From Micractinium sp. NFX-FRZ (lineage: Eukaryota; Chlorophyta; Trebouxiophyceae; Chlorellales; Chlorellaceae), in the NCBI GenBank assembly GCA_029339195.1, contig JAPTJF010000021.1, positions 218,988 through 282,987 of the forward strand: a stretch of DNA of 64,000 bases. The letters are read 5' to 3'. Shown here one piece after another: positions 1-64,000 of the stretch. Position numbers and translations under genes: made by a program. How positions within the stretch are numbered: position 1 is the first letter of the stretch; each line of letters starts with the position of its first letter. The notes below the pieces were generated by a model. The model was not told the DNA's origin. It did no database searches and saw only the letters and a program-made list of their open reading frames with translations.

Positions 1-1
1 G

Positions 2-2283
2 CCCAGCATGAGCGGGCGCGGCGCGTTTGAGCGCACCGCCGACGCCGACGAAGTGCTGGGGCTGGGGGGGGCGGAGGCGGCGGCGGCGGGGCTGCTGGAC
101 CCCAGCGTGCTGCCCTTCCAGAGGTGAGCACGGGGGGCGCAGAGTCTGCTGGTCAAGGGATTGGGAGCATCAGAGGGAGGGCCAGGTGTGTGCAGCCGGG
201 TCCGGTGGATGATGCCAGCGGGTTCGCCTTTCAACCCGGCGAGGGAAGCGGCGGGGCGGGTGGAAGGGCGCCTACCAACCTGCCATAGCCCTCCCCGTCC
301 CGTATGTCACACCTCTCTGGCCACGCGTTGCTTGCTTGCAGGGGCGCCCTGACCTTCAGCACGGGCGTTCACCTGAAGATGGCGGTCAGCCGGCTGACTA
401 GCTGGGCTGCCGACTGCGGGGTGAAGGAGGACCGCCTGCCGCAGGTACTGGGTGCTGGGCACTCTGTCCGGGACCCCTGCCGCGTGGGTGGGTGTGGGAC
501 ACGGCTTGCCACCTGCCTGCATGCTCACCCCCTCCCCTGGCCCCTGTGTTGTGTGCACCTCCTGGCAGCGCCCCGCTTTATGCCTGCACGATGTGTTGTG
601 CATGCAAGCCATGGCCCCCTGCGGCACACGCACACATGGCAAGGCCATCTGGCTGACTGCGGGCACCCACCCACCCGTGCGCTCCCACCCGGCGCCATGC
701 CGCAGGCCGCACGCAGCACGGAGATGAGCGACTACCGCCTGTTCCCCTGCCTGCGCGCCACAGCAGACCTGCTCATGATGCCCAAGGAGGTGGGTTGGCT
801 GGGTGGGTGGGTGGGTGGGCAGGAGGCAAGCAGTGGTCAACAGTATCCCTCTACTTATCTGCTCTTGAAACATACTTGGCCAGGCTGTTGACAAGAGGGG
901 CAGCACCGGGCGTGCGTGCGCGTGCTGCCAAGGATGCGGGGGTATGGGTGGGCAGGTAGGGGGCAGTCATTAGCCCCTTCTCTCCCTGCCGCCGGAAACA
1001 AGGCAAACAACAGGTAGGGCAGCCCTCTGTCTGTCTTCCCCCTCTGCTTCCTCCATACAAACAGCCCAGCCAACTTTCATATGCGCATGTGTGTGCTGCA
1101 GGTGCTGACGGACCGCGAGATGCGGCGGGAAGTGGTGCCCGGCCTGCCCCTGCACCGCATCTGCCAGCTGCTGCAGCGCTTTGAGCCGGATGAGTGCGCG
1201 CCCGACCCGCTGCCGCCGGGTGGGTGCCAGCGTGGGGTTGGACACAGGTTTTTTGCTGTGGGTGGGGTGGGTTGTTCCCCGTCGTTCTGGGCTGGTGCCG
1301 CTTGATTCCTGAGGGTGGAGGCGGCATGCGAGCTGTTGTTGGGGTGAATGTAGGTCGCGAGCGGCGGTGCCAGCAGCGATTTCCTTCCGCAGTCTGTGTC
1401 TTCCCAGCTCTGCGCCTGTGTTGCAGCTGCTGCCTCCCTGTTGCTGCCAATGTGTCTTCCCGCCGCCTGTGTCGTAGCTGCTGCCTCCCTGTTGCTGCCC
1501 ACGTGTGTCCTTCCTTGTACCTGATGGAGCGCCCTGTTAGAGCTGCTGGTGCAGCACCTTGTCAGGCCTGCTGGGGGCTGACGCAGATACAGCTTGTCGC
1601 GCTGCTGGGGCACCCCGCTTGGCATTGCCACCCCCAATGGTGCGCTGTTCCCTCCCCAACCCACTCATGCCCCACCCCAAGGTGTGCTGTTCCCTCCCTA
1701 ACCCAGCCACCCCCGGCCCCCAACCCCCACATGCATCTGCAGGCCTCTTGGAAGCGCTGCAAAGCGAGAGCCCACGCAGCGACGGCAGCACCCCCTCCCC
1801 CACCTACAAATCTGGGGAGGAGTACCTGCCGCCTGCCGAGGCCGCGCTGCTGGCAGACGGTGCGTGAGCAGGGGCCGGTAGAAGAGTGAGGCAGCAACCA
1901 AGGCAGCCCTGCCAGTGTTCTGGGCCACTCGGGGATGGCCCCATGCAGCGCTCTGCGTGCTGTGCACTCCCGCTTGGCAACACGGACTTTCTGTTGCAAC
2001 CACGTACGCTTTACGCATGTGGCACACATTGATGAGCCATGCTGTGGCATGCTGTGCTGCCTGCCTCGCTGCCTCTGCAGGCGTGACCGAGCCGGTGAGC
2101 CTGGAGATGGGGGAGGAAAGCGAGGATGAGCTGGACTCCCTGGCGGCGGTGCACAGCATGCACAGCAGCTCGCCGGCTGACCTGGCGCCTTATGACAGCG
2201 GGGCGGCGGCGGCTGGCCCGGCAGAGGAGCTGCGCGCCTCGCGCTTTGCGCTGCTGCGGGATCTGTGGTCCGCCACAGGCTGA
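2..2283 (+). CDS. DIL-domain protein, C-terminal part (class XI/V myosin tail-like)
   Basis: Six exons: 2-123 (may extend beyond the window), 342-444, 706-789, 1102-1219, 1743-1859, 2081-2283, all joining in phase. The order 'PFQRGALTFSTGVHLK' - 'ADCG' - 'YRLFPCLRATADLLMMPKE' - 'LTDREMRREVVPGLPLHRI' follows the DIL (dilute) cargo-binding domain of class V/XI myosins, including the usual C-terminal helix pair. In plants and algae this globular tail binds organelle and vesicle receptors, so the full protein is probably an actin motor, but the motor and IQ regions would lie outside the window. The tail after the DIL core is acidic and Ser-rich (EESEDELD). It could also be a free-standing DIL protein (afadin-like). 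Family call is good; membership in the myosins is inference. Confidence 0.7.
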
Positions 2284-2333
2284 GCTGCGCCTTCCAGGCT
2301 GAACTGCGCCTTCCAGGCTGAGCTGCGCCTTCA
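2278..2333 (+). repeat. 19-bp tandem repeat, three copies, spanning the stop codon
   Basis: Unit GGCTGAGCTGCGCCTTCCA at 2278-2296, 2297-2315 and, truncated, 2316-2333. The TGA stop of the DIL-domain gene lies inside the first unit. Confidence 0.85.
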
Positions 2334-3272
2334 CTTTGCAGCTCTGCCTCGGGGCCCGCGATTTGCTGTGAACACCACTTTCTGCCCAACTGGCCAACCG
2401 ACTGCTTGCGTGACCAGCGCTTAATTGTGGTTTGCGCCTGGTACTTGCCCGTTTTGTGACCTCAAGGGTGGCTGCCGTGAGAACAGTGATCAACACATGT
2501 TGCGCTCACGGCAGGAGCAGCCGCTGAGGCTACCCACCGGCGCACTGATGTGGCCATGCCGTGCCCCAGTGCAAGCAGGATTGTTGCACTTGCGATCGTG
2601 CTGCAGCCAGGTTACAGCTCCAAAAAAGGAGAAAAGCCAGCCATTTGAATCCATGGTTCCACAAGGGGAGTTGGGAAGAATGCAGGGACACGCGTCGGCG
2701 GTACGGTGCATCAAATGGGGAAGTGGGATGGATGGGGGCGGGGCTGGAAAAGAGCAGTGCTTGGGGGGGGCAGAGTGGCGGCAAAAGAGCTGACTGATGA
2801 GTAGGCAGACGGTCAGAGAATCAGAAGGGACCCGAGGGGAGGCGGAGGGGGCAGGAAACTGAGGGGATGGAGCTGAAGGTTTATGCGTTGTGCTGCGCTG
2901 GGGCATAGGGAGACCGGGCTGGCTTTCAGCAGCAGGGGCCTGGCTCTGGGTATGCATTGGTGGGTGCAATCAGCGGACAAAGCACGCAGGTAGGGGGGGT
3001 GGGACATCGCTCAGACAGGGCACGCGGGCAGTGGGGGTTGTATATGGAGAGATGAAGAAAGCTCTCGCTCACAAGTGGCAGGTGGGAGGTTCATCGTGTG
3101 GAGGGCAGGGTGGGCAGGCAGCACAGCCAGCTGGCGGGTTGCTACCTGCGTGCTTTGCTGGGCACAGGCGCCGCTTGCTGCCTGCCAGCCTTGGCAAGTG
3201 ACGCCAGGCCTCGGCTGCCTTAGGAGCAGGCGCCTAGTGGATAGCCCTGGCACGGTGGCAGGGTTGGGCGCC
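2284..3272. other. Intergenic, convergent 3' regions; no gene seen
   Basis: Lies between the stop of the + strand DIL gene and the stop of the - strand small membrane protein. Apart from the 19-bp repeat at its start it holds G-rich low-complexity sequence. No open frame has convincing protein character and no RNA gene was recognised. A TTACA (TGTAA on the - strand) at 2612-2616 is distant from the - strand gene. Confidence 0.5.
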
Positions 3273-3891
3273 TCACATGAAGCGGCCGGGGTTCATGCGC
3301 ACAGGGGAATCGGGTGCTGCGTGGCGGGGCAGGGCCAGCAGGTACTCCTTGGTGGCCTCAGCCCAGGCGGGGTCGGTCACCTGCGGGAGGAAACAATGCA
3401 GGCAGGCGGGGCCGGGGGGTGTCAGGGAGGGAAGGGCACGTGTGGTAGGCAGGCAGGGCAGCAGCGGCTTGGCAAGCAAGCAGGATGGGTAACAGCAGGC
3501 AGGGAAGGTAGAAGATCTTTGCGGAGGAAGCTCGTGTTGCGCCAGAAATGGGTGTAGCAATCCGTGCACTGGGGACGGCGGCAGCATGCAGACGGGACAT
3601 GCCGGCAACGTCGGGACCACGGACATACGCCGGCAGCGACAGGCGCGCAGGCGGGCAGGAGGAGCGCACCGACTTGGGCAGCTTCTTCTCAGAGCCCAGG
3701 GTCATGACGGACCACAGGCCATAGGCGGCCACGAAACCGGCGGCCACGCCAGGGATCTGCGGGAAAGCAGTAAATGGCGGGGCAAGTGGAGGGTGGGTGT
3801 GTTGGCGGGACGGAGGGTAGTGTGCAGGCGGCGGGTCAACCTTGCGGCGGTGGGAGGGCGGCCTTTGCCAGCGGCGCGGCACGCGAGCCAT
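3273..3891 (-). CDS. Small single-pass membrane protein, unknown (possibly mitochondrial)
   Basis: Three phase-0 exons on the minus strand: 3841-3891, 3670-3756, 3273-3380, giving 81 residues. The N-terminus is short and strongly basic (MARVPRRWQRPPSHRRK). It is followed by one hydrophobic segment (IPGVAAGFVAAYGLWSVMTL, about residues 18-37) and a short polar tail ending in MNPGRFM. Size, basic leader and one transmembrane helix resemble the small nuclear-encoded subunits of respiratory complexes such as COX5C/6C, but I cannot match it to a named family. Exons 2 and 3 are supported by good acceptors and donors. The first exon rests on one donor (AAG/GTTGAC) and is the weakest part; another start is possible. 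Confidence 0.45.
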
Positions 3892-4664
3892 GCCCAGGCA
3901 GTGTCTTCGGGAAACATGGGCGCGTTGCAAGCCCGCCAAAGGCTCATGGCTCCCCGACCCCAGCCGCCACTCGCCAAAGGGCAGCAATTGCTGACTTGCA
4001 GGCTCACAAACATAGTAACAGCAGCATGCCAGCTCAGTCTCACCAGCTTGCAGGCGGGAGCAGAGGACATTTTGAGGGTTGGTGGAGGGTGTTGGAGGGT
4101 CCGGCCTGGGATGCAGATAAGTGATGGCAGGAGTGTTCCGGGAGTCTGCAGGGTACAGGCTGGCTACTGCAGGCAGCGCAGGCTGATGAGCCAGGCCTGA
4201 GGCGGCGCAGCATGAACAGCACGCGACAGTCAGTGGGCCAACGCACAGTTGGAGTTCGGGTTTCGCATTTCGGCACAACTTTTCGGCCCTTCAAAACAAA
4301 TTTGCGCCCGAAACGAAGCGCAGGCATGCAACGAAGCTTTGGGGTTTGGCCCATAAGGTAATCAGCCAGGGTGCAGTAAAAACCCTGGCGCCCCTCCCGG
4401 CACCAGGATTATCCATACATCACAGCATACCATCCAGCACACAATTCCCAACGAAACCCTCGTGCAGCCAGCCATCCCTCCTAACCCTGCCGACTGCTCT
4501 GCAGCCAGCACCGGATGTAGGACGCAGCCTTGCCTGCGCCGCCCTCCGGCTCCCAATGCAACACCTCCTGATGAGGTTCTGTTGACATCACTGTTACACG
4601 GAACACACAAAGCATTCATAATGAATCGGCGTCAGCTGCTGCCTCGCAACCCAAGTCATCCTGC
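3892..4664. other. Intergenic; nothing recognised except a polyA signal for TruA
   Basis: Between the small membrane protein start and the TruA stop, both on the minus strand. It should hold the promoter of the former and the 3' UTR of the latter. No further coding exon could be supported. Confidence 0.4.
4594..4598 (-). terminator. Putative polyadenylation signal TGTAA for TruA
   Basis: TTACA on the plus strand (TGTAA on the transcript) about 70 nt past the TruA stop; TGTAA is the usual polyadenylation signal in green algae. Confidence 0.5.
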
Positions 4665-6543
4665 TCAGTCATCGTCGGAGGTCAGCACCCAGCTGCCTGC
4701 CCCACTGCCGGCGAGCGCCGCCCCTGCCACCAGTGGCAGATCACTGGCTGCCGGGTATTGAACCTCCTTCAAGCAGAGCCCCTTGGCGTCAGCAACCATC
4801 CAGCCTCTGTACGCATGGCGCTGCACGCCGCTGGCCACCTGGCTGCCTGCTGCCAGCGCTGCCTCTATGGCGTCTGGCCCCAGCAGGCCCGACCCCACCG
4901 CCAGCAGGGCGCCAGTCATGTGCCGAACCTGTGGGGGCCAGAGAGGGTGGGGTGGCAGGGCGAGAGGTAATGAGGGTGGTGGTCGGTAAGGCCGGGGAGA
5001 AGGGCAGCGGGTGGTGGTGGGTGGGGTGGGCCCCTCCATCCCTGCCCCCAGGCAAGCATCAGCGGCGCGACTCGCCAGTGCAATCAAGAAAAGGCGCATT
5101 TCATTGCACTGCACAGGCGGGCAGAGCCGCGTCAACACTCCGCCCCACGTCGTGTGCAGTGCCCACCTGCTTGTACAGGAAGCCGCTGCCCTCCACTTCG
5201 AGCCTGCAGCAGGTGCCAGCAGGGCGGGCGTGGCGTCAGCCGGGCGGGCGGGGTGTCCACAGGCCAATGAGCTCACAGGGGCGAGGGCAGGCAGGCTGCG
5301 CAACAGCAGAGATGCAGCAACCATGCCTTGCGCACAACACCAGGCGGTGTGGCGCCCACCCAGCCGTGCCCATGCATCCCCCTGCCGGGTGCCGCCACCC
5401 CCACCGCTGCCCCCATGCACTGCCTTCACAAGGCGTGGTACCATGCCTGCACCCCCGCCCCTGCCCCGCCCACCTGGCGCCTCCCTCAATGGGCAGCAGC
5501 TGGTAGCGCACAATCGTTTTCACGGGGCTCTTGCGTGCCCCATCCCCGCTGACGTTGGCAAAGTTTGAAAAGTTGTGCGTCCCCTCGAACAGGCGGGCGG
5601 CGTCCGACATGGCGTCGAGGCGCAGCCGCTCGGGGCGGCGCGGGTGGTGGCGGAAGCGGTGGAGGAAGGGGTCAGCAACAGGCTCCAAGTGTAAGTCATA
5701 AGTGTAGGTCTTGCGAAGCGCATAGCGCACGTTGAAATCGGGGGACACCTCCCGCACTGCCACCGCGCGGATGTCGGGCGGCAGATGGGAGTTGAACGCC
5801 CGCAGCAGCGCGGGCGGGGCGGGCGGGCGGCTGCGGGTGAAAAACTGCGCCATCTGCCCCTTGGCGTGCACGCCCGCATCGGTGCGCCCCGCCGCTTGCA
5901 CTTTGAGTGCCTCACGAGGCTCCCCAGTGATCTTGACTAGCGCCTGCTCAAGACGCAGCTGGATGGTGGGCCGCGGCCGTCGGTGGCGCGCCTGCTTGCC
6001 GCCTTGGCTGCCAGCTGGCACAGCAGGTGCCGCCTGCAGCTGCCAGCCCCAGTAGTCCGTGCCATCGTACGCTAGCTGTACTGTGAAGCTGCGCAGCTGC
6101 CCTGCCTCTGCCTCTGCCTCAATGCTGCCCCCTGCCAGAGCATGCCTGTCGCGCTGCTGCTGCTGCTGCTGCTGCGACCCCTGTTGCTGCGCGGCCTCGC
6201 CCAAGCCCGGCGGCTCGCCAGCCACCGTTAGGCCGCCGCCGGCGCTGCTGCCAGCGCCGGCGCCAGCGCTCAGGCGCGCCGCGTGCGCCGGCGCGCGGCG
6301 CCCCGCGCCGGCGCCTCCTCCTCCTCCTCGCCCGCCGCTGCTGCGCCGCCCTGCTGCTGCTGCTGCCCGTCTTCCTGTGCTGCCTGCCCTGCCAGCGCCT
6401 TGGAGTTGCGGTTGATGAAGAGGCTGCCAACCAGGATTGAGGTGGCGCCCACCCACCACTGCAGGCTGGTGCCCTCCCCAAACAGCGCCCGCCCCAGCAG
6501 CCCGGTGGCGCTGATGTTGACGGTGATGGTGCAAGCCGTGCAT
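4665..6543 (-). CDS. TRUA: tRNA pseudouridine synthase TruA family (5' end uncertain)
   Basis: Exons on the minus strand: from an uncertain start to 5474, then 5167-5203 and 4665-4928. The body is TruA: LAYDGTDYWGWQ, then AAGRTDAGVHAKGQ with the catalytic Asp in GRTDAGVHA, RKTYTYDLHL, HNFSNFA, and SGFLYKQ-VRHMTGALL. It isomerises uridines in the tRNA anticodon arm; the compartment is not determined. Upstream of the conserved part the same frame is open through a Gln run and a Gly/Ala-rich stretch but has no ATG until 6543, inside the TMEM42-like coding exon in another frame. The span given uses that ATG (456 residues). A TMEM42-TruA fusion by frameshift or an unseen splice is an alternative. 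The enzyme call is firm; the N-terminus is not. Confidence 0.8.
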
Positions 6544-7040
6544 GCCAGGGAGGAGTTGTAGCGCAGGCTGCGCGTGAACAGGATGAGCATGAGCGCGTTG
6601 CACTGCACGGCAGGCGGGCAGCGGAACGACCACAGCGGGGCGGGCGTTGGCATGCCATCGGTGGACTGGCATGGAGCAACGCAGGTGTGTGTGTGGGGGG
6701 CAAGAATATTGCCGTGAGGTGGCTAATGCAGGTGTGCATGCGCATGCGGGTCTGCCTGGACTGGGGTGCAGCAAGCAGCACCACGGTGCATCAAGCACCT
6801 GCGCTGCGGGCGTATCGAGGCAGCACGCATGCAGCGGCCACCCAGTAGAGCAAGCCTGCCCTCATCATGCTGCCATCGCTGCCCACTTACTACTAGCAGC
6901 AGCACGTAGCAGGTGATCTGGGTGGTCTGGTCAATTGGCGTGTTGCCAGCTAGCTTGCCAAAGACGGCCGCGGCCGCGCCGCTGACGCCCGCCACTGCGC
7001 ACAGCGTCAGGCCGTACAGGGTGCGCACCCACTCGGACAT
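6270..7040 (-). CDS. TMEM42-like drug/metabolite-transporter-fold membrane protein
   Basis: Two exons, 6891-7040 and 6270-6602, joined phase 0 by a perfect GTAAGT donor, giving 160 residues. The ATG gives MSEWVRTLYG and then four hydrophobic segments: LCAVAGVSGAAAAVFGKLAG, ITCYVLLLVCNALMLILFTR, ITVNISATGLLGRALFGE and WWVGATSILVGSLFI. The block CNALM..LFTRSL..NSS...LFGE...WWVG follows the pattern of TMEM42 (small EamA-like half transporters). The C-terminal 45 residues are Gln-, Glu- and Arg-rich. The substrate is unknown for this family. No TGTAA signal lies between its stop and the TruA gene just downstream, so the two may share a transcript. Confidence 0.75.
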
Positions 7041-7541
7041 GCCCGGTGGATTTCTGGAGTTGGGGTGCCCTGATGGGTTGCGAGAAGTCTGCAGGCTGCG
7101 GGCAGGTGGTGCAACTTGCAGGGCTGTCGGGAAGGCACATGCCGGCGCGCTGGCTAGCACACATCACGCGACAGACTGCACAGTGCATGGCTGCAATGCA
7201 CCGGAGCACTGCAAAGCCGCAGTGCCCTAGCGCACACGAGATCGCGAGTTCCGCACGCTGCACCAGCCCACTGGCTCACCTGAGAACACCGCGGACTCCA
7301 CAACCAATGTGCCTGAGTTGAATTGATACACCGCTCATGGCCCCTTGCCAGCTGCACCTGGGCCCTGGACGGCGGCAAGAGGGGCCACCTGTGCCTCTCG
7401 CATGTTACAGCGGTGGTGGTGACCAAGTGGCCAGATCAGAAAAATGAGAAATCAGTGAGAATCTAAATGTGCTTTGCACCCGCCACACAAGGACTGAGCT
7501 GCTCCTGGACGTCTTCAGCCGCCGCGCTGAGCTGCCGCACG
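7041..7541. other. Intergenic between two minus-strand genes
   Basis: Carries the promoter of the TMEM42-like gene and the 3' UTR of the next gene. A TTACA at 7405-7409 is a plausible TGTAA polyadenylation signal about 135 nt past that gene's stop. No other element was recognised. Confidence 0.4.
7405..7409 (-). terminator. Putative polyadenylation signal TGTAA
   Basis: TGTAA on the minus strand about 135 nt past the stop of the gene at 7542-9326. Confidence 0.4.
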
Positions 7542-9326
7542 TCAGAGGCGGCGGGCAGCGCTGGCATGTGGCACATACACGCCCGTGCCAGCACTGGCAG
7601 ACGGCACCTGCATTGGACAGTGGCACAACATCACTTCAAGCGTTGCATTCGAGCAAGATGTGTGCACAGTTCACGTGCTGGATAATTGGAGATGGTGGGC
7701 TATCGTGCATGATGACGCCATCTGCGTCAGCAGGCACAGACATAAAGCTGAGGACCACCCTGGGTCCCCTGAGAGTCCTCAGAGCATACACCCACAACCT
7801 AAGCCAGAGTGGAGCCTTACCAGTGATGCCGTCTTGCGCTCGTTGCGCTGGTTAGAGCCACCCTGCTGGCTGCCACGGAACCAGGGTGCGCGGCTGGGCT
7901 CGGAGGAGCGCAGCTGCAACAGGGGAGGGGTCAGTGCGTTGTGTGCACGTGGGAGGGAAAGCCCCTGATGTAACGAACTGCTGACTCAACGCCCCACGAT
8001 GCACTCCACGGCCCAACTTGCCTGGTGGGCCAGGAGGGCCTTCACCTCCTCGGGGGGCAGCTGCGGTGGTTGGGGCAGGGCGAGTGGTAAGTAACCGACT
8101 GCGTGTGCGCTGGCCCTTTCTCACCCCTCATTCCTCAAGCCGCACTGCTCAGTGTGCAGTTCATCAATGATATCTGCTCCCATAGGCACTTGAAGTGTGC
8201 ACCCACCTGCCCATTGACGGCTCCTGTGCCTCCCGCCCAACCGCCACCCACCAGTGATGTACCCCCTGCCCCTGCACCCACCTGCGGCATGACCTTCTTT
8301 GAGTGCGCGACGTGCAGCTTGGAGGACAGCTGCTTCACGCTCTCGGCGCCCAGGCCCGTCTGGCCCTGCATGTTGGTCACGTCGCCCAGCGCGCGGGCGC
8401 CAGTGGTGGGTGCTTCCGCTGGCAGCGGCGCCGCCAGCGCAGTCGCAGCAGAGGCAGCCGGCTTGGCAGTGGGCATGGTCAGTGGCGCGGCATCGCAGTA
8501 GACGGACAGTGAGGGGCAGGGGGCAGCCAGCCGTGGCGGCGGTGATGCGGCGCGTGGCAGCGGCGGCGCTGGCACGGGCTGGCCCACCGCACCGAAGGCA
8601 AGAGACCGCACAGCGCTGGCCGCCGAGCTCTTCTCCGTGTGCGGCACCTGGCCCCACCATGCAGACAGGCCCGCAAGCTCTGCTTCGCTGCTGGCAGCTG
8701 CCCCGTTGAGCAGCGCCTCAATCTCCTCGACACTCATGGGTGCTGCGGGCACGCCGTGCGCCTCGTACACAAGCGCCTCGGGCAGCTCCGGCGGCGGCAC
8801 CGCCAGGTGCACTGCCGGGCGCGGGGCCATGGGCGCTGGCGGCAGCTTGTAGTCAACTGCAGGCAAGGGGCAAGGTGGGCACGGTGGGGGCAGGTTGGAG
8901 CGCAGGCACAGCACGAAGCGCGCTGTGAAAGAGCAGCAGACGCCGACAGGTGGGCTGGCGGGTGCGCGGGTGCGCGCCTGGAAGCAGCAGCACGGGCATG
9001 CCGCCAAACTGGGTGCTCAGGAAGGCCAGCGTGCCGTTGTCGATGCTGGAGAAGCTGCCCTCCTGCGCTTGATACCTGCAGCGATGGATAGGCTCGCCAG
9101 ATCCCACGTCTCACAGGGTGTGTGTGATCAGGCGGCGTGAGTGGGCCTGTCCTGTAGGACCCGCCCAGCCGGTTGCGGGATTGCTGCGGCCTCGGAACGG
9201 CTGAACTGCCGGCAATGCGGTCCCCAAGGAGCGCCGACAGCAGCGCCCAAGGCAGGCGTTCTTCCCATCGCACCGGCCGGCGTACCTGTGCCACCACGAA
9301 GGAACCTGCCAGTTCTGCGCGTCCAT
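7542..9326 (-). CDS. Hypothetical protein, no family recognised
   Basis: Six minus-strand exons: 9286-9326, 8948-9075 (or 8978-9075 with a weak GC donor), 8282-8856, 8022-8060, 7821-7913, 7542-7607. All phases agree. The product is about 300 residues and starts MDAQNWQVPSWWHRYQAQEG. It has an Ala/Pro-rich middle, a short acidic helix (MSVEEIEALLNGA), a basic patch (SKLHVAHSKKVMPQ), a second helix (LPPEEVKALLAHQ), a polar stretch ending RNERKTASL, and a tail GTGVYVPHASAARRL. The last motif vaguely recalls the GTGVFLPR tail of some uncharacterised plant proteins; that is only an impression. No signal peptide or membrane segment. The 13-codon exon 4 ends in a GC donor (CAG/GCAAGT). Confidence 0.6.
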
Positions 9327-9720
9327 GGTGGCTGTTGGGTGTCGAGAGGACAACAATGCAGAGCGGAATGGGGCTGGAAACACCGAATGGCAAGAATGTA
9401 ACCCCCACCGCGGCGCCTCGTCAGCAGCGGTCGCATGGGGAAGCGCACGCCGTGCGGCACGGTGTTCCATGGTGGGCATGGCTTTCTGCCGCTGCTCGAG
9501 AATGAACTATTGATGAATTGCCTGCAAGATGCTGCTAGCCTTCCTGTGGTGCTCTGCTGCTTTCACCTCTGCACGGTGCACCGCAACCACAGCACCCACG
9601 TCACGCCGCCAGCCACCCGTCCCTCTTGGCCAGCCCCTGTGTTCAAGCACGGTCCAAATCGCAGCACAAATTCTTTCAATACACATGGCGAAATGAATAT
9701 CAATGCATAGTTCGAATGAA
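9327..9720. other. Intergenic, AT-richer stretch
   Basis: Between the start of the preceding gene and the stop of YbeY-HAD, both minus strand. It is noticeably AT-richer around 9640-9720 (3' UTR of YbeY-HAD). No TGTAA was found there. Confidence 0.4.
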
Positions 9721-12700
9721 TCACAGGATCAGGCGCTCAATGGCCTCTGCCACGCCACCCGAGTCATTGTCCGCCACCACCAGCTGGGCAGCCGCCTTCA
9801 CCGCCGGCACCGCATTCCCCATCGCTACGCCCACACCAGCGCCCGCGACCAGTCCCAGGTCGTTGCCGCCGTCACCAATTGCCACCAGATCGGAGACAGG
9901 AATCTGAAGATCGTCCAGCAAGTGCTCCACAGCCCGCCACTTGTCCCACCCTGCAGTGCGGACAGCAGAGGGCCGGCCGAGGGTGCTGGTTTTGCCTAGG
10001 TTTTGACTGCAGCGTGTGTGGGCAAGCAGATGCAGGCAGGTGCGCAGGTGTCCAGGCAAGCAGGCAGGCGAGCAGGCAGGTAGGCAACATGCAGCAGGGG
10101 GCACCCTTTGTGGGTGCTCAGCATCCAACAATGCACTCAACGCTGCTGGCGGCATCCCACTCACCGCTGGGCACCACCTCTGCAGATACGAGACGGGGAG
10201 GCAGGGGAGAAGAGCAAGAGGTGAGTGCCAGTTTGGGGATCTGGGTGTTCCAGCGGGACGGGGAGCACGTGGACGTCAGGGGGCTCAGCAGGGATGCAGC
10301 ACCCACGTTGCTCTCGCGCCGACTGCAGCCTGGTCGCACCCACGAGCAGGTCACGCACCTGCAAACATCCCCGCCGGCACCCCACACCTGGGGGCACACG
10401 GCAGCAGCAGCCCTAACAGCTCACCCAGCATGTCTGGCACCGCCTGCATCGTCTCCGCCTCGCTCCCCTGCAGCGCCACGCTCCAGTGCGGCTTCAGGTG
10501 CCCCTCCACCGCCTCTGGGCTGGTCATGAACAGCAGCTTGCGCAGCGGGGGGCCCGCCAGCACAGCTGCCAGGGTGGACACCTCGGCCAGGGGCTCGTAA
10601 TACCTGCGCAGCCGGGGTGGGGGCAACCGTGGTTGAGGGGGCGAGGTGGGGCAGGACGGGGGATGGGATGGGGCAGCAGGTGAGGTGGGGTGACCAGCAG
10701 GGGAGGTGGCAGGGGAGCGGGCCAGTAGGGCGGCGATGCCCACAGCAAGCGCATCGCACCACCCACATACTGCAATCACCGCACCCATCCATCCCCTACC
10801 CCTGTCCGACCCACTTCTCACACCCTGACCAACCCTGCCATGCCCTTTTGCCCCCCAACTCCTCCCCCCGCCTGGGGTACACCTCCTCCGGCTGGACGAG
10901 GGCGACCCAATCCCTGCCAGAACACCCATCCAGTGAAGTTTGCTTTACTCTTTTTTGTAACCTTGCTTCACCTGTGGTGCAGCTCTTCCAGCTCCGGGTG
11001 CATCTTGTGTGTGACGCACTCCTCACCCAGGAAGCCACACAGCGGGACGTCGTGCTGCGCCGAGAACTCAAACGCAGCGCGCACCACGTCAGACGGCAGC
11101 TGCCCGCCCGCGATCAGCCGCCCGCCGCGGCCATAGGCGGTCAGGCCTGGGGCGGGAGAAGGGAGAGAAGGGAGGAGGAGCGGAGGGCGTGAGGCAAGGG
11201 CGCGCTTGTTGGGTGCTGCCAGATCAGAGGTTGGAGGAGCACAGGATACACCCCCTGCTCAGGAGCGCCCGCAGCAACCAGCAACCTACCCCTGACGTTC
11301 TGCCGTGGCCCCTGCTTGTGCTGCCTGCTGGTCCCTGGGCCCGCCTCATCCCAACACGCCCCCTTCTCAAACAGCAAGCCCCCTTCCTCCCGGTATTCTT
11401 GCAAAGTCCCACCTAGCAAGAAGATGGCCCGAGACGGCCAGAGCGGCCAACAACAAGCTGCTCCCCTGCCAGCCCCCACCGCCCTGGCCTGGCCCCAGCT
11501 GCCTGCTCGCCTGTGCGCACCCACCTTGCAGGAAAATGCCCGGTCCTGTCGTGCTGACCACAAGCCCCTCCCCCGCCAGCCCCACCGCTTCCATCGCCCG
11601 GATGGCTGCCGGGCGGGCCTTGCCGGTTGCTAGGATCACAGTGACCCCTCGTGCCAGGGCCGCCTTGATCGCCGCCACTGAGGAGGGCAGCACCCGGCTG
11701 CGGCTGTCCAGCAGCGTGCCGTCCTGCACAGGGGGGTGGGTGGGGAGGGAGCAGAGTGGAAGGGTGAAGGTGTGCGGGGGGGAAAGAGGCAGGTGGGGAT
11801 GAGCAGGGACTGAGGCTTCAGGAAAGAGGGAGGGGAGGCAGGCAGGCAGGGAGGGAGATGGGCAGGCACGGAGGCAGACAGGCGGGCGGGCGGGCGAGCA
11901 TGGAGGCAAGTGGCCAGAACTAGGCTGCATGCCTGGCCCAGCGTACACTAAGCAAGCAGCTGGCAAGCAATGCAGCAATGCGTGAGGAGCGCGTGCCCGC
12001 TCACCATGTCGAGTGCCAGCAGCTGCGCCTCTGCCCGGGTGCGCCAGCGCTTGATGAAGCCACCCTCGGCGTCACTATAACTGGTGCCGGCCAGTGCAGG
12101 GCCAGGGGCAGACGTGGAGGCACCTCCCTCTGGTGTGTGCACTGCTGAGCCTGCACAGGCAGCAGCAGAGGCAGGCAGGGCAGGGTGGGAAGTCGGGGCA
12201 CCTCCCTCTGGCGTGTCCAGCACAGCTGGGTGCGGTATGTGATTTGCTGCCCGCCTCCCTGCTGCATGATGCAGACTTCAGACACACGACAGTGCGCTGG
12301 TTACAATGTTCCGAGGGTCACGGCATGGGAGTACACACAGCTTCAGGGGTGCAAAGCAAAATGCCAAAATTCATGTACTCGCTGTAGCCGCCTCCCAACA
12401 CAAAAAGCGGAGGTGCGGCGCCGCCCTCTCACTGGCCCCATCTGCCGGCTCACGCACCTCTGCCACCGCCGGTGCCGCCGCTACTGCCGCTGCTGCCATC
12501 GCCGTCGCCGTCGCCGTGCACGTCGTCGCCGCTGCCTGCCAGGGCAATCAGGCCCTGCCCCTTCCAGCCCATCGCCTTGAGCAGGTGCTGCTCTGCGGCC
12601 GCCATCTCTGCCGCCTCCTCCTCATCTGGAGAACGCACAACAGGAAGAAGTGGCGCAGCAGCAAAGACGGCATCAGCAGAATGCATGGCAGCAGCCCAAA

Positions 12701-14494
12701 AGTTGTCGCCTCGCCTTGCCCCCGCACTCCCTCTTTCAGTGTGCGCCACGAATGCCGGCCAGCCTCGTGCATTGCCTGGAGCAACTCCCCTCACCCACCC
12801 TGCAGCCCCGCTCACCCTCCTCGTGATCAAAGCCCAGCAGGTGCAGCACGCCGTGCACCAGCAGTACACGAGACTCGTCCAGCAGGCCGTACTGCCGCTC
12901 AGCCGCCTGGCGGGCGGCGGTGTCCAGGGAGATGACCACGTCGCCCAGCACATTCACGGGCAGCTGCACGAGTGGATTGGAGTGACTCAGTTGGTTTGGG
13001 GAGCGTCAGGCATCAGTGAGGCATGGTGGAGGTTTCAGGCGCTGTGCAGAGAGGACTGCACATGCACTGTCACCCAGCACATGCACAGGCAGGTGGGAGG
13101 GGTAGAGGGAGGGCTGAAGAGCAGTCAAGAGAGGCAGATGGGCGGGCCACAGTGCCCGGTATTACATTACATCCAATTGCACGCCTTGCGCTTGGTGTCT
13201 TCACAGCACTGTCCCCTCCTCGAGCTCACGCCCACCCGCACCCTCAGCCACGCACCTCGGGTGCCGTGCTGTTGCCGTCCTCGTCCACCTCCCCCTCATC
13301 GCCGTCCTCCAGCTCAAAAGACAGCACATCCGTGGGGGCATCCACCCCCCGCCACTCCCGGTTCAGCTCTTGGATGTGCGCATCGTCACACAGCACCAGG
13401 GACAGCTCCAGAGGGGCTGCAGGGAGGCAGGGAAGCAGGCAGGGAGCAGGTGGGTGGGCAAAACTTGCAATTCCCGAGTGCAGGGTCACACAGCACCAGA
13501 GAGACTCCAGAAGCTGATTTTGAGAGTGACGGAGAGGCAGGGCGGCAGGTGTGGTGGCGCAACGAGGTGGCTCTGGGCAGCTGCCTGTGGTGAGCATGCG
13601 GGGCAGCAGTGAGGGGAGGGGCACATGTGTGCAGCATCCACCGAGTGCCTGCCCGCAACGCCTTGCCACCACCGCGCCTCCTCGCTCCGACCACCCAGCG
13701 AGCGCCTGCTCCTCCCCCTCCTCCTCCACTGTGTCCTCCCCCATGCCCCCTACCCCGCACGCCAGATCACATCTGTAGCTCGACCAAACTCGGGCGAGAT
13801 TGTAACACCACACCCACCCGGTGGCTCCTCCCGCTCATCCTCCTCCTCCCCCAGGATGTACAGCGCCGCCGCCTTGACCAGCCCGAGGCTGTCGTTGTAC
13901 AGCGTCTCTGCCAGGCCCTCCAGCTCCTTTTCGCTGCGGGCAAGAAGAAACGGAAGAAGCGAGGTGGGGGGAGGCAGGCAGGCACGATTGGCACTCATCT
14001 TTGTACTGGATCCACCAGCTTTGAAATGTGATTATAAAGCAGGCTGTGCAGGTTTCCCTGGCTCCTTCTCGCTGGGAGCAGGCAAGAACGGAGGGATGGG
14101 GGGTGGGGCTACGAATCGCCGAGCAACAGTGTGGCCCGCAGCACATCTCGACCTCCCTCCCGCCGCCGCACCTGAGGCTGCTTGGCTCGCCCTCCACCAT
14201 CACCCCCACGTCAGCCTGGATGTCATCCTCAGTGAATGCACGTGCCCGCCAGCGTGAGCTGTGCAGCTGCTGCCTCTGCTGCCGCGCCAGCGCCGTGCCG
14301 CCGCCCAGCCAGGCAGCAGCAGGGTGCCACCGGCGCAGCGCCGCGGCTAGCGGCGCTGCCGATGCGATCCCACGGCACTCTCCGGCATCCCCGACGGGCG
14401 CACAAGCAGCCAAGGGCCGTCGGGAGACTGCCCGAGTCTGGCGCCCCGCAGCCAGGCGGCACAGCCGTCCCGACACCCGCAGGCAAGCTGTCAT
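9721..14494 (-). CDS. YBEY: YbeY endoribonuclease fused to Cof-type HAD phosphatase, organelle-targeted
   Basis: Eleven minus-strand exons: 14172-14494, 13818-13933, 13256-13416, 12816-12963, 12458-12625, 12005-12225, 11525-11723, 10972-11146, 10425-10603, 10165-10179, 9721-9950. All join in phase to 644 residues. The N-terminal 80 or so residues are Arg/Ala/Ser-rich like a chloroplast transit peptide. YbeY follows, with the zinc motif [11 protein letters not shown] (exon 4) needed for rRNA 3' processing and quality control. After an acidic, Gly/Ser-rich linker comes a Cof-type HAD phosphatase: motif I LDMDGTLLDS, motif II ILATGK, and GDGGND. The same fusion occurs in land plants (Arabidopsis At2g25870). 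Exon 10 is only 15 nt but restores the EVVPSG-WDK stretch expected in HAD proteins. Exon 6 holds a 78-bp in-frame duplication. Confidence 0.9.
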
Positions 14495-14915
14495 GGCTGC
14501 TCAGACTGCGATGCGTATTGCAAGCCCGCGCAAGATGCTGTTTTGCAGTGCACTCTCGACACCTTCCAATTACATGGGATTCCCGCATCCCTGTGCTGTC
14601 CCCAGTGCTTTACCTACCTCGTAGATTGCTTTGTAGCCTCTCTCGGTGGGTCGAGCAGCTGTTCAGTCCCAGCGAACAGAGCGACACTAGTGCTGATCGC
14701 TTCGAGACTTCAGCCCCCTTCAGCGCGCTTGCTGCGCAGGCACGTAGCACTGTATGCGCACTGCGAGCTTTAGACAACCGCCGACCGCCCTCAATCCTCA
14801 GGGCAAGAGAGGCCCGACCGTCGTCGTGCGCCGCCGCCGCGCGCTCCCTCCGCTGCTAACCTGGCCTCCCGGCTCTTCCCCCCGGAGCCTTGCAGGCACT
14901 GCACGGGTCGGCGAC
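14495..14915. promoter_or_regulatory. Shared 5' region of YbeY-HAD (-) and NECAP (+)
   Basis: 421 bp separate the two divergent start codons, so both promoters must lie here or overlap the first exons. No specific box can be named. The NECAP frame is open upstream to 14754, but the ATG at 14916 begins the Glu-rich leader and is preferred. Confidence 0.5.
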
Positions 14916-17900
14916 ATGGAGGGCGAGCAGCAGGCACAGGGGGCAACGCCACCTCCGGCGCCCAGCGATGCCACCGAGGCAGCGGCGCCTGCCGACGCTG
15001 GCGCCGCGCCTGCCGAGGGTAGCCCAAGCGTTGGCGCCGAGGGCGAGGAGCTGCCAGAGCTGCCGCTGTTTAGCTGCAAGGTGCGCTGGTCAGGCAGGGG
15101 AGACTAAGTTAACATGGGTTGCTGTCAAGGCGGAGCAACTGCCTGTCTGATCGCACAGTCAGCTGGCCCATGGGCGCTCCCTGCGTGGCGTCCTAACCCC
15201 GCCCGGCCCCCTTTTCGCCTTCCTTTTCTCATGGCTACCGCCGCCTCTGTGATTGTCACCCTGAATTCTCGGCCTTTCCAAACCACGTGTTGCTGTGGGT
15301 GCCCTGCCACCCGCACCACAGCCGGGCACCTTGCCAAGCTGTCTGCCCACGCGCCTGCCACCCTTCTTCCTCCCCTGCTTTCTCTTGCCTCTTGCCTGCC
15401 TGCAGGAGGCGTATGTGTATCGTGTGCCGCCTGCCACCACGGCGGGGCACCGGGCGGAGATGTGGGATGTGAACAAGTGGCTGGCCACTGTGTCTCTGAG
15501 GGTCATGCAGGCGGATGATGACGCGTTCATTCGCATGACGGATGAATCAACCGGTGGGCACGAGTCGATTCGAGTGGTTTGCTGGGCACGTGGTCGTGGG
15601 GGTGTCCTCGAGGATAAGCAGATGGTGGTGTGATGTCATTGCGGCCGCTGAATCGCAAGGCAGGTGCACGTGCCGATTGCCTCCGCCTGCGCCCTGTGCG
15701 TTTGCAACTCCTTATGACGGGAAACGTTGGAGCAGCAGCCAGATCACGTCTAGATGCAGGCCACTTGTGTCCACCAACCCCGACCCCTTGACGCCCAGCA
15801 CTGATTGGGAACAACACTGGCTCGCGCTCCCTCCCCGCAGGCGAGCTGTTTGCCGAGTGCCCCGTGCCCACCGACAAGCCGCTGGTGACGGCGGTGGAGC
15901 CGGTGGTGGACAGCAGCAGATACTTTGTGGTGGGTCGGTGTTTCTGTCCTTTGAAAGGGCCACTGTGGGGCTTCACTTTGTTGCAGACTGGGGGCGGTTG
16001 GGAGCCGGTGGTGGGCAGCAGCAGCAACTGCTTTGTGGTGTGTCGCCGTTCTTTCTGGGCATGAGTTCTGTTGCAGGAATGGGGGCGGTGTAGTCTTTGG
16101 TCGACAGGAGCAGCTACTTTGGGGTGGGTTGACTGCCCTGCCAGGGAAGGCTGCTGGTAGGGCTTGAGCTTTTCACAGGAATTGTGGCGGTGCAGCCGGT
16201 GGGGGTGGACAGCAGCAGCTGCTTCGTGGTGGATGGGCTGTTACTCCAGGTTTGCAGCACGGGCTGCGGTTGAGGCCTCAGGGGGCAATGGCAGCAGAGC
16301 CAGTGGTGGAGAGCAGCCGCCACTTTGTGGTGGGATGAGCTGCTCTTCGTCTTGCCTTCTGCCCGCCCCGGCATCGTCTTCCCTACAGGATAGAATGGGC
16401 GTAGGGCTGGGGCATACCTGGCTGACGCCGCCCTGCGGCCCCCTGCCCCTCCTCATGTTGTTGCAGCTGCGCATAGTTGACCGTGACTCGCAGCGTCACG
16501 CATTCATAGGTGCGTGCAGCAGCAGCAGCACAGCAGCAGAACCCAGCCACTGCGTGTCGGATAGTGCAGTACAATACCATCCAGCACAGCAGGGGCTGCT
16601 GACAGTGCCGCATTTTCTCTCCCAACAGCAGTTTGACCACCTCACACTGGTGCGCTGGCCCTGCTGATCTTCTCTGCACCGGATGTTACTCTGCCCGCGC
16701 AGGCATCGGCTTCCGTGAGCGCAGCGAGGCATCCGACTTCAGCGCAGCACTGCACGAGTTCCTGCAGGCAGGCTGGGGTAGGGTGGGGTGGTGTTGAAGG
16801 GCGCTGACGTGGCGCCACGGGCGCGCCGAGGTGTGACATGCGACGTGCAACGTCTGCACGCAAACTGGCAAGTTTGGTGGGTAAAGGGTTGCAAAAACAG
16901 GATGTCACACACACACGTCACACACGTCACACACGTCATACACGTCACACATACACACACGCGTACCGCAATAACCCCCTGTGCAGTACATCAAGCGGAA
17001 GCGCACTGCCGATGCGATGCGCAGCGCGTACGAGGAGCGGCTGCAGTCGGCTGGGGGTGCAGACGGCGGCGAGCAGGGGGCGGAGGACGCACAGCCCCAA
17101 GCAGGTGCGCCCATGCACGGCAGGGGTTGCAGGGCAGGGGTTGCAGGCGGTTTGCCATGCCGGCGCTTGAGGCTGACCAAAGTGCAGCTGTGCACCAGGA
17201 CAGGGGTTGCACGCAGCTTGCCTGTGCCGCGTGCCCCCCCCTGTTTGCTGCCATGTTGCTGTGTCCCTCCACCCTGCCGTGGGCCCACCTGCCACCCCCC
17301 GCCCCGCCAGCAGTGAACCGCGCGTGTATCTGTGTGAATTGCGCCCCGCCTGTCCCCTGCAGGCGACAGCACTAAAGATATGGGGCGGGGTGAGCGACTT
17401 GCTGACACCCACACACTGCCTTGGACAGTGCCTCCGTGCTCAAAAAACGCACCGTTCCCCCCGCTCCTTCCTGGCACTGCCTGCAGACTATGCCATTAAG
17501 GAGGGCGAGACCCTGCACCTCAAGATCTCCGCCCCCCGGCGGGCAGGCACCGGCGGCTTTGTGAGCAGCAAACGAGGGCTGCTGGGCAAGCAGTTCAGCC
17601 TGATTATGGACGGGCGGGGCGGGGCGGTGGCCGCCCTGTCACCGCCCCCCAGCCGCACCAGCAGCGACGCCGGCAGCCGCGCCAGCAGCGACGGCGGCAG
17701 CGCCCGCCCCCCGCTGGACGACATGTGCGTCTCCCCGGCAAGCGTGGGCAGCGGCGGCAGCAGCCCCTTCCAGCGAGGGGACAGCGGGTCCGCCGAGGGG
17801 CCCGCCAGCTTGGGCGCTGCGCTGCCGCGGCTGTCGGGCGCGGGCGATGCGGAGCTGCAGACGCGGCTGCGTGGGCTGCGGCTCAACCAAGAGGGACCGC

Positions 17901-17995
17901 CGAGCAGCAGCGCCAGCCTCACGAGTGGCTCGCCATCGGCGCCCGCCTCTGCATCGGCCACAGACGACGACGATTTCGGGGATTTTGAGGGCTGA
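14916..17995 (+). CDS. NECAP: NECAP-type adaptin-ear-binding coat-associated protein
   Basis: Exons 14916-15080, 15406-15553, 15841-15929, 16467-16509, 16703-16767, 16987-17104, 17363-17389 (optional, 27 nt), 17487-17995; 387 residues with all eight. Conserved PH-like NECAP core: EAYVYRVPP, WLATVSLRVM, GELFAECPVP, DSSRYFV, RIVDRDSQRHAFIGIGF, SDFSAALHEF, YIKRK, YAIKEGETLHLKI. NECAPs bind AP-2/AP-1 ear domains and tune clathrin coat assembly. The long Ser/Pro-rich tail ends in DDDDFGDFEG, a plausible ear-binding acidic-Phe motif (inference). The intron after exon 5 uses a GC donor (CAG/GCAGGC). Intron 3 contains four decayed copies of the end of exon 3. The start was chosen at the ATG before the Glu/Gln/Ala-rich leader. 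Confidence 0.88.
15885..16340 (+). repeat. Array of exon-3-end copies inside NECAP intron 3
   Basis: The last 45 nt of exon 3 (encoding VEPVVDSSRYFV) and its GTGGGT donor recur in the intron, with donor-equivalent ends near 16037, 16123, 16228 and 16329 (exon end 15929). Spacing is 108, 86, 105 and 101. Each copy retains a version of CTTTGTGGTG, and all but perhaps the last are preceded by a TTGCAG/CACAG acceptor-like site. Confidence 0.8.
16905..16962 (+). repeat. Short tandem repeat, unit about ACACACGTC
   Basis: Several imperfect copies of a 9-bp unit just upstream of the exon at 16987 in the NECAP gene; purine/pyrimidine alternation is strong. Confidence 0.75.
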
Positions 17996-18750
17996 GCTGG
18001 CGGCCACGCTGTGCGCAAAGAGATGCATGCATCAGACTTGCACGTGCGATTCCCTGCCAAGGGAGAGGCGTGAACTTACCGCGCCCTTTCGTACTGTGTT
18101 GAGCACTGCCCATCCTGGCACCGCTCCCGTACCGCCTGTGCTTCATGCGCCCCCTGAAACCGTATCGAGTGTGATATTAGTTACTCACTGCTGCCAGCGT
18201 GCATCAAGCAGGGCTAGCACACGTGTTGTTGGGAGCCAGGTGTGATGCAGTGCAGCACAGCATGGTTGGGCAGAATCACGCGAGGGGGCAGTCAAGGGGC
18301 TTTGGGCGCTCGGCAGTGATAGGCATGTGTGCGGGGTTGCGATGTTGTGCGAGGCGTGCCTGGAGGGGCGACTTTTGCAGCAGGCCTGTGCCCGGAATGG
18401 GAGCAGCAGGTGAGGGAGTGGGGGAGCAGGGGAGGGCGGCAGGCGGGGGAAGCGCGTGGAGCAAAGAGCTCACCCTTCTAGCACAGGGAGAGAGGTCGGC
18501 TCTCACTGACACGTGAGAGGCGCTCAAGGGCTAGCACACAGGAAGCAAAAGGGGGGCAGTGCTTGATATTGGCTGCGGCAGGGCAGGTGGCAGGCAGCTT
18601 AGGGCAGAAACATAGAAGTCGGCGACGCTGCAGCCAGCTGCAAGGCATGCAGCGCACGAAAAATTTGGGGCATGCCATGAAAGAGGGAATAAAATGTAGG
18701 GTGCGGCCGGAGGGGTACAGGACAGGACTGGAGCCGGGGCCAGCCGTTCA
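17996..18750. other. Convergent intergenic region; nothing recognised
   Basis: Holds the 3' UTRs of NECAP (+) and of the first PC-esterase-like gene (-). No TGTAA signal in the expected position, no RNA gene and no further exon could be supported. Confidence 0.4.
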
Positions 18751-21515
18751 TCACGATCCTCCTCCTCCTGCTCCTCCTGATGCTGTGCCCTGCTGCACTC
18801 GTGCCGGGCTCCCCAGCCCCTCAGCTCCCAGCAGCTCGTTCAGCTGATGCAGCCAGAGGTGGTAGGCAGTGGGGTGGCACCTGCTAGTAATGGCGGGCAG
18901 GAAAGGAGGGCGATTCGAGCACAAGGGATGAGCCAAAGATGGGGTGGTAGGAGGAAGGGTGAAGAACTGCCAGTGCTGGTCACCCTCTTACAGAGGGGCC
19001 TGAAGGACTGCCAGCGGTGCAGGCCCATGCGTCGCCCCTGCTTTCCACTCTGGGGGCCCAAGCACGCAAAGAAAACAGTCTCCCAGCACCATTATCTCAC
19101 CAGTGTGTGCACTCATCGGGCACGTGTGAGTCCCACAGCCGCACGCTGGCGTTCCAGGTGCGCAGGTGGGCATCCGCCAGGCGTGGGACCAGTGGAGCGG
19201 CGGCCACGTTCCACGTCCCGCCAGCACGCGCCACAGGGTCGCCCCGTCGCCAGGCGTGCAGCGGCTCGCACTGCTTGGCCGAGAAGTTGCCCGCCCAGTT
19301 TCCGGTGCCCGGGAAGTGCTGGGGCGGGGTGTCCATCCACACCATGCGGGGCAGGCTGGCTCTGTTGGCGGCCCGGTAATCTGCCAGCCGGCGGAGGTCT
19401 TGCACATAGGCAGAGTCCTTGCCGGGCACGTGGCAGCTGCCGCCCTTGCAGCTTACATCCTCATAATAGTGCAGCCTGGGGGGATGGCAGGGGATGGCAG
19501 GGAGAGCACGAGGAATGAGCTGAGGGTCCAGGCCAGCTGGGACCGGTTCTGGTCCTGCGCACACAGGCAGCTGTGCCATGCATGTGGCCAGCCCCGCCAC
19601 TGGCACCCGGCAGTGGCAGCGGCAAGGCAGCAGGGGGCCAGCAGGGGGCACCAGGCTCCCGTCGCCGCCCCCCTGCTGCAGCTTCCCCTCATCATCACCC
19701 CACTCCAGCTGGCCCTTCTAGTGCTGAGCTGAGGTTTTGAGAACCTCACTCACTCAGTCACCCGCAGGCCCTGCTGGCTGAGTGAGCTGCTTGAAGCCCC
19801 TCACTCACTCACCCGCTGTTGAGCACCAGCAAGTCGTGCTTGAACCCCGGGGAGTGCTCCGCCAGAGTGGGAAGCACAGAGTCTGCCATGGCGCCTGCGC
19901 TGTCCACCCGCACGGCGCACACCCGCGTGCCGTGTGCCAGCTCAAGGCACAGCGGGGGCACCTTGTACCACTTGTAGCACAGCTTGGCTTTGGCGGTGGT
20001 GAGGGGCTTCATCAGCTTGCGACGCGCCAGCGGCTCGCTGCAATGCGACGGCGGCGTGGCAAGGAGCATGCTGGCATCTTGGGGCGCGGAACACGCTGGG
20101 GTGTTGGCTGGGCGGCAGTGCGAACGGCCAGCAGAGGCCAGCCAGCTCAGCAGGCAGCATGCGGGGATGGCGCGTCGGCTTGCCAACGAGCATGGTAGGC
20201 ATGTCTGGCCCTTCCGCAGCAGGGCACAGAGCACGCAATGCGCCAGCTCAGCGCGGCCAGCCGCCCGGCATGCTCACCTACGCTGCAATGAAGGCGCAAA
20301 CTCTCTCAAGAAGCATTCCACCGCGTAGTAAAAGTTCCAGGTCTGGGAGTCCCCCAGCAGCCACAGCGTGCGCCCCCGGATGCGCTGGAACAGCTCGCAC
20401 GGGGTGAAGCCCTGCGGGCACACAGCAGACAGGCAGGCGGGCAGGCACCAGGCAGGCAGGCTCAGCGCGCTGTGGGCAGCCAGCCAGCGTGGGTAGGCTG
20501 CAGGCCCCACCGCCGCACGGACGGGGCACCCAAGCCAGCACGCTGCAGGCGCAAGCACGTCGCTTGCCACAGCACACACTCACAAGCGCAAGGCACCGCT
20601 CCTTGGCCCCATGCTGCCTTCTTGACTGCCCCCGGCCCTCAGGCTGCCCCCTGGCCTCCCATGCACAATGTGTCCGCCTGCCGCCAGGCGTGCTGCCGCT
20701 TGTTTGCCCCCAATCCAACCCTGGCTGCCCTCCAGGCCCACGACTGCCTCCCACCGCCTCACATGCAAGAGATGCCCGTCTGCCATGTACCGTGCTGCCG
20801 CTTCCTGCGCCTTGCGCTGCTCCGGGTACAGCTGGCTGCACATGCGCCCCTGGAAGCGGCACACGCCGCAGCAGAGATAGGGCAGCTCCTTGGCCCCGCA
20901 GTTGCTGGTGCGAGGGCAGTGGGAGCAGGCCTGCTTCTTGGTGGGCAGCGCCTCAGCTGAGAGGTTGAAGAGGAAGGGGAGCTGGCCAGAGGTGGGGGGC
21001 GGCGGGGATGTGCTCACTAGACCTGCAATCAAGCATCGGCAGGAGAGGTTTTCCGTTGGAGAAAGGATGCAAATCGTTGGAGAAAAGGATGAAAAGTAGC
21101 GTGGCAGGTGTCCTTTCAGTGAGCAGACTTTGCCGGTCAGTGCCAGCAAACGGCAGCGGCAGGCCCCACGGCGTGCGCACCCACCGTCGGCGGCAATTGA
21201 GCACTGAGAGTGGGGCGTCTGGAAGGTGCTGCCAGGCGCCTTCTGCCACTTTGCCGCACTGTGTGTCACCCTGATCATGCCAGGGGCTGCTGTGATGCGA
21301 ACTTCAGCCGCCCCCACGGCCGTGTCGCGAGGCCAGACTGGCACCGCCGTCAGTCGCACCGCCAGTGCCGCCGCCACCAGCAGCAGGGTGACCAGAGCTG
21401 CCCCTAGTTCAAAGCGCCGCCAGCTCCAGTGGTGCGCTGAGTGCGGTGAGCGCGGTGACTCGCCATGCCGCAGCAGCGGAGAGCTGGGGGTCGAGTGATG
21501 CGCGGCGCGCGACAT
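18751..21515 (-). CDS. TBL/PC-esterase-like type II membrane protein, copy A
   Basis: Six minus-strand exons: 21185-21515, 20763-21022, 20278-20411, 19813-20037, 19101-19475, 18751-18880; 484 residues. Short cytosolic N-terminus, one membrane anchor (FELGAALVTLLLVAAALAV, residues about 34-55), a Cys-rich lumenal segment (CSHCPRTSNC..CCGVC), then the SGNH/PC-esterase block LWLLGDSQTWNFYYAVECF (GDS nucleophile motif), HDLLVLNSG, and ECTHWCHPTAYHLW near the end, matching the second catalytic block of trichome-birefringence-like O-acetyltransferases. Known relatives acetylate cell-wall or other glycans in the Golgi; the substrate here is unknown. The usual Asp of DxxH reads as Glu. The in-frame ATG at 21515 was chosen over 21563. 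Copy B lies directly downstream on the same strand. Confidence 0.78.
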
Positions 21516-21938
21516 TGGCAAGTGTGCAGTGTCGAACTCCGTCCTGTCACGTGTGTCAAACACTGCGGCGACGCGCCGACAATGCGGCGGCTGCGGAATT
21601 AAACCAGCAAAGTTGAAAAGGCCGTAGCGTGCGCAGCATGCGCCTGTTCAGCCGCGCGGGGGGTTATTGAAGGGGCCTGGCATTTCAGGTTACACGAAGA
21701 AGAAAACGTACAAGAGAGGAGCGTATTAATATTAGGGGTGAAGGGGTGAGGAGGGAAGGCGCATGGCCATGGTTGAACGGGTGTGGGTGCAAGGCGCCAA
21801 CCGGTGCCATCAGCAGCAAGTCGGTGAGGAAAACATGTACATGCAAAACATTGACATGGTACACACAGTATTCAATCACAAGCCTGCACAGTGTACTTAT
21901 TGCAATCCGTGGCAAGGCGGCAGGAGTCTGGGCGGGGC
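21516..21938. other. Intergenic between the tandem PC-esterase-like copies
   Basis: Contains the promoter of copy A and the 3' UTR of copy B, with a TGTAA (minus strand) at 21690-21694. AT-richer around 21700-21900. No further gene seen. Confidence 0.45.
21690..21694 (-). terminator. Putative polyadenylation signal TGTAA for copy B
   Basis: TTACA on the plus strand about 245 nt past the stop of the PC-esterase-like copy B. Confidence 0.4.
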
Positions 21939-24612
21939 TCACGCCGGGGGCTGGTGCACACGCACCGGGCTGCCGAGCCGCTCATCCCGCAGGACGCCAT
22001 TTAGTAGATACGTCCACAGGTGATATGCGCTCGGCTGGCACCAGTGCGTGCACTCCCCCGGCATGTGGCTGTCCCACAGCGGCACGCTGGCGTTCCAGGT
22101 GCGCAGGTGTGCATCTGCCAGGCGTGGCACCAGGGGAGCGGCGGCCACGTTCCACGTCCCGCCAGCACGCGCCACAGGGTCGCCCCGCTGCCACGCCTTG
22201 AGTGGCTCGCACTCCTTGGCCCGGAATTTGCCCGCGAAATTGCCGGTCCCGGGGAAGTGCTGCACGGGTGTGTCCATCCACACCATGCGGGGCAGGCTGC
22301 CTGCATTGGCGGCCCGGTAGTCTGCCAGCTGTCGCAGATCGCGGACGTAGGCAGAGCCCTTGCCGGGCACCTGGCAGCTGTCGCCCCTGCACATCACGTC
22401 TTCGTAGTAGTGCAGCCTGGGAGGAGAGCAGCGGAAGGAAGGGGAGGGCAGGGGGCACAGGTTGGTAGGGCAATGGGCAACGGCGCGGGAGGCCGGGTGG
22501 CAGGCCCGGGAGGCAGGGTGGCAGGTGGCAGATGTACACGGGTTGACGATCGGCAGTATGGACGGGCCCAGGAGGGGTTATGCGGTGCAGGCTGCAGGCA
22601 TCTTGGCCCGCAGCAGCGCACAGAGCGCAGCATCATGTCATCACAAAACAACCGCAAGGTGCGCAACACAGCACACGCAGCGGGCCCTGCCTGCCGCTGC
22701 ATCGCACAAATCTGCACGCATGCCGCTCTCTCCAGCTCCCAATGCTCCCAGCAAAGCAAACCTGCTCGCTCCCCAACTCACTCACGTCCCATCCTGGATG
22801 AGGCCTGCCATTTCTCCCACGATTCCCACCCAATTACCCCGTGTTGAGCACCAGCAAGTCGTCCTTGAACCCCGGGGCGTGCTGCGCCAGCAGGGGCAGC
22901 ACCATCCCCGCCATCACCGCCGCTGTGTCGGCCCGCACCATGCACACACGCGTGCCGTGCGCCAGCTCAAGGCACATGGGGGGCACTGGGTAGGGCTCGT
23001 AGCTGCAGAGAGATCGGGGGCAGAGCCAGGCGAGTGATTACGGGAAGATGAGGGGGCACTGGGGTAGGGCTCATAGCTGTTTGGAGTTGGCGGGCGGGCA
23101 GCGGCAGCAGAGGGCTGTGAGGGGCGCGGGCAGCAGAAAGCTGGGAAGCGAACACGTGGCGGCATGAGGGCAGGCGCAGGGGAGGCTTGTGCTGGCGAGG
23201 CGCTGCGCATGGCCCGGCACGACCAAGGTACACCCGGCTTACCACAGGTAGATGGTAGCTGTGTTCAGCTGCTTCACCAGCTTCTGGCTGGGCAGAGGGT
23301 CGCTGCATGGGCAGCAAGTGAGGGCGGGGCATGAAAGGGTGGGCAGCACAGCAGTGGGCAGGCTGCTAGGCGGCGGTGTGTTGTCCTGAGCTGCTAGCCA
23401 GGCAGGCAGCCAGGCAAGGAAGGGGCGACAGATGGCAACAGCTGTTTGGCTGGAAGCCAGCCGGCGCTGCTCACGTGCGGCGCAGCGAGGGCGCAAATTC
23501 TCTCAGGAAGCACTCTATGGCGTAGTAGAAGTGCCAGGTCTGCGAGTCCCCCAGCAGCCACAGCGTGCGCCCCCTGATGCGCTGGAACAGCTCGCACGGG
23601 GTGAAGCCCTGCGGGCAGCGGGCAAGATAATGTGTGCGTGTTCGTGGATGTTGGAGATAACGCCAGAAGCGGGCTTGGGGCAGGCGCAGCGCCAGCAGAC
23701 GCCGTTGCTGGCACATGCACCAGCTGAGCGGCGGCCCTAACGCCAGCGACGCGCACTGACATGGGAAGGTACGACTGAAGGTCACCCCAGGCAGTGACCC
23801 CGCTGGCCATTCTCACTGCTCAATTGTGGCACTTACATGCAGTGGGTGTCCCTCCGCCATGAAGCGCTCTGCAACCTCCTCTGCCTTGCGCTGCCCCGGG
23901 TAGACCTTGCGGCATTGCCGCAGCTCGAAGCCGCACACGCCGCAGCAGGCGGCGGGGAGGGAGGCGGGCAGGGGGTTGCAGCCAGAAGAGCGCGGGCAGT
24001 GAGAGCACGCCGCCTCTTGGGTGGGCAGCGCCTCGGCTGAGAGGTTGAAGAGGAAGGGGAGCTGGCCAGAGGCAGGCGGGGGCGGCGGGGATGTGCTCAC
24101 TAGACCTGCACACGTGGGACGGGAGCGACCCGGGGACAGGGCAGAGGCAGCGGTTGCATTGGGTATTCTGTGGGATGTTGGGTGCACCACTCTGTTGGTT
24201 AGTGTCACTGCATGCATTCGGGCAATATGCAAAGCCGGCAGGTGGATGCAGGAAGGCACGCAAGCATTAAGCTGGCGGGGCGGCCTGGCGCCTGAGACTC
24301 ACCGTCGGCGGCAACTGTGCAGCGTGACTGGGGAGCCTGGAACGCTCTCTGAGGCGCCTGTTGCCACTCTTGGATGCTGCTGGTAGGACCTGGCTCCCTA
24401 GATGGGGAGCGCGTGACCTGCGGCCTGGTGGGGACCGGCCAGAGGTCGGCTGGAGCGCCCCAGCGCAACGCCACCGTGGCCGCCACCAACAGGAGGAGGC
24501 CCAGCCCGGCCAGCAATCCGTGGCAGTCGGTGCGGCGCCGCAGCCGCGTTTCAATCTCTTCAAGAGATTCGTGGTCCAGCTTTGAGCACTGGGGCTTAAG
24601 GAGAGCGGGCAT
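21939..24612 (-). CDS. TBL/PC-esterase-like type II membrane protein, copy B
   Basis: Six minus-strand exons: 24303-24612, 23837-24105, 23475-23608, 23243-23302, 22838-23002, 21939-22416; 471 residues. Close paralogue of copy A in direct tandem: anchor LLAGLGLLLLVAATVAL, the shared start of exon 2 (GLVSTSPPPP), the Cys-rich segment, LWLLGDSQTWHFYYAIECF, DDLLVLNTG, and ECTHWCQPSAYHLW. Role as for copy A: probable glycan O-acyltransferase or esterase of the Golgi lumen, substrate unknown. Gene structure differs: exons 4 and 5 here (60 + 165 nt) equal the single 225-nt exon 4 of copy A, while copy A has an extra intron at the HW codon that is uninterrupted here. A start at 24612 gives a basic cytosolic leader. 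Confidence 0.78.
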
Positions 24613-25008
24613 AGTGCGCGCAGCCGCAGTCCGCGTTGGTGCTTAGGGGAGGGGGGGCCTCAACAGGCGCCCGGGCGCATCACAGAATGGTATGGTTGGA
24701 CTGCAAGCAACTCACGAGCGGCAAGTGCGTTTGGAAGGCGGCAGCAGGCCCAGCAGACGTGGGAGGCGAAAATGCCTCCAACCGTGCCCCGATTCGGGCA
24801 ACTGCTTGAGAAATGCAGCTCAGAAGTTGTCGGTGTGCAGAGCATGCCTGGGGGGAAGCTAAAGGGTTGGCGTGAGACCTGCCGCCGCTCGCCGGCAGCA
24901 CTGCGGCGGTTGGTACCAGGTACCACTCTGACCAGGGGCGAGTGCCCGTCGCTCCCCGAGGGGCAATACCCTTGCCATGAGCTTGTTCACAGCGGTGAAT
25001 TGTAACAC

Positions 25009-25096
25009 TGGCTGACAACAAGTGCGTCAGCCACTTGTTTGCACTGCCTCCAGGTGTGGCAGTGCAAACAAGTGTGTGTGGCAACCTGCACCACAC
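25009..25096. repeat. Cluster of overlapping perfect inverted repeats
   Basis: Arms 25032-25048 and 25058-25074 (17 nt each, CACTTGTTTGCACTGCC and its complement, 9-nt loop) form a perfect hairpin. Overlapping it, TGGCTGAC (25009-25016) pairs with GTCAGCCA (25026-25033), and AACAAGTG (25017-25024) with CACTTGTT (25032-25039). Just downstream GTGTGTGG pairs with CCACACAC. It lies outside any gene. Confidence 0.8.
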
Positions 25097-25594
25097 ACGG
25101 AGCCAGGTCAGTTGCCTACTGCTGGGGGCCTGCTGAGCGGAGGACGCTGCATGCCTTCCGCACACCAGCGCTTCCCGGCTGCCATTGCTAGGTGAAGGCA
25201 GTTCCAGAGAGGACACCGCCAGCGCGCCTGGGTTGAGTTGCTGGTGACGTTTTGCTGGCAGCAGATACAGCCACTTCATCACTGCAAATGCTGCCAGCCC
25301 GGCAGTCAGCATGGGGGCCGCTTCGCAACACGAGCTGGCATGCATGGGTTGGTCAGCTGTTGAGCAGGCGGGCCGCCAAGTGCAGGCAGAGGCGGGCACG
25401 GCAGGGAAATCGGGCCCATTCTGCTCTGCTGTACACAAGTGAGGCCCTCCCCGCCTGCCCACATCCAAACGTCCTCGGCACGCCGAGCACAGCACGCCAG
25501 AGTGCCGACCCCAAAACTCGCCTTGGCAACTTGCGACTGCTGAACTGCCCACTTCCTCCCTGTTTCAACCTGTCTAGCTGAGTTCTGCCAGCAC

Positions 25595-25599
25595 TTACA
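25595..25599 (-). terminator. Putative polyadenylation signal TGTAA for the MYND gene
   Basis: TTACA on the plus strand, about 125 nt past the stop at 25725. Confidence 0.5.
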
Positions 25600-25724
25600 C
25601 CTTGGTTTGCAAGAATGCGGTGGGGACGGAGTGCAAGGCAAGCCGCTGCTATTGTGAGCGCGATGAGGATCGCAGGACACAAAGCGCCGGTCGAGGGGGG
25701 ACTGCCTCCGGCAGCATCCCACGC

Positions 25725-28700
25725 TTACGCCGCCTCCTGGGCTTGCTGCCGGGCCTGCCGCGCCGCCTGCCGCGCAGCACCCAGCGCCGCGCACACCCGC
25801 CTGTGCCCCGCACGCCAGTCAGCGTGCGAGCAGGCAGTGCCACAGTACCTGGCGGGGTGGAGAGGAGGAGCAGCGGTTTGAAGAAGCAGCAGCGTGCGTA
25901 GCCTGCCGTGGCAGCCAAGCGGATGCCAGCGGTGCACGCGTGGCGCTCTGTACTCTGGGCAACGCAGCACTGCATGCAGCCATGTGCTCTTCCTCCTTTC
26001 CTGCCTGCCGTCCCTTCCCCCCTCCCCCCGCCCTGCACTCACCACACTGTGCGGCAGCCGCTGCACCTGCGGCCACCCACGCCCTGCCCCGCTGCGGGGC
26101 CGCCCTCCCCCGACAGCCGGTCGCACCGCAGGTAGGCGCAGCTGCGGACTGCCGCCGCTTGTGCCAGCTCCATCTGATCCTCAGCTGCCTGCTCTGGGCG
26201 CCGCCACCATTCAAGCAGCGCGGTCGACAGCTGGCACGCCGGCGGCAGCGCATCACGCTCCAAGCGCTGCAGCAGCGTAGGGGTGGCCGCTGCTGTCCAC
26301 TGCCGCGGGTGCTTGGGAAGCTGGCTGATGGCAGCCTCCAGGGCATCCAGCTGGCGGGCCAGCGCCGGCACGGTGGCAGTGCCAGAGGTGTTGCCGTCGC
26401 TGCCGCTGCCACCGCTGCTGCTGCCACCGCTGCTGCTGCCACCGCTGCCGGTGCCGGCAGCGCTGTGGTTATCAATGGCAGCCAGCACGCCTGCTGCGGC
26501 TCTCCCGAAGGATTGCAACATATCGGGCAGGAGAGATGCGACCGCGGGCCCCACCTGCGCAGCCAGGCGCAGCCAGGATGGGGAGGCATCAAGCAATCAG
26601 GCAGCCTAGCCGTGCTGCCCCCAACAGCCACACTCTCGAGACATGGAAGGATGTACACACAATTATGGGTGCCCACGCCCTCCTGCCCACCCCACACCCA
26701 CCTGCGGAGCCCAGGGCTGGCGGTTGCGCGCCATGCTGACCAACTCTGTGACCATGGCCTGCAGCGCACCACTCTGCAACAAGTGCGCCGCCAGGCGTGG
26801 CGACGCTGCGGCCGCAACGATGACAGGTATGTACATGGTCAAACGGTCATCTGGCTCCTGCACCGTGTTGGCAGCGCATGCGCACATGGACAAGCTGTCG
26901 TAGGGAGGCGAGCAAGGTGCGGGGCTGTGGCGCAAACCAGACAACAGTGTGCTTGTGCTTGCCTATGCCTGTGCTTGTGCCCTGTGGTGATGCGCTTCAA
27001 AGGCACAAGCACAGGCATAGGCATGCACGTGCCGGCTCACCGTGACGGCACGCATCGCCTGCTCCAGCAGCGCCCCCTGACTAGCATCCAGCGCGACCAC
27101 GCCCGGCGCCTCCCCTAGCGCCACCGCCAAGCCGAAGGCATCTTCCAAAGCAAGCCTGCCCTGCATGAGTTGCGGTGCGTCGTCGCTTGCCGCCAGCGCC
27201 TGCAGCGCTGCGCAGTGGGCAGCAGCCATGGCATGCAAATGCCTGCAGCGCAGGCCAGCAGGTTTGAGAACAGGATGGGGCAGTGACGCATGGCTGCAGT
27301 GCAATGGTAACAAGCAAGCAGAGCTGGCTACAGCACCGCGCGCAAGCTGCAGGCGCTGCTGCTCTGTGGAGCCAGCATGAGATGGTCAGCCACTGCCCAC
27401 ACACCTGGCCGGCTGCTCTGCGCCTGCCGCCTGCCGCCCCTTCAGCCGCACGGCAATGCGCAGCGTGACGCTGGTGATGCTGAGTGCCTTGGCGCGCTGC
27501 TGGAGCGAGGGCAGCAGGCGGGCCTCGCTGGTTGCCATGAAGTGGGCCACCCGGCAGGCGCTGGTGTGCAGCTGCCAAACCGCCGCCTCCGCAGCAGCCA
27601 CGCCGTCAATCGGCATCTGGGCACCCATATCGAGCTCCCGGCACTCGGAGCACGCACTGGAGCATGCCTCTGCAACTTGCCCCAAATAGAAAGCAAGCTC
27701 TGTAGCCACGCCCTGCAGCTCAGGCTGATCCTCTAGCCGCTGCACAAGGGCTGCCACAAATGGCAGCGCGCGCAGCTGCGCGGTCGCTGCGTCGCACCAG
27801 GCCGCCAAGTCAGCGAGGGTGAGCAATGCTGTGTCCCCGCTGCTGTAGGCAGGCTGCGCCAGGGCCAGCTTGGCCAGCATGGTGATGGCATCCAGCGCTG
27901 CGCCACACAGGGTGGCTGCAGCAGGGCCACTGTTGAAATGCGGCTCTCCCGCCACCACTTGGAGCACCAGTGGGAGCCGCTGTGTGGCTGCCAGCATGGC
28001 AGGCGCCAGCCGCCGCGGCCGTTCACCCCAGTGCCAGCTGCCGCTCTGCTGCAGGGGGGTGATGCTGTTGCACACGTGGGTGCAGCTTACAGCCAGCAGG
28101 CGCAGGAGGCCAAAGAGCAGGGCCGGCGGGGGCGGCTCGCACTCTGGGTCCTCCAACGGTGCCAGGGCCAACAGCCTGGCAGCGCACTGCACCAGGCGCT
28201 GCCCGCTCAACGTCACGCCGCCATCAGCCGGCGATGCTTGGCCAATGTGCGCCGCCAGCTGCTCCTCCAGAGGGTCTGCGGATGCCGCAGCTGCCATGTC
28301 GAGCACAGCGAGCCAGCTGTACTGGGCGGTTCGCCGCTCTGGCGGCAGCTGCATCACAACTGCCGCCTCCTGCAAGCACCCAAGCAGCATCTGCAGGAGG
28401 CGGCGCCGCAGGTCGGGCTGAATGGCTGCCGCATGCTGCTGGAATTGCGAACCATACCTGCAACAGGGAGTGGGTCGGGGACTATGTTCAAAACTGGCAC
28501 CCACGGGCTGCAACACTTGCAAAGCACAACTTCCACAAGCTGGACAAGCGAGGTGATACCACGCGCAACTGCAAGCAACGCCCAGCCAGCCAGCCAGCCA
28601 GCCAGCTCGTCGGCAAGTAATCAGCTAGTTCCTGGCGCATCGCGCGCCCGTTGCCCCCAAGCTCACAGCAGTTGGTGCAGAGCGGCCGCAAGGGACGCCA

Positions 28701-29597
28701 CAACTGCCCCCCGGTCCTCTGCGCCTGCGCATGCCCAGGGGAGGGCGGGAGGTGGCGCACAACAGCAGGCGGGCCGCAGCGGTCATGCCCCCCAAAGCGT
28801 GCTCTCTGGTTGTGAAGCCATGCACCCAATTGTCCAGCGCTTTGCACCCAGGCTCCCCTCCAGCTCTGTGGCAGCAAGCATTGCTGCACCCCGCCCACCT
28901 GCCCCGTGGCGTGGGTGCAGGACGGTCCCAGCCGCGCCCGCCACCGCTTCCAGCCAGGTGGTGAATGGTGCTTGCGGAAAGCGGCTGTGCAGATCCTCGG
29001 GTCTGCAGTCCGCAAGCAGGCTGAGCAGCGAGGCTGCCACACTCAGTTGGGATTTGAGGGCCAGGACGACTTCAGAAGCGTCGATGATGGTTGGGCTCGC
29101 CACAGAGCACGCCAGCTGCACCCGTCCGGTGCTGAGGAGCAGGGTGACACAGCGCGCCAGCGCACGGGCCACCGTTGAGGCCTCTGTCGCATCAATTGAG
29201 TGTGCCACACCTATAAGAGTGTGTGCAATGCAGAAAGCAGACGTGCACTGCAAGTGCAGCGCCTGGGACTGTGAGGCTGAAGCGCCAGCAGCAGCACTCT
29301 GCCACGCTGCTGTGAGCTTGGGGGCGAGCGCGCCGAGTTCATCGAGCGCCCTGCGACATGCACCAAAGAACCTGAAGCGTCAGTGGCTGGCTTGGACAGG
29401 AGAGGGAGCCAGCGAAACTCTTTGCCGACACGCACTCACTCGAGCAGCGCTGCCGGGTCAACGGAGCCAGCGTCCACCTGCGCCTTCAATCCACGCGTCA
29501 CATGTTCAACTCGCTGCAGCAAAGCCAAGCTGCCGGCAGCGTCGTCCCCACCCGCAAGCGAGCCTAGCTCGACCAGGACGGCTCTCAGCTCTTCCAT
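25725..29597 (-). CDS. Large helical protein with C-terminal MYND zinc finger
   Basis: Eight minus-strand exons: 29440-29597, 28899-29350, 28667-28724, 27405-28457, 27041-27242, 26702-26857, 26043-26554, 25725-25848; all phases agree, 904 residues. Most of the protein is Ala/Leu-rich alpha-helical sequence suggestive of HEAT/ARM-type or importin-like repeats (for example the 351-codon exon 4), with a Gly/Ser spacer in exon 7. The C-terminus is a MYND finger: CAYLRC, CSGCRTVWYCGTAC, then DWRAGHRRVC, giving the C..C-CxxC-YCxxxC-HxxxC ligand pattern. MYND domains mediate protein-protein contacts; such C-terminal MYND fingers on otherwise unrecognisable helical proteins are frequent in green algae. 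No targeting peptide seen. Function unknown. The start at 29597 is the only ATG compatible with exon 1. Confidence 0.72.
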
Positions 29598-29778
29598 GGT
29601 ACCAGAAACTGCAATGCAACTGCGCATTAAGCTTACCGAAACCGCAAGATGGGGATGCACAGCACGCTGTGCAGAGGCAGGTGGCAACCTACCCCGCCCC
29701 GCCCCCTACGACCTTCCCCCTCTGGTCAAAAAGGTTCACGCGCAAGTGCCAGCAGGATTGAGAGGGAGGCAGAGCTGT

Positions 29779-32700
29779 CTAGAGGGCGAAGATGGAGGTG
29801 GTGCAGGTCATGGCGTTGTAGATGAGCGTGCCGCCCACCGGCACAAACTGCCCCGTCAGCAGCTTGATCGCCTCCTGGGCCGCCATGGCGCCCACCACAG
29901 CCGCGATGACGTGCAGCTCCCCCGCTGCGCAGCGGCACATCTCCCCCACCAGGTCGTCGCTCACAGCGCCGCCCGCTGCGCTGCCGGTGATGCCGCACTC
30001 TGAGAGGATGGCGTTGGCCTGGCTCTTCAGCAGGGCCGCGTCCTCCTCCACCTCGCTGTAGCGGGGGAAAGGGGATTGTGGGGAGGGGGAGGGGGAGAAG
30101 GAAGTGGAAGGCGGGAAAGGTGGAGGCAAGTGAGCTGTGGAGAGGACCAAGGGGGGGAAGAGAGTTGGGATCGACGGCGGGCACAGGCGGGCACAGCGGG
30201 CAAGCAGCTGGGCAGGCTGGTCATGCACAATGATCCCTGCCTGCATCCTTGCCCTTGATCATTCTCAGTTAATCACTCTCACGTGTCCACACACCCCACA
30301 CCTGTCGTAAGACCCCGGGTAGCGCTGGTAGGTGGCGTGGAAGCGGTCGGCAGCTCGCAGCAGCACGTAGAGCGCCGCGTTGGCTGCGCTGTCCTCCGCC
30401 GCCAGCGCCGAGCGCAGCGCGTCGACGCGGCAGCTCGAGGGCTCGGTTTCCTCTGCCAGCGAGCGGCAGCGCACCAGCCTGGGGGCAGGAGGCATGGCAG
30501 GCGCACAGGCACAAAGAGGGGAAGGGAGGTGAGGAGGCAGGGGGACATGCAAGCAGACAGGCGTGGCACACAGCTGGAAGGCGAGCTCCCCTCTGCCGCG
30601 GCAGCAGCAGACAGATGAACATGAACATGCGGCACCCAGCCTGTGAGGTGCACCCCCCCGCAGCTTCCCATGTGCTCTTACAAAACCTCCCACCCCCGGC
30701 ACCTGAGGTAGCGCGCATGCTTGCAGAAGTGCTTGACCTCAGAGGTGGGGATGGAGGAGGGGTCGCGCCCCGCCGCCTCCAGAATGGCCCGCGCGTGGGC
30801 CTCCACCGCTGCCGCGTCTGCAGGCACACCCGGGCAGGGCAGCACAGCACAGCGGCACCGCATGTAAGGAAAGGCCAGCAGAGGCAGGGCAGCTGGACTC
30901 GCCACGGACTGCAGGGCGGCAGGCGACAGGCGCCGCAGCAGAGGCGGGGCACCCGCCTGCAACCGCAACGTGTGGCAGCACTGCCCTCTGCCGGTGCACA
31001 GCTCAGCACAGGCCCCACTTGCACCCTCAAGCCGAGCAGGGGACACACGGCAGTTGCCCACGCAGCTACCCACTGCTGCTGGGCATGCCACAATTTAGCC
31101 CGCCGGCAGCCGCCAGCATGACCGGGACGTGCGAAACTTGTGCATGCCCAGCCCACCTGTGTTTGCCTTTGCCCGGTACATGCGCTGCAGCTCGAGGTAC
31201 TGCTGGGTGGAGGCGTGCATGTCGGGTATGCTGCCCTCCAGCGGCAGCTGGCCCCCGCCCTCCTGCTCGGTGAACCGCTTCAGGGCGGCCACCAGCACCC
31301 AAAAGTCGGGGGACTGCAGCGCAGGCCGGCCGGCCGGCAGGCAGGCAGGCAGACATATGGCTTAAACCTGTGCTGCGCATGTGAGAGTGTGTGCGTCACA
31401 CCGCCTCCGTACCTCGGGACGATGTCAGCGTCCCGTTGCCCCCTCCCCAGTGCACCACCAGGGTGCAACACCAGAGAGGACAACCGCCTCTGCCTGCCCT
31501 GCACATGCGCACCTGCTGCGTGATGTTGGAGGCGCAGCTGTCCTCCAGCACGGCGCGCAGGTCGGAGGACACGGTGGGGGGCGCCCACACCTTGTGCGCA
31601 TTGGCCACCGCCTCCATGAAGTTCTCCTCCTGCGGGTAGGTGGGGGCATGCAGTGTGCAGGTGGTTAGTGTTGGTGCTGAGGTCGTAATTTGGGCACGCA
31701 TCACTTAAGTGTCCGCACGTGGGGGCATGCAGTGTGCACAGGTGTTGAGGCTGCTGAGGTTGCACGTGGGCAGGCCTCATTTTGAGACTTCCTTTGAGCC
31801 GTGGGCACGTTGCCCTCCTGAGGAGTGTCGAGGAGCGGGTAAAGATGGTCCGGGGGGTGGGCGTGCATCCCACCAAAACAGGAAAGAAGCACCAGCCAAG
31901 CAAGCACCGAGATACCCCCGCCCCACACCTCTAGGGGTATCCCATCGATGTGGCGCTGCCAGGACCTGAGCACATCCTTGAAGGCGCCGCGCTCAGGGTA
32001 GCTGCTCGGCAGCTGCCCGCCGTGAGCCTCCCGCCACTGCTGCGCCGCCTGGATCAGCAGCACCGCTGCAACAAGGGGCGGGTGGGTAATCATATACTGA
32101 GCAAGGGCATACGTAGGCAGCTGTCGATAATCACTGCAGGTGCTGAGGTGGCAGGGCGCGTTCCCTGCCCCGGGCTCGGCAACCTGCCCCAGCTACCTCG
32201 CACACCGAGCACCTCCCACCAACGCACTGCTCTGCTGCACCTGATTTTAACCAACAGTACAGTGCCATCCGCCAGTCGCTTGCTCACTTGCTGTCCAGGC
32301 TCTCAACCCACCCTGCTCAGCCCCAGCATGCCCTGCCCCGCCTGCTGGCCCCAGCCTGCTCAGCCCCACCCTACACTGCTCTGTCCTGCTTGCCCCACCC
32401 AGCCTGCGCAGCCTTCACCATCCTGCCCTGCCCCGCCTGCGTGTCCCACCCACCCTGCTCAGCCCTTCCTGCTTGCCCCACCCACCCTGTTTGGCCACTC
32501 CGCGGCCTGCCCCGCCCTGCCCTGCCCTGCCCTGCCCCACCCCACCTCCCACCCACCATATGGGATGTGGCTGTGCAGCACATCCTCGGCAGTGGCCAGG
32601 TCTATGGAGGAGGCGTACTCTGCTAGCTCGGGCCAGGGGTGGCCCAGCCTGCGGGCACAGAGCACGTGGAATGCACACTGTGTGGACAAGTACCGGATGC

Positions 32701-34376
32701 CATGTGCTGACGCAGGCAGGTGTGTTCATGCAAACCTGTGCATGGGCAGAAGGTGCAACTGCCAGTGAATCCCCCCCACACACCTCAAGCCGTCCTCCGT
32801 TCAGTCAGGCTTGCTCACACCGATATACTGCTCAGGACGCTGTGGCCCCCCACACACACCGCCCTCCTCCATCCACCTTTGCTCCCCCCGGAGCGTTTCA
32901 AGACTGCTGCAGCAGACTGCCAGGCTGCACAGTTGCTGTGCACGACGTGTCATCAGCAGCCCACCTGAGGTCGTCCACTTTGGAGTCCGGCTTGCTCTCT
33001 ACGATGCACTGCTCCGGCACGCTGGGGCGCAGGTAGCCCAGCAGGCCGTAGGAGCGCAGCAGCAGCAGGCGCACGCCGTGCTGCCGGCAGATTGTGTCTA
33101 TCGTCACCGCGTCTGCCTCACACAGCTGCATTGCATGAATGGGCACATGTGATGGACACTTGGGTGAGTGGACACATGTGAGGGATACAACCGGCAAGGA
33201 AGGATTGGAAAGGAAATTTCCAGACCATGTCAACCGCAGCAGCTTCTGTTCACACAGCTGCAGGGCTTGGCTGGGTTGAGCATCCAGCATCCGAGGGGTT
33301 GGCTGGGCTGGCTTCAGCCAGGTTTCAGCAGCGTTTGCCAGCATCCCACGTGTTGCTGCCTTCCTGCCCTTTACACCTGATCCAACAGGACATGAGGCGG
33401 TACATCCGCTCCCACGCTAGCCCAAACCCACCTCACAACGGTCTCACACCACAACACCTCATCCCGCCGCCACAATGGGGTGCTCACCTGCGTGGCTATG
33501 ACCAGCGTGAAACGACGGAAGAAGTCTGGGTTGGAGTTCATCAGGCTGCGGGGGCTCTCCTCCACGTAGCTCCCACCCACGCTCTCGTTGAGCTCCTTCA
33601 GGCACTCTGCATCAGGAGGAGCATGCATGCGGCAACAATGGGGGTATTGACGAGTTCCAAGGAGAGGGTACGAGGGCAGGCAGGGGCATGCCTTCCATAC
33701 ACGCTATTTATGAGCAAGGGAGCAGGAAGGCTGAACAGGTGCAGGCAGGTGGCGGCCCAGGGAGGGGGCAGCTGAGGAGAGGAGGGGGCAGGCAGGTGCG
33801 AAGCCAAGAAAAGCAGCAATATGGAACTGAGCGTGAGGGCATGCCGCCTCTGGAAAGGTGCGCGATTCAAAGCAAGCTGCGCAGGCGAGTGGGGTGGCCG
33901 GGTGGCGGCTGTGCAAGGGGAGCACAAGGAACGCAGCGCTGGCAACCTCGGACTGGGCGGGCCAACCAAGAACACAAATGATAGCGACCCTTGCCCAGCT
34001 GACAGCCTTCACGGTCGCCACAGCCACCCGGCCGCCCAAAAGCCAATGCCAACATCAATTCGCCACCATGCCCCACTCCTTGCTCGCAGGCCCGCCCGCC
34101 CACCCACCCACCCGTGGCGCACTGCGCTCGGCTGGTGGCCAGCCCATCAGCGGTGAGCAGGAAGTTGTTGCCCAGGTCTGCGGGGGTCACCTTGGCTCCA
34201 TCCACGACAGTGAAGGAGTGGATGCCTCCCAGCACCAGGTTTTTGAGGGCCTCTGTGCCGGTGGGCCCCGCGTTCAGCAGGCAGACGCGCGCCGACTCCA
34301 GCGCCTCCTGGCCGTGGGCGCCCCAGATGCGGATGCCGCGATCATAGCGCTGCGCCTTGTTCACGGGGGCGGACAT
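29779..34376 (-). CDS. AXR1: NEDD8-activating enzyme E1 regulatory subunit (AXR1/NAE1/ULA1)
   Basis: Ten minus-strand exons: 34112-34376, 33488-33606, 32965-33125, 32557-32648, 31929-32065, 31513-31629, 31157-31313, 30703-30817, 30302-30478, 29779-30055; 538 residues, close to the about 540 of plant AXR1. Conserved blocks: [77 protein letters not shown]...[15 protein letters not shown], and [18 protein letters not shown]. It pairs with the catalytic ECR1/UBA3 subunit to activate RUB/NEDD8 for cullin modification; like other AXR1 proteins it shows no catalytic-Cys domain. The ATG at 34376 matches the family N-terminus. Head-to-head with the FAM114-like gene. Confidence 0.93.
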
Positions 34377-34745
34377 CTCGCCGCTGAGAGCGGGTTCCAG
34401 GCTTTGAGGCGACGCCGAAGTCGAGGGAGAGCGCATGGATGGCCCCGATCACACAGCAAGGGCGGGCGCACAGGGCCGGCAGGCTGTGCGATTGGAAATG
34501 GCCGCCCCGATCGGCCTGTTTAGTTCAGTCTTGACCGGCCCATCCCTGCCTTGCTGGCGCCCCCAAGCCGAGTCTCAAACTCGATAAGGCGCCGCTGCGG
34601 CCGATGCATTGAGCTGCACATGCACACAGCAGCGCTGCTGGACGTCTCGAGGCCGTTGTGGCTGCCTGCATTCGCAACCGATCGCTCATAGGCATTTCCC
34701 GTCTCCCCACCGAGCTGCCCCTGCTGCTCGGCACCTCGCAAGCAC
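34377..34745. promoter_or_regulatory. Shared 5' region of AXR1 (-) and FAM114-like gene (+)
   Basis: 369 bp between divergent start codons; a bidirectional promoter is inferred from spacing only. Confidence 0.45.
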
Positions 34746-37700
34746 ATGAGCGGTCAGGGACCAGCCGAGGACGACTCCCTAGACGACTTTTTCGAGGAAC
34801 TGGACAGTGCGGGTTTGCAAGTCGAGACGCACGAACTGGACGGCGTTAGCGCCGCAGACGACATTGCAGAAGACTGGGACGAGCTAGACAGCGCGCCAGC
34901 CGTCATGTCCGCTCCACCCTCCACTTCTGGCACCGACTCCCCGCCGACCCGCCCTGGCAGCGGCGGCCAGGCACCACCTGCGGCGCCTGCAGCGCCCCCA
35001 GCAGCAGCAGTAGCGGCAGTCAGGCAGCCAGTTGCATTGCCGCCAGCAGCAAAGCCGCCGCAGCTTGCTGCAGCCGTGCGCCCTGCAGCAACAGCCCCAC
35101 AGGGAACAGGAGCGCCGGCAGTACGGCCAGCCGGAGGCAGCGCCCCGACACTGGCTGGGCCCCGCCCCGCACCTCCCGCCGCAGCTGCAGCAGCTGGCAC
35201 CACCAGGCAAGGCTCAGCTACGCTGGCTCCCATGGCCAGAGCGGCATCGGGGGGCGTTGCTCCTTTTACCCGGCCCGCCGCCCCTGGCGTCGCTGCTGTG
35301 GTGCCGCGGCCAGCACCAGCAGTAGCAGCGGCAGCAGCCCCAACAATTGCAACACCAGCAGCAGCAGCGCTGCCCCGCTCAACCTCTGCAGGCGCCGTGC
35401 CTGCCATGGGCGCAAGCGCTGCTCCCGCCCAGGCAGCGGCTCACACGGGGCCGGCAGCGGCGGCGCAGCCCAGAGCGCCAGCAGCGCCAGCAGCCAACCC
35501 AGGCTTCAGGCCGAGTGTGCGGCCGCCTGCGGCAGCCGCTGTACCAAGGCCTGCGGCCGCAACCGGTGCGGCATCTGCAGCAGCAGCAGCGGTAGCAGCG
35601 CGGGGCACCCGGCCGGGAGGTGCTGCTCCCGCCGCTGCTCCCGCCAGGCCGGCAGGCCCCACGGTGGCTACACCGGCAGCACCGCCCACTGGTGTCGCGC
35701 CCACACCGGGTGCCTCTGGGAAGCTCTCTGGCAGCCAGCCGCCTGCTGCTGCTACAGCTGCTGCTCCTGGCAGCGCTCCCGCTGCAGCCACTGCAACGGC
35801 GGCAGGCTTGCCGGCCAGGCCTGCCCCAGCTGCTGCTCTGAGCAGTGAAATCGAGGAGGCATCTGTGGCATCCGAGAAGGTGAGATAAGTGCGGGTCCCA
35901 AGGGTGCGGCAGCTTAGGTTGTTTCCAGCAGGGCAGCGCACATGCTTGGCCTCCACATGGCACCCATCCTGCAGGCTGCACGTGAGCACACCAGCGGCTG
36001 GCCCACATCTGACAGATACGCTGTGCGCTGTGCTGGCCCCTTGTTTGCTGCCTGCAGTCCTCCCGGCAGCTGCTAGGAGAAGGCAGCGACGAGGATGCCA
36101 GCGCCAGCGAAAGCGCATACAGCAGCGGCGGCGGCGGTGCCGGCGGTGGCGCTTGGGGCGGCTGGGGCGCGCTGGGCCGGCTGGGCGCCTCGCTGCAGGC
36201 CGCAGCTGCCACCGCCATCAAGGATGTGTCTGACCTGGGGGAAAGCTTCCAGCAGGTGGGCAGGTGGAGGTGGGGGCAGCGGGGAAGCTGTGGGGATGGA
36301 TGGTGGGGGGCTGGGAAAGAGACGGGAAAGGAGCTGGTCCACCCCATGCACGTGCCATCTTGCTGTCCCTGTGCACCGGATTGAACATTAAGAGGTGGTT
36401 GAGGCATGACTTTATGAGCGAGGTAGGGCGGCAAATGGAGGCCTAACCTGGAATCACATGTTCCTTCCCCAACAGGTGCTGCAAGAGGTGGCAGAGGCTT
36501 CAGATGAGGAGGAGGCGGGGGCACAGGTGCGGCGCGCCCCGCCGCCCCCTGGCGCAGCATCCCCGCTGCCTCCTGAGCAAGAGGCTCGGCGGCGGCAGAT
36601 CCTGGCGCGGCTGGCTCAGGAGGATGAGGAGGACGTGGCGCCACCCCAGCAACCCCAGCAGGCACAGCAGGCAGCAGCAGCGGCAGCGCAGGGCGGCGAG
36701 GGCGGCGCGGCGGAGGCGCCGCCAGCTGGCGCTTCCAACGCGCTCAACAGCCTGTGGGGCTGGGGTGCCACCCTGGCCTCGAAAGTGGAGCAGGCAGCGG
36801 CCACTGTGGGGCGGGAGCTGGCAGAGACGGTGCATGATGCGCAGCCAGCGGTGGCAACAGCTTCCAGGTGAGAGCACCGCCAACTGCGGATGATCTGGCG
36901 GCCTGTTGGCCTACAGCAGCCTTATGTGCGCATGCCCCTACACCCTGGGTCGCTGTAGGGAAGCCGATGCATGCGCATGTCTGCACTATAAACTAGCCAC
37001 GCTGCTGCTGCTGCCAGCTCTCTGCACCCTGCACCACCGCCTCCTGCCGGGATTGGCTCCAAAACACTCACTTCCGTGCCTCTCATGCCGCGCTTCCCCC
37101 TGCAGCAAGGCGGCTGCAGGCGGGCGGGCCGCCGAGTTCCGGCTAGGCTCCACGCTGGGCGCGCTGGGGCGCACAGCGCAGGGGCTGCTGGAGCAGGCAA
37201 TGGCTGAGGTGGCACCCAGGTGTGAGGTGGCGCCAGCTGGCCGGCTGTACAGCTGGCTACCGCCTACTTGCATGGTACAGCGGAAAACTTCTTTGGAATT
37301 GTGTCTGGTCCAATGCAGGTGCTGGCTGTGCGTGCGGCTGCAGCGTGCCTCAACGCGCCGCCCGACTCCCTGCCCCACCTGCCTCATGAGCGGCGCCTCT
37401 ACCTGTCTGCACTCACCCCGCCTGCCTGCCTCTGCCACCCCTGCACGCCCGCTGCTCCAGGCCGGGCGCCGGCGGCTCTGGTGCCTCTGACGAGCCGCTG
37501 AGCTTTGCGGATGCCCTGTACATTGCTGGCGGGCGCAGCGCCCAGGAAGACCTGGAGGCACTGTCCAACGACAGCGCCAGGTCAGCAGGCGGGCGGGGTG
37601 GTCGTTGCGGGTGGTGCCCTGTCGTGGCAGGGCAGTGGCAAGGCAAGGCAGCCCACCAGCAGAGGCCCCGGCGGCTCTTCACAACCACAGGGCCAGGTCT

Positions 37701-39067
37701 GCGTTACTGGCGGGAAGCGAGCTGCAGGGAAGGAGCTGCAAGAAGGGCGGTACCGTCTGTAGGAAGGGAGCTGCAAGAAGGGCGGTACCGTCTGAGGAAG
37801 GGAGCTGCAAGAAGGGCGGTACCGTCTGTAGGAAGGGCGCAAGGCCGGGCGGCACCCCAGAGGGTGCTTTTGAGCAGGTGCTGTTGTGAGCGCTTACGCC
37901 CCTGACCACCCAGTGCTTCCTCTATTCCCTGCCCTGGCCAACCTCACGTCGCTTGGTCATCCTGCCTTAAACCTTGCTGCTGCTTGCCCTTCCCCCCGAT
38001 GTGTCTTCCTGCAGGATGGCCAACCGCCTGCGTTCCCTGCTGCCTGAGGAGCAGCGTGCCAGCCTGGAGGCGGCGCTCGCCAGCCTGGCACCCGTCTTTG
38101 ACCTGCGCACGCCTCTCCCAACCGATGAGGACCCAGAGGGTGCCGCGCCCGCGGGCGCTGACGTGGCGCCTGCCACTCGGGCGGCCGTCGCAGCGGGGCA
38201 CAGCTTGATTGAGGAGCTGGCAGCTGCTGGCTGCGAGCGTGCGGATGCGCTGGCGCAGGCAGCAGCCGACAGCGCGGCACAGCTGGTGGCCGCCCCTGCA
38301 GCCGCCACCGACGTGACGGCGTCGGTGGCAGGCGAGCAGGCCGCACCTGGCAGCGAAGACGCTGCCGCTGCCTCCGCCGCTGCTGCCCCAGCACCTGAGG
38401 ACGGTGGAGCCAGGGCACCGGTAGCGGAGGCTGCAGCGCCGGCGCCGCCTGCGCTGGCAGCTCTGGCAGGGCTGCACGCCGACGGCGTGCGCTCCGTTGC
38501 CGAGCTGTGCGCACTGTGCCTGGAGCGCCTGCTTGCCCTGGGCCGCAGCCTGTCTGCCTACTACCGATACGGCAAGCCAGCGGACGACCACATCTCGTGG
38601 CAGCCCAGCTGCCAAGCCAGCGGCCTGCTTCTGCGTGGGCAGGCGCTGCGCATGCTGGAGGATCTGCAGGCCATGGCAGCGGCGTATGGAGCAGCGCTGG
38701 GCTCTGCAGGTGAGCGCGGCAGCGGTGGGGTGCAGGTTGGGACGGCTGCTGGTGGGGCGGGATAGGGGCCTGGGTTGCTGGCAATGCAGTGCTGCTCTGT
38801 GAAAAGGTGCAACAGGACCGCTTGTCAAGCCCCTGCCTATGCCTGGCCGCCCACTGGCACATTGCTGCTGGCTCTCCTGCTGCAGGCAACCACCTGGATG
38901 CTGCAGCGGGCAGCAAGGCCTACAGCCACGCCGCAGCCCCCATGGTGCACGGCCTGCAGACGGACAGTGAGGCGGCAGCAGCGCGCGTGCATGACGCCAC
39001 CAGAAGCTTGCTGCAAGTTGTGTGGCTTACCAGCGTGCCCAGGGCCACGCTTGAGGAGCTGCTCTGA
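34746..39067 (+). CDS. FAM114/NOXP20-like protein
   Basis: Seven exons: 34746-35879, 36058-36255, 36476-36867, 37106-37219, 37461-37580, 38015-38709, 38886-39067; 944 residues. Exon 1 starts acidic (LDDFFEELDSAGLQ) and continues with about 330 residues of Ala/Pro low complexity. Then come GGWGALGRLGASLQAAAATA and LWGWGATLASKVEQAA, the Trp-Gly amphipathic repeats typical of the FAM114 family, and LEALSNDSARMANRLRSLL with VFDLRTP, matching the family's C-terminal helical part. FAM114 proteins are Golgi/Rab2-associated autophagy or traffic factors in animals; the role in algae is not established. No membrane helix. Exon 4 to 5 joins in phase but an extra small exon between them cannot be excluded. 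Intron 5 holds a 35-bp minisatellite. Confidence 0.75.
37732..37835 (+). repeat. 35-bp minisatellite in FAM114-like intron 5
   Basis: Three near-identical units at 37732-37766, 37767-37800 and 37801-37835, each containing GGAGCTGCAAGAAGGGCGGT followed by ACCGTCTG; the middle unit lacks one T. Confidence 0.9.
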
Positions 39068-39508
39068 GCGCTGTGGGGCCGCTGTTGCTACTGTGCAGGC
39101 CGCGTGATTTTTTTTCTCAAACTGGCTGGCCACCCGCACACACTCTCCCAGTCACATATCTCCTTTCTCCCCGTTGTTGCTCTGCTTCCTTTGTGCATTG
39201 CGTGATGCGTCACATTTTGGCTGCGCTGCTTGGCAGCATGTACACTAGGCATGCAAATATGTAAGAATAGCAGAGTGCGCAGGATGGCAAGGGGGCAGTA
39301 CTTGGCGTGTATTGCAGTTGTTTAGATGTTGAGGACAGTTGTGCAAGTGTTAGGGGACTCGCAGGGGCAGTCATTGATGTGTGATGGGACCCCCATGGGC
39401 AGTGATACTAGTCAGGAGTGGGTCATGGTGGACAGGCAGGGGTGGATTGCAGGTGGGATCGCCGGGGCGCATGCACGGCGCTTTGCCTGGGCTGGCCCTT
39501 GTGACTGC
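39068..39508. other. Convergent intergenic region
   Basis: 3' UTRs of the FAM114-like gene (+) and of the small membrane protein (-). Apart from the TGTAA at 39260 nothing specific is seen. Confidence 0.4.
39260..39264 (+). terminator. Putative polyadenylation signal TGTAA for the FAM114-like gene
   Basis: TGTAA 193 nt after the stop codon, in AT-richer sequence. Confidence 0.5.
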
Positions 39509-40427
39509 CTACTGAAAGTACACTGTGGGGTGCGCCTGCGTCACGCCCGCCAGCAGCAGGGCGGAGGCGCCCAGGACCAGCAGCATGCCAGCCACCAGCG
39601 CCGCCACCAGCGCGCGCTGCCCCGCGGAGCTGCGGCGGCCGGCGCTGGGCAGCGCCAAGCCCACCGTCACGCCCGCCAGGAAGGCCTGCGCATGGAAGGG
39701 GAGGGAGGGGCAAAGAACACATGTTGACATCTTGGGCAAAGAGGGCAACTGCTGGCCAGCACCCACAAACCATGCGGCACCCGCTCACCTCCTCCCAGGT
39801 GCCGCCCGCCAGGCCCGCGCCGCTGCTCGCCGCAGCACCCAGCCGGCCAGCCAGGCGCTCCAGCACGGCGCGTGCGTCGCTGGGCAGGCTGGTAGCGGCT
39901 GGCGGCGGCTGCGGCGTAGCGCCAGCGTCGGAGCAGGGGGAGTCGATGAAGGAGTCGTCATTCAGCAGCGACTTGACGGCCACCGGCGGCCGGCCCTCGC
40001 TCTTTGACGGGGTGATGGCTGGCGAGGCGTGCGGCGTGGCGGCGGGGCACTGGTCCTCCTGCTGCGGCTCGGCCGTGTTGGGTGCAGCAAAGCCGCAGCC
40101 CCTGCCAGGTGGGAGGCGGGGTGTGCGGTGGTGGGCGTTTTGGCAGCGCAGAGGGGACGAGCAGCTGCTGCCAGCCGCCCTGCCTGTCCTGGCCCAGCTG
40201 CCCTCTCGCCCATGCCACCTCTGAGCGCAAACAGGGTGTCCAAGGCGCCCAGCGGCGACCCACACTCCCGCTGCCTGCGAAAAATCAACGCCTCACCAGG
40301 AAGAGGCGCCGCTGCTAGGCGCCTTCAGGTGCGAAATGGGAGCCGCAGCTGGCTTGGCCGGCTTGGAGGCTCCAGGCCTGCGGGCGGCGGCAGCAGCGCC
40401 GCTAGTGTAGGGAGGCAGGCGGGTCAT
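39509..40427 (-). CDS. Hypothetical tail-anchored membrane protein
   Basis: Three minus-strand exons: 40297-40427 (from ATG), 39789-40101, 39509-39685; phases agree and give 206 residues. The N-terminal 45 residues are Ala/Pro/Lys-rich. The middle is a Ser/Pro-rich, probably disordered part (VKSLLNDDSFIDSPCSDAG) followed by a helix (DARAVLERLAGRLGAAASS). The C-terminus has two hydrophobic stretches (AFLAGVTVGLALP and ALVAALVAGMLLVLGASALL), the second long enough to span a membrane, ending TVYFQ. No family recognised. A short open stretch at about 40225-40280 inside intron 1 looks protein-like but cannot be included in phase. Confidence 0.55.
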
Positions 40428-41046
40428 GCTGGTGTTCTAAGCGAGAGTGGAGGGCGTGCAGGCGCGGGGAGAGGAGGAATGCAAGAAACAAGTGGATGCG
40501 TTCACGCAAGGCAAGAGTCCCAACAGCATGGCGCCAGCTGTCCATGCGATTCAAAGTCATCCGGCCAGAGCCGCTCCTCTGCTTCCGTCAGCTCTATTCA
40601 ATGGTCCTGGGAACGCTCAAACCAGGCAAAACCTGCCATGCTACAAAGGCAACGGAGCTATTGGCTGACGCTGGCCAGCGTACCCTGGCGGTGTCCCGTG
40701 CCCAGCACCCACGTCTAGTAGTACAATTTACAGCGCTCGCCAGCGCTCGGCCACTGGTAGCAAAGGAGCAATGCGACACAATGAAGAAGCCATGCACTAG
40801 GGAAGAAGAACACTCGAAAAAGAAAGGGGCAGTTGTGAACAAAGCAGAAGGATGCAGAAGAGTCATGCAGCAGGGGTGTGTCACGGCCAAAAGGGAGGCA
40901 AAGAGAGTGCGGTCCAGCGGAGCTGAGCACGCGCACAGCAGGCCAGGGGCGAGTTCAAGTTGTAAGCAATCATTCGTTGGCATGAGCAGTCATGGGCATG
41001 TGCCGGGTTTAGAATGTGCGCCAAGATATTACGAGGGCGCTGCTTC
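40428..41046. other. Intergenic between two minus-strand genes
   Basis: Promoter side of the small membrane protein and 3' UTR of the subtilase, AT-richer than its surroundings (40700-41000). TTACA at 40728-40732 may be the subtilase polyadenylation signal. No gene supported. Confidence 0.4.
40728..40732 (-). terminator. Possible polyadenylation signal TGTAA for the subtilase
   Basis: TGTAA on the minus strand, 315 nt past the stop at 41047; the distance is long, so moderate support. Confidence 0.3.
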
Positions 41047-44000
41047 TCAGCGGCGCCCGCCCGCAGGCGGGCCGGAGGCCGCCTGCACTGCCACCGGTAC
41101 CGGCGCGACGCTGCCGCTGCCGAGCACGCTGTACAGCAGGCGGTTGGGCGTGCCGGGATTGAACTTGGAAGATGCAATCTTGTTGAGGGTGGCGGTACCT
41201 GTCAGGGCAGCAGCCACTTCGCGAGGCGTGGCGGTGGGATGCTCTGCCAGGTACACTGCTGCCACGCCTGCAAGGGACGAGGACGACCAGGGAAGGGCAG
41301 AGAGTGTGTGGCAGGGGCAGAGAGAGAGAGCCTGCAAGCGGTCAGGTATTGGATGGGACTGCACGCAGCACAACACGCCTTTTGCACATGTACACAGAAT
41401 CCAGCAACCGGCACAACACCCAGCACCCAACATCGCGCAAACCAACCAGCACCCAACTACCCACCCACCCACCTGCGACGTGGGGCACGGCCATGCTGGT
41501 TCCGCTGGCGTAGGTGTAAGCTCTGTCATCGACGGTTTCGCAGCGGGATGGGCCGCCGCAGGCAGAGAAGATGTCGACGCCGGGGGCAAAGATGTCCAGG
41601 CAGGCGCCGGTGTTTGACCACTTGTAGATGTCCTCCGGGTCGCCTACAGGGTCAGCAACAGGCAGGCACAGCGACAGGTGGGCGCAGTCAACGGGGACAG
41701 CACACAAAGGGAAAGGAGGGCAGGGGAGCATGCATATGTGCAGCATGCCAACAGGCCAGTGTAGCAGCACCCACGAATGGCGCTGGCTGCCGGGCTGCGT
41801 GCCCGCAGGCACCACCCTTCCCTGCACAACCTGCGGCGCAGATGTCTGCAGCACCCACCTGACTTGGTGCCGTTGAACTTTGTGGGGACGTTTGATGCTG
41901 CCACTGTGATCACCTCAGGAACATTGGCTGCAGGGCGTCGAAGGAGGCCAGAGCAGGCAAGCAACTCTTAGCATGAAGCAAGGAAGCAAGCCATGAGCAC
42001 AGCAAGCGGCTGGGGCTTTGAGGGATGCATGCTTGGTGTCAGTTGAAGGCGAGCAGGCCCTGCGCACCGTTGTGCTGGCCATCAAGGGGGGCCTCTGCCC
42101 TGCACCCTCTCCCACGTCAACCACCCGGCGATTCCCTGGCGACGAATCCTTCGCCCGCCCACCTGCCAGCGACGCATGGCATCCATCCCGCAAGGAGCCA
42201 CTTGTCAGCACCCGCTCCCGGCCCTGCCACCCTGGTGCCCCGCCCACCTGGCGCCACGTAGCAGGCATCCACTCCAGAGTTGCCCGAGGCCACCACGACT
42301 GTGATGCTGTGGTCGTTGATCAGGCTGCGCACCGCATCCTCCAGCACCCGCGACCAGGAGCCGACCTGTGTCAGGGGCGGGCCAGGGCAGAGGGGCATTA
42401 AGGTGCGGGTGAGCTGGGCAGGGGCGGGTGCTGAACCCGCATGGCCGCCGGGTGAGTTAAAGTGCAGGCACCCAATGGCTGCCTCCTTGGAGGGGCAAAA
42501 ATGCAGGCACCCAATGGCTGCCAGCGACTACATAGAGAGCCGAGAGATGCTTGCAGCCCACCTGAATGCCCAGCGACAGCGTCACCACTGCCGGCTTCTT
42601 GTGGTTGGCTGCAAGGGCAGGCCGCAGGGCAGGCAGAGGGCAGGGCGGTGAGACGGCAGCCGGGCGGAGCACATCATGGAGGCGGCGGCCGACTCGGAGG
42701 CAGGGCAAAGGAACAAAAGTGCCAGGCACCACGGCAGCCAAACCAAGCAGCCTGACCAGACAGCCATCTGCAGAAACAGGAACCCGCTGGCTCTCACCGC
42801 TGTTTGCTACACCCCCCGTGCAGCTGGCGCACCTGCCACCCAGTCCAGCCCCGCCACTGTGTCGCTGATGGTGCCGCTGCCGGTGCAGTCCAGGATGCGC
42901 ACAGCCACCACCTCGGCCTCCTTGGCCACGCCGACCTGCGGGGAGGAAAGTGGGATGTGGATGAGTGAGGGCAGTGGAGCCAGAGGAAGGGATATGTGCA
43001 GGGCCACCGATGCGGGCTGTGATACCCGGGGTATGGCAAGCTGCCCGGCCTCCCCTGCTGGCAACAACACCTGTTGTGTACACAAAGCCGCGACGCACCT
43101 GCAGCCCAATGGCGCTCCCAGCCACGTGCGTACCTGAGGCAGGAGGAACACAGCAGGGACGGCACGATCAGTTTGGTGGCGTGCAGGCAGGTAGGCGAGC
43201 ATGCAGGCAAGCAGGCAGGCGGGCAGGCAGGTATGCAGGCTTTTGCCCCGCTCTCATCTGGGAGTGCCCCAGCCCAACCAAAGCAGCCCACCACCCTGCC
43301 ACGTCACCCCGCCCCGCCCACCATGCCCGTCGCAGTCCTCGGCATCATAATCGTCCTCAACAAAGTCGAAGCCTGTGAGGGGGAGGGAGAGAGCAGGAAG
43401 GTTGTGGGTTTGCGTTAGATTGCGGCGTTCCAGACGATTTCCGTTAGATTGCAACGTTCCAGAGAAATTGGGGTGGGGAAGGGGTTGCACAGCAGGGCAA
43501 GACAGTAGGGAGTCAATGCAGCCTATGCAGCAGCTGGGCTATGCTGACTAGTGGGGCACACGGCCCATCCAGCGCACACGCCGGCATGTGGCCGAGCTTC
43601 CTTTTGGCACGTCAACTTCCAAGGCCACCCCAACCCAGCATGCAGCACGTGCCCATCCGCAACCGCCCACCCACCCACCCACCATACAGGGCGCGCGTGC
43701 GGCCGCCGTTCTGGCTCTGGAACTCCTGGTGGGTGGGCTTGATGCCGCTGTCCACCACGTAGATTGTGGCGCCCTTGCCCGTGCCAGCGGTGGTGGCTGC
43801 ACGCACAAGTCCGGGGGCGGCGGCATGTGAGGCAGGCAGCATGGCATGTGTTGCGGGCGCAGCAGCACGACACATGGCGGTGGCGGCAGGCGGCAGGCAG
43901 CCAAGCAGATGAGCAGGCAAACTGGCAGGCAGGCAAAAAGCTCCTTCCAATCACCCCAACACAAGCCCCAATGGCATAGGACTGAACAAGGTTGACCCAC

Positions 44001-46142
44001 CCGTGCCATAGGTGAAGGAGCCATCCAGCGGAAGTTCCCGCTGGTCCATGCGGTCCAGGTTCCACAGCCGGGGGCTCACAGTCTGCACAGGGGTGGTCGT
44101 GCAGTTATGGAATGAGTAAGGCGACGAGCGCGAGCAGGAGCGGGCAGAGGCACAGGAAGGTGAGGGGCGGAGCGAGCAGCTGCGTGCGCCAGCATGGCAG
44201 CTGCAAGGGATGAAAACGGAAACCCTTTCAAAAACCAACATCAGGCAGCCTGTTCACCTCCTAAATTGACCCCAAGCAGGCTGAGAGAAACCTGGCCAAC
44301 AGCACCCTGGCTAACAGCATCCGCCTCCCCACCATGCTCTGCTCAAACCCCGCCTAAAAGCACGTGGCAAACACGCTGCACAACAGCTCACCTCTCTCTT
44401 GGCCCCCGGCAGGCTGATGTTCACTCCCTGGCTGACAGCAAACTGATCGATGGGGCCGCTCTCGGTGGCAGGCGTGTGCGTCCGCTCTGCGCACATGGAT
44501 GCAAACAAAATGGGTGTGTGAGTGGAACAGACGGGAACCTTGGCAAGGGAGGGGGCTTGGCTTTAAAGCAGGGCGCGCAGCCAGCGGGCGAGCCGGCGGG
44601 TTCCCCGAGCAGGCATCCTGTGCACCCACACAGCCACCTGCCTGCGCCTCCAAATCCCGCCCAGCCCAGCCCCACCTTCAAAGGAGTGCACGCGCGGGAT
44701 TTCCTGGACCCGCTGCTGCATGCGCCGCCCGCCGCTGCGCGGGCCCCGCTCCAGCTGCTGCTGCTGCTGCTGCTGGGAGCGCTGGCCCTGCTCGGGGTGC
44801 CACACAGAGCTGTCCTCGGCTTTGTAGACCTTCAAGAGCGGGAGGTGAAGAGGCATGTGTGTGTGTGGTGGTGCTGGGGCGGGGGGCAGCAGATACGGGG
44901 GCAGGGCGGCGAGATGGGACAGCGGTGCATGCGTGCCTGCAAAGGACGCTGGGCTGCTGCCTAGTGGGCTTTGGTGCAGCATTTGAGGGCTACTCGCCCC
45001 AGAGGGGATAGGCAAAGGTTGATTTTGATTCAACTCTCGAGCCCACGCCTCAACAGCCAGGTCTACAAGTAAGTGTGCGTTTCAATCCCCCAAACCACGC
45101 TCCATCCCAGCCGCACAATGCCATCGGGTTCCTTGTAGAAAATGGCGCCAGGCAGGCAGCGCTCCAGGCGCGCCAGGTCACCGGCATGGAACTCGCCAGC
45201 AAAGCCTGCAAGAGGGTACCAACGACAGGCCAAGCGAAGCATCTGTGGGCTGTGCGTGTTGAACGGCGCGCCGGAGCACCGGCAAGAAGTTGGCAGTAAG
45301 GGCCGCAGAGGCGCGGCAGGGAGGTGTGGGTCGGGTGGGACCCAGAGCAAGACCCAGCAACGTGGTGGCCGCCAACAGTCTGGGGGTGCGACCAGGGCCC
45401 AAGCTCGGCAGGGGTGCAAGGGTAAGCATGATGATCGCACAGGGGCGAGCGGGCGCCTGGGCAAGGGGAGAGCAGCGGGCACAAGAGCCGCGGGGCGGAA
45501 GCGGTCAAGCACACCTTTCTACCCTTCTGCCATGAGCTAAGCAACAAGCAGAGCTGGGGGAGCGGATACTCCCCGCCCCACCCTGCCACCCACGGAACTC
45601 CATCCACCAATCCGCCTGCAACGCTTAACCACCGGCGACTACAACGCCCGCCATGTGACCCCTCGAACCCGCCTGCCGTCTCATGTCCCTCCCACCCACC
45701 ATACCCACCCACCCGCCAGCCCCAGAGCAGGCGCCCACCCACCGTAGATGGTCTCGCTGTAGATGCGGCGGCACATGCCGGGGAAGTGGCAGTCGGGGGG
45801 CAGGCGCAGGCCGCGGTGGAAGATGCGGTAGAGCGTGGCAGAGGGGTTGCACATTGCGCGCAGCGCCGCAAGCGAAGACGAGTCTCGGAAAACCACAATG
45901 AGAGAGAACTTCTCCGCGTCCGCGGGCTGTGCCTGTGCCTGCGCGGTGCTGCTTGCGGCACCTGCCGGCGTGGCGGTGGCTGCGGCGGCGGCTGCAGGCA
46001 GAGCCCCCTTGGCTGCTGCGGCAGCGAGCTCGTCGGCTGGCACGTCGCCAGAGGCTGCAGCTACGGGTGCACAAGGAGCTGCTGCAAAGGCTAGCAGCAG
46101 CCCTGCGCAGAGGAGCGCGAAGCGTCTACAACACGGCTGCAT
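41047..46142 (-). CDS. Secreted subtilisin-like serine protease (S8A, proteinase K type) with I9 prodomain
   Basis: Fourteen minus-strand exons: 45743-46142, 45099-45205, 44676-44829, 44392-44486, 44001-44082, 43683-43796, 43322-43372, 43099-43133, 42833-42935, 42562-42608, 42248-42365, 41859-41927, 41473-41643, 41047-41267; all in phase, 588 residues. Signal peptide (FALLCAGLLLAFAAAP), Ala-rich spacer, then inhibitor I9 (FSLIVVFRDSSSL ... FYKEPDGIVRL). A Gln/Arg-rich linker leads to the catalytic domain: Asp in IYVVDSGI, His in DGHGTHVAG, oxyanion Asn in ASGNSG, Ser in GTSMAVPHVAG. The complete triad implies an active endopeptidase of the secretory pathway or cell exterior, activated by prodomain cleavage. 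The proteinase-K type is judged from the Asp/His spacing and SGTSMAVPHV. Substrate unknown. Confidence 0.92.
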
Positions 46143-47136
46143 CCTGCGCCGCTGCTGCTCTCTCGCCAGTGGTGGCGGCTGCGGCGGCCGGTGAGCGCCG
46201 CGCGGGCAGGTCGGGCGCAGGTACAGGCTACCTCCGCCTCCTCTTCCGGAGCTTGGCGGCGCTTGGCGGGTGTGCACAGCTCTGCAGGCAGCCGCACGGA
46301 GCGGCAGCCGACCGTGAGGTTTGGCAGCGGTCAGACGGGCAGAGGTTTCGAAGTTGCGCGCGTGGGCAAGCAACCTCGGGGCAGGGCTCAGCAGCTCTTT
46401 TAGGACTTGCTGAGCAGGTTGCAGGGCCTGCAGGGCAGCGGGCTGGAGTGTTCGGCACGCTCGCACGCACCCCTGCGGCCGCGGAGCTGTGAGGCGTGAG
46501 AAGACAGGAAACAGGTCCACGAGACACACCGAAACGGTAGAGCAGGGAAAAGAGACGACAGAAAGGGGAGCGCCCGCCTGCATCACCCTGCCAGCTACCT
46601 TCCTCCCTGGCGCCGGCACACGCAAGTACCGGCACGGCCGTGCGCCGGGCAACTCCTTTGCCTGTGTCTTAGCAGTCCCATTCTGTCCTCCTGCACCCTT
46701 GGAAGACCAGCCGGAGCGGCGAATGCGGGCGAATACGCCTCAATTGCATGCTCACCAGGGGCTTGGTGCCGGACCAGCGTCAACCGCCGTCAGGTGGGCA
46801 CAGGCTCACACGCCCACCTCGAGTTCTAGGCAGTGCAGCCCCTCAGAGCAGCGGCTGGGCGCATGCTTTACACCCACCATTGGCCCACGTGTTTGCTCTG
46901 GTCACCCAGTGTGCAACTTGTACCCCCAGGATGTGCCCTGCTTATGAGGCTGGGGCACACTTGCGTTGAGCTGCCGCCGCCAGCCTTGCACAGCTGCTGG
47001 CTGCCATGGGCAGCAGGGCGGGGACCTCGCTCTCCAAAAAAAGAAAATGTGCACCAGATGCTCTGTCACATGGAGGCTTGCATTGCTTACACTGCCCCAC
47101 AAACAGTGGTTGCAATGCCAAGCGGCCACTCCTCCC
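46143..47136. other. Intergenic, about 1 kb, no gene supported
   Basis: Upstream of the subtilase and downstream of the methyltransferase, both minus strand. A TGTAA (minus) at 47087-47091 belongs to the latter. Open frames here look like GC-driven noise. Confidence 0.45.
47087..47091 (-). terminator. Putative polyadenylation signal TGTAA for the methyltransferase
   Basis: TGTAA on the minus strand about 46 nt past the stop. Confidence 0.4.
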
Positions 47137-49207
47137 TCATTGTGTTTCTGCCGGCGGCCGCGCCACCAGCAGGTACGTGGTCCCAAAGTGCCACCGGCTC
47201 TGGCTGTCCACCTCCAGCCCCGCCTGCTTCACGAGCCGCTCGATGTCCCGGTTCCACCAGCAACCCCACTTCTTGAAGTGCTCGCCTGCAGGGGTGGGCG
47301 GTTGGGTAATACATCAGACTCAGGTCAGGTGAGGATGGGTGACATGCACCATGTGCAGGCAGTAGCATGGGTGCCTCGCGGCCCTGCACCCACCGCCCGC
47401 CCTGCCCTGCCTCTGCCTGCCCCATCCCATGCCAGCCATGCGCCTGTCGAAGTTACCTCCAATTGCGCTGTCCCCGCCCCGGTCCGACTGCCGCATGCTG
47501 CCCCAAGCCTGATCCCCCAATCTCGCCCGCCCCGCACCGACAGCCTGCCCTGCCCTGCCTATGCCTGCCCCTGCCAGCCATGCGCCTGCTGGACCCACAC
47601 CCAACTGTACTTTCCCGCCCCGGTTCCACATCCGCATGCTGCCCTTAGCCTTGTCCCCTCGGCTCACCCGCCCCATTGTCCAGGATGTTATTGATAAAGC
47701 CCCAGCTGCCCTTGCCGTGCTGCAGCAGCAAGATGCGCCCGCCCGGCTTGCACACGCGCGCCATCTCCTGCGGCAGCGTGCAGGCAGCAGCAGCAGGGCA
47801 GCGTGGCCAGTTGCAAGGGCAGGCTGCAGAGCAGGTCCGGCAGGCACAGCAGGCACAGCAGGCACGTTTGGTGCAGGCAGCAACCCCTGTACCGTGCAAG
47901 CTCAGCCTTTGGGCTGCCCCAGCCTTCACACCCAACCACGCGAGCACCCAACCACCGCATGCGTTCCCACCACCTCACCACCCCACCTCCCCTCCCTTGG
48001 CCTCCCTCGCCTTGAGCGCTGTGACCGGGTCCTCCTGAGAGCACAGCCCAAATGTGTCAACGACCACATCAAAGCTGTGAGGCGGGAAGCTGTGCCGCTC
48101 CTTGAGGGCCGGCCGCTGCGGGGCGCCAGGCGCCGACGCCGGTGCAGGCACTGCCGTCGCCGCGCTGCCTGCTCCTGCCTGCATCACACTGCTGCTGCTG
48201 CTGCTGCCGCTGCCGCTGCCTTCACTGCTGCCCCTGACCGCATCGCTGCTGCTGCTGCCGCTGCTGGCGGCAGATGCCTTGGCTGCTGCAGTCAGGTGCT
48301 GGGCATCGGCGAGCTCAAACCTCACAGGCGTGCCCGCTGCCGCCGCAGCCTGCTTGGCTGCCAACTCCTGCCACTTGTCTGCCGCGTTCACCAGCATGTG
48401 GCGGCTGGTGTCTGTGAGGGTGAGGGAGCGCAGGCGGGTGAGGTCGTAGTAGGGCAGGTTGCGCCCCGTCCCCGCCGACACCTCCAGCACGTCTCCCTGC
48501 ACATGTGGAGGGCAGAGACAGCACATTGGCCAGGCACGGGACGACGGCAAGGCGGTGCAGGCTGGGGTGGGTGATGCGGCATGGCAGCAGGCAGGAGCGA
48601 TGGGGCGCCAGCGGGCAGGGCAGACAAGCCTCCGGCAGACTGCTGGGCTGGGCCCCAAGGCAAGCCTCCTGCCACGCTGTTGCTCACCTCTGCTTGGCGC
48701 ATGAGCCACCGCCGCATTAGCTTGATGCCTGCAGAGCCGTGGCGAGCGGGATACAAAACTGATGTGAGTATGTTTTGAACTGCAGGACCCATGCCAGCAC
48801 AAAAGCAGCAGGGCCCGCAAACTTGACTAGCTGTCTTGCGGCGGTTGTCCCCACACACCAACAATTTGCCCGCCAACTGCTCGCCGCACCAAATGACCAA
48901 CCCATCAATCGTTCACCCGCGCAACTGGGCACCCACCCATGAATGTTTCGTCCACATTGATGCAGCTGTCGTAGCAGTCGGCAATCCGGTCGAACGTCTC
49001 CCGCCCGTCGACAGCTGTCCCACCCGCTGCTGCGTCGTCCCCGCCGCCGCCAGCCTCCCTGTCCCGCTTGCCACGCTGCGCGCCGCCGCAGCCGCAGGGC
49101 GAGGGGGCAGGCGCTTTGGAGGAGCGCAAGTAGAGGTAGCCGCTCACAGCGGCAGCAAAGTAGAGGCCCACCCCTTTGATGACGGTCTTGCCGCTGAGGC
49201 GCACCAT
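47137..49207 (-). CDS. Membrane-anchored OMS1/UbiE-like SAM methyltransferase
   Basis: Five minus-strand exons: 48937-49207, 48688-48728, 48011-48496 (or 47987-48496), 47668-47767, 47137-47285; 348 or 356 residues. N-terminal membrane anchor (VIKGVGLYFAAAVSGYLYL), ETFDRIADCYDSCIN, then the class I methyltransferase core: motif I VLEVSAGTGRN, motif II region SLTLTDTSRHML, FDVVVDTFGLCS, EMARVCKPGGRILLLQHG, and GCWWNRDIERLV near the end. This matches the OMS1-like group (yeast mitochondrial inner-membrane relative), so an organellar membrane location is likely; substrate unknown. A Ser-rich insertion interrupts the core before FPPHSFDVV. Exon 3 ends either at a GC donor (ALKEMAR junction, better homology) or 24 nt later at GAG/GTGGGG. 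Confidence 0.8.
47412..47655 (-). repeat. Imperfect direct duplication in methyltransferase intron 4
   Basis: Two copies of about 95 bp, near 47412-47508 and 47563-47655, sharing GCCAGCCATGCGCCTG, CCCGCCCCGGT and CCGCATGCTGCCC; offset about 145 bp. Confidence 0.65.
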
Positions 49208-49754
49208 TGGCCCTGCGCAGGCTCAGACAAAATTTGGGGTGGTGCGGTGACGGGCTGACTTGCAGCGCGTGGAAGGTGGCAAGCAGGGTTGTGCTGTCGT
49301 TGCCAGCAGGCGGCGCTGAGCGGCGGCGGCGGCGGCGGCAACGGAGGCAGGTGGTGCTAGCGGCAGGCGACCTGGGCTCGGTATTTGCCGCTGTCAATTC
49401 ATGATTCCCTACTATGCACTCACAGAGCCCGAAGGTTGCAGGGGCGCACAAAGTGGGGGCAACCGGGGTTCAGGCTGGGGTTTCAGAAACCCAAATGCCC
49501 GGCGATCAACTCGTTAAGCGAACGCACCTGACAGCATTCAGGCATCGTCGTCCTTCTTTTCTCGTGCTGCGCACATGCTTCGCTCTTCCCTGTCCATCGG
49601 CCGTCCTGATGGGCGCTCTGACGTATCTCCTAGGACTTGAACCACTGTCCTAGTGGGCAATCGCACGGGCTGCAAACTCGAGCAACCTCACAACCGGTGC
49701 ATCTTCTTTTCTCACCGAGCTAGCAGCGGCAGCAGCTCTAGGCAGACTCGCAGC
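49208..49754. promoter_or_regulatory. Shared 5' region of methyltransferase (-) and the next gene (+)
   Basis: 547 bp between divergent ATGs. AT-richer around 49540-49620. No named element. Confidence 0.4.
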
Positions 49755-52694
49755 ATGCTCAGTCAACTTCGACATGCAGCTGGAGAGCTGCTCGCAAGCT
49801 ATGCGCGACAGGCAGCTCAGCCGCCGCTGCCTGTGGCGGCAGCTACAGCGGCAGCGGCTGGGGCGCGGCTGCTTCCTGCGTTGCAGCAGGCGCGGGGGGC
49901 ACACAGCAGCGGCGGTGACGACAGTCAGATGGTAGACAGTGGGGTGAGTGTGCATTTCTTGTTTGCCGCAATACATGCTTTGCTTGCCACCAACACGAGT
50001 TGGACGGTTCCATACCGTGCCCGCCACTGCCGGCGACGTTTTGGTGCCATGCTGTCCTGCGCTGCACTCCCCAACTCACCCGCCCTTTGTCTGCCCACCT
50101 ACCCTCCCACAGTTCCAGCCTCAGCCGTTCAGCATGGCACTGCGTCAGCTGGAAGCGGCAGTTACGCAGACGGTGCTGCCCCAGGATGCGCTGGCAGAGA
50201 ACCGCAAGGCGATGGAGGGGGTCAAAGAGTTTGCTCGTGCGCTGGATGTGCCGTATGGCTACCCGCCAGCCATGGCCAAGCGCGTCACGTTTGTGTTCCG
50301 GTGAGGGCGGCGGGGCCTGCAGCTGCCCAACCTCATGCAACCTCTAAGCAACCCCCGCTCAGGGTCCCATTTGCTCTGTGCTCTATTTGCCTAGACCACC
50401 CCACCACACTGTGTTGCTCCCACCCGCCCACCATCTGACCGCTGTGCTGCTGCCCCGCCTCCCTGTGCAGAGACCCTGACAACGGCGGGCGGCTGCACCG
50501 GGTGCGCACCACTCTGAAGACCAGCGGCGGCGACAGCTCAGCACAGGTGCAGCTGCGCCTGGGGCAGCTGCTGGAGCGCATGGGGCTCAACCACTTGTTC
50601 TACTTTGACGGCGGCCAGTTCAAGCCAAAGCCGATGCCAAAGTCGCAGCCCATACGCGTGTCTCAGCCTCAGTCCAAGGCCAAGGCCAAGCCGCGTGCAG
50701 CAGCAGCAGGAGCAGCAGCAGCAGGTGGGTAGTGGGGGCATGCATTGGCGTTGGTTGTGTGTGGGAGCTGATTGCTGGCAGGGCGCAGCTCCAGGCGGCC
50801 GGCGGCCTCCGCAACTGAGCAGCAGTTGAGCACGGGCCTCATGCCTGCAACTCACATGAGAGGCCCAGCGGAAGGCAGGGCGTGTTGCCGTGCTGAGCTC
50901 CCCTGCCAAGTGCTCTACGGCCAACGCCATTGCGCCCTCCTTGCCTTGCCCCGCCCTGCCTGCTCCCTGGCTTCCGCAGAGCCCTCGCTGCCGGACGTGC
51001 AGGCGGTGCGGGCCAAGGCGGCGGCAGCGGGCTTCCCCAGCCAGACAATCAGCGAGGAGGAGTTCAAGAAGATGCAGGAGCAGTCGGTGAGCTGGCGGCG
51101 CTGAGCTGGCAGGGGTGTGCTGGCGCTGGCGGGGGGGGCGAAGTTGGGGGATGAGTTGACAATGCTGAGCTAGCGGTGCTGAGCTGGCACGGAGGCTGCT
51201 GGGCCTGGGTGACAAAGGATCCTGTGGGCTGGAGCAGTGGGGGTCAGCTGGTCGGGCTGGGCATGGAGCGGGAGCGCAGCTGCAGAAGATGCAGCCTCTT
51301 GTGTGTGCCACCCCGACTGTGCTTGGGGGCCTTGTACTGGCAGCTTGTGGTGCAGGCCAGCCGAGCAGAGGCGGCCAGGAGGGAAAGACGCAGCAAGGCA
51401 GCCGTGGATGTGAAGAGCACGCACACAGAATCCACCCAGGCTGCTGTATGTGCACCCCGCGTGTGAACCTGTGCAGGAGGCCACCCGAGCCGAGAAGGCA
51501 CGGAAAGAGGCGGCAGCCAAGGCAGCAGCAGAGAAGCTGCGGAAGATTGACCCGCTGCTGGCGGCTGTGGCGGCGGTGCCCTGGCTGGCGCAGGTGGGGA
51601 TGGGGCAGCACGGGGCAACCAGTCACTTTGTGTTCTGCACACAGTGTACAGGCGGAGTGCAGGGGGTGCAGCGTTGGGAGGCAAACCGGCCCTGCCAGCC
51701 AACAGGTGCTTGCTGGGGCTGACCGGGCTGGGGGCCGGATCGCCAGGGAAGGCGCAGCTGGCGCCCCGTACTGCGTCCGCCTCCCACGTGTCACTGCATT
51801 TCTCCTACTGCTCCCCACCTATTCGGGCGTGCCGTCCTCCCCCTCCCCCACCCGGGACTGACCCGTCACAATGCCCTTGCCCCCTTGCCCCCTTGCCCCC
51901 TTGCCATTCCCAACCCACTGCCTGCTACTCCCACAGGCTAAGGACAGCGGGCACCCGGCTGATGCACACTCGGCCTTCTCACCCCATTCGCCGCTTGCTC
52001 CCCTCTCCACCCCATGTCGCCTCACTGATCCCACCCTCTTGATAGCTGACTGGCGCCTTTGGCTTCATGTCCTGTTGGCACCCTCACGCCTTTGGGCGTG
52101 ATGATCTGCTCACGGCATGACACTGCTTCCCCTCCCACCCTCCCTGCCCCCGCCAGATGAAGGACAAGGAGGCGGCAGCCAAGGTGGGGACCATCAAGAC
52201 GCGGGTGATGGACGAAATCGAGTCGTGGGGTGAGTGGGGCGGGGGCGGCCTCGGTGCAGGGGCGTGAGTGAAGCGGGGGCGTTGTCAGTGCGGGGGCGTA
52301 AGCGGGGCGGGGCCATTCTCCGGTCACGACGCGTGGATGGGTGGGAACCAGAAACTTCCATGCATGCTTGCCTAGCTGCGCTGTGCCTGCCAGCGCACAC
52401 CTGGCCTGCATGCTTTGGTGTCTTGAGCCCGTGCCGAATTGGGCGAGCCTCCCCAAGCCTGCTGACAGGCCTGGCCCCCAACCCCGCCCTCCCCCCGCCT
52501 CCCCGCCCCGCCCAGGCTGGGACGTGCGCGGCCCCGTGCGGCGCATCTGGGACGGCGAGCGCTCGCTGGCGGCGCTGCAGCAGGGCAAGGATACCGGCAG
52601 CCAGGAGGCCATCAAGACCATACTGTTCCACGCCGTCCAAAACGACAACAAGTATGGGCAGCGAACGCTGGCGGCAGAGATGGGGCAGGAGTGA
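49755..52694 (+). CDS. Hypothetical protein, probably organelle-targeted
   Basis: Seven exons: 49755-49943, 50113-50300, 50471-50724, 50980-51086, 51477-51593, 52157-52229, 52516-52694; 368 residues, phases consistent. The N-terminus is Ala/Arg/Gln-rich without acidic residues (MLSQLRHAAGELLASYARQ), like a mitochondrial presequence. Then come a helical domain (MALRQLEAAVTQTVLPQDAL), a beta-like stretch (AKRVTFVFRDPDNGGRL), a Lys/Pro/Gln-rich linker, a long charged Ala/Lys/Glu helix (ATRAEKARKEAAAKAAAEKL), and a C-terminal piece WDVRGPVRRIWDGERSL with NDNKYGQRTL. No family recognised. A further small exon inside intron 5 (near 51937) is possible. Head-to-head with the methyltransferase. Confidence 0.6.
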
Positions 52695-52790
52695 ATGAGG
52701 CGGCGCATGGCGGCACGGCCGGCTGCTGGGCAGTCACTGGGCTGGCAGCACCCACACCTTGCATGCTTCTGCCCACCCCTGGGGTGGTCA

Positions 52791-52821
<31 letters not shown>

Positions 52822-52823
52822 CC
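52791..52823. repeat. (CTGC)n microsatellite
   Basis: About eight uninterrupted CTGC units, 33 bp. Confidence 0.95.
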
Positions 52824-52846
52824 ACTCGTGGCGCAACAGTCCAGTG

Positions 52847-52851
52847 TTACA
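52847..52851 (-). terminator. Putative polyadenylation signal TGTAA
   Basis: TGTAA on the minus strand 200 nt past the stop of the coiled-coil membrane protein gene. Confidence 0.45.
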
Positions 52852-53050
52852 GCCGTCTCACACCCTCAACAGAGGCAAATGCAAAGTTATGTACGGAAAT
52901 GGAGACGCAAGAAAAGCTGTACGGATCAGCAAGAAGGGATCAGAGCAGGGGACAACCAGGGAACAACAACCAGGGAGCAACAGAAGAGCAGGAAAGAGGG
53001 GCTGCGAGCCCGGCGGTGCCCCCCGCCCCCCCAAGGCGAGCCAGCCGCGC

Positions 53051-56000
53051 TCACTCCGCCTTGGGCCCCACAGGGAGGCGAAGGGAGAGGCTGAGGGCGA
53101 CGTACGCTGTGGCCAGCTGCAGCACAATGGCAGCCAGCGCTGCGGTCACCATAGCACGCTCCCCCGCTGTCTCCTTGACGCAGTGTGCGGGCAAGTCGGC
53201 CAGGAAATCGTTGCCCTGCTCCTGCTGCTTGGCCAGCGTCTGTGGCGGGGGGCAGGGCGGGGCGGGGAAAGGGGGCTGTTGGAGTTGGGCGGTGTGGTTG
53301 GGTGACGCTGGGAGGCGAGGGGGCACCCTACATTGCAGCAGCTGCAGGCAGAGTGGCGCCCGTCCTCCACCGGCACAAGTTGAGTAGACACAAATATTGC
53401 CTTTCCTGGGAGTAAACCCCACCTCCATTGAACAGAGCTGACCTCCCAGTGCCTCCTCACCTCCTGGAACTTCTGGCTCCATTTTTCCCTCTGCTGTCGG
53501 CGGTGCTCGTTGATGGCGTGCAGCTGGCGGTGTGCGGAGCCCACCAGCAGCTGGCTGTAGTTGTCCGACTTGCTGCGCTCAAGGGCCGCCTGCAGGTGGG
53601 CGACGGAGGGAGGGCGGGCGGAGCGGGGCTGGGCAGTCAGGCGACCATGCCGGCAGGCTCTGGGATGGCATTCCCTAACACAAGAATTGGCCACCTTTAT
53701 CGCCCAGTAAGCTGGAGCTGCAACGTAGCCCCATGCACGAAATCAAGCAGCACTGTCAAGGTCACCCGCCCCACTCTTCCACCCCACCCCAGCCCCCACC
53801 TTGAAGTTTGCAAGCTCCGATTTGGCCTGGGCAATGCCCGGCTGCGCATCGCCCATGGTGGACTCCAGGGCAGCCAGGATCTCCTGGTACTCTGCGGGAG
53901 GGACAACCGCCAGCGGGGCAGTGCAAGAAGGGTGAAGCGTAGGGGAGCAGGCCTTCCAGTTGATGCCGCCAGAGAAGAAGAAGACCGGCTGACCGGATCC
54001 CCATGCCACCTGGCAGGGCATGCCTCCCCTCCAACCACCTGCTTCACTACCTCCCCTCCACCCCGCCTCTGCTCACCCTCAAAAGTGATCTCCTGCCCAT
54101 CCTCCTCATGGTGCTTGGTGATGCGGTCAATCACAGAGTCGGCCGTCTCCATGCGCTTGCGCAGGGCCGCCTTCTCGTCCTCGCTCAGGCGCTGCTGGGG
54201 GGCCAAGGGGTGGGTGAGGCAAGGACGAGGGGTGAGGTGGTTGTGTGGCAGCAGTGAAAGCAGACAACTCCCACCAGCGCTGACAGCACTCTTCAGCGGC
54301 CGCCTCGACCGGCGCACATGCCCCGCCCAAGCCCCGCCTGCCTCGAACCCCACCCCACACCTCCACACCCTCACAGAATCTACTTGAAAACCGCTATATT
54401 TGTTATAGACCAGCTATAACTGCTGTTATCTGCTGCAGCGGAGCGGCAGTACTGCAGCGGAGTACGGCGGCAGCGGCTGAAGGGCCTTCTGTACCGACCG
54501 CCCCTACCGTCAGTAGCGAGCGGCAGCAGATAACAGCACCCACCTGGATGTTCTCTACTGTCACGTTGGGGTTCTTCAGCACGCTGTTCAGTAGCTCCTC
54601 CGCATGAGATTTGACCATGGCCAGCTTAGACCTGCAGCGTGGGGGGCGGGGGCGGGGGCGGGGTGGGGGTGGGTGAGGGCAGAGGGAGAATGCCATGCAG
54701 AGTCAGGGCAAGCAGTCGCAGGAAGGGGAGGGGCGTGGGACGTTCCTGTGTGCTGGGAGGTGGGCGGGCACCCCAGCAAGGCGCCAGCCAGCTGCCTGCA
54801 GGCAGTCACTCTTGTGCCCCACCCTTGTGGCCCCGCCCACCCTTGTGGCCCCTTCCCCCTACCACCCCCTGAATGTACATCAGCAGTACCTGATGTACTG
54901 CAGGTCGTTCATCTTCAAGTTCTGCTGCTCCTGCCGAAGCTCCACCTGCTTGGCGGCTCCCTGCGGGGGAGGAACAGGTGGGCACGGCAGGGAGCAGTGG
55001 GGACCCTGTGAGCTCCCGCCTGCAACAGCGTGTACGCAAGTGCCGCCCAGCCTTCTGAGCTGAACCATGCAGAACAGACGTCCACTCCGCTCACCCCTGT
55101 GCACCCCGCCCCGTCCCCGCTTTATGTTGAGTGGCCAGGCGCTCCATCCAACCCTGTGCACCCCGCCCACCTGCCCGCCCCCACAAACCCTGCACCCGCC
55201 CCACCCGCCCCACCCACCGTCTGCACCATGGTCAGCGAGTCCTCCATCTCGTTGAGCCGCAGGAACACGGCCTGCAGCGCCTCTTGCTGCGCCACCCCTG
55301 CCACCGCCTTCTGCGTCGCCCTGCCCGTGTGGTACAGCTCAGCCAGGGCGCAGTCGACCTGCATTGCCAAACCAATAGAGCAGTTGAGTGATTTCTTCAG
55401 GTGTGAGAAAGAAAGGGGGCGCATGTGGCTGTGCTTTGGCAGGCTGGGCTGCGGCGGCGCCTGCCTCGGGTTGAGTTGGGCGCGGACCCCCACACACCAC
55501 GCACACTGAGCCGCCCAAGCGTCCGCCGCCAACCCTACCTGCGTGTCCCGCACAACCTCGGACACCAGGTTGAAGGCCAGCAGCATGCCCACGAGGCACG
55601 CAATCAGCTGCGCGCTGCTCAGGTTGCTGCTCTTGCGCCGCCCGCCCATGTAGCCGATGCCGCCGCTGGCGATCAGCAGGCCGCCCAGCACCTGCAAGAT
55701 GCACAGGGGAGGTGCAGTGGTGCAGAGGGTGAAGCGGATTGCTGCAGGGGATTGGAGATGGACCTATGAGCAGGTGAGCGTCTGCTCACCACCAGCAGGG
55801 CGCCCAGCACCTGCCAGCGTGGATTGGAGTGCAGAAGGTGGGTTGGGATCAAGGCGGGGCACAGGACGGAAAGTGGAGGTGAGTGCACGGGGATGACGAG
55901 CAGTTGAAGGCTGACCATGCACAGCCAGTTGCACTGAGGCAAGCAGTAGGCGCTCCGCGTGCCCCGCCTGAAGTTCACGAGCTGCCCTGCGACTTGCGCA

Positions 56001-56356
56001 CCTGGCCCGCAGTCTCGGTGAAGTGCGAAAAGTAGCGCCAGCTCATCACAAAGATGACCAGGCCCAGGACGGCTGACACGACCGACAGATGCTGCTCGAT
56101 TGCTGCAAGGCGTGCAGCGGCTGCAGGGCAGGAGGGGAGGCGCAGGTGCGTTGGGCGGGTCGAGGCGGGAGTGCGGGATGGGGAGGCGTGCGGGCGCAGC
56201 CAGTTGGGCTGCATCGCTGCTTATGAGGGACACACGCACGGACCCTCCAACCGTGAACCCACCTTTTCGGCTGGCCCGGTCGTCAATCAACAGGCCAAAG
56301 GGCGACGCCGGCGCTGGCGCGCCTCTGCTGCCGCCATTGCTGCCCACTCCAAACAT
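53051..56356 (-). CDS. Coiled-coil membrane protein, unknown
   Basis: Minus-strand exons: 56263-56356, 56002-56120, 55790-55810 (21 nt, optional), 55539-55691, 55218-55358, 54890-54960, 54544-54631, 54077-54194, 53800-53891, 53461-53589, 53051-53239; 404 residues with the microexon. Hydrophobic segments: LSVVSAVLGLVIFVMSWRYF, VLGGLLIASGGIGYMG, LIACLVGMLLAFNLV, and a C-terminal one (ALAAIVLQLATAYVALSL). Between the third and last lies a long charged helical region with heptad-like character (LRQEQQNLKMNDLQYI; LSEDEKAALRKRMETA; INEHRRQQREKWSQKF), so a membrane-tethered coiled coil. No family recognised; neither a clear signal nor a transit peptide. With the microexon the second membrane segment becomes a full 23 residues. 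Head-to-head with ataxin-3. Confidence 0.62.
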
Positions 56357-56722
56357 GGCGCCCGGCGGTGACTGGGGGTGCCTGCTGGGTTGCCTCCTGG
56401 AAGAAGGCTGCTGCCGCCTGCTGCACGCGAGCGCTGTGCCAGAGAGGTGCGGAGAGGCGCTGCCAGCTCGGGCCGGGCGGGTGCCTGTGCGGGTTTAGAA
56501 GAGAGAAGCGGAGGCAGGCAGGCAAAGGGTAAAGCGGCAAGGGTGATGAGCAGAGCTGCAAGGAGACGGGCTTATGATTCTGCGATGTGCAACGAGGCAC
56601 TGAATCCCCAGGCAGCCGAGCCGAGCCGAGGCACAGCCTTCGAGGCATCTCAGCACGCGACGCAGGGCACGCCTTCCGGCAGTCTCCTGTCGTGAAGCCA
56701 TGCGACCAGGTCGTCAAGCGCC
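56357..56722. promoter_or_regulatory. Shared 5' region of coiled-coil gene (-) and ataxin-3 (+)
   Basis: 366 bp between divergent start codons; bidirectional promoter inferred from spacing. Confidence 0.45.
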
Positions 56723-59700
56723 ATGGAACTGGACAGAGAGGACAACTGGAACTTGCTGTACCATGAGTCGCAGACCGCCGCTCTCTGTGGGGTGAGCGGC
56801 CCTGCCGAGCTCTGATCAATTGAAGACACGTAGTTTGATGTGCCTCGAGACGCAGCCAGTGTGCGAGCGGTCTCCGTCACCTCCTGTTTGCTCGCGTTGT
56901 TGATCACCTGTCGCCCTGCCGCCGCTTTGTGTGCAGGTGCACGCCGTAAACACTCTTTTGCAAGCCCCACACTTTAGGCGAGTCGACCGGCGCCGGCTGT
57001 CAATTGCTGCCGCCGCCGCCGCCACCACCGCTGCCGTCGGCTGCTTGCCGCCGCTGCGAGCACACACGTGTCAGCCCCGCCTGATGAACTGCCTTCCGCA
57101 GCTGCTGCTGCCACCGCCCCCTTCTCCACTTCCCGCTCTTGCTACTCCCCTTGCAAGCACCCACTCTGTCGCCTGTCGTGTCACCCGCTCACCCGTCGCC
57201 TTGCAGCGAGGTGGAGATGGCGCAGATTGCGGCGGAGCTGGATGCGGCAGAGCGTGCGCTGATGGCGGCGGGGGGCGTCGACAACGAACACTACCTCCAG
57301 TGCGTGCCCGTGCTGCGCTTACCGGCACTGCTGCTTCACCTGCTGCAGGGCGCCGCCTGCCGCCTCGTTGTGCCATCGCTCTGTGCGCGCTCCTGCGCTC
57401 CGGTGCTGAGCAACCAAGCATTTTAGGGCACTACTGTCTCTTAGGCTGCCAGTGCTGCCGATCCGCAACCATCGCTGCTGTGCAAGCGGACGCCATATGG
57501 TGCTCCTGCTCTGCGAGCTCACTGCGCTGTGCCCACCCCTCCCGCAGGTATATGGCAGAGGGCAGCGGGAACGTGGCTGAGAATGGGATGTTCTCCATAC
57601 AGGCAAGCTGTGCAGGAGGGCCTGCTGCGGGCCACTGCTGCTCTTCCGGAGTGCGGGCCCACGCCAGCACTCTACTCATGCGCTGCTGCTGCTGACCTGC
57701 CGTGCCCGCCCCTGCCCTGCTGCTGTTGCCCCGGCATGCTGCTGGACTGCCCCGCTCCCTGCGCCGCCCTCGGCGCCTTCAATCTGCGCCTTCCACATAG
57801 ACTCATTGCCTTATCATGCAAAACACATCCCCACTGTCATCCCCAATCCACCCATCCTGATGCCATCAGGTGCTGGCCAAGGCGCTCGAGGTGTTTGGCC
57901 TCCAGGCGGTGCCGTTCACCAGCCCAGATGCGGCGTCAGCACGCGCCGACCCCACCTCCCAGGAGGCATTCATCTGCAACCTGCAGGTGTGGCAGTGTTG
58001 GCAGCAGGGGCGGTGGCAAGGCCATGTAGTGCGCCGGATGGCGGCAGCAGTGGCAGCGGTGAAACTGGCAGTTGTGCATAGCAGCGGTGTGGCGCGCCGA
58101 TGCTAGCAGTGGCAGCTGCAGGGGTGGCAGGGGCAATGGTGGTGGGATGTGGGGTCTATCTGTTGTGGGGCGACGAGCGGCTGCTCTCCAGTGCACTGAC
58201 CGCAGGCCGCTTGACTTTGCCCGCTGTAGTGTTGTGGGCTGTTGTGCTGCTCGTCTCTGATGTTATAACATCGTGTTCCCCGCCATCTGGCCGCCATCCT
58301 TCTGCTGCCCCCACCACGTGGCCCCCACCACGTGGCCACCATTTCCCAATCACGTAACACCCCACCCCTTCACCCTCCGCCCCGCCCGCCTCGCAGGAGC
58401 ACTGGTTCACCATCCGCCAGCTGCACGGCCAGGTGAGAGCGCTCTGTTTTGTATATGTTTGTTGTGGCAGGCGCCATCACGTGTTGGCACGCGTGTCTGC
58501 AGCCGGGTGTGTGTCAGCGCTATGCTACGGTGCGACCCTCGACCCTGACGCGTCTCTCTATGCATGCCCCCCTGCCTCCCTTACCTCCACCCGCCAGTGG
58601 TGGAACCTCAACTCCATTTACTCGGCACCCGAGCCCCTCTCCGCCTTCTACCTGTCAGCCTACCTGGACTCTCTGAGGGAGCAGGGATACACGGTGGGCT
58701 GGGGCGCAGGGTGGGGAGCGTCGCGGCATGGTAGGCGGCATGCACAGGCGGGCGCAGTTGCGTCATGCCTGGGCTTGTTTATTGCATATGCTGGGACCGC
58801 CGCTCAGCTGCTGCGCCTCTAGCCCCTTCACCCCCTCTTGTTTGCTCCACCTCCTTACACCTTTGGGATACCCCGGATAGATCAACCCTTCAACCCCACT
58901 GCCGCTGCCTCAGATCTTTGTAGTCACGGGGCCGCTGCCCCCCAGCCAGCCGCCCGCCAGCGATGCGGAGCGCGTGGTGCCGGGCCTGGCGGGGCGCTGG
59001 TTCACGCCGGAGGAGGCGCGGGCGGCCACCAAAGTGAGTGACGGCCAGCACGGCTGGTTTGGTGTTGTGGATGGGTGGGGCAGGAGGGGCAGGCTTGTAG
59101 GGATGGATTATTTTTTAACGCCACGGGCGGCTACCAAGGGCGGGCAGCAGTCTTTTCATCGTGTTCATCGGATGGTTGGAGCAGATGATGCGGGGCGTGG
59201 CGGGGCATATTGCCGGTAGCAGAGGCCGAGGTGCAGCATGTGCACGGCGCTGCCGCAGCGGCACCCCAGCCTTACATGCCGCAGCTCTTACAGCTGACCT
59301 CAAACCCCTGTCACCCTCTCTTCCCCTGGTTTTTCAGGAGCGCGAGCAGCTGAAGAACCAGGGCTATGTGCAGGCCGTGGCCCAGGGGGTGCTGGGCCAG
59401 GCGAGCGAGGGGGAGGGGAGGTGGGTGACGCTGCGGCGGCCGGGCGCCAAGCGGGCACTGGAGGAGCAGCAGCAGGGCGAGGAGATGCAGGTGGGTACAC
59501 GGCTTGTATTGTATTGTGTTGATCTGGGTGGGGCAGGTGGCCATGTGATTAGGGGGTTGTCAGGTTGCCAAGCGGGCGCTGGAAGTGGAGGTGCAGGTTT
59601 GTTTGGAAGGAGTGGCGTGGAGTGCACGGCCAGCCAGGTGCTGACCGGGCGCTGGAGGAGCAGCAGGGCGAGGAGATGCAGGTGAATCATATGAGCTCAC

Positions 59701-60821
59701 GTTTTGAGGGGCGGTGTGCGGCAGGTGTGAGATTTTACCGTTTCATGGGGAAGCGAGCGCTGGAGGGGAGCCAGTGCAAGGACGTAGGTGCAGGGCAGGG
59801 TATGGCCCTGGGTCGGGACATTGGTGAAGACAGCAGGCAGTCATGTTGCTGCTTGCAACTCGTGCCTTACCTGCCTGCCTGCCTGCCAGCCTTCCCTTTA
59901 TGCGTTTCTCTGCCTGAGCCAGGGGCGGCGGTCTCGGCCTAGTGCAAGCGCGGGCTGCCAGACTGGCAGACTGTCGACCGCCTGTCCTCACTCGTCTGCC
60001 TTGCTTCTTGAACCCCTTTGCCTGTGCAGGGCGACGACCCCGACCTGGCACGCGCACTGGCCGCCAGCATGGCAGATTCAGACCACCCCGGCCCCAGCGG
60101 CAGCCGCCCACAGAGCCGGAGCGTGTGGGGCGCTGCTGCTCCCATGGCAGGTGCAGCAGGCCTGGCGGATGACGAGGATGCTGACCTGGCAGCTGCCATC
60201 GCTGCCAGCCTGGCAGGCAATTCTGGCAGCAGCCAGCAGCAGCAGCAGCAGCAGCAGGCACAGCAGGCAGAGCAGCAGGGGGGCGCGGCGGCGGCGGCAG
60301 CAGCAGGCGACCAGCCGGACAGCCCGCCGGTCGGCGTCGCAGGTACGGCGCCTGCAGCAGTGGCACCGCAGCATGCGCAGCGTGACGACATTTTTGATGA
60401 CGAGGATCCTGAGCTGGCAGCCGCCATAGCCGCCTCCCTGGAACGGCCTTCTGGTGGGCAGCAAGAGCAGCAGCAGCAGCAGCAGCAGGCAAGCGCGGGC
60501 CAGGCTGAGCAGCAGGTGGCAGCGCAGCCGCCGGCCCTGGAGCTGCCAGAGCTTGCTGGAGAGCCAGAGGCGGGGGCTGCAGGTGCCATTGAGGTGGCGT
60601 TGCGCCTGCCAGGTGGCGGCCGCACCAGCCGGCGGTTCAATGCGGCGGAGGACACAGTGGGGCAGCTGGCAGCGTTTGCGGCACAGCAGGGCGCCGACAT
60701 GGCGGGGTGCCAGCTGGCGGCGCAGTTCCCACGCCGCGTGTTTGGGGACTGGGGCGCCAGCCTGGCAGCCGCTGGCGTGGGCAATAAGGAGCTGGTGACT
60801 GTGGAGCCCAGGCAGGCATGA
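56723..60821 (+). CDS. ATX3: Ataxin-3-type josephin deubiquitinase with UIMs and UBX domain
   Basis: Ten exons: 56723-56791, 56937-56977, 57207-57299, 57548-57602, 57870-57986, 58397-58432, 58598-58693, 58914-59033, 59338-59490, 60030-60821; 523 residues. Josephin domain: YHESQTAALCG/VHAVNTLLQ with catalytic Cys22, EGSGNVAENGMFSIQ, AFICNLQ, catalytic His in EHWFTIRQL, then WWNLNS and IFVVTGPLP. Next are three ubiquitin-interacting motifs (DDPDLARALAASM, DADLAAAIAASL, DPELAAAIAASL) separated by Gln runs, and a C-terminal UBX fold (EVALRLPGGG, FPRRVFGDW). It should trim ubiquitin chains and dock on p97/CDC48 through UBX. Two introns use GC donors (56978, 57603). Intron 9 contains repeated copies of the exon 9 end. 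Confidence 0.92.
59446..59790 (+). repeat. Array of exon-9-end copies inside ataxin-3 intron 9
   Basis: The end of exon 9 (AAGCGGGCACTGGAGGAGCA ... ATGCAG/GTGGGT, end 59490) recurs with ends near 59596, 59681 and 59785 (spacing 106, 85, 104). The second copy (59637-59681) is nearly intact, including the GAGATGCAG/GTGAAT donor. Confidence 0.8.
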
Positions 60822-61191
60822 AGAGAGCTGTCAGCACAGCTGTCAGGCGGTGCGCTGTGTGCATTTTATGACCTCACAACTCAAACTTGCTGCGTGTGCC
60901 GCCATTAAGCAATCTTGTGTTCGAAGATCTGGAGGGCCACCGTGCTGTGCAACAACCCTTAAAAACCAGCAGCGAGGCTGACCGTACCCCACTGACAGAG
61001 TAACAAGGACAGCGCCAGCCCAGGGCCGGGCTGTGCAGTGGACAGTCGCAGCTGGCATTACCACAAATGGGCCTCCTAGGGTAGAGGTGTACATGGAGGC
61101 CAAAAGTGCGGACAAAAGTGAACATCTTTTGCGCGCAACTGCAATGATTGATGAAATGGGTGCCCGCATGGAGGTGCTGAGTTCAGGCTGC
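60822..61191. other. Convergent intergenic region, AT-richer
   Basis: 3' UTRs of ataxin-3 (+) and SurE (-). No polyadenylation motif of the TGTAA type was found; nothing else recognised. Confidence 0.4.
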
Positions 61192-63596
61192 CTAGATGCC
61201 GTTTGCTGCCGCCGCCGCTGCTGCTGCAACTGGGGCCTTGTTGGCTGCCGGTGGGAGCAGCTCTGGTGAGATCCCCGCAGTCTGCACCCCCAGCTCGCCT
61301 GCTGCTGCCATCATGGCTGATGCCAGCGCCTCCAGCGCTGCCTGCTGCATGCGATGCCCCGCCGCCGCTGCCGTGAGGGGCATGTCTGATGCAGGCAGGT
61401 TGTGGGGGGAGGGGAGAGCAGGCAGAGGGTCAGAACCGCGTGGGCGCAGAGCGTGGGCTCCGCTGCTATTTAGGCGTCCCCAACAGGCATGCAAGTGTCC
61501 TGCCGCACTTCGGGTGCCTGCCCAAGCCGCCGCCCACCCTGCTCCCCTTCTCCACCTCTCCCCGCCCCCAGACACCGCCCACCCAGCCGGCCCCCGAGGC
61601 GCACCTGAGCGCAGGCAGATGGGCGTGACTGCCACCCAGCCCTGGCCGACCGCCCAGGAGTCGCAGCCCTCTGACAGGTCGCTGCGCAGGCTGCCCGCCG
61701 CGTTTTTGAACGACCGCAGAGTCACCCCGCCCGCGTGGCCCTCCCGCACGTGTGGGTCTGCCTCCAGCTCCTGCGGCAGCACAGGTGAGAGCAGGGGTGC
61801 GGGAGGATGGGTGGAAGGAGTGCTGGAAGACACTGCGGGATAGAAGTAAAGATATCTCCATGCCGCCAGTGGAAGGTGCGAGAGGGCACGGCGCCAGCCC
61901 CAACGTGGCGGCCCTGCTGCCGCAGCCTCATGCCTCCCCGCAGCAACTGTCGTGCCTTCCACGTCCCAGGCCACCCGAAGCCAAGCAGAAATGTTAGGCC
62001 CACCTGAAAATCTGGGAAGTGGCAGTGCTGCCCCTGCCAGCTGAGGTGGTACCCCCGCACGTCCCCCAGCGCGCCCTTGGGAACATTCACGTTCACCACA
62101 GTCCCTGCCAGCGCCGCCGCCAGGCTGGCGCTGTGCCCGCTCAGCGGCCAGCTGGGCAGCACGCCCAGCACGGCCTTCATCAGAGACAGGGTGTAGGCTG
62201 CCGCTGTGGCGTATTGCTCGGGTGTGCGGGCCAGGTAGTTGTCCAGAGAGACGGCAATGGAGGGGACGTCCTGCAGTGACAAGGAAAGGGCAGGGATGGT
62301 GAGGTTGCAGTGAGGGCAGGGAGGTAGAGTTTGGGCGAGCATGGCGTGTGTACGTTGTGGATTAAGGCACTGTGGGCCCGGAAACATGGTACGCCACTTA
62401 CGCTCCACCGCATGGGCAGCCAGGCACTGGTAACAACGAGTGCAGGCGTAAAAGGCACCACAATACATCACCAAGCACAAACACCCCCTGCCCCGCCCCC
62501 CAGCCCCTGGCATCGCCCCACCTTGCACGCCGCCTCGCGTGCCGCACCCACCGTGCCGCTGTATATCACTGCAGCCAAGGGACAGGTAAGGCGAGATACG
62601 CCGAGGTGCGTTTAGGCGAGCAGGGCAACGTTCATCCGCTGGCATGCTCCAGGGCAGACAGGGAAACACGGAGAGAAGGACGGCCTGGGCAGGCAAAGCC
62701 TCTGATGCCAACAAGCAGGAACGGGCGCCTGGCTGACATGGCCAGGCATGTGCTGTCCTGTTGCACTCCCCCCGTGCTGTCTTAGACAGCCTTCGGACCC
62801 CCTCCCCCTGACTTCACTCACACCCTTCCTCTGCCGTGCCCCTTGGGTCTACTCCACTCCCTGCTCTGGCCCCCTCTGCAACACACGCACCGTGCAGGCC
62901 GCAGTTGTCCCCTCTGTTGATGCCGCTGACCACCAGATTGAAGGCGGGGTTGCGCAGCAGCGGGCCGTACATCGCGATCATCACGCTGTCGGCTGCAGGG
63001 GTGGGTGGGTGGGTGGGTGGCTGGGTGATGGAATGGGTGCGGGGGAGCAGGTGTGGGGTCAACAGGTACACGTCACCTGGGGTGTGGCCAGGCATGAGAG
63101 CGACAGCAAAAGTTGGCCGAGCTTGCGTGCATGGGCGGGTGGGGCAGCGCAGCCTTATGCACGCCCGGCATGAGCGTCCCGGCCCACCTGGCGTGCCATC
63201 CACAGCGTACGCCTCCTCGGCGCCCTCCACAGGGAGCTCCCACGTGTGCAGGTGCTTCCCTATGCTGATGCAGTGGCTCTGAGCAGAGCGCTCCCCGGAG
63301 GGCGCGCTCACGCTGAAGGTGCAGAAGCCATCGGCGTTGAGAGCTGCTGCCAGGGCAGTCAGCCCCGGCGCGGTGATGCCTGTGGCGGCGGCGGAAAGGG
63401 GGCGAGGCGGTGTTGCGCGACCAGGGTTGTGGCGGCGGGAGCGGCGGCGGGAGCATAGCGGCACCACACACTGGCTTGCACGTTGCAACTGATGCATCAA
63501 TCGGTCAGGTCGCTGACACCATTTCCCGGCAGAAGTGGGGCAACGTGAAGGCCCCTCACCGTCGTCATTGGAGACGAGCACCCTTGGCTTTGTCAT
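61192..63596 (-). CDS. SURE: SurE-type survival protein / 5'-nucleotidase
   Basis: Seven minus-strand exons: 63560-63596, 63188-63379, 62891-62992, 62522-62568, 62004-62270, 61605-61770, 61192-61385; 334 residues, all in phase. Starts MTKPRVLVSNDDG, the metal-binding Asp pair of SurE, followed by GITAPGL, SAPSGERSAQSH, FNLVVSGINRGDNCG, VIYSGTVGAAREA, and PSIAVSL, the full set of SurE motifs. SurE enzymes are divalent-metal acid phosphatases on nucleoside monophosphates. The C-terminal extension after the core is Ala-rich. An upstream in-frame ATG near 63675 would add about 26 residues but lacks conservation; the ATG at 63596 is preferred. Confidence 0.9.
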
Positions 63597-63907
63597 GACT
63601 CCAGCAGCTGTTAGGACCAATGGTTGCAAGTCAGGGAGGCTCAATCGGCCGCCTTGGGCTTCCGTCAGCCACATGCACGAAATCCAGCGTGGCAGCAGAA
63701 TTTCTTCCACAAGCGCTTCTTGTTTCTCGCATAGGCACGATTGCAAGTGATCACTTCCACATAACTTGCATCTCTTGGCGCGGGTCTTGCGCTGCGCTCC
63801 GCTGCTTGAACTCAAACCTGGTTTACCTTCTCCTTTGCACCGGCCTTTGCCTGCTACTCCGTTCGGATCTGAGCCGGTGAAAGGGAGCTCCAGGCGCGCC
63901 AGAGGCC
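63597..63907. promoter_or_regulatory. Shared 5' region of SurE (-) and the gene at the window end (+)
   Basis: 311 bp between divergent ATGs; AT-richer than flanks at 63700-63860. Confidence 0.4.
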
Positions 63908-64000
63908 ATGGCAGCGTGCGCCCTGAGCCTGAGCTGCTCTAGCCTGCTGGAGGACAGTGTCTCCTCCCTGCAGGGCCTGGGCCAACAGGGCGACTCACAG
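63908..64000 (+). CDS. N-terminus of an unknown gene, cut by the window end
   Basis: ATG in a favourable context (GGCCATGGCA) opens a frame of 31 codons to the window end: MAACALSLSCSSLLEDSV and onward, Ser/Leu-rich and ending GQQGDSQ. The first 15 residues could begin a transit peptide. No product can be named. The ATG stands head-to-head with SurE, the same arrangement as four other pairs here, which supports a real start. Confidence 0.45.
   Translation, partial: MAACALSLSCSSLLEDSVSSLQGLGQQGDSQ

What the first reader, a model, noticed from the sequence alone, without database searches (positions are those of the whole stretch)
12119..59790. Window-wide pattern: introns grow by tandem duplication of exon borders
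Besides NECAP and ataxin-3, decayed copies of an adjoining exon edge with its splice site are visible in YbeY-HAD introns 1 and 2, PC-esterase A intron 4 (donor), PC-esterase B intron 4 (acceptor), AXR1 intron 3 (donor), and the coiled-coil gene intron before exon 55539-55691 (acceptor). Both donor-side and acceptor-side copies occur, with offsets of about 60-180 bp and often near 100. That many independent cases in 64 kb suggests a general mutational process acting at exon-intron borders in this lineage, a possible route to intron lengthening, alternative splice sites and new small exons.
Basis: partly seen in the sequence, partly recalled or inferred. Interest (0 to 1): 0.75.

Follow-up and report, generated by a model that had tools for sequence, protein, structure and literature searches.

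The report
Introns lengthened by short tandem duplications
In this green alga many introns seem to have grown by copying about 100 letters in place, and where the copied piece overlapped the edge of a coding segment a decaying copy of that edge can still be read inside the intron.

Summary
On 314 kb of the host genome (a Chlorella/Micractinium relative), with a self-trained gene finder, exon-terminal 40 nt match their own flanking intron far above length-matched introns of other genes: 36 and 37 of 442 (donor, acceptor) at p<=0.005, 2.2 expected each; reverse-complement control 3 and 3 (on 264 kb). In all 68 of 624 introns carry a decayed edge copy with offset >=60, median nearest offset 104. 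By my gene models seven of eight named places hold; YbeY intron 1 is marginal.

Introns with 0/1/2 copies measure 237/360.5/468 nt. Copies are in direct orientation, frame-indifferent and look neutral. A border hotspot is not needed: an exon template keeps old duplications readable, and two of five simulated settings, tuned after seeing the data, give border:interior 2.3-4.5 against 2.1 (the other three about 1.0). Intergenic sequence showed no excess. Random placement does not explain that units carry <=50 nt exon and >=46 nt intron. Best reading: ~100-nt tandem duplications in genes, plus a splicing-viability filter.

The parts
15841..15929 (+). NECAP exon whose 3' end is the probable template of the ladder
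   Evidence: gene model; Pfam DUF1681; four relatives' proteins have this segment once
15990..16338 (+). four decayed copies of the NECAP exon end plus donor (15990-16043, 16079-16132, 16184-16237, 16285-16338), spacing 89-105 nt; two of them overlap predicted in-frame exons 15987-16037 and 16258-16329
   Evidence: not in the NECAP proteins of Micractinium (2) and Chlorella (2) read
59439..59493 (+). ataxin-3 exon end (donor side), template
   Evidence: p=0.001; Josephin domain
59560..59684 (+). copies of the ataxin-3 exon end (59567-59597; 59633-59666 and 59654-59684); the last two lie in a predicted 72-nt in-frame exon not seen in the C. vulgaris protein
13923..14108 (-). YbeY-HAD intron 1: acceptor-type pair 13923-13970 / 14061-14108, offset 138 (marginal)
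   Evidence: not at p<=0.01
13380..13511 (-). YbeY-HAD intron 2: acceptor-side copy, offset 100
   Evidence: (p=0.001)
12916..13095 (-). next intron of the same gene chain: acceptor-side copy, offset 129
   Evidence: (p=0.001)
12111..12228 (-). acceptor-side copy, offset 78 (exon 12005-12150)
   Evidence: p=0.001
11450..11583 (-). donor-type pair, offset 107 (exon 11525-11723)
   Evidence: not at p<=0.01
20654..20803 (-). PC-esterase-like gene: donor-side copy, offset 102 (intron 20412-20762)
   Evidence: p=0.002
22971..23095 (-). PC-esterase-like gene: acceptor-side copy, offset 74 (intron 23003-23242)
   Evidence: (p=0.001)
32781..33017 (-). AXR1 (ThiF) donor-side pair 32781-32836 / 32962-33017, offset 181
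   Evidence: score 115; gene identity
37535..37702 (+). DUF7798 gene: donor-side copy, offset 116
   Evidence: p=0.002
47473..47674 (-). two copies of a 61-nt stretch 141 nt apart, one overlapping a donor by 7 nt
51354..51526 (+). acceptor-side copy in intron 51087-51476
   Evidence: p=0.001
55665..55817 (-). coiled-coil gene: acceptor-side pair 55665-55698 / 55784-55817, offset 119

Best explanation
Genes of this alga undergo frequent short tandem duplications of about 80-150 nt in direct orientation. When the unit straddles a splice site, the outermost splice sites stay in use, the protein is unchanged and the intron grows by one unit; the inner copy of the exon edge and splice site then decays neutrally. 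Repeated events make ladders with a period near 100 nt (NECAP). Such duplications also occur inside introns. Exon-edge ones stand out because one partner, the exon, is held by selection while intron-intron pairs decay on both sides. A viability filter shapes what survives: the unit brings at least about 46 nt of intron (on the acceptor side the branch point, pyrimidine tract and AG) and rarely more than 50 nt of exon. Shown: the excess, orientation, offset scale, longer introns, absence of selection signs, placement rule. Inferred: tandem origin of every case (the intron part is detectably homologous in 33-50%, by method), survivorship as the cause of the border excess, the branch-point reason for the rule, and repair of staggered breaks as the source.
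For: Edge-versus-own-intron test 36+37 of 442 at p<=0.005, 2.2 expected each; reverse complement 3+3. Direct repeats scoring >=85: 144 at offsets 60-300, 2 at 2000-2240; inverted 6 and 1. Length 237/360.5/468 for 0/1/2 copies (n=556/60/7), length minus offset 253; length-weighted draws reach the observed median in 1 of 5000. Eight introns hold two or more border copies counted at least 30 nt apart (sequences). Intron part of the unit homologous at >=95th percentile, 5% expected: 42, 33 and 39% by local alignment, 50 and 45% by global. GT kept in 10 of 16 and AG in 19 of 23 (0.67 and 0.77 expected); mismatches by codon position 0.139/0.136/0.196. Simulated tandem duplications of age 0.15-0.4 with 5-10-nt indels resemble the data in match length, exon identity and intron homology and give border:interior 2.3-4.5; observed 78:37. 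Intron part under 46 nt in 2 of 78, 22% simulated; CTRAY motif peaks 50-31 nt before the acceptor.
Against: Settings that fit were chosen after others had failed; three of five settings gave border:interior near 1.0. Intergenic sequence shows no excess (4 of 515 tiles at SW>=80, null 0.0101; 5 intergenic pairs against 11.2 on re-placement), though only about 25 kb was labelled intergenic; so the process is shown for introns and borders only. Exon part over 50 nt in 7 of 78 against about 45% simulated is not explained by decay. With weighting by room (length minus 120) 124 of 5000 draws reach the observed length, and the one intron with three copies is 294 nt. The lower limit of the intron part holds for donors too (0 of 34 under 46), for which a branch point is no reason. 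Gene models are mine, without RNA support. My odds went from 0.68 to 0.65 when, on checking, I put the intergenic result back.
Confidence: 0.65

Rival explanations
1. Border hotspot: breaks or replication slips are more frequent at exon-intron borders, so edges are copied preferentially.
For: Border-spanning pairs 41 against 19.6 under random re-placement of the same shapes, intron-intron pairs 53 against 50.7. Exon 40-mers 40-80 nt from the border are copied in 3 of 339 and 1 of 344, edges in 19 of 445 and 23 of 444; deeper exon tiles 0 of 809 (SW>=80). 68 introns have a border copy, only 14 an interior pair (offset >=60) and no border copy. Three of five simulated settings give a ratio near 1.0 without a hotspot. 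No excess in intergenic sequence.
Against: With older ages and larger indels survivorship alone gives 2.3-4.5. Intron interiors have copies at each of eight positions tested.
Confidence: 0.17
2. Short copy-insertion: only 25-55 nt around the splice junction is copied about 100 nt away, not a whole unit in tandem.
For: Matches are short (median about 36 nt) whatever the exon identity, and in 58-67% of cases the rest of the unit shows no significant similarity by local alignment. Intron 552 has two junction copies with different exon parts and dissimilar upstream intron.
Against: Introns with a copy are longer by about the offset, not by about 40 nt. Intron parts are homologous well above the 5% expected. 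Decay with indels also gives short matches.
Confidence: 0.12
3. Copies are functional: alternative splice sites, decoys or small new exons.
For: By eye some copies look like complete small exons (introns 185 and 359). NECAP and ataxin-3 copies are called in-frame exons.
Against: GT and AG decay like their surroundings, little codon structure in mismatches, complementary sites not above random (donor side p=0.14, acceptor side below random); offset a multiple of three in 19 of 78; the five relatives' proteins read lack the copies.
Confidence: 0.05
4. Chance or low-complexity similarity in a GC-rich genome.
For: Short-period repeats are common.
Against: Short-period repeats were masked; introns of other genes, reverse complement and far offsets are at or near chance.
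Confidence: 0.01

Closest known systems
Intron gain by tandem genomic duplication (AGGT model): review PMC3443670 (passages); Drosophila PMC2891723 (passages); potato RdRp PMC4974935 (search listing only)
   Same: Local tandem duplication of DNA with splice-site sequence, spliced out so that the protein can be kept.
   Different: There an exonic segment is duplicated and a new intron is born. Here existing introns become longer and the copied border lies inside them.
Small tandem duplications from repair of DNA breaks: PMC8355091 (passages); Vaughn and Bennetzen 2014 and Schiml et al. 2016 seen only as its references, content recalled
   Same: Short duplications in direct orientation; the paper speaks of short (<100 bp) insertions, here units are about 80-150 nt.
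   Different: Break origin not tested here. The word 'intron' does not occur in that paper's main text.
Introners: PMC9860276 (search listing only)
   Same: Changes in intron content in eukaryotes, algae included (recalled).
   Different: Introners are one family copied into many genes; here copies match their own neighbouring exon.
Tandem exon duplication / mutually exclusive exons (recalled, no call)
   Same: Exon sequence repeated nearby.
   Different: Only an exon edge is copied, in general without the far splice site and without a frame rule.

Membership tests
Intron gain by tandem genomic duplication | duplicated exonic segment carrying AGGT makes both ends of a new intron | not tested
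   The 19 X pairs, some of which join two exons, were not analysed for intron birth.
Intron gain by tandem genomic duplication | head-to-tail duplication | tested here: inconclusive
   Intron part of the unit homologous in 33-50% by method; two or more border copies in eight introns; the rest too decayed.
Small tandem duplications of break repair | direct orientation and short size | tested here: met
   Direct 144 against 2, inverted 6 against 1; median nearest offset 104.
Small tandem duplications of break repair | origin from a staggered double-strand break | not testable with these tools
   Needs mutation-accumulation lines or induced breaks.
Introners | many near-identical copies in unrelated genes | tested here: not met
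   Exon edges match their own intron, hardly those of other genes (null at SW>=80: 0.0004-0.0006). One 294-nt repeat sought in the whole genome has one place; other units were not sought genome-wide.
Tandem exon duplication | copy has both splice sites and keeps the frame | tested here: not met
   No excess of complementary sites; offset mod 3 = 0/1/2: 19/31/28. Single exceptions possible.
Minisatellite | array of head-to-tail units | tested here: inconclusive
   NECAP has five copies; most loci have two, and the NECAP ladder was not listed by Tandem Repeats Finder at score 40.

The most novel reading that the evidence does not exclude
In this algal lineage introns are built largely from border-straddling ~100-nt tandem duplications: if only 11-21% of old border events are still detectable (two settings), 68 detected introns of 624 would stand for about 0.5-1 event per intron. 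A fixed window (<=50 nt exon, >=46 nt intron) sets which duplications live, so that splice geometry, not transposons, governs how introns grow.
Probability: 0.3. Interest if true: 0.72.

Novelty: new variant of a known kind. Interest (0 to 1): 0.55.

Why it matters
Intron birth by tandem duplication is described, but how ordinary introns lengthen without transposons is less documented in what I saw. Exon edges act as conserved references that expose old duplications inside introns, so rate, size and survival rules can be read from a single genome. The placement rule is a testable statement about what splicing tolerates. If general in Chlorellales it would explain many short repeats in their introns and give a source of latent splice sites.

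Tried and rejected
Chance and low complexity: rejected by masking and controls. Selection on copies and small exons: rejected in general. Gene finder hiding long copies as exons: only 11 pairs lie in two different predicted exons, and their match starts at most 58 nt from the exon end. Uniform full-unit tandem duplication with flat age and mild indels: does not fit; an older age window with larger indels does, chosen after seeing the data. Global alignment of intron parts was sensitive to indels, so local alignment was used as well. Searches in print: the listings showed no title or abstract start on exon-border duplications lengthening introns; each lists only its best 10-20 papers of an open-licence library, so this is weak.

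Dropped before counts: 96 of 538 introns (outside 60-800 nt or an exon under 40 nt); 24 of 648 introns (outside 60-1000 nt); pairs with offset under 60 nt in most later counts (4 donor, 0 acceptor, 25 interior); 19 X pairs (those that fit none of the donor, acceptor or interior classes) were not analysed further; 2 of 78 pairs and 6 of 78 whose intron part was too short. Intron 400 lists one copy twice (offsets 178 and 179).
Full report
Setting. The window is contig C21:218988-282987 of a 66-Mb, 838-contig genome with 65% GC in the window. I added 250 kb from contigs C1, C2 and C4, in all 314 kb; searches used the first 264 kb.

Gene models. No annotation was at hand, so I wrote and self-trained a two-strand gene finder. 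It converged on donor CAG|GTGRGY, acceptor CTGCAG|G, median intron 245.5 and exon 109 nt (538 introns). Pfam supports most of the nine protein pieces I gave it: YbeY and HAD, DUF1681 (NECAP), ThiF (AXR1), DUF7798, Josephin (ataxin-3), methyltransferase and SurE; PC-esterase just at its cut-off; the coiled-coil piece has only a sub-threshold hit. Neighbouring genes are sometimes fused into one chain. Border copies are not a product of weak models: by quartile of splice-site strength, weakest first, they are 9, 24, 13 and 22 of 156 introns each.

The excess. Local direct repeats at offsets of 60-140 nt are about 200 times above background (for example 1.25 against 0.005 per offset at score 85) and fade beyond 200 nt. 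By tile at SW>=80: exon edges 19 of 445 (donor) and 23 of 444 (acceptor); exon 40-mers 40-80 nt inside 3 of 339 and 1 of 344; deeper 0 of 809; exon start against the sequence after that exon 0 of 443; intron-interior 40-mers 1.2-2.8% at eight positions; 40-mers against the rest of the same exon 7 of 696 (null 0.006); intergenic 4 of 515 (null 0.0101, itself raised). So introns and borders show the excess, intergenic sequence does not, on a small sample. Of 624 introns 68 carry a border copy with offset >=60: 30 donor-side, 38 acceptor-side.

Anatomy. Nearest offsets: median 104, quartiles 93.5-128, 47 of 68 in 85-135. Eight introns hold two or three border copies at least 30 nt apart; in four of the ten listed the second offset is about twice the first. 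NECAP has five copies in 454 nt. Orientation is direct: 144 against 6 inverted, with 2 and 1 at far offsets. Offset mod 3 is 19/31/28 for 0/1/2, so the copies are not kept in frame. Read by eye, the NECAP proteins of four relatives and ataxin-3 of C. vulgaris have the segment once.

Growth. Median intron length is 237 without a border copy (n=556), 360.5 with one (n=60), 468 with two (n=7); the single intron with three is 294. Length minus offset is 253. If long introns were only more likely to catch a duplication, draws weighted by length reach the observed median in 1 of 5000, draws weighted by length minus 120 in 124 of 5000. The length effect is good but not overwhelming evidence.

Decay. 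Copied GT is kept in 10 of 16 and AG in 19 of 23 cases where the match reaches 6 nt into the intron, close to 0.67 and 0.77 expected from the surrounding identity; four of the 16 donor copies read GC, at least one of them from a GC donor. Mismatches by codon position of the exon are 0.139, 0.136 and 0.196: an almost uniform part, as from a neutral copy, plus a small third-position part, as from the exon itself. The far end of copies has no excess of complementary splice sites. So there is no general sign of new exons or maintained alternative sites.

Is the border special? Naive re-placement says border-spanning pairs are twofold in excess (41 against 19.6). First simulations of uniform tandem duplications with ages spread from zero gave border:interior of about 0.9-1.5, longer matches than seen, and intron parts homologous in 64-97% of cases against 33-45% observed in the same calls. 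Older ages (0.15-0.4 substitutions per site) with indels of 5-10 nt come close in match length, exon identity and the share ending short of the border, and give intron homology of 0.68 and 0.31 against 0.39. In one search these two settings give border:interior 2.3 and 4.5 against 78:37 = 2.1; three other settings give 0.99-1.04. In the two fitting settings 11-21% of border events and 3-10% of interior events remain detectable, and part of the interior hits is background (13 of 478 untouched introns), so those ratios are if anything too low. The settings were found after the data were seen. My reading: a hotspot is not needed, though it is not excluded.

The placement rule. No decay setting tried reproduces where the units lie. 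For offsets up to 130 the exon part exceeds 50 nt in 3 of 54 (36-43% simulated) and the intron part is under 46 nt in 2 of 54 (31-36% simulated), p between 5e-7 and 5e-10 over three settings. A CTRAY motif, the usual branch-point form (recalled), peaks 50-31 nt before the acceptor: 34 and 35 per 10-nt bin against 11-14 further upstream than 60 nt, 583 introns. An acceptor-side duplication that lacks it would leave the real acceptor without a branch point of its own, and one with a long exon part would make a strong competing site. That is a natural selective filter, but for donors the same lower limit (0 of 34 under 46 nt) has no such ready reason, and a mechanical cause is not excluded.

Known work. 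Tandem genomic duplication is an accepted route of intron gain (PMC3443670, passages; PMC2891723, passages). Small tandem duplications from break repair are described in human and mouse cells, and a plant and human origin from nearby nicks is cited there (PMC8355091, passages). What I did not see in the listings is the lengthening of existing introns by border-straddling duplications as a widespread pattern. The library holds only open-licence papers and the listings are short, so this is weak evidence of novelty.

Noticed in passing
window and L002-L021: The self-trained donor model has C at +2 in about 9% of donors, so GC-AG introns may be unusually frequent; not checked against RNA.
   Followed up: no
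37726-37840: Three close copies of a 34-35-nt unit inside an intron of the DUF7798 gene, apparently a recent minisatellite.
   Followed up: no
60168-60485: Exonic duplication in ataxin-3 (offset 228, a multiple of three) that repeats a ubiquitin-interacting-motif-like segment next to a glutamine run.
   Followed up: no
32306-32546: C-rich array of diverged repeats in the AXR1 region.
   Followed up: no
19097-25290: Two neighbouring similar PC-esterase-like proteins in one predicted chain, probably a tandem gene pair (by eye).
   Followed up: no
contig C1 block (L002-L011), intron 185, + strand: A donor-side copy that by eye looks like a complete small exon (about 47 nt) with its own acceptor and donor; a candidate to check with RNA.
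   Followed up: partly
window and L002-L026: CTRAY motif enriched 50-31 nt before predicted acceptors, a likely branch point rather far from the acceptor (recalled comparison).
   Followed up: partly
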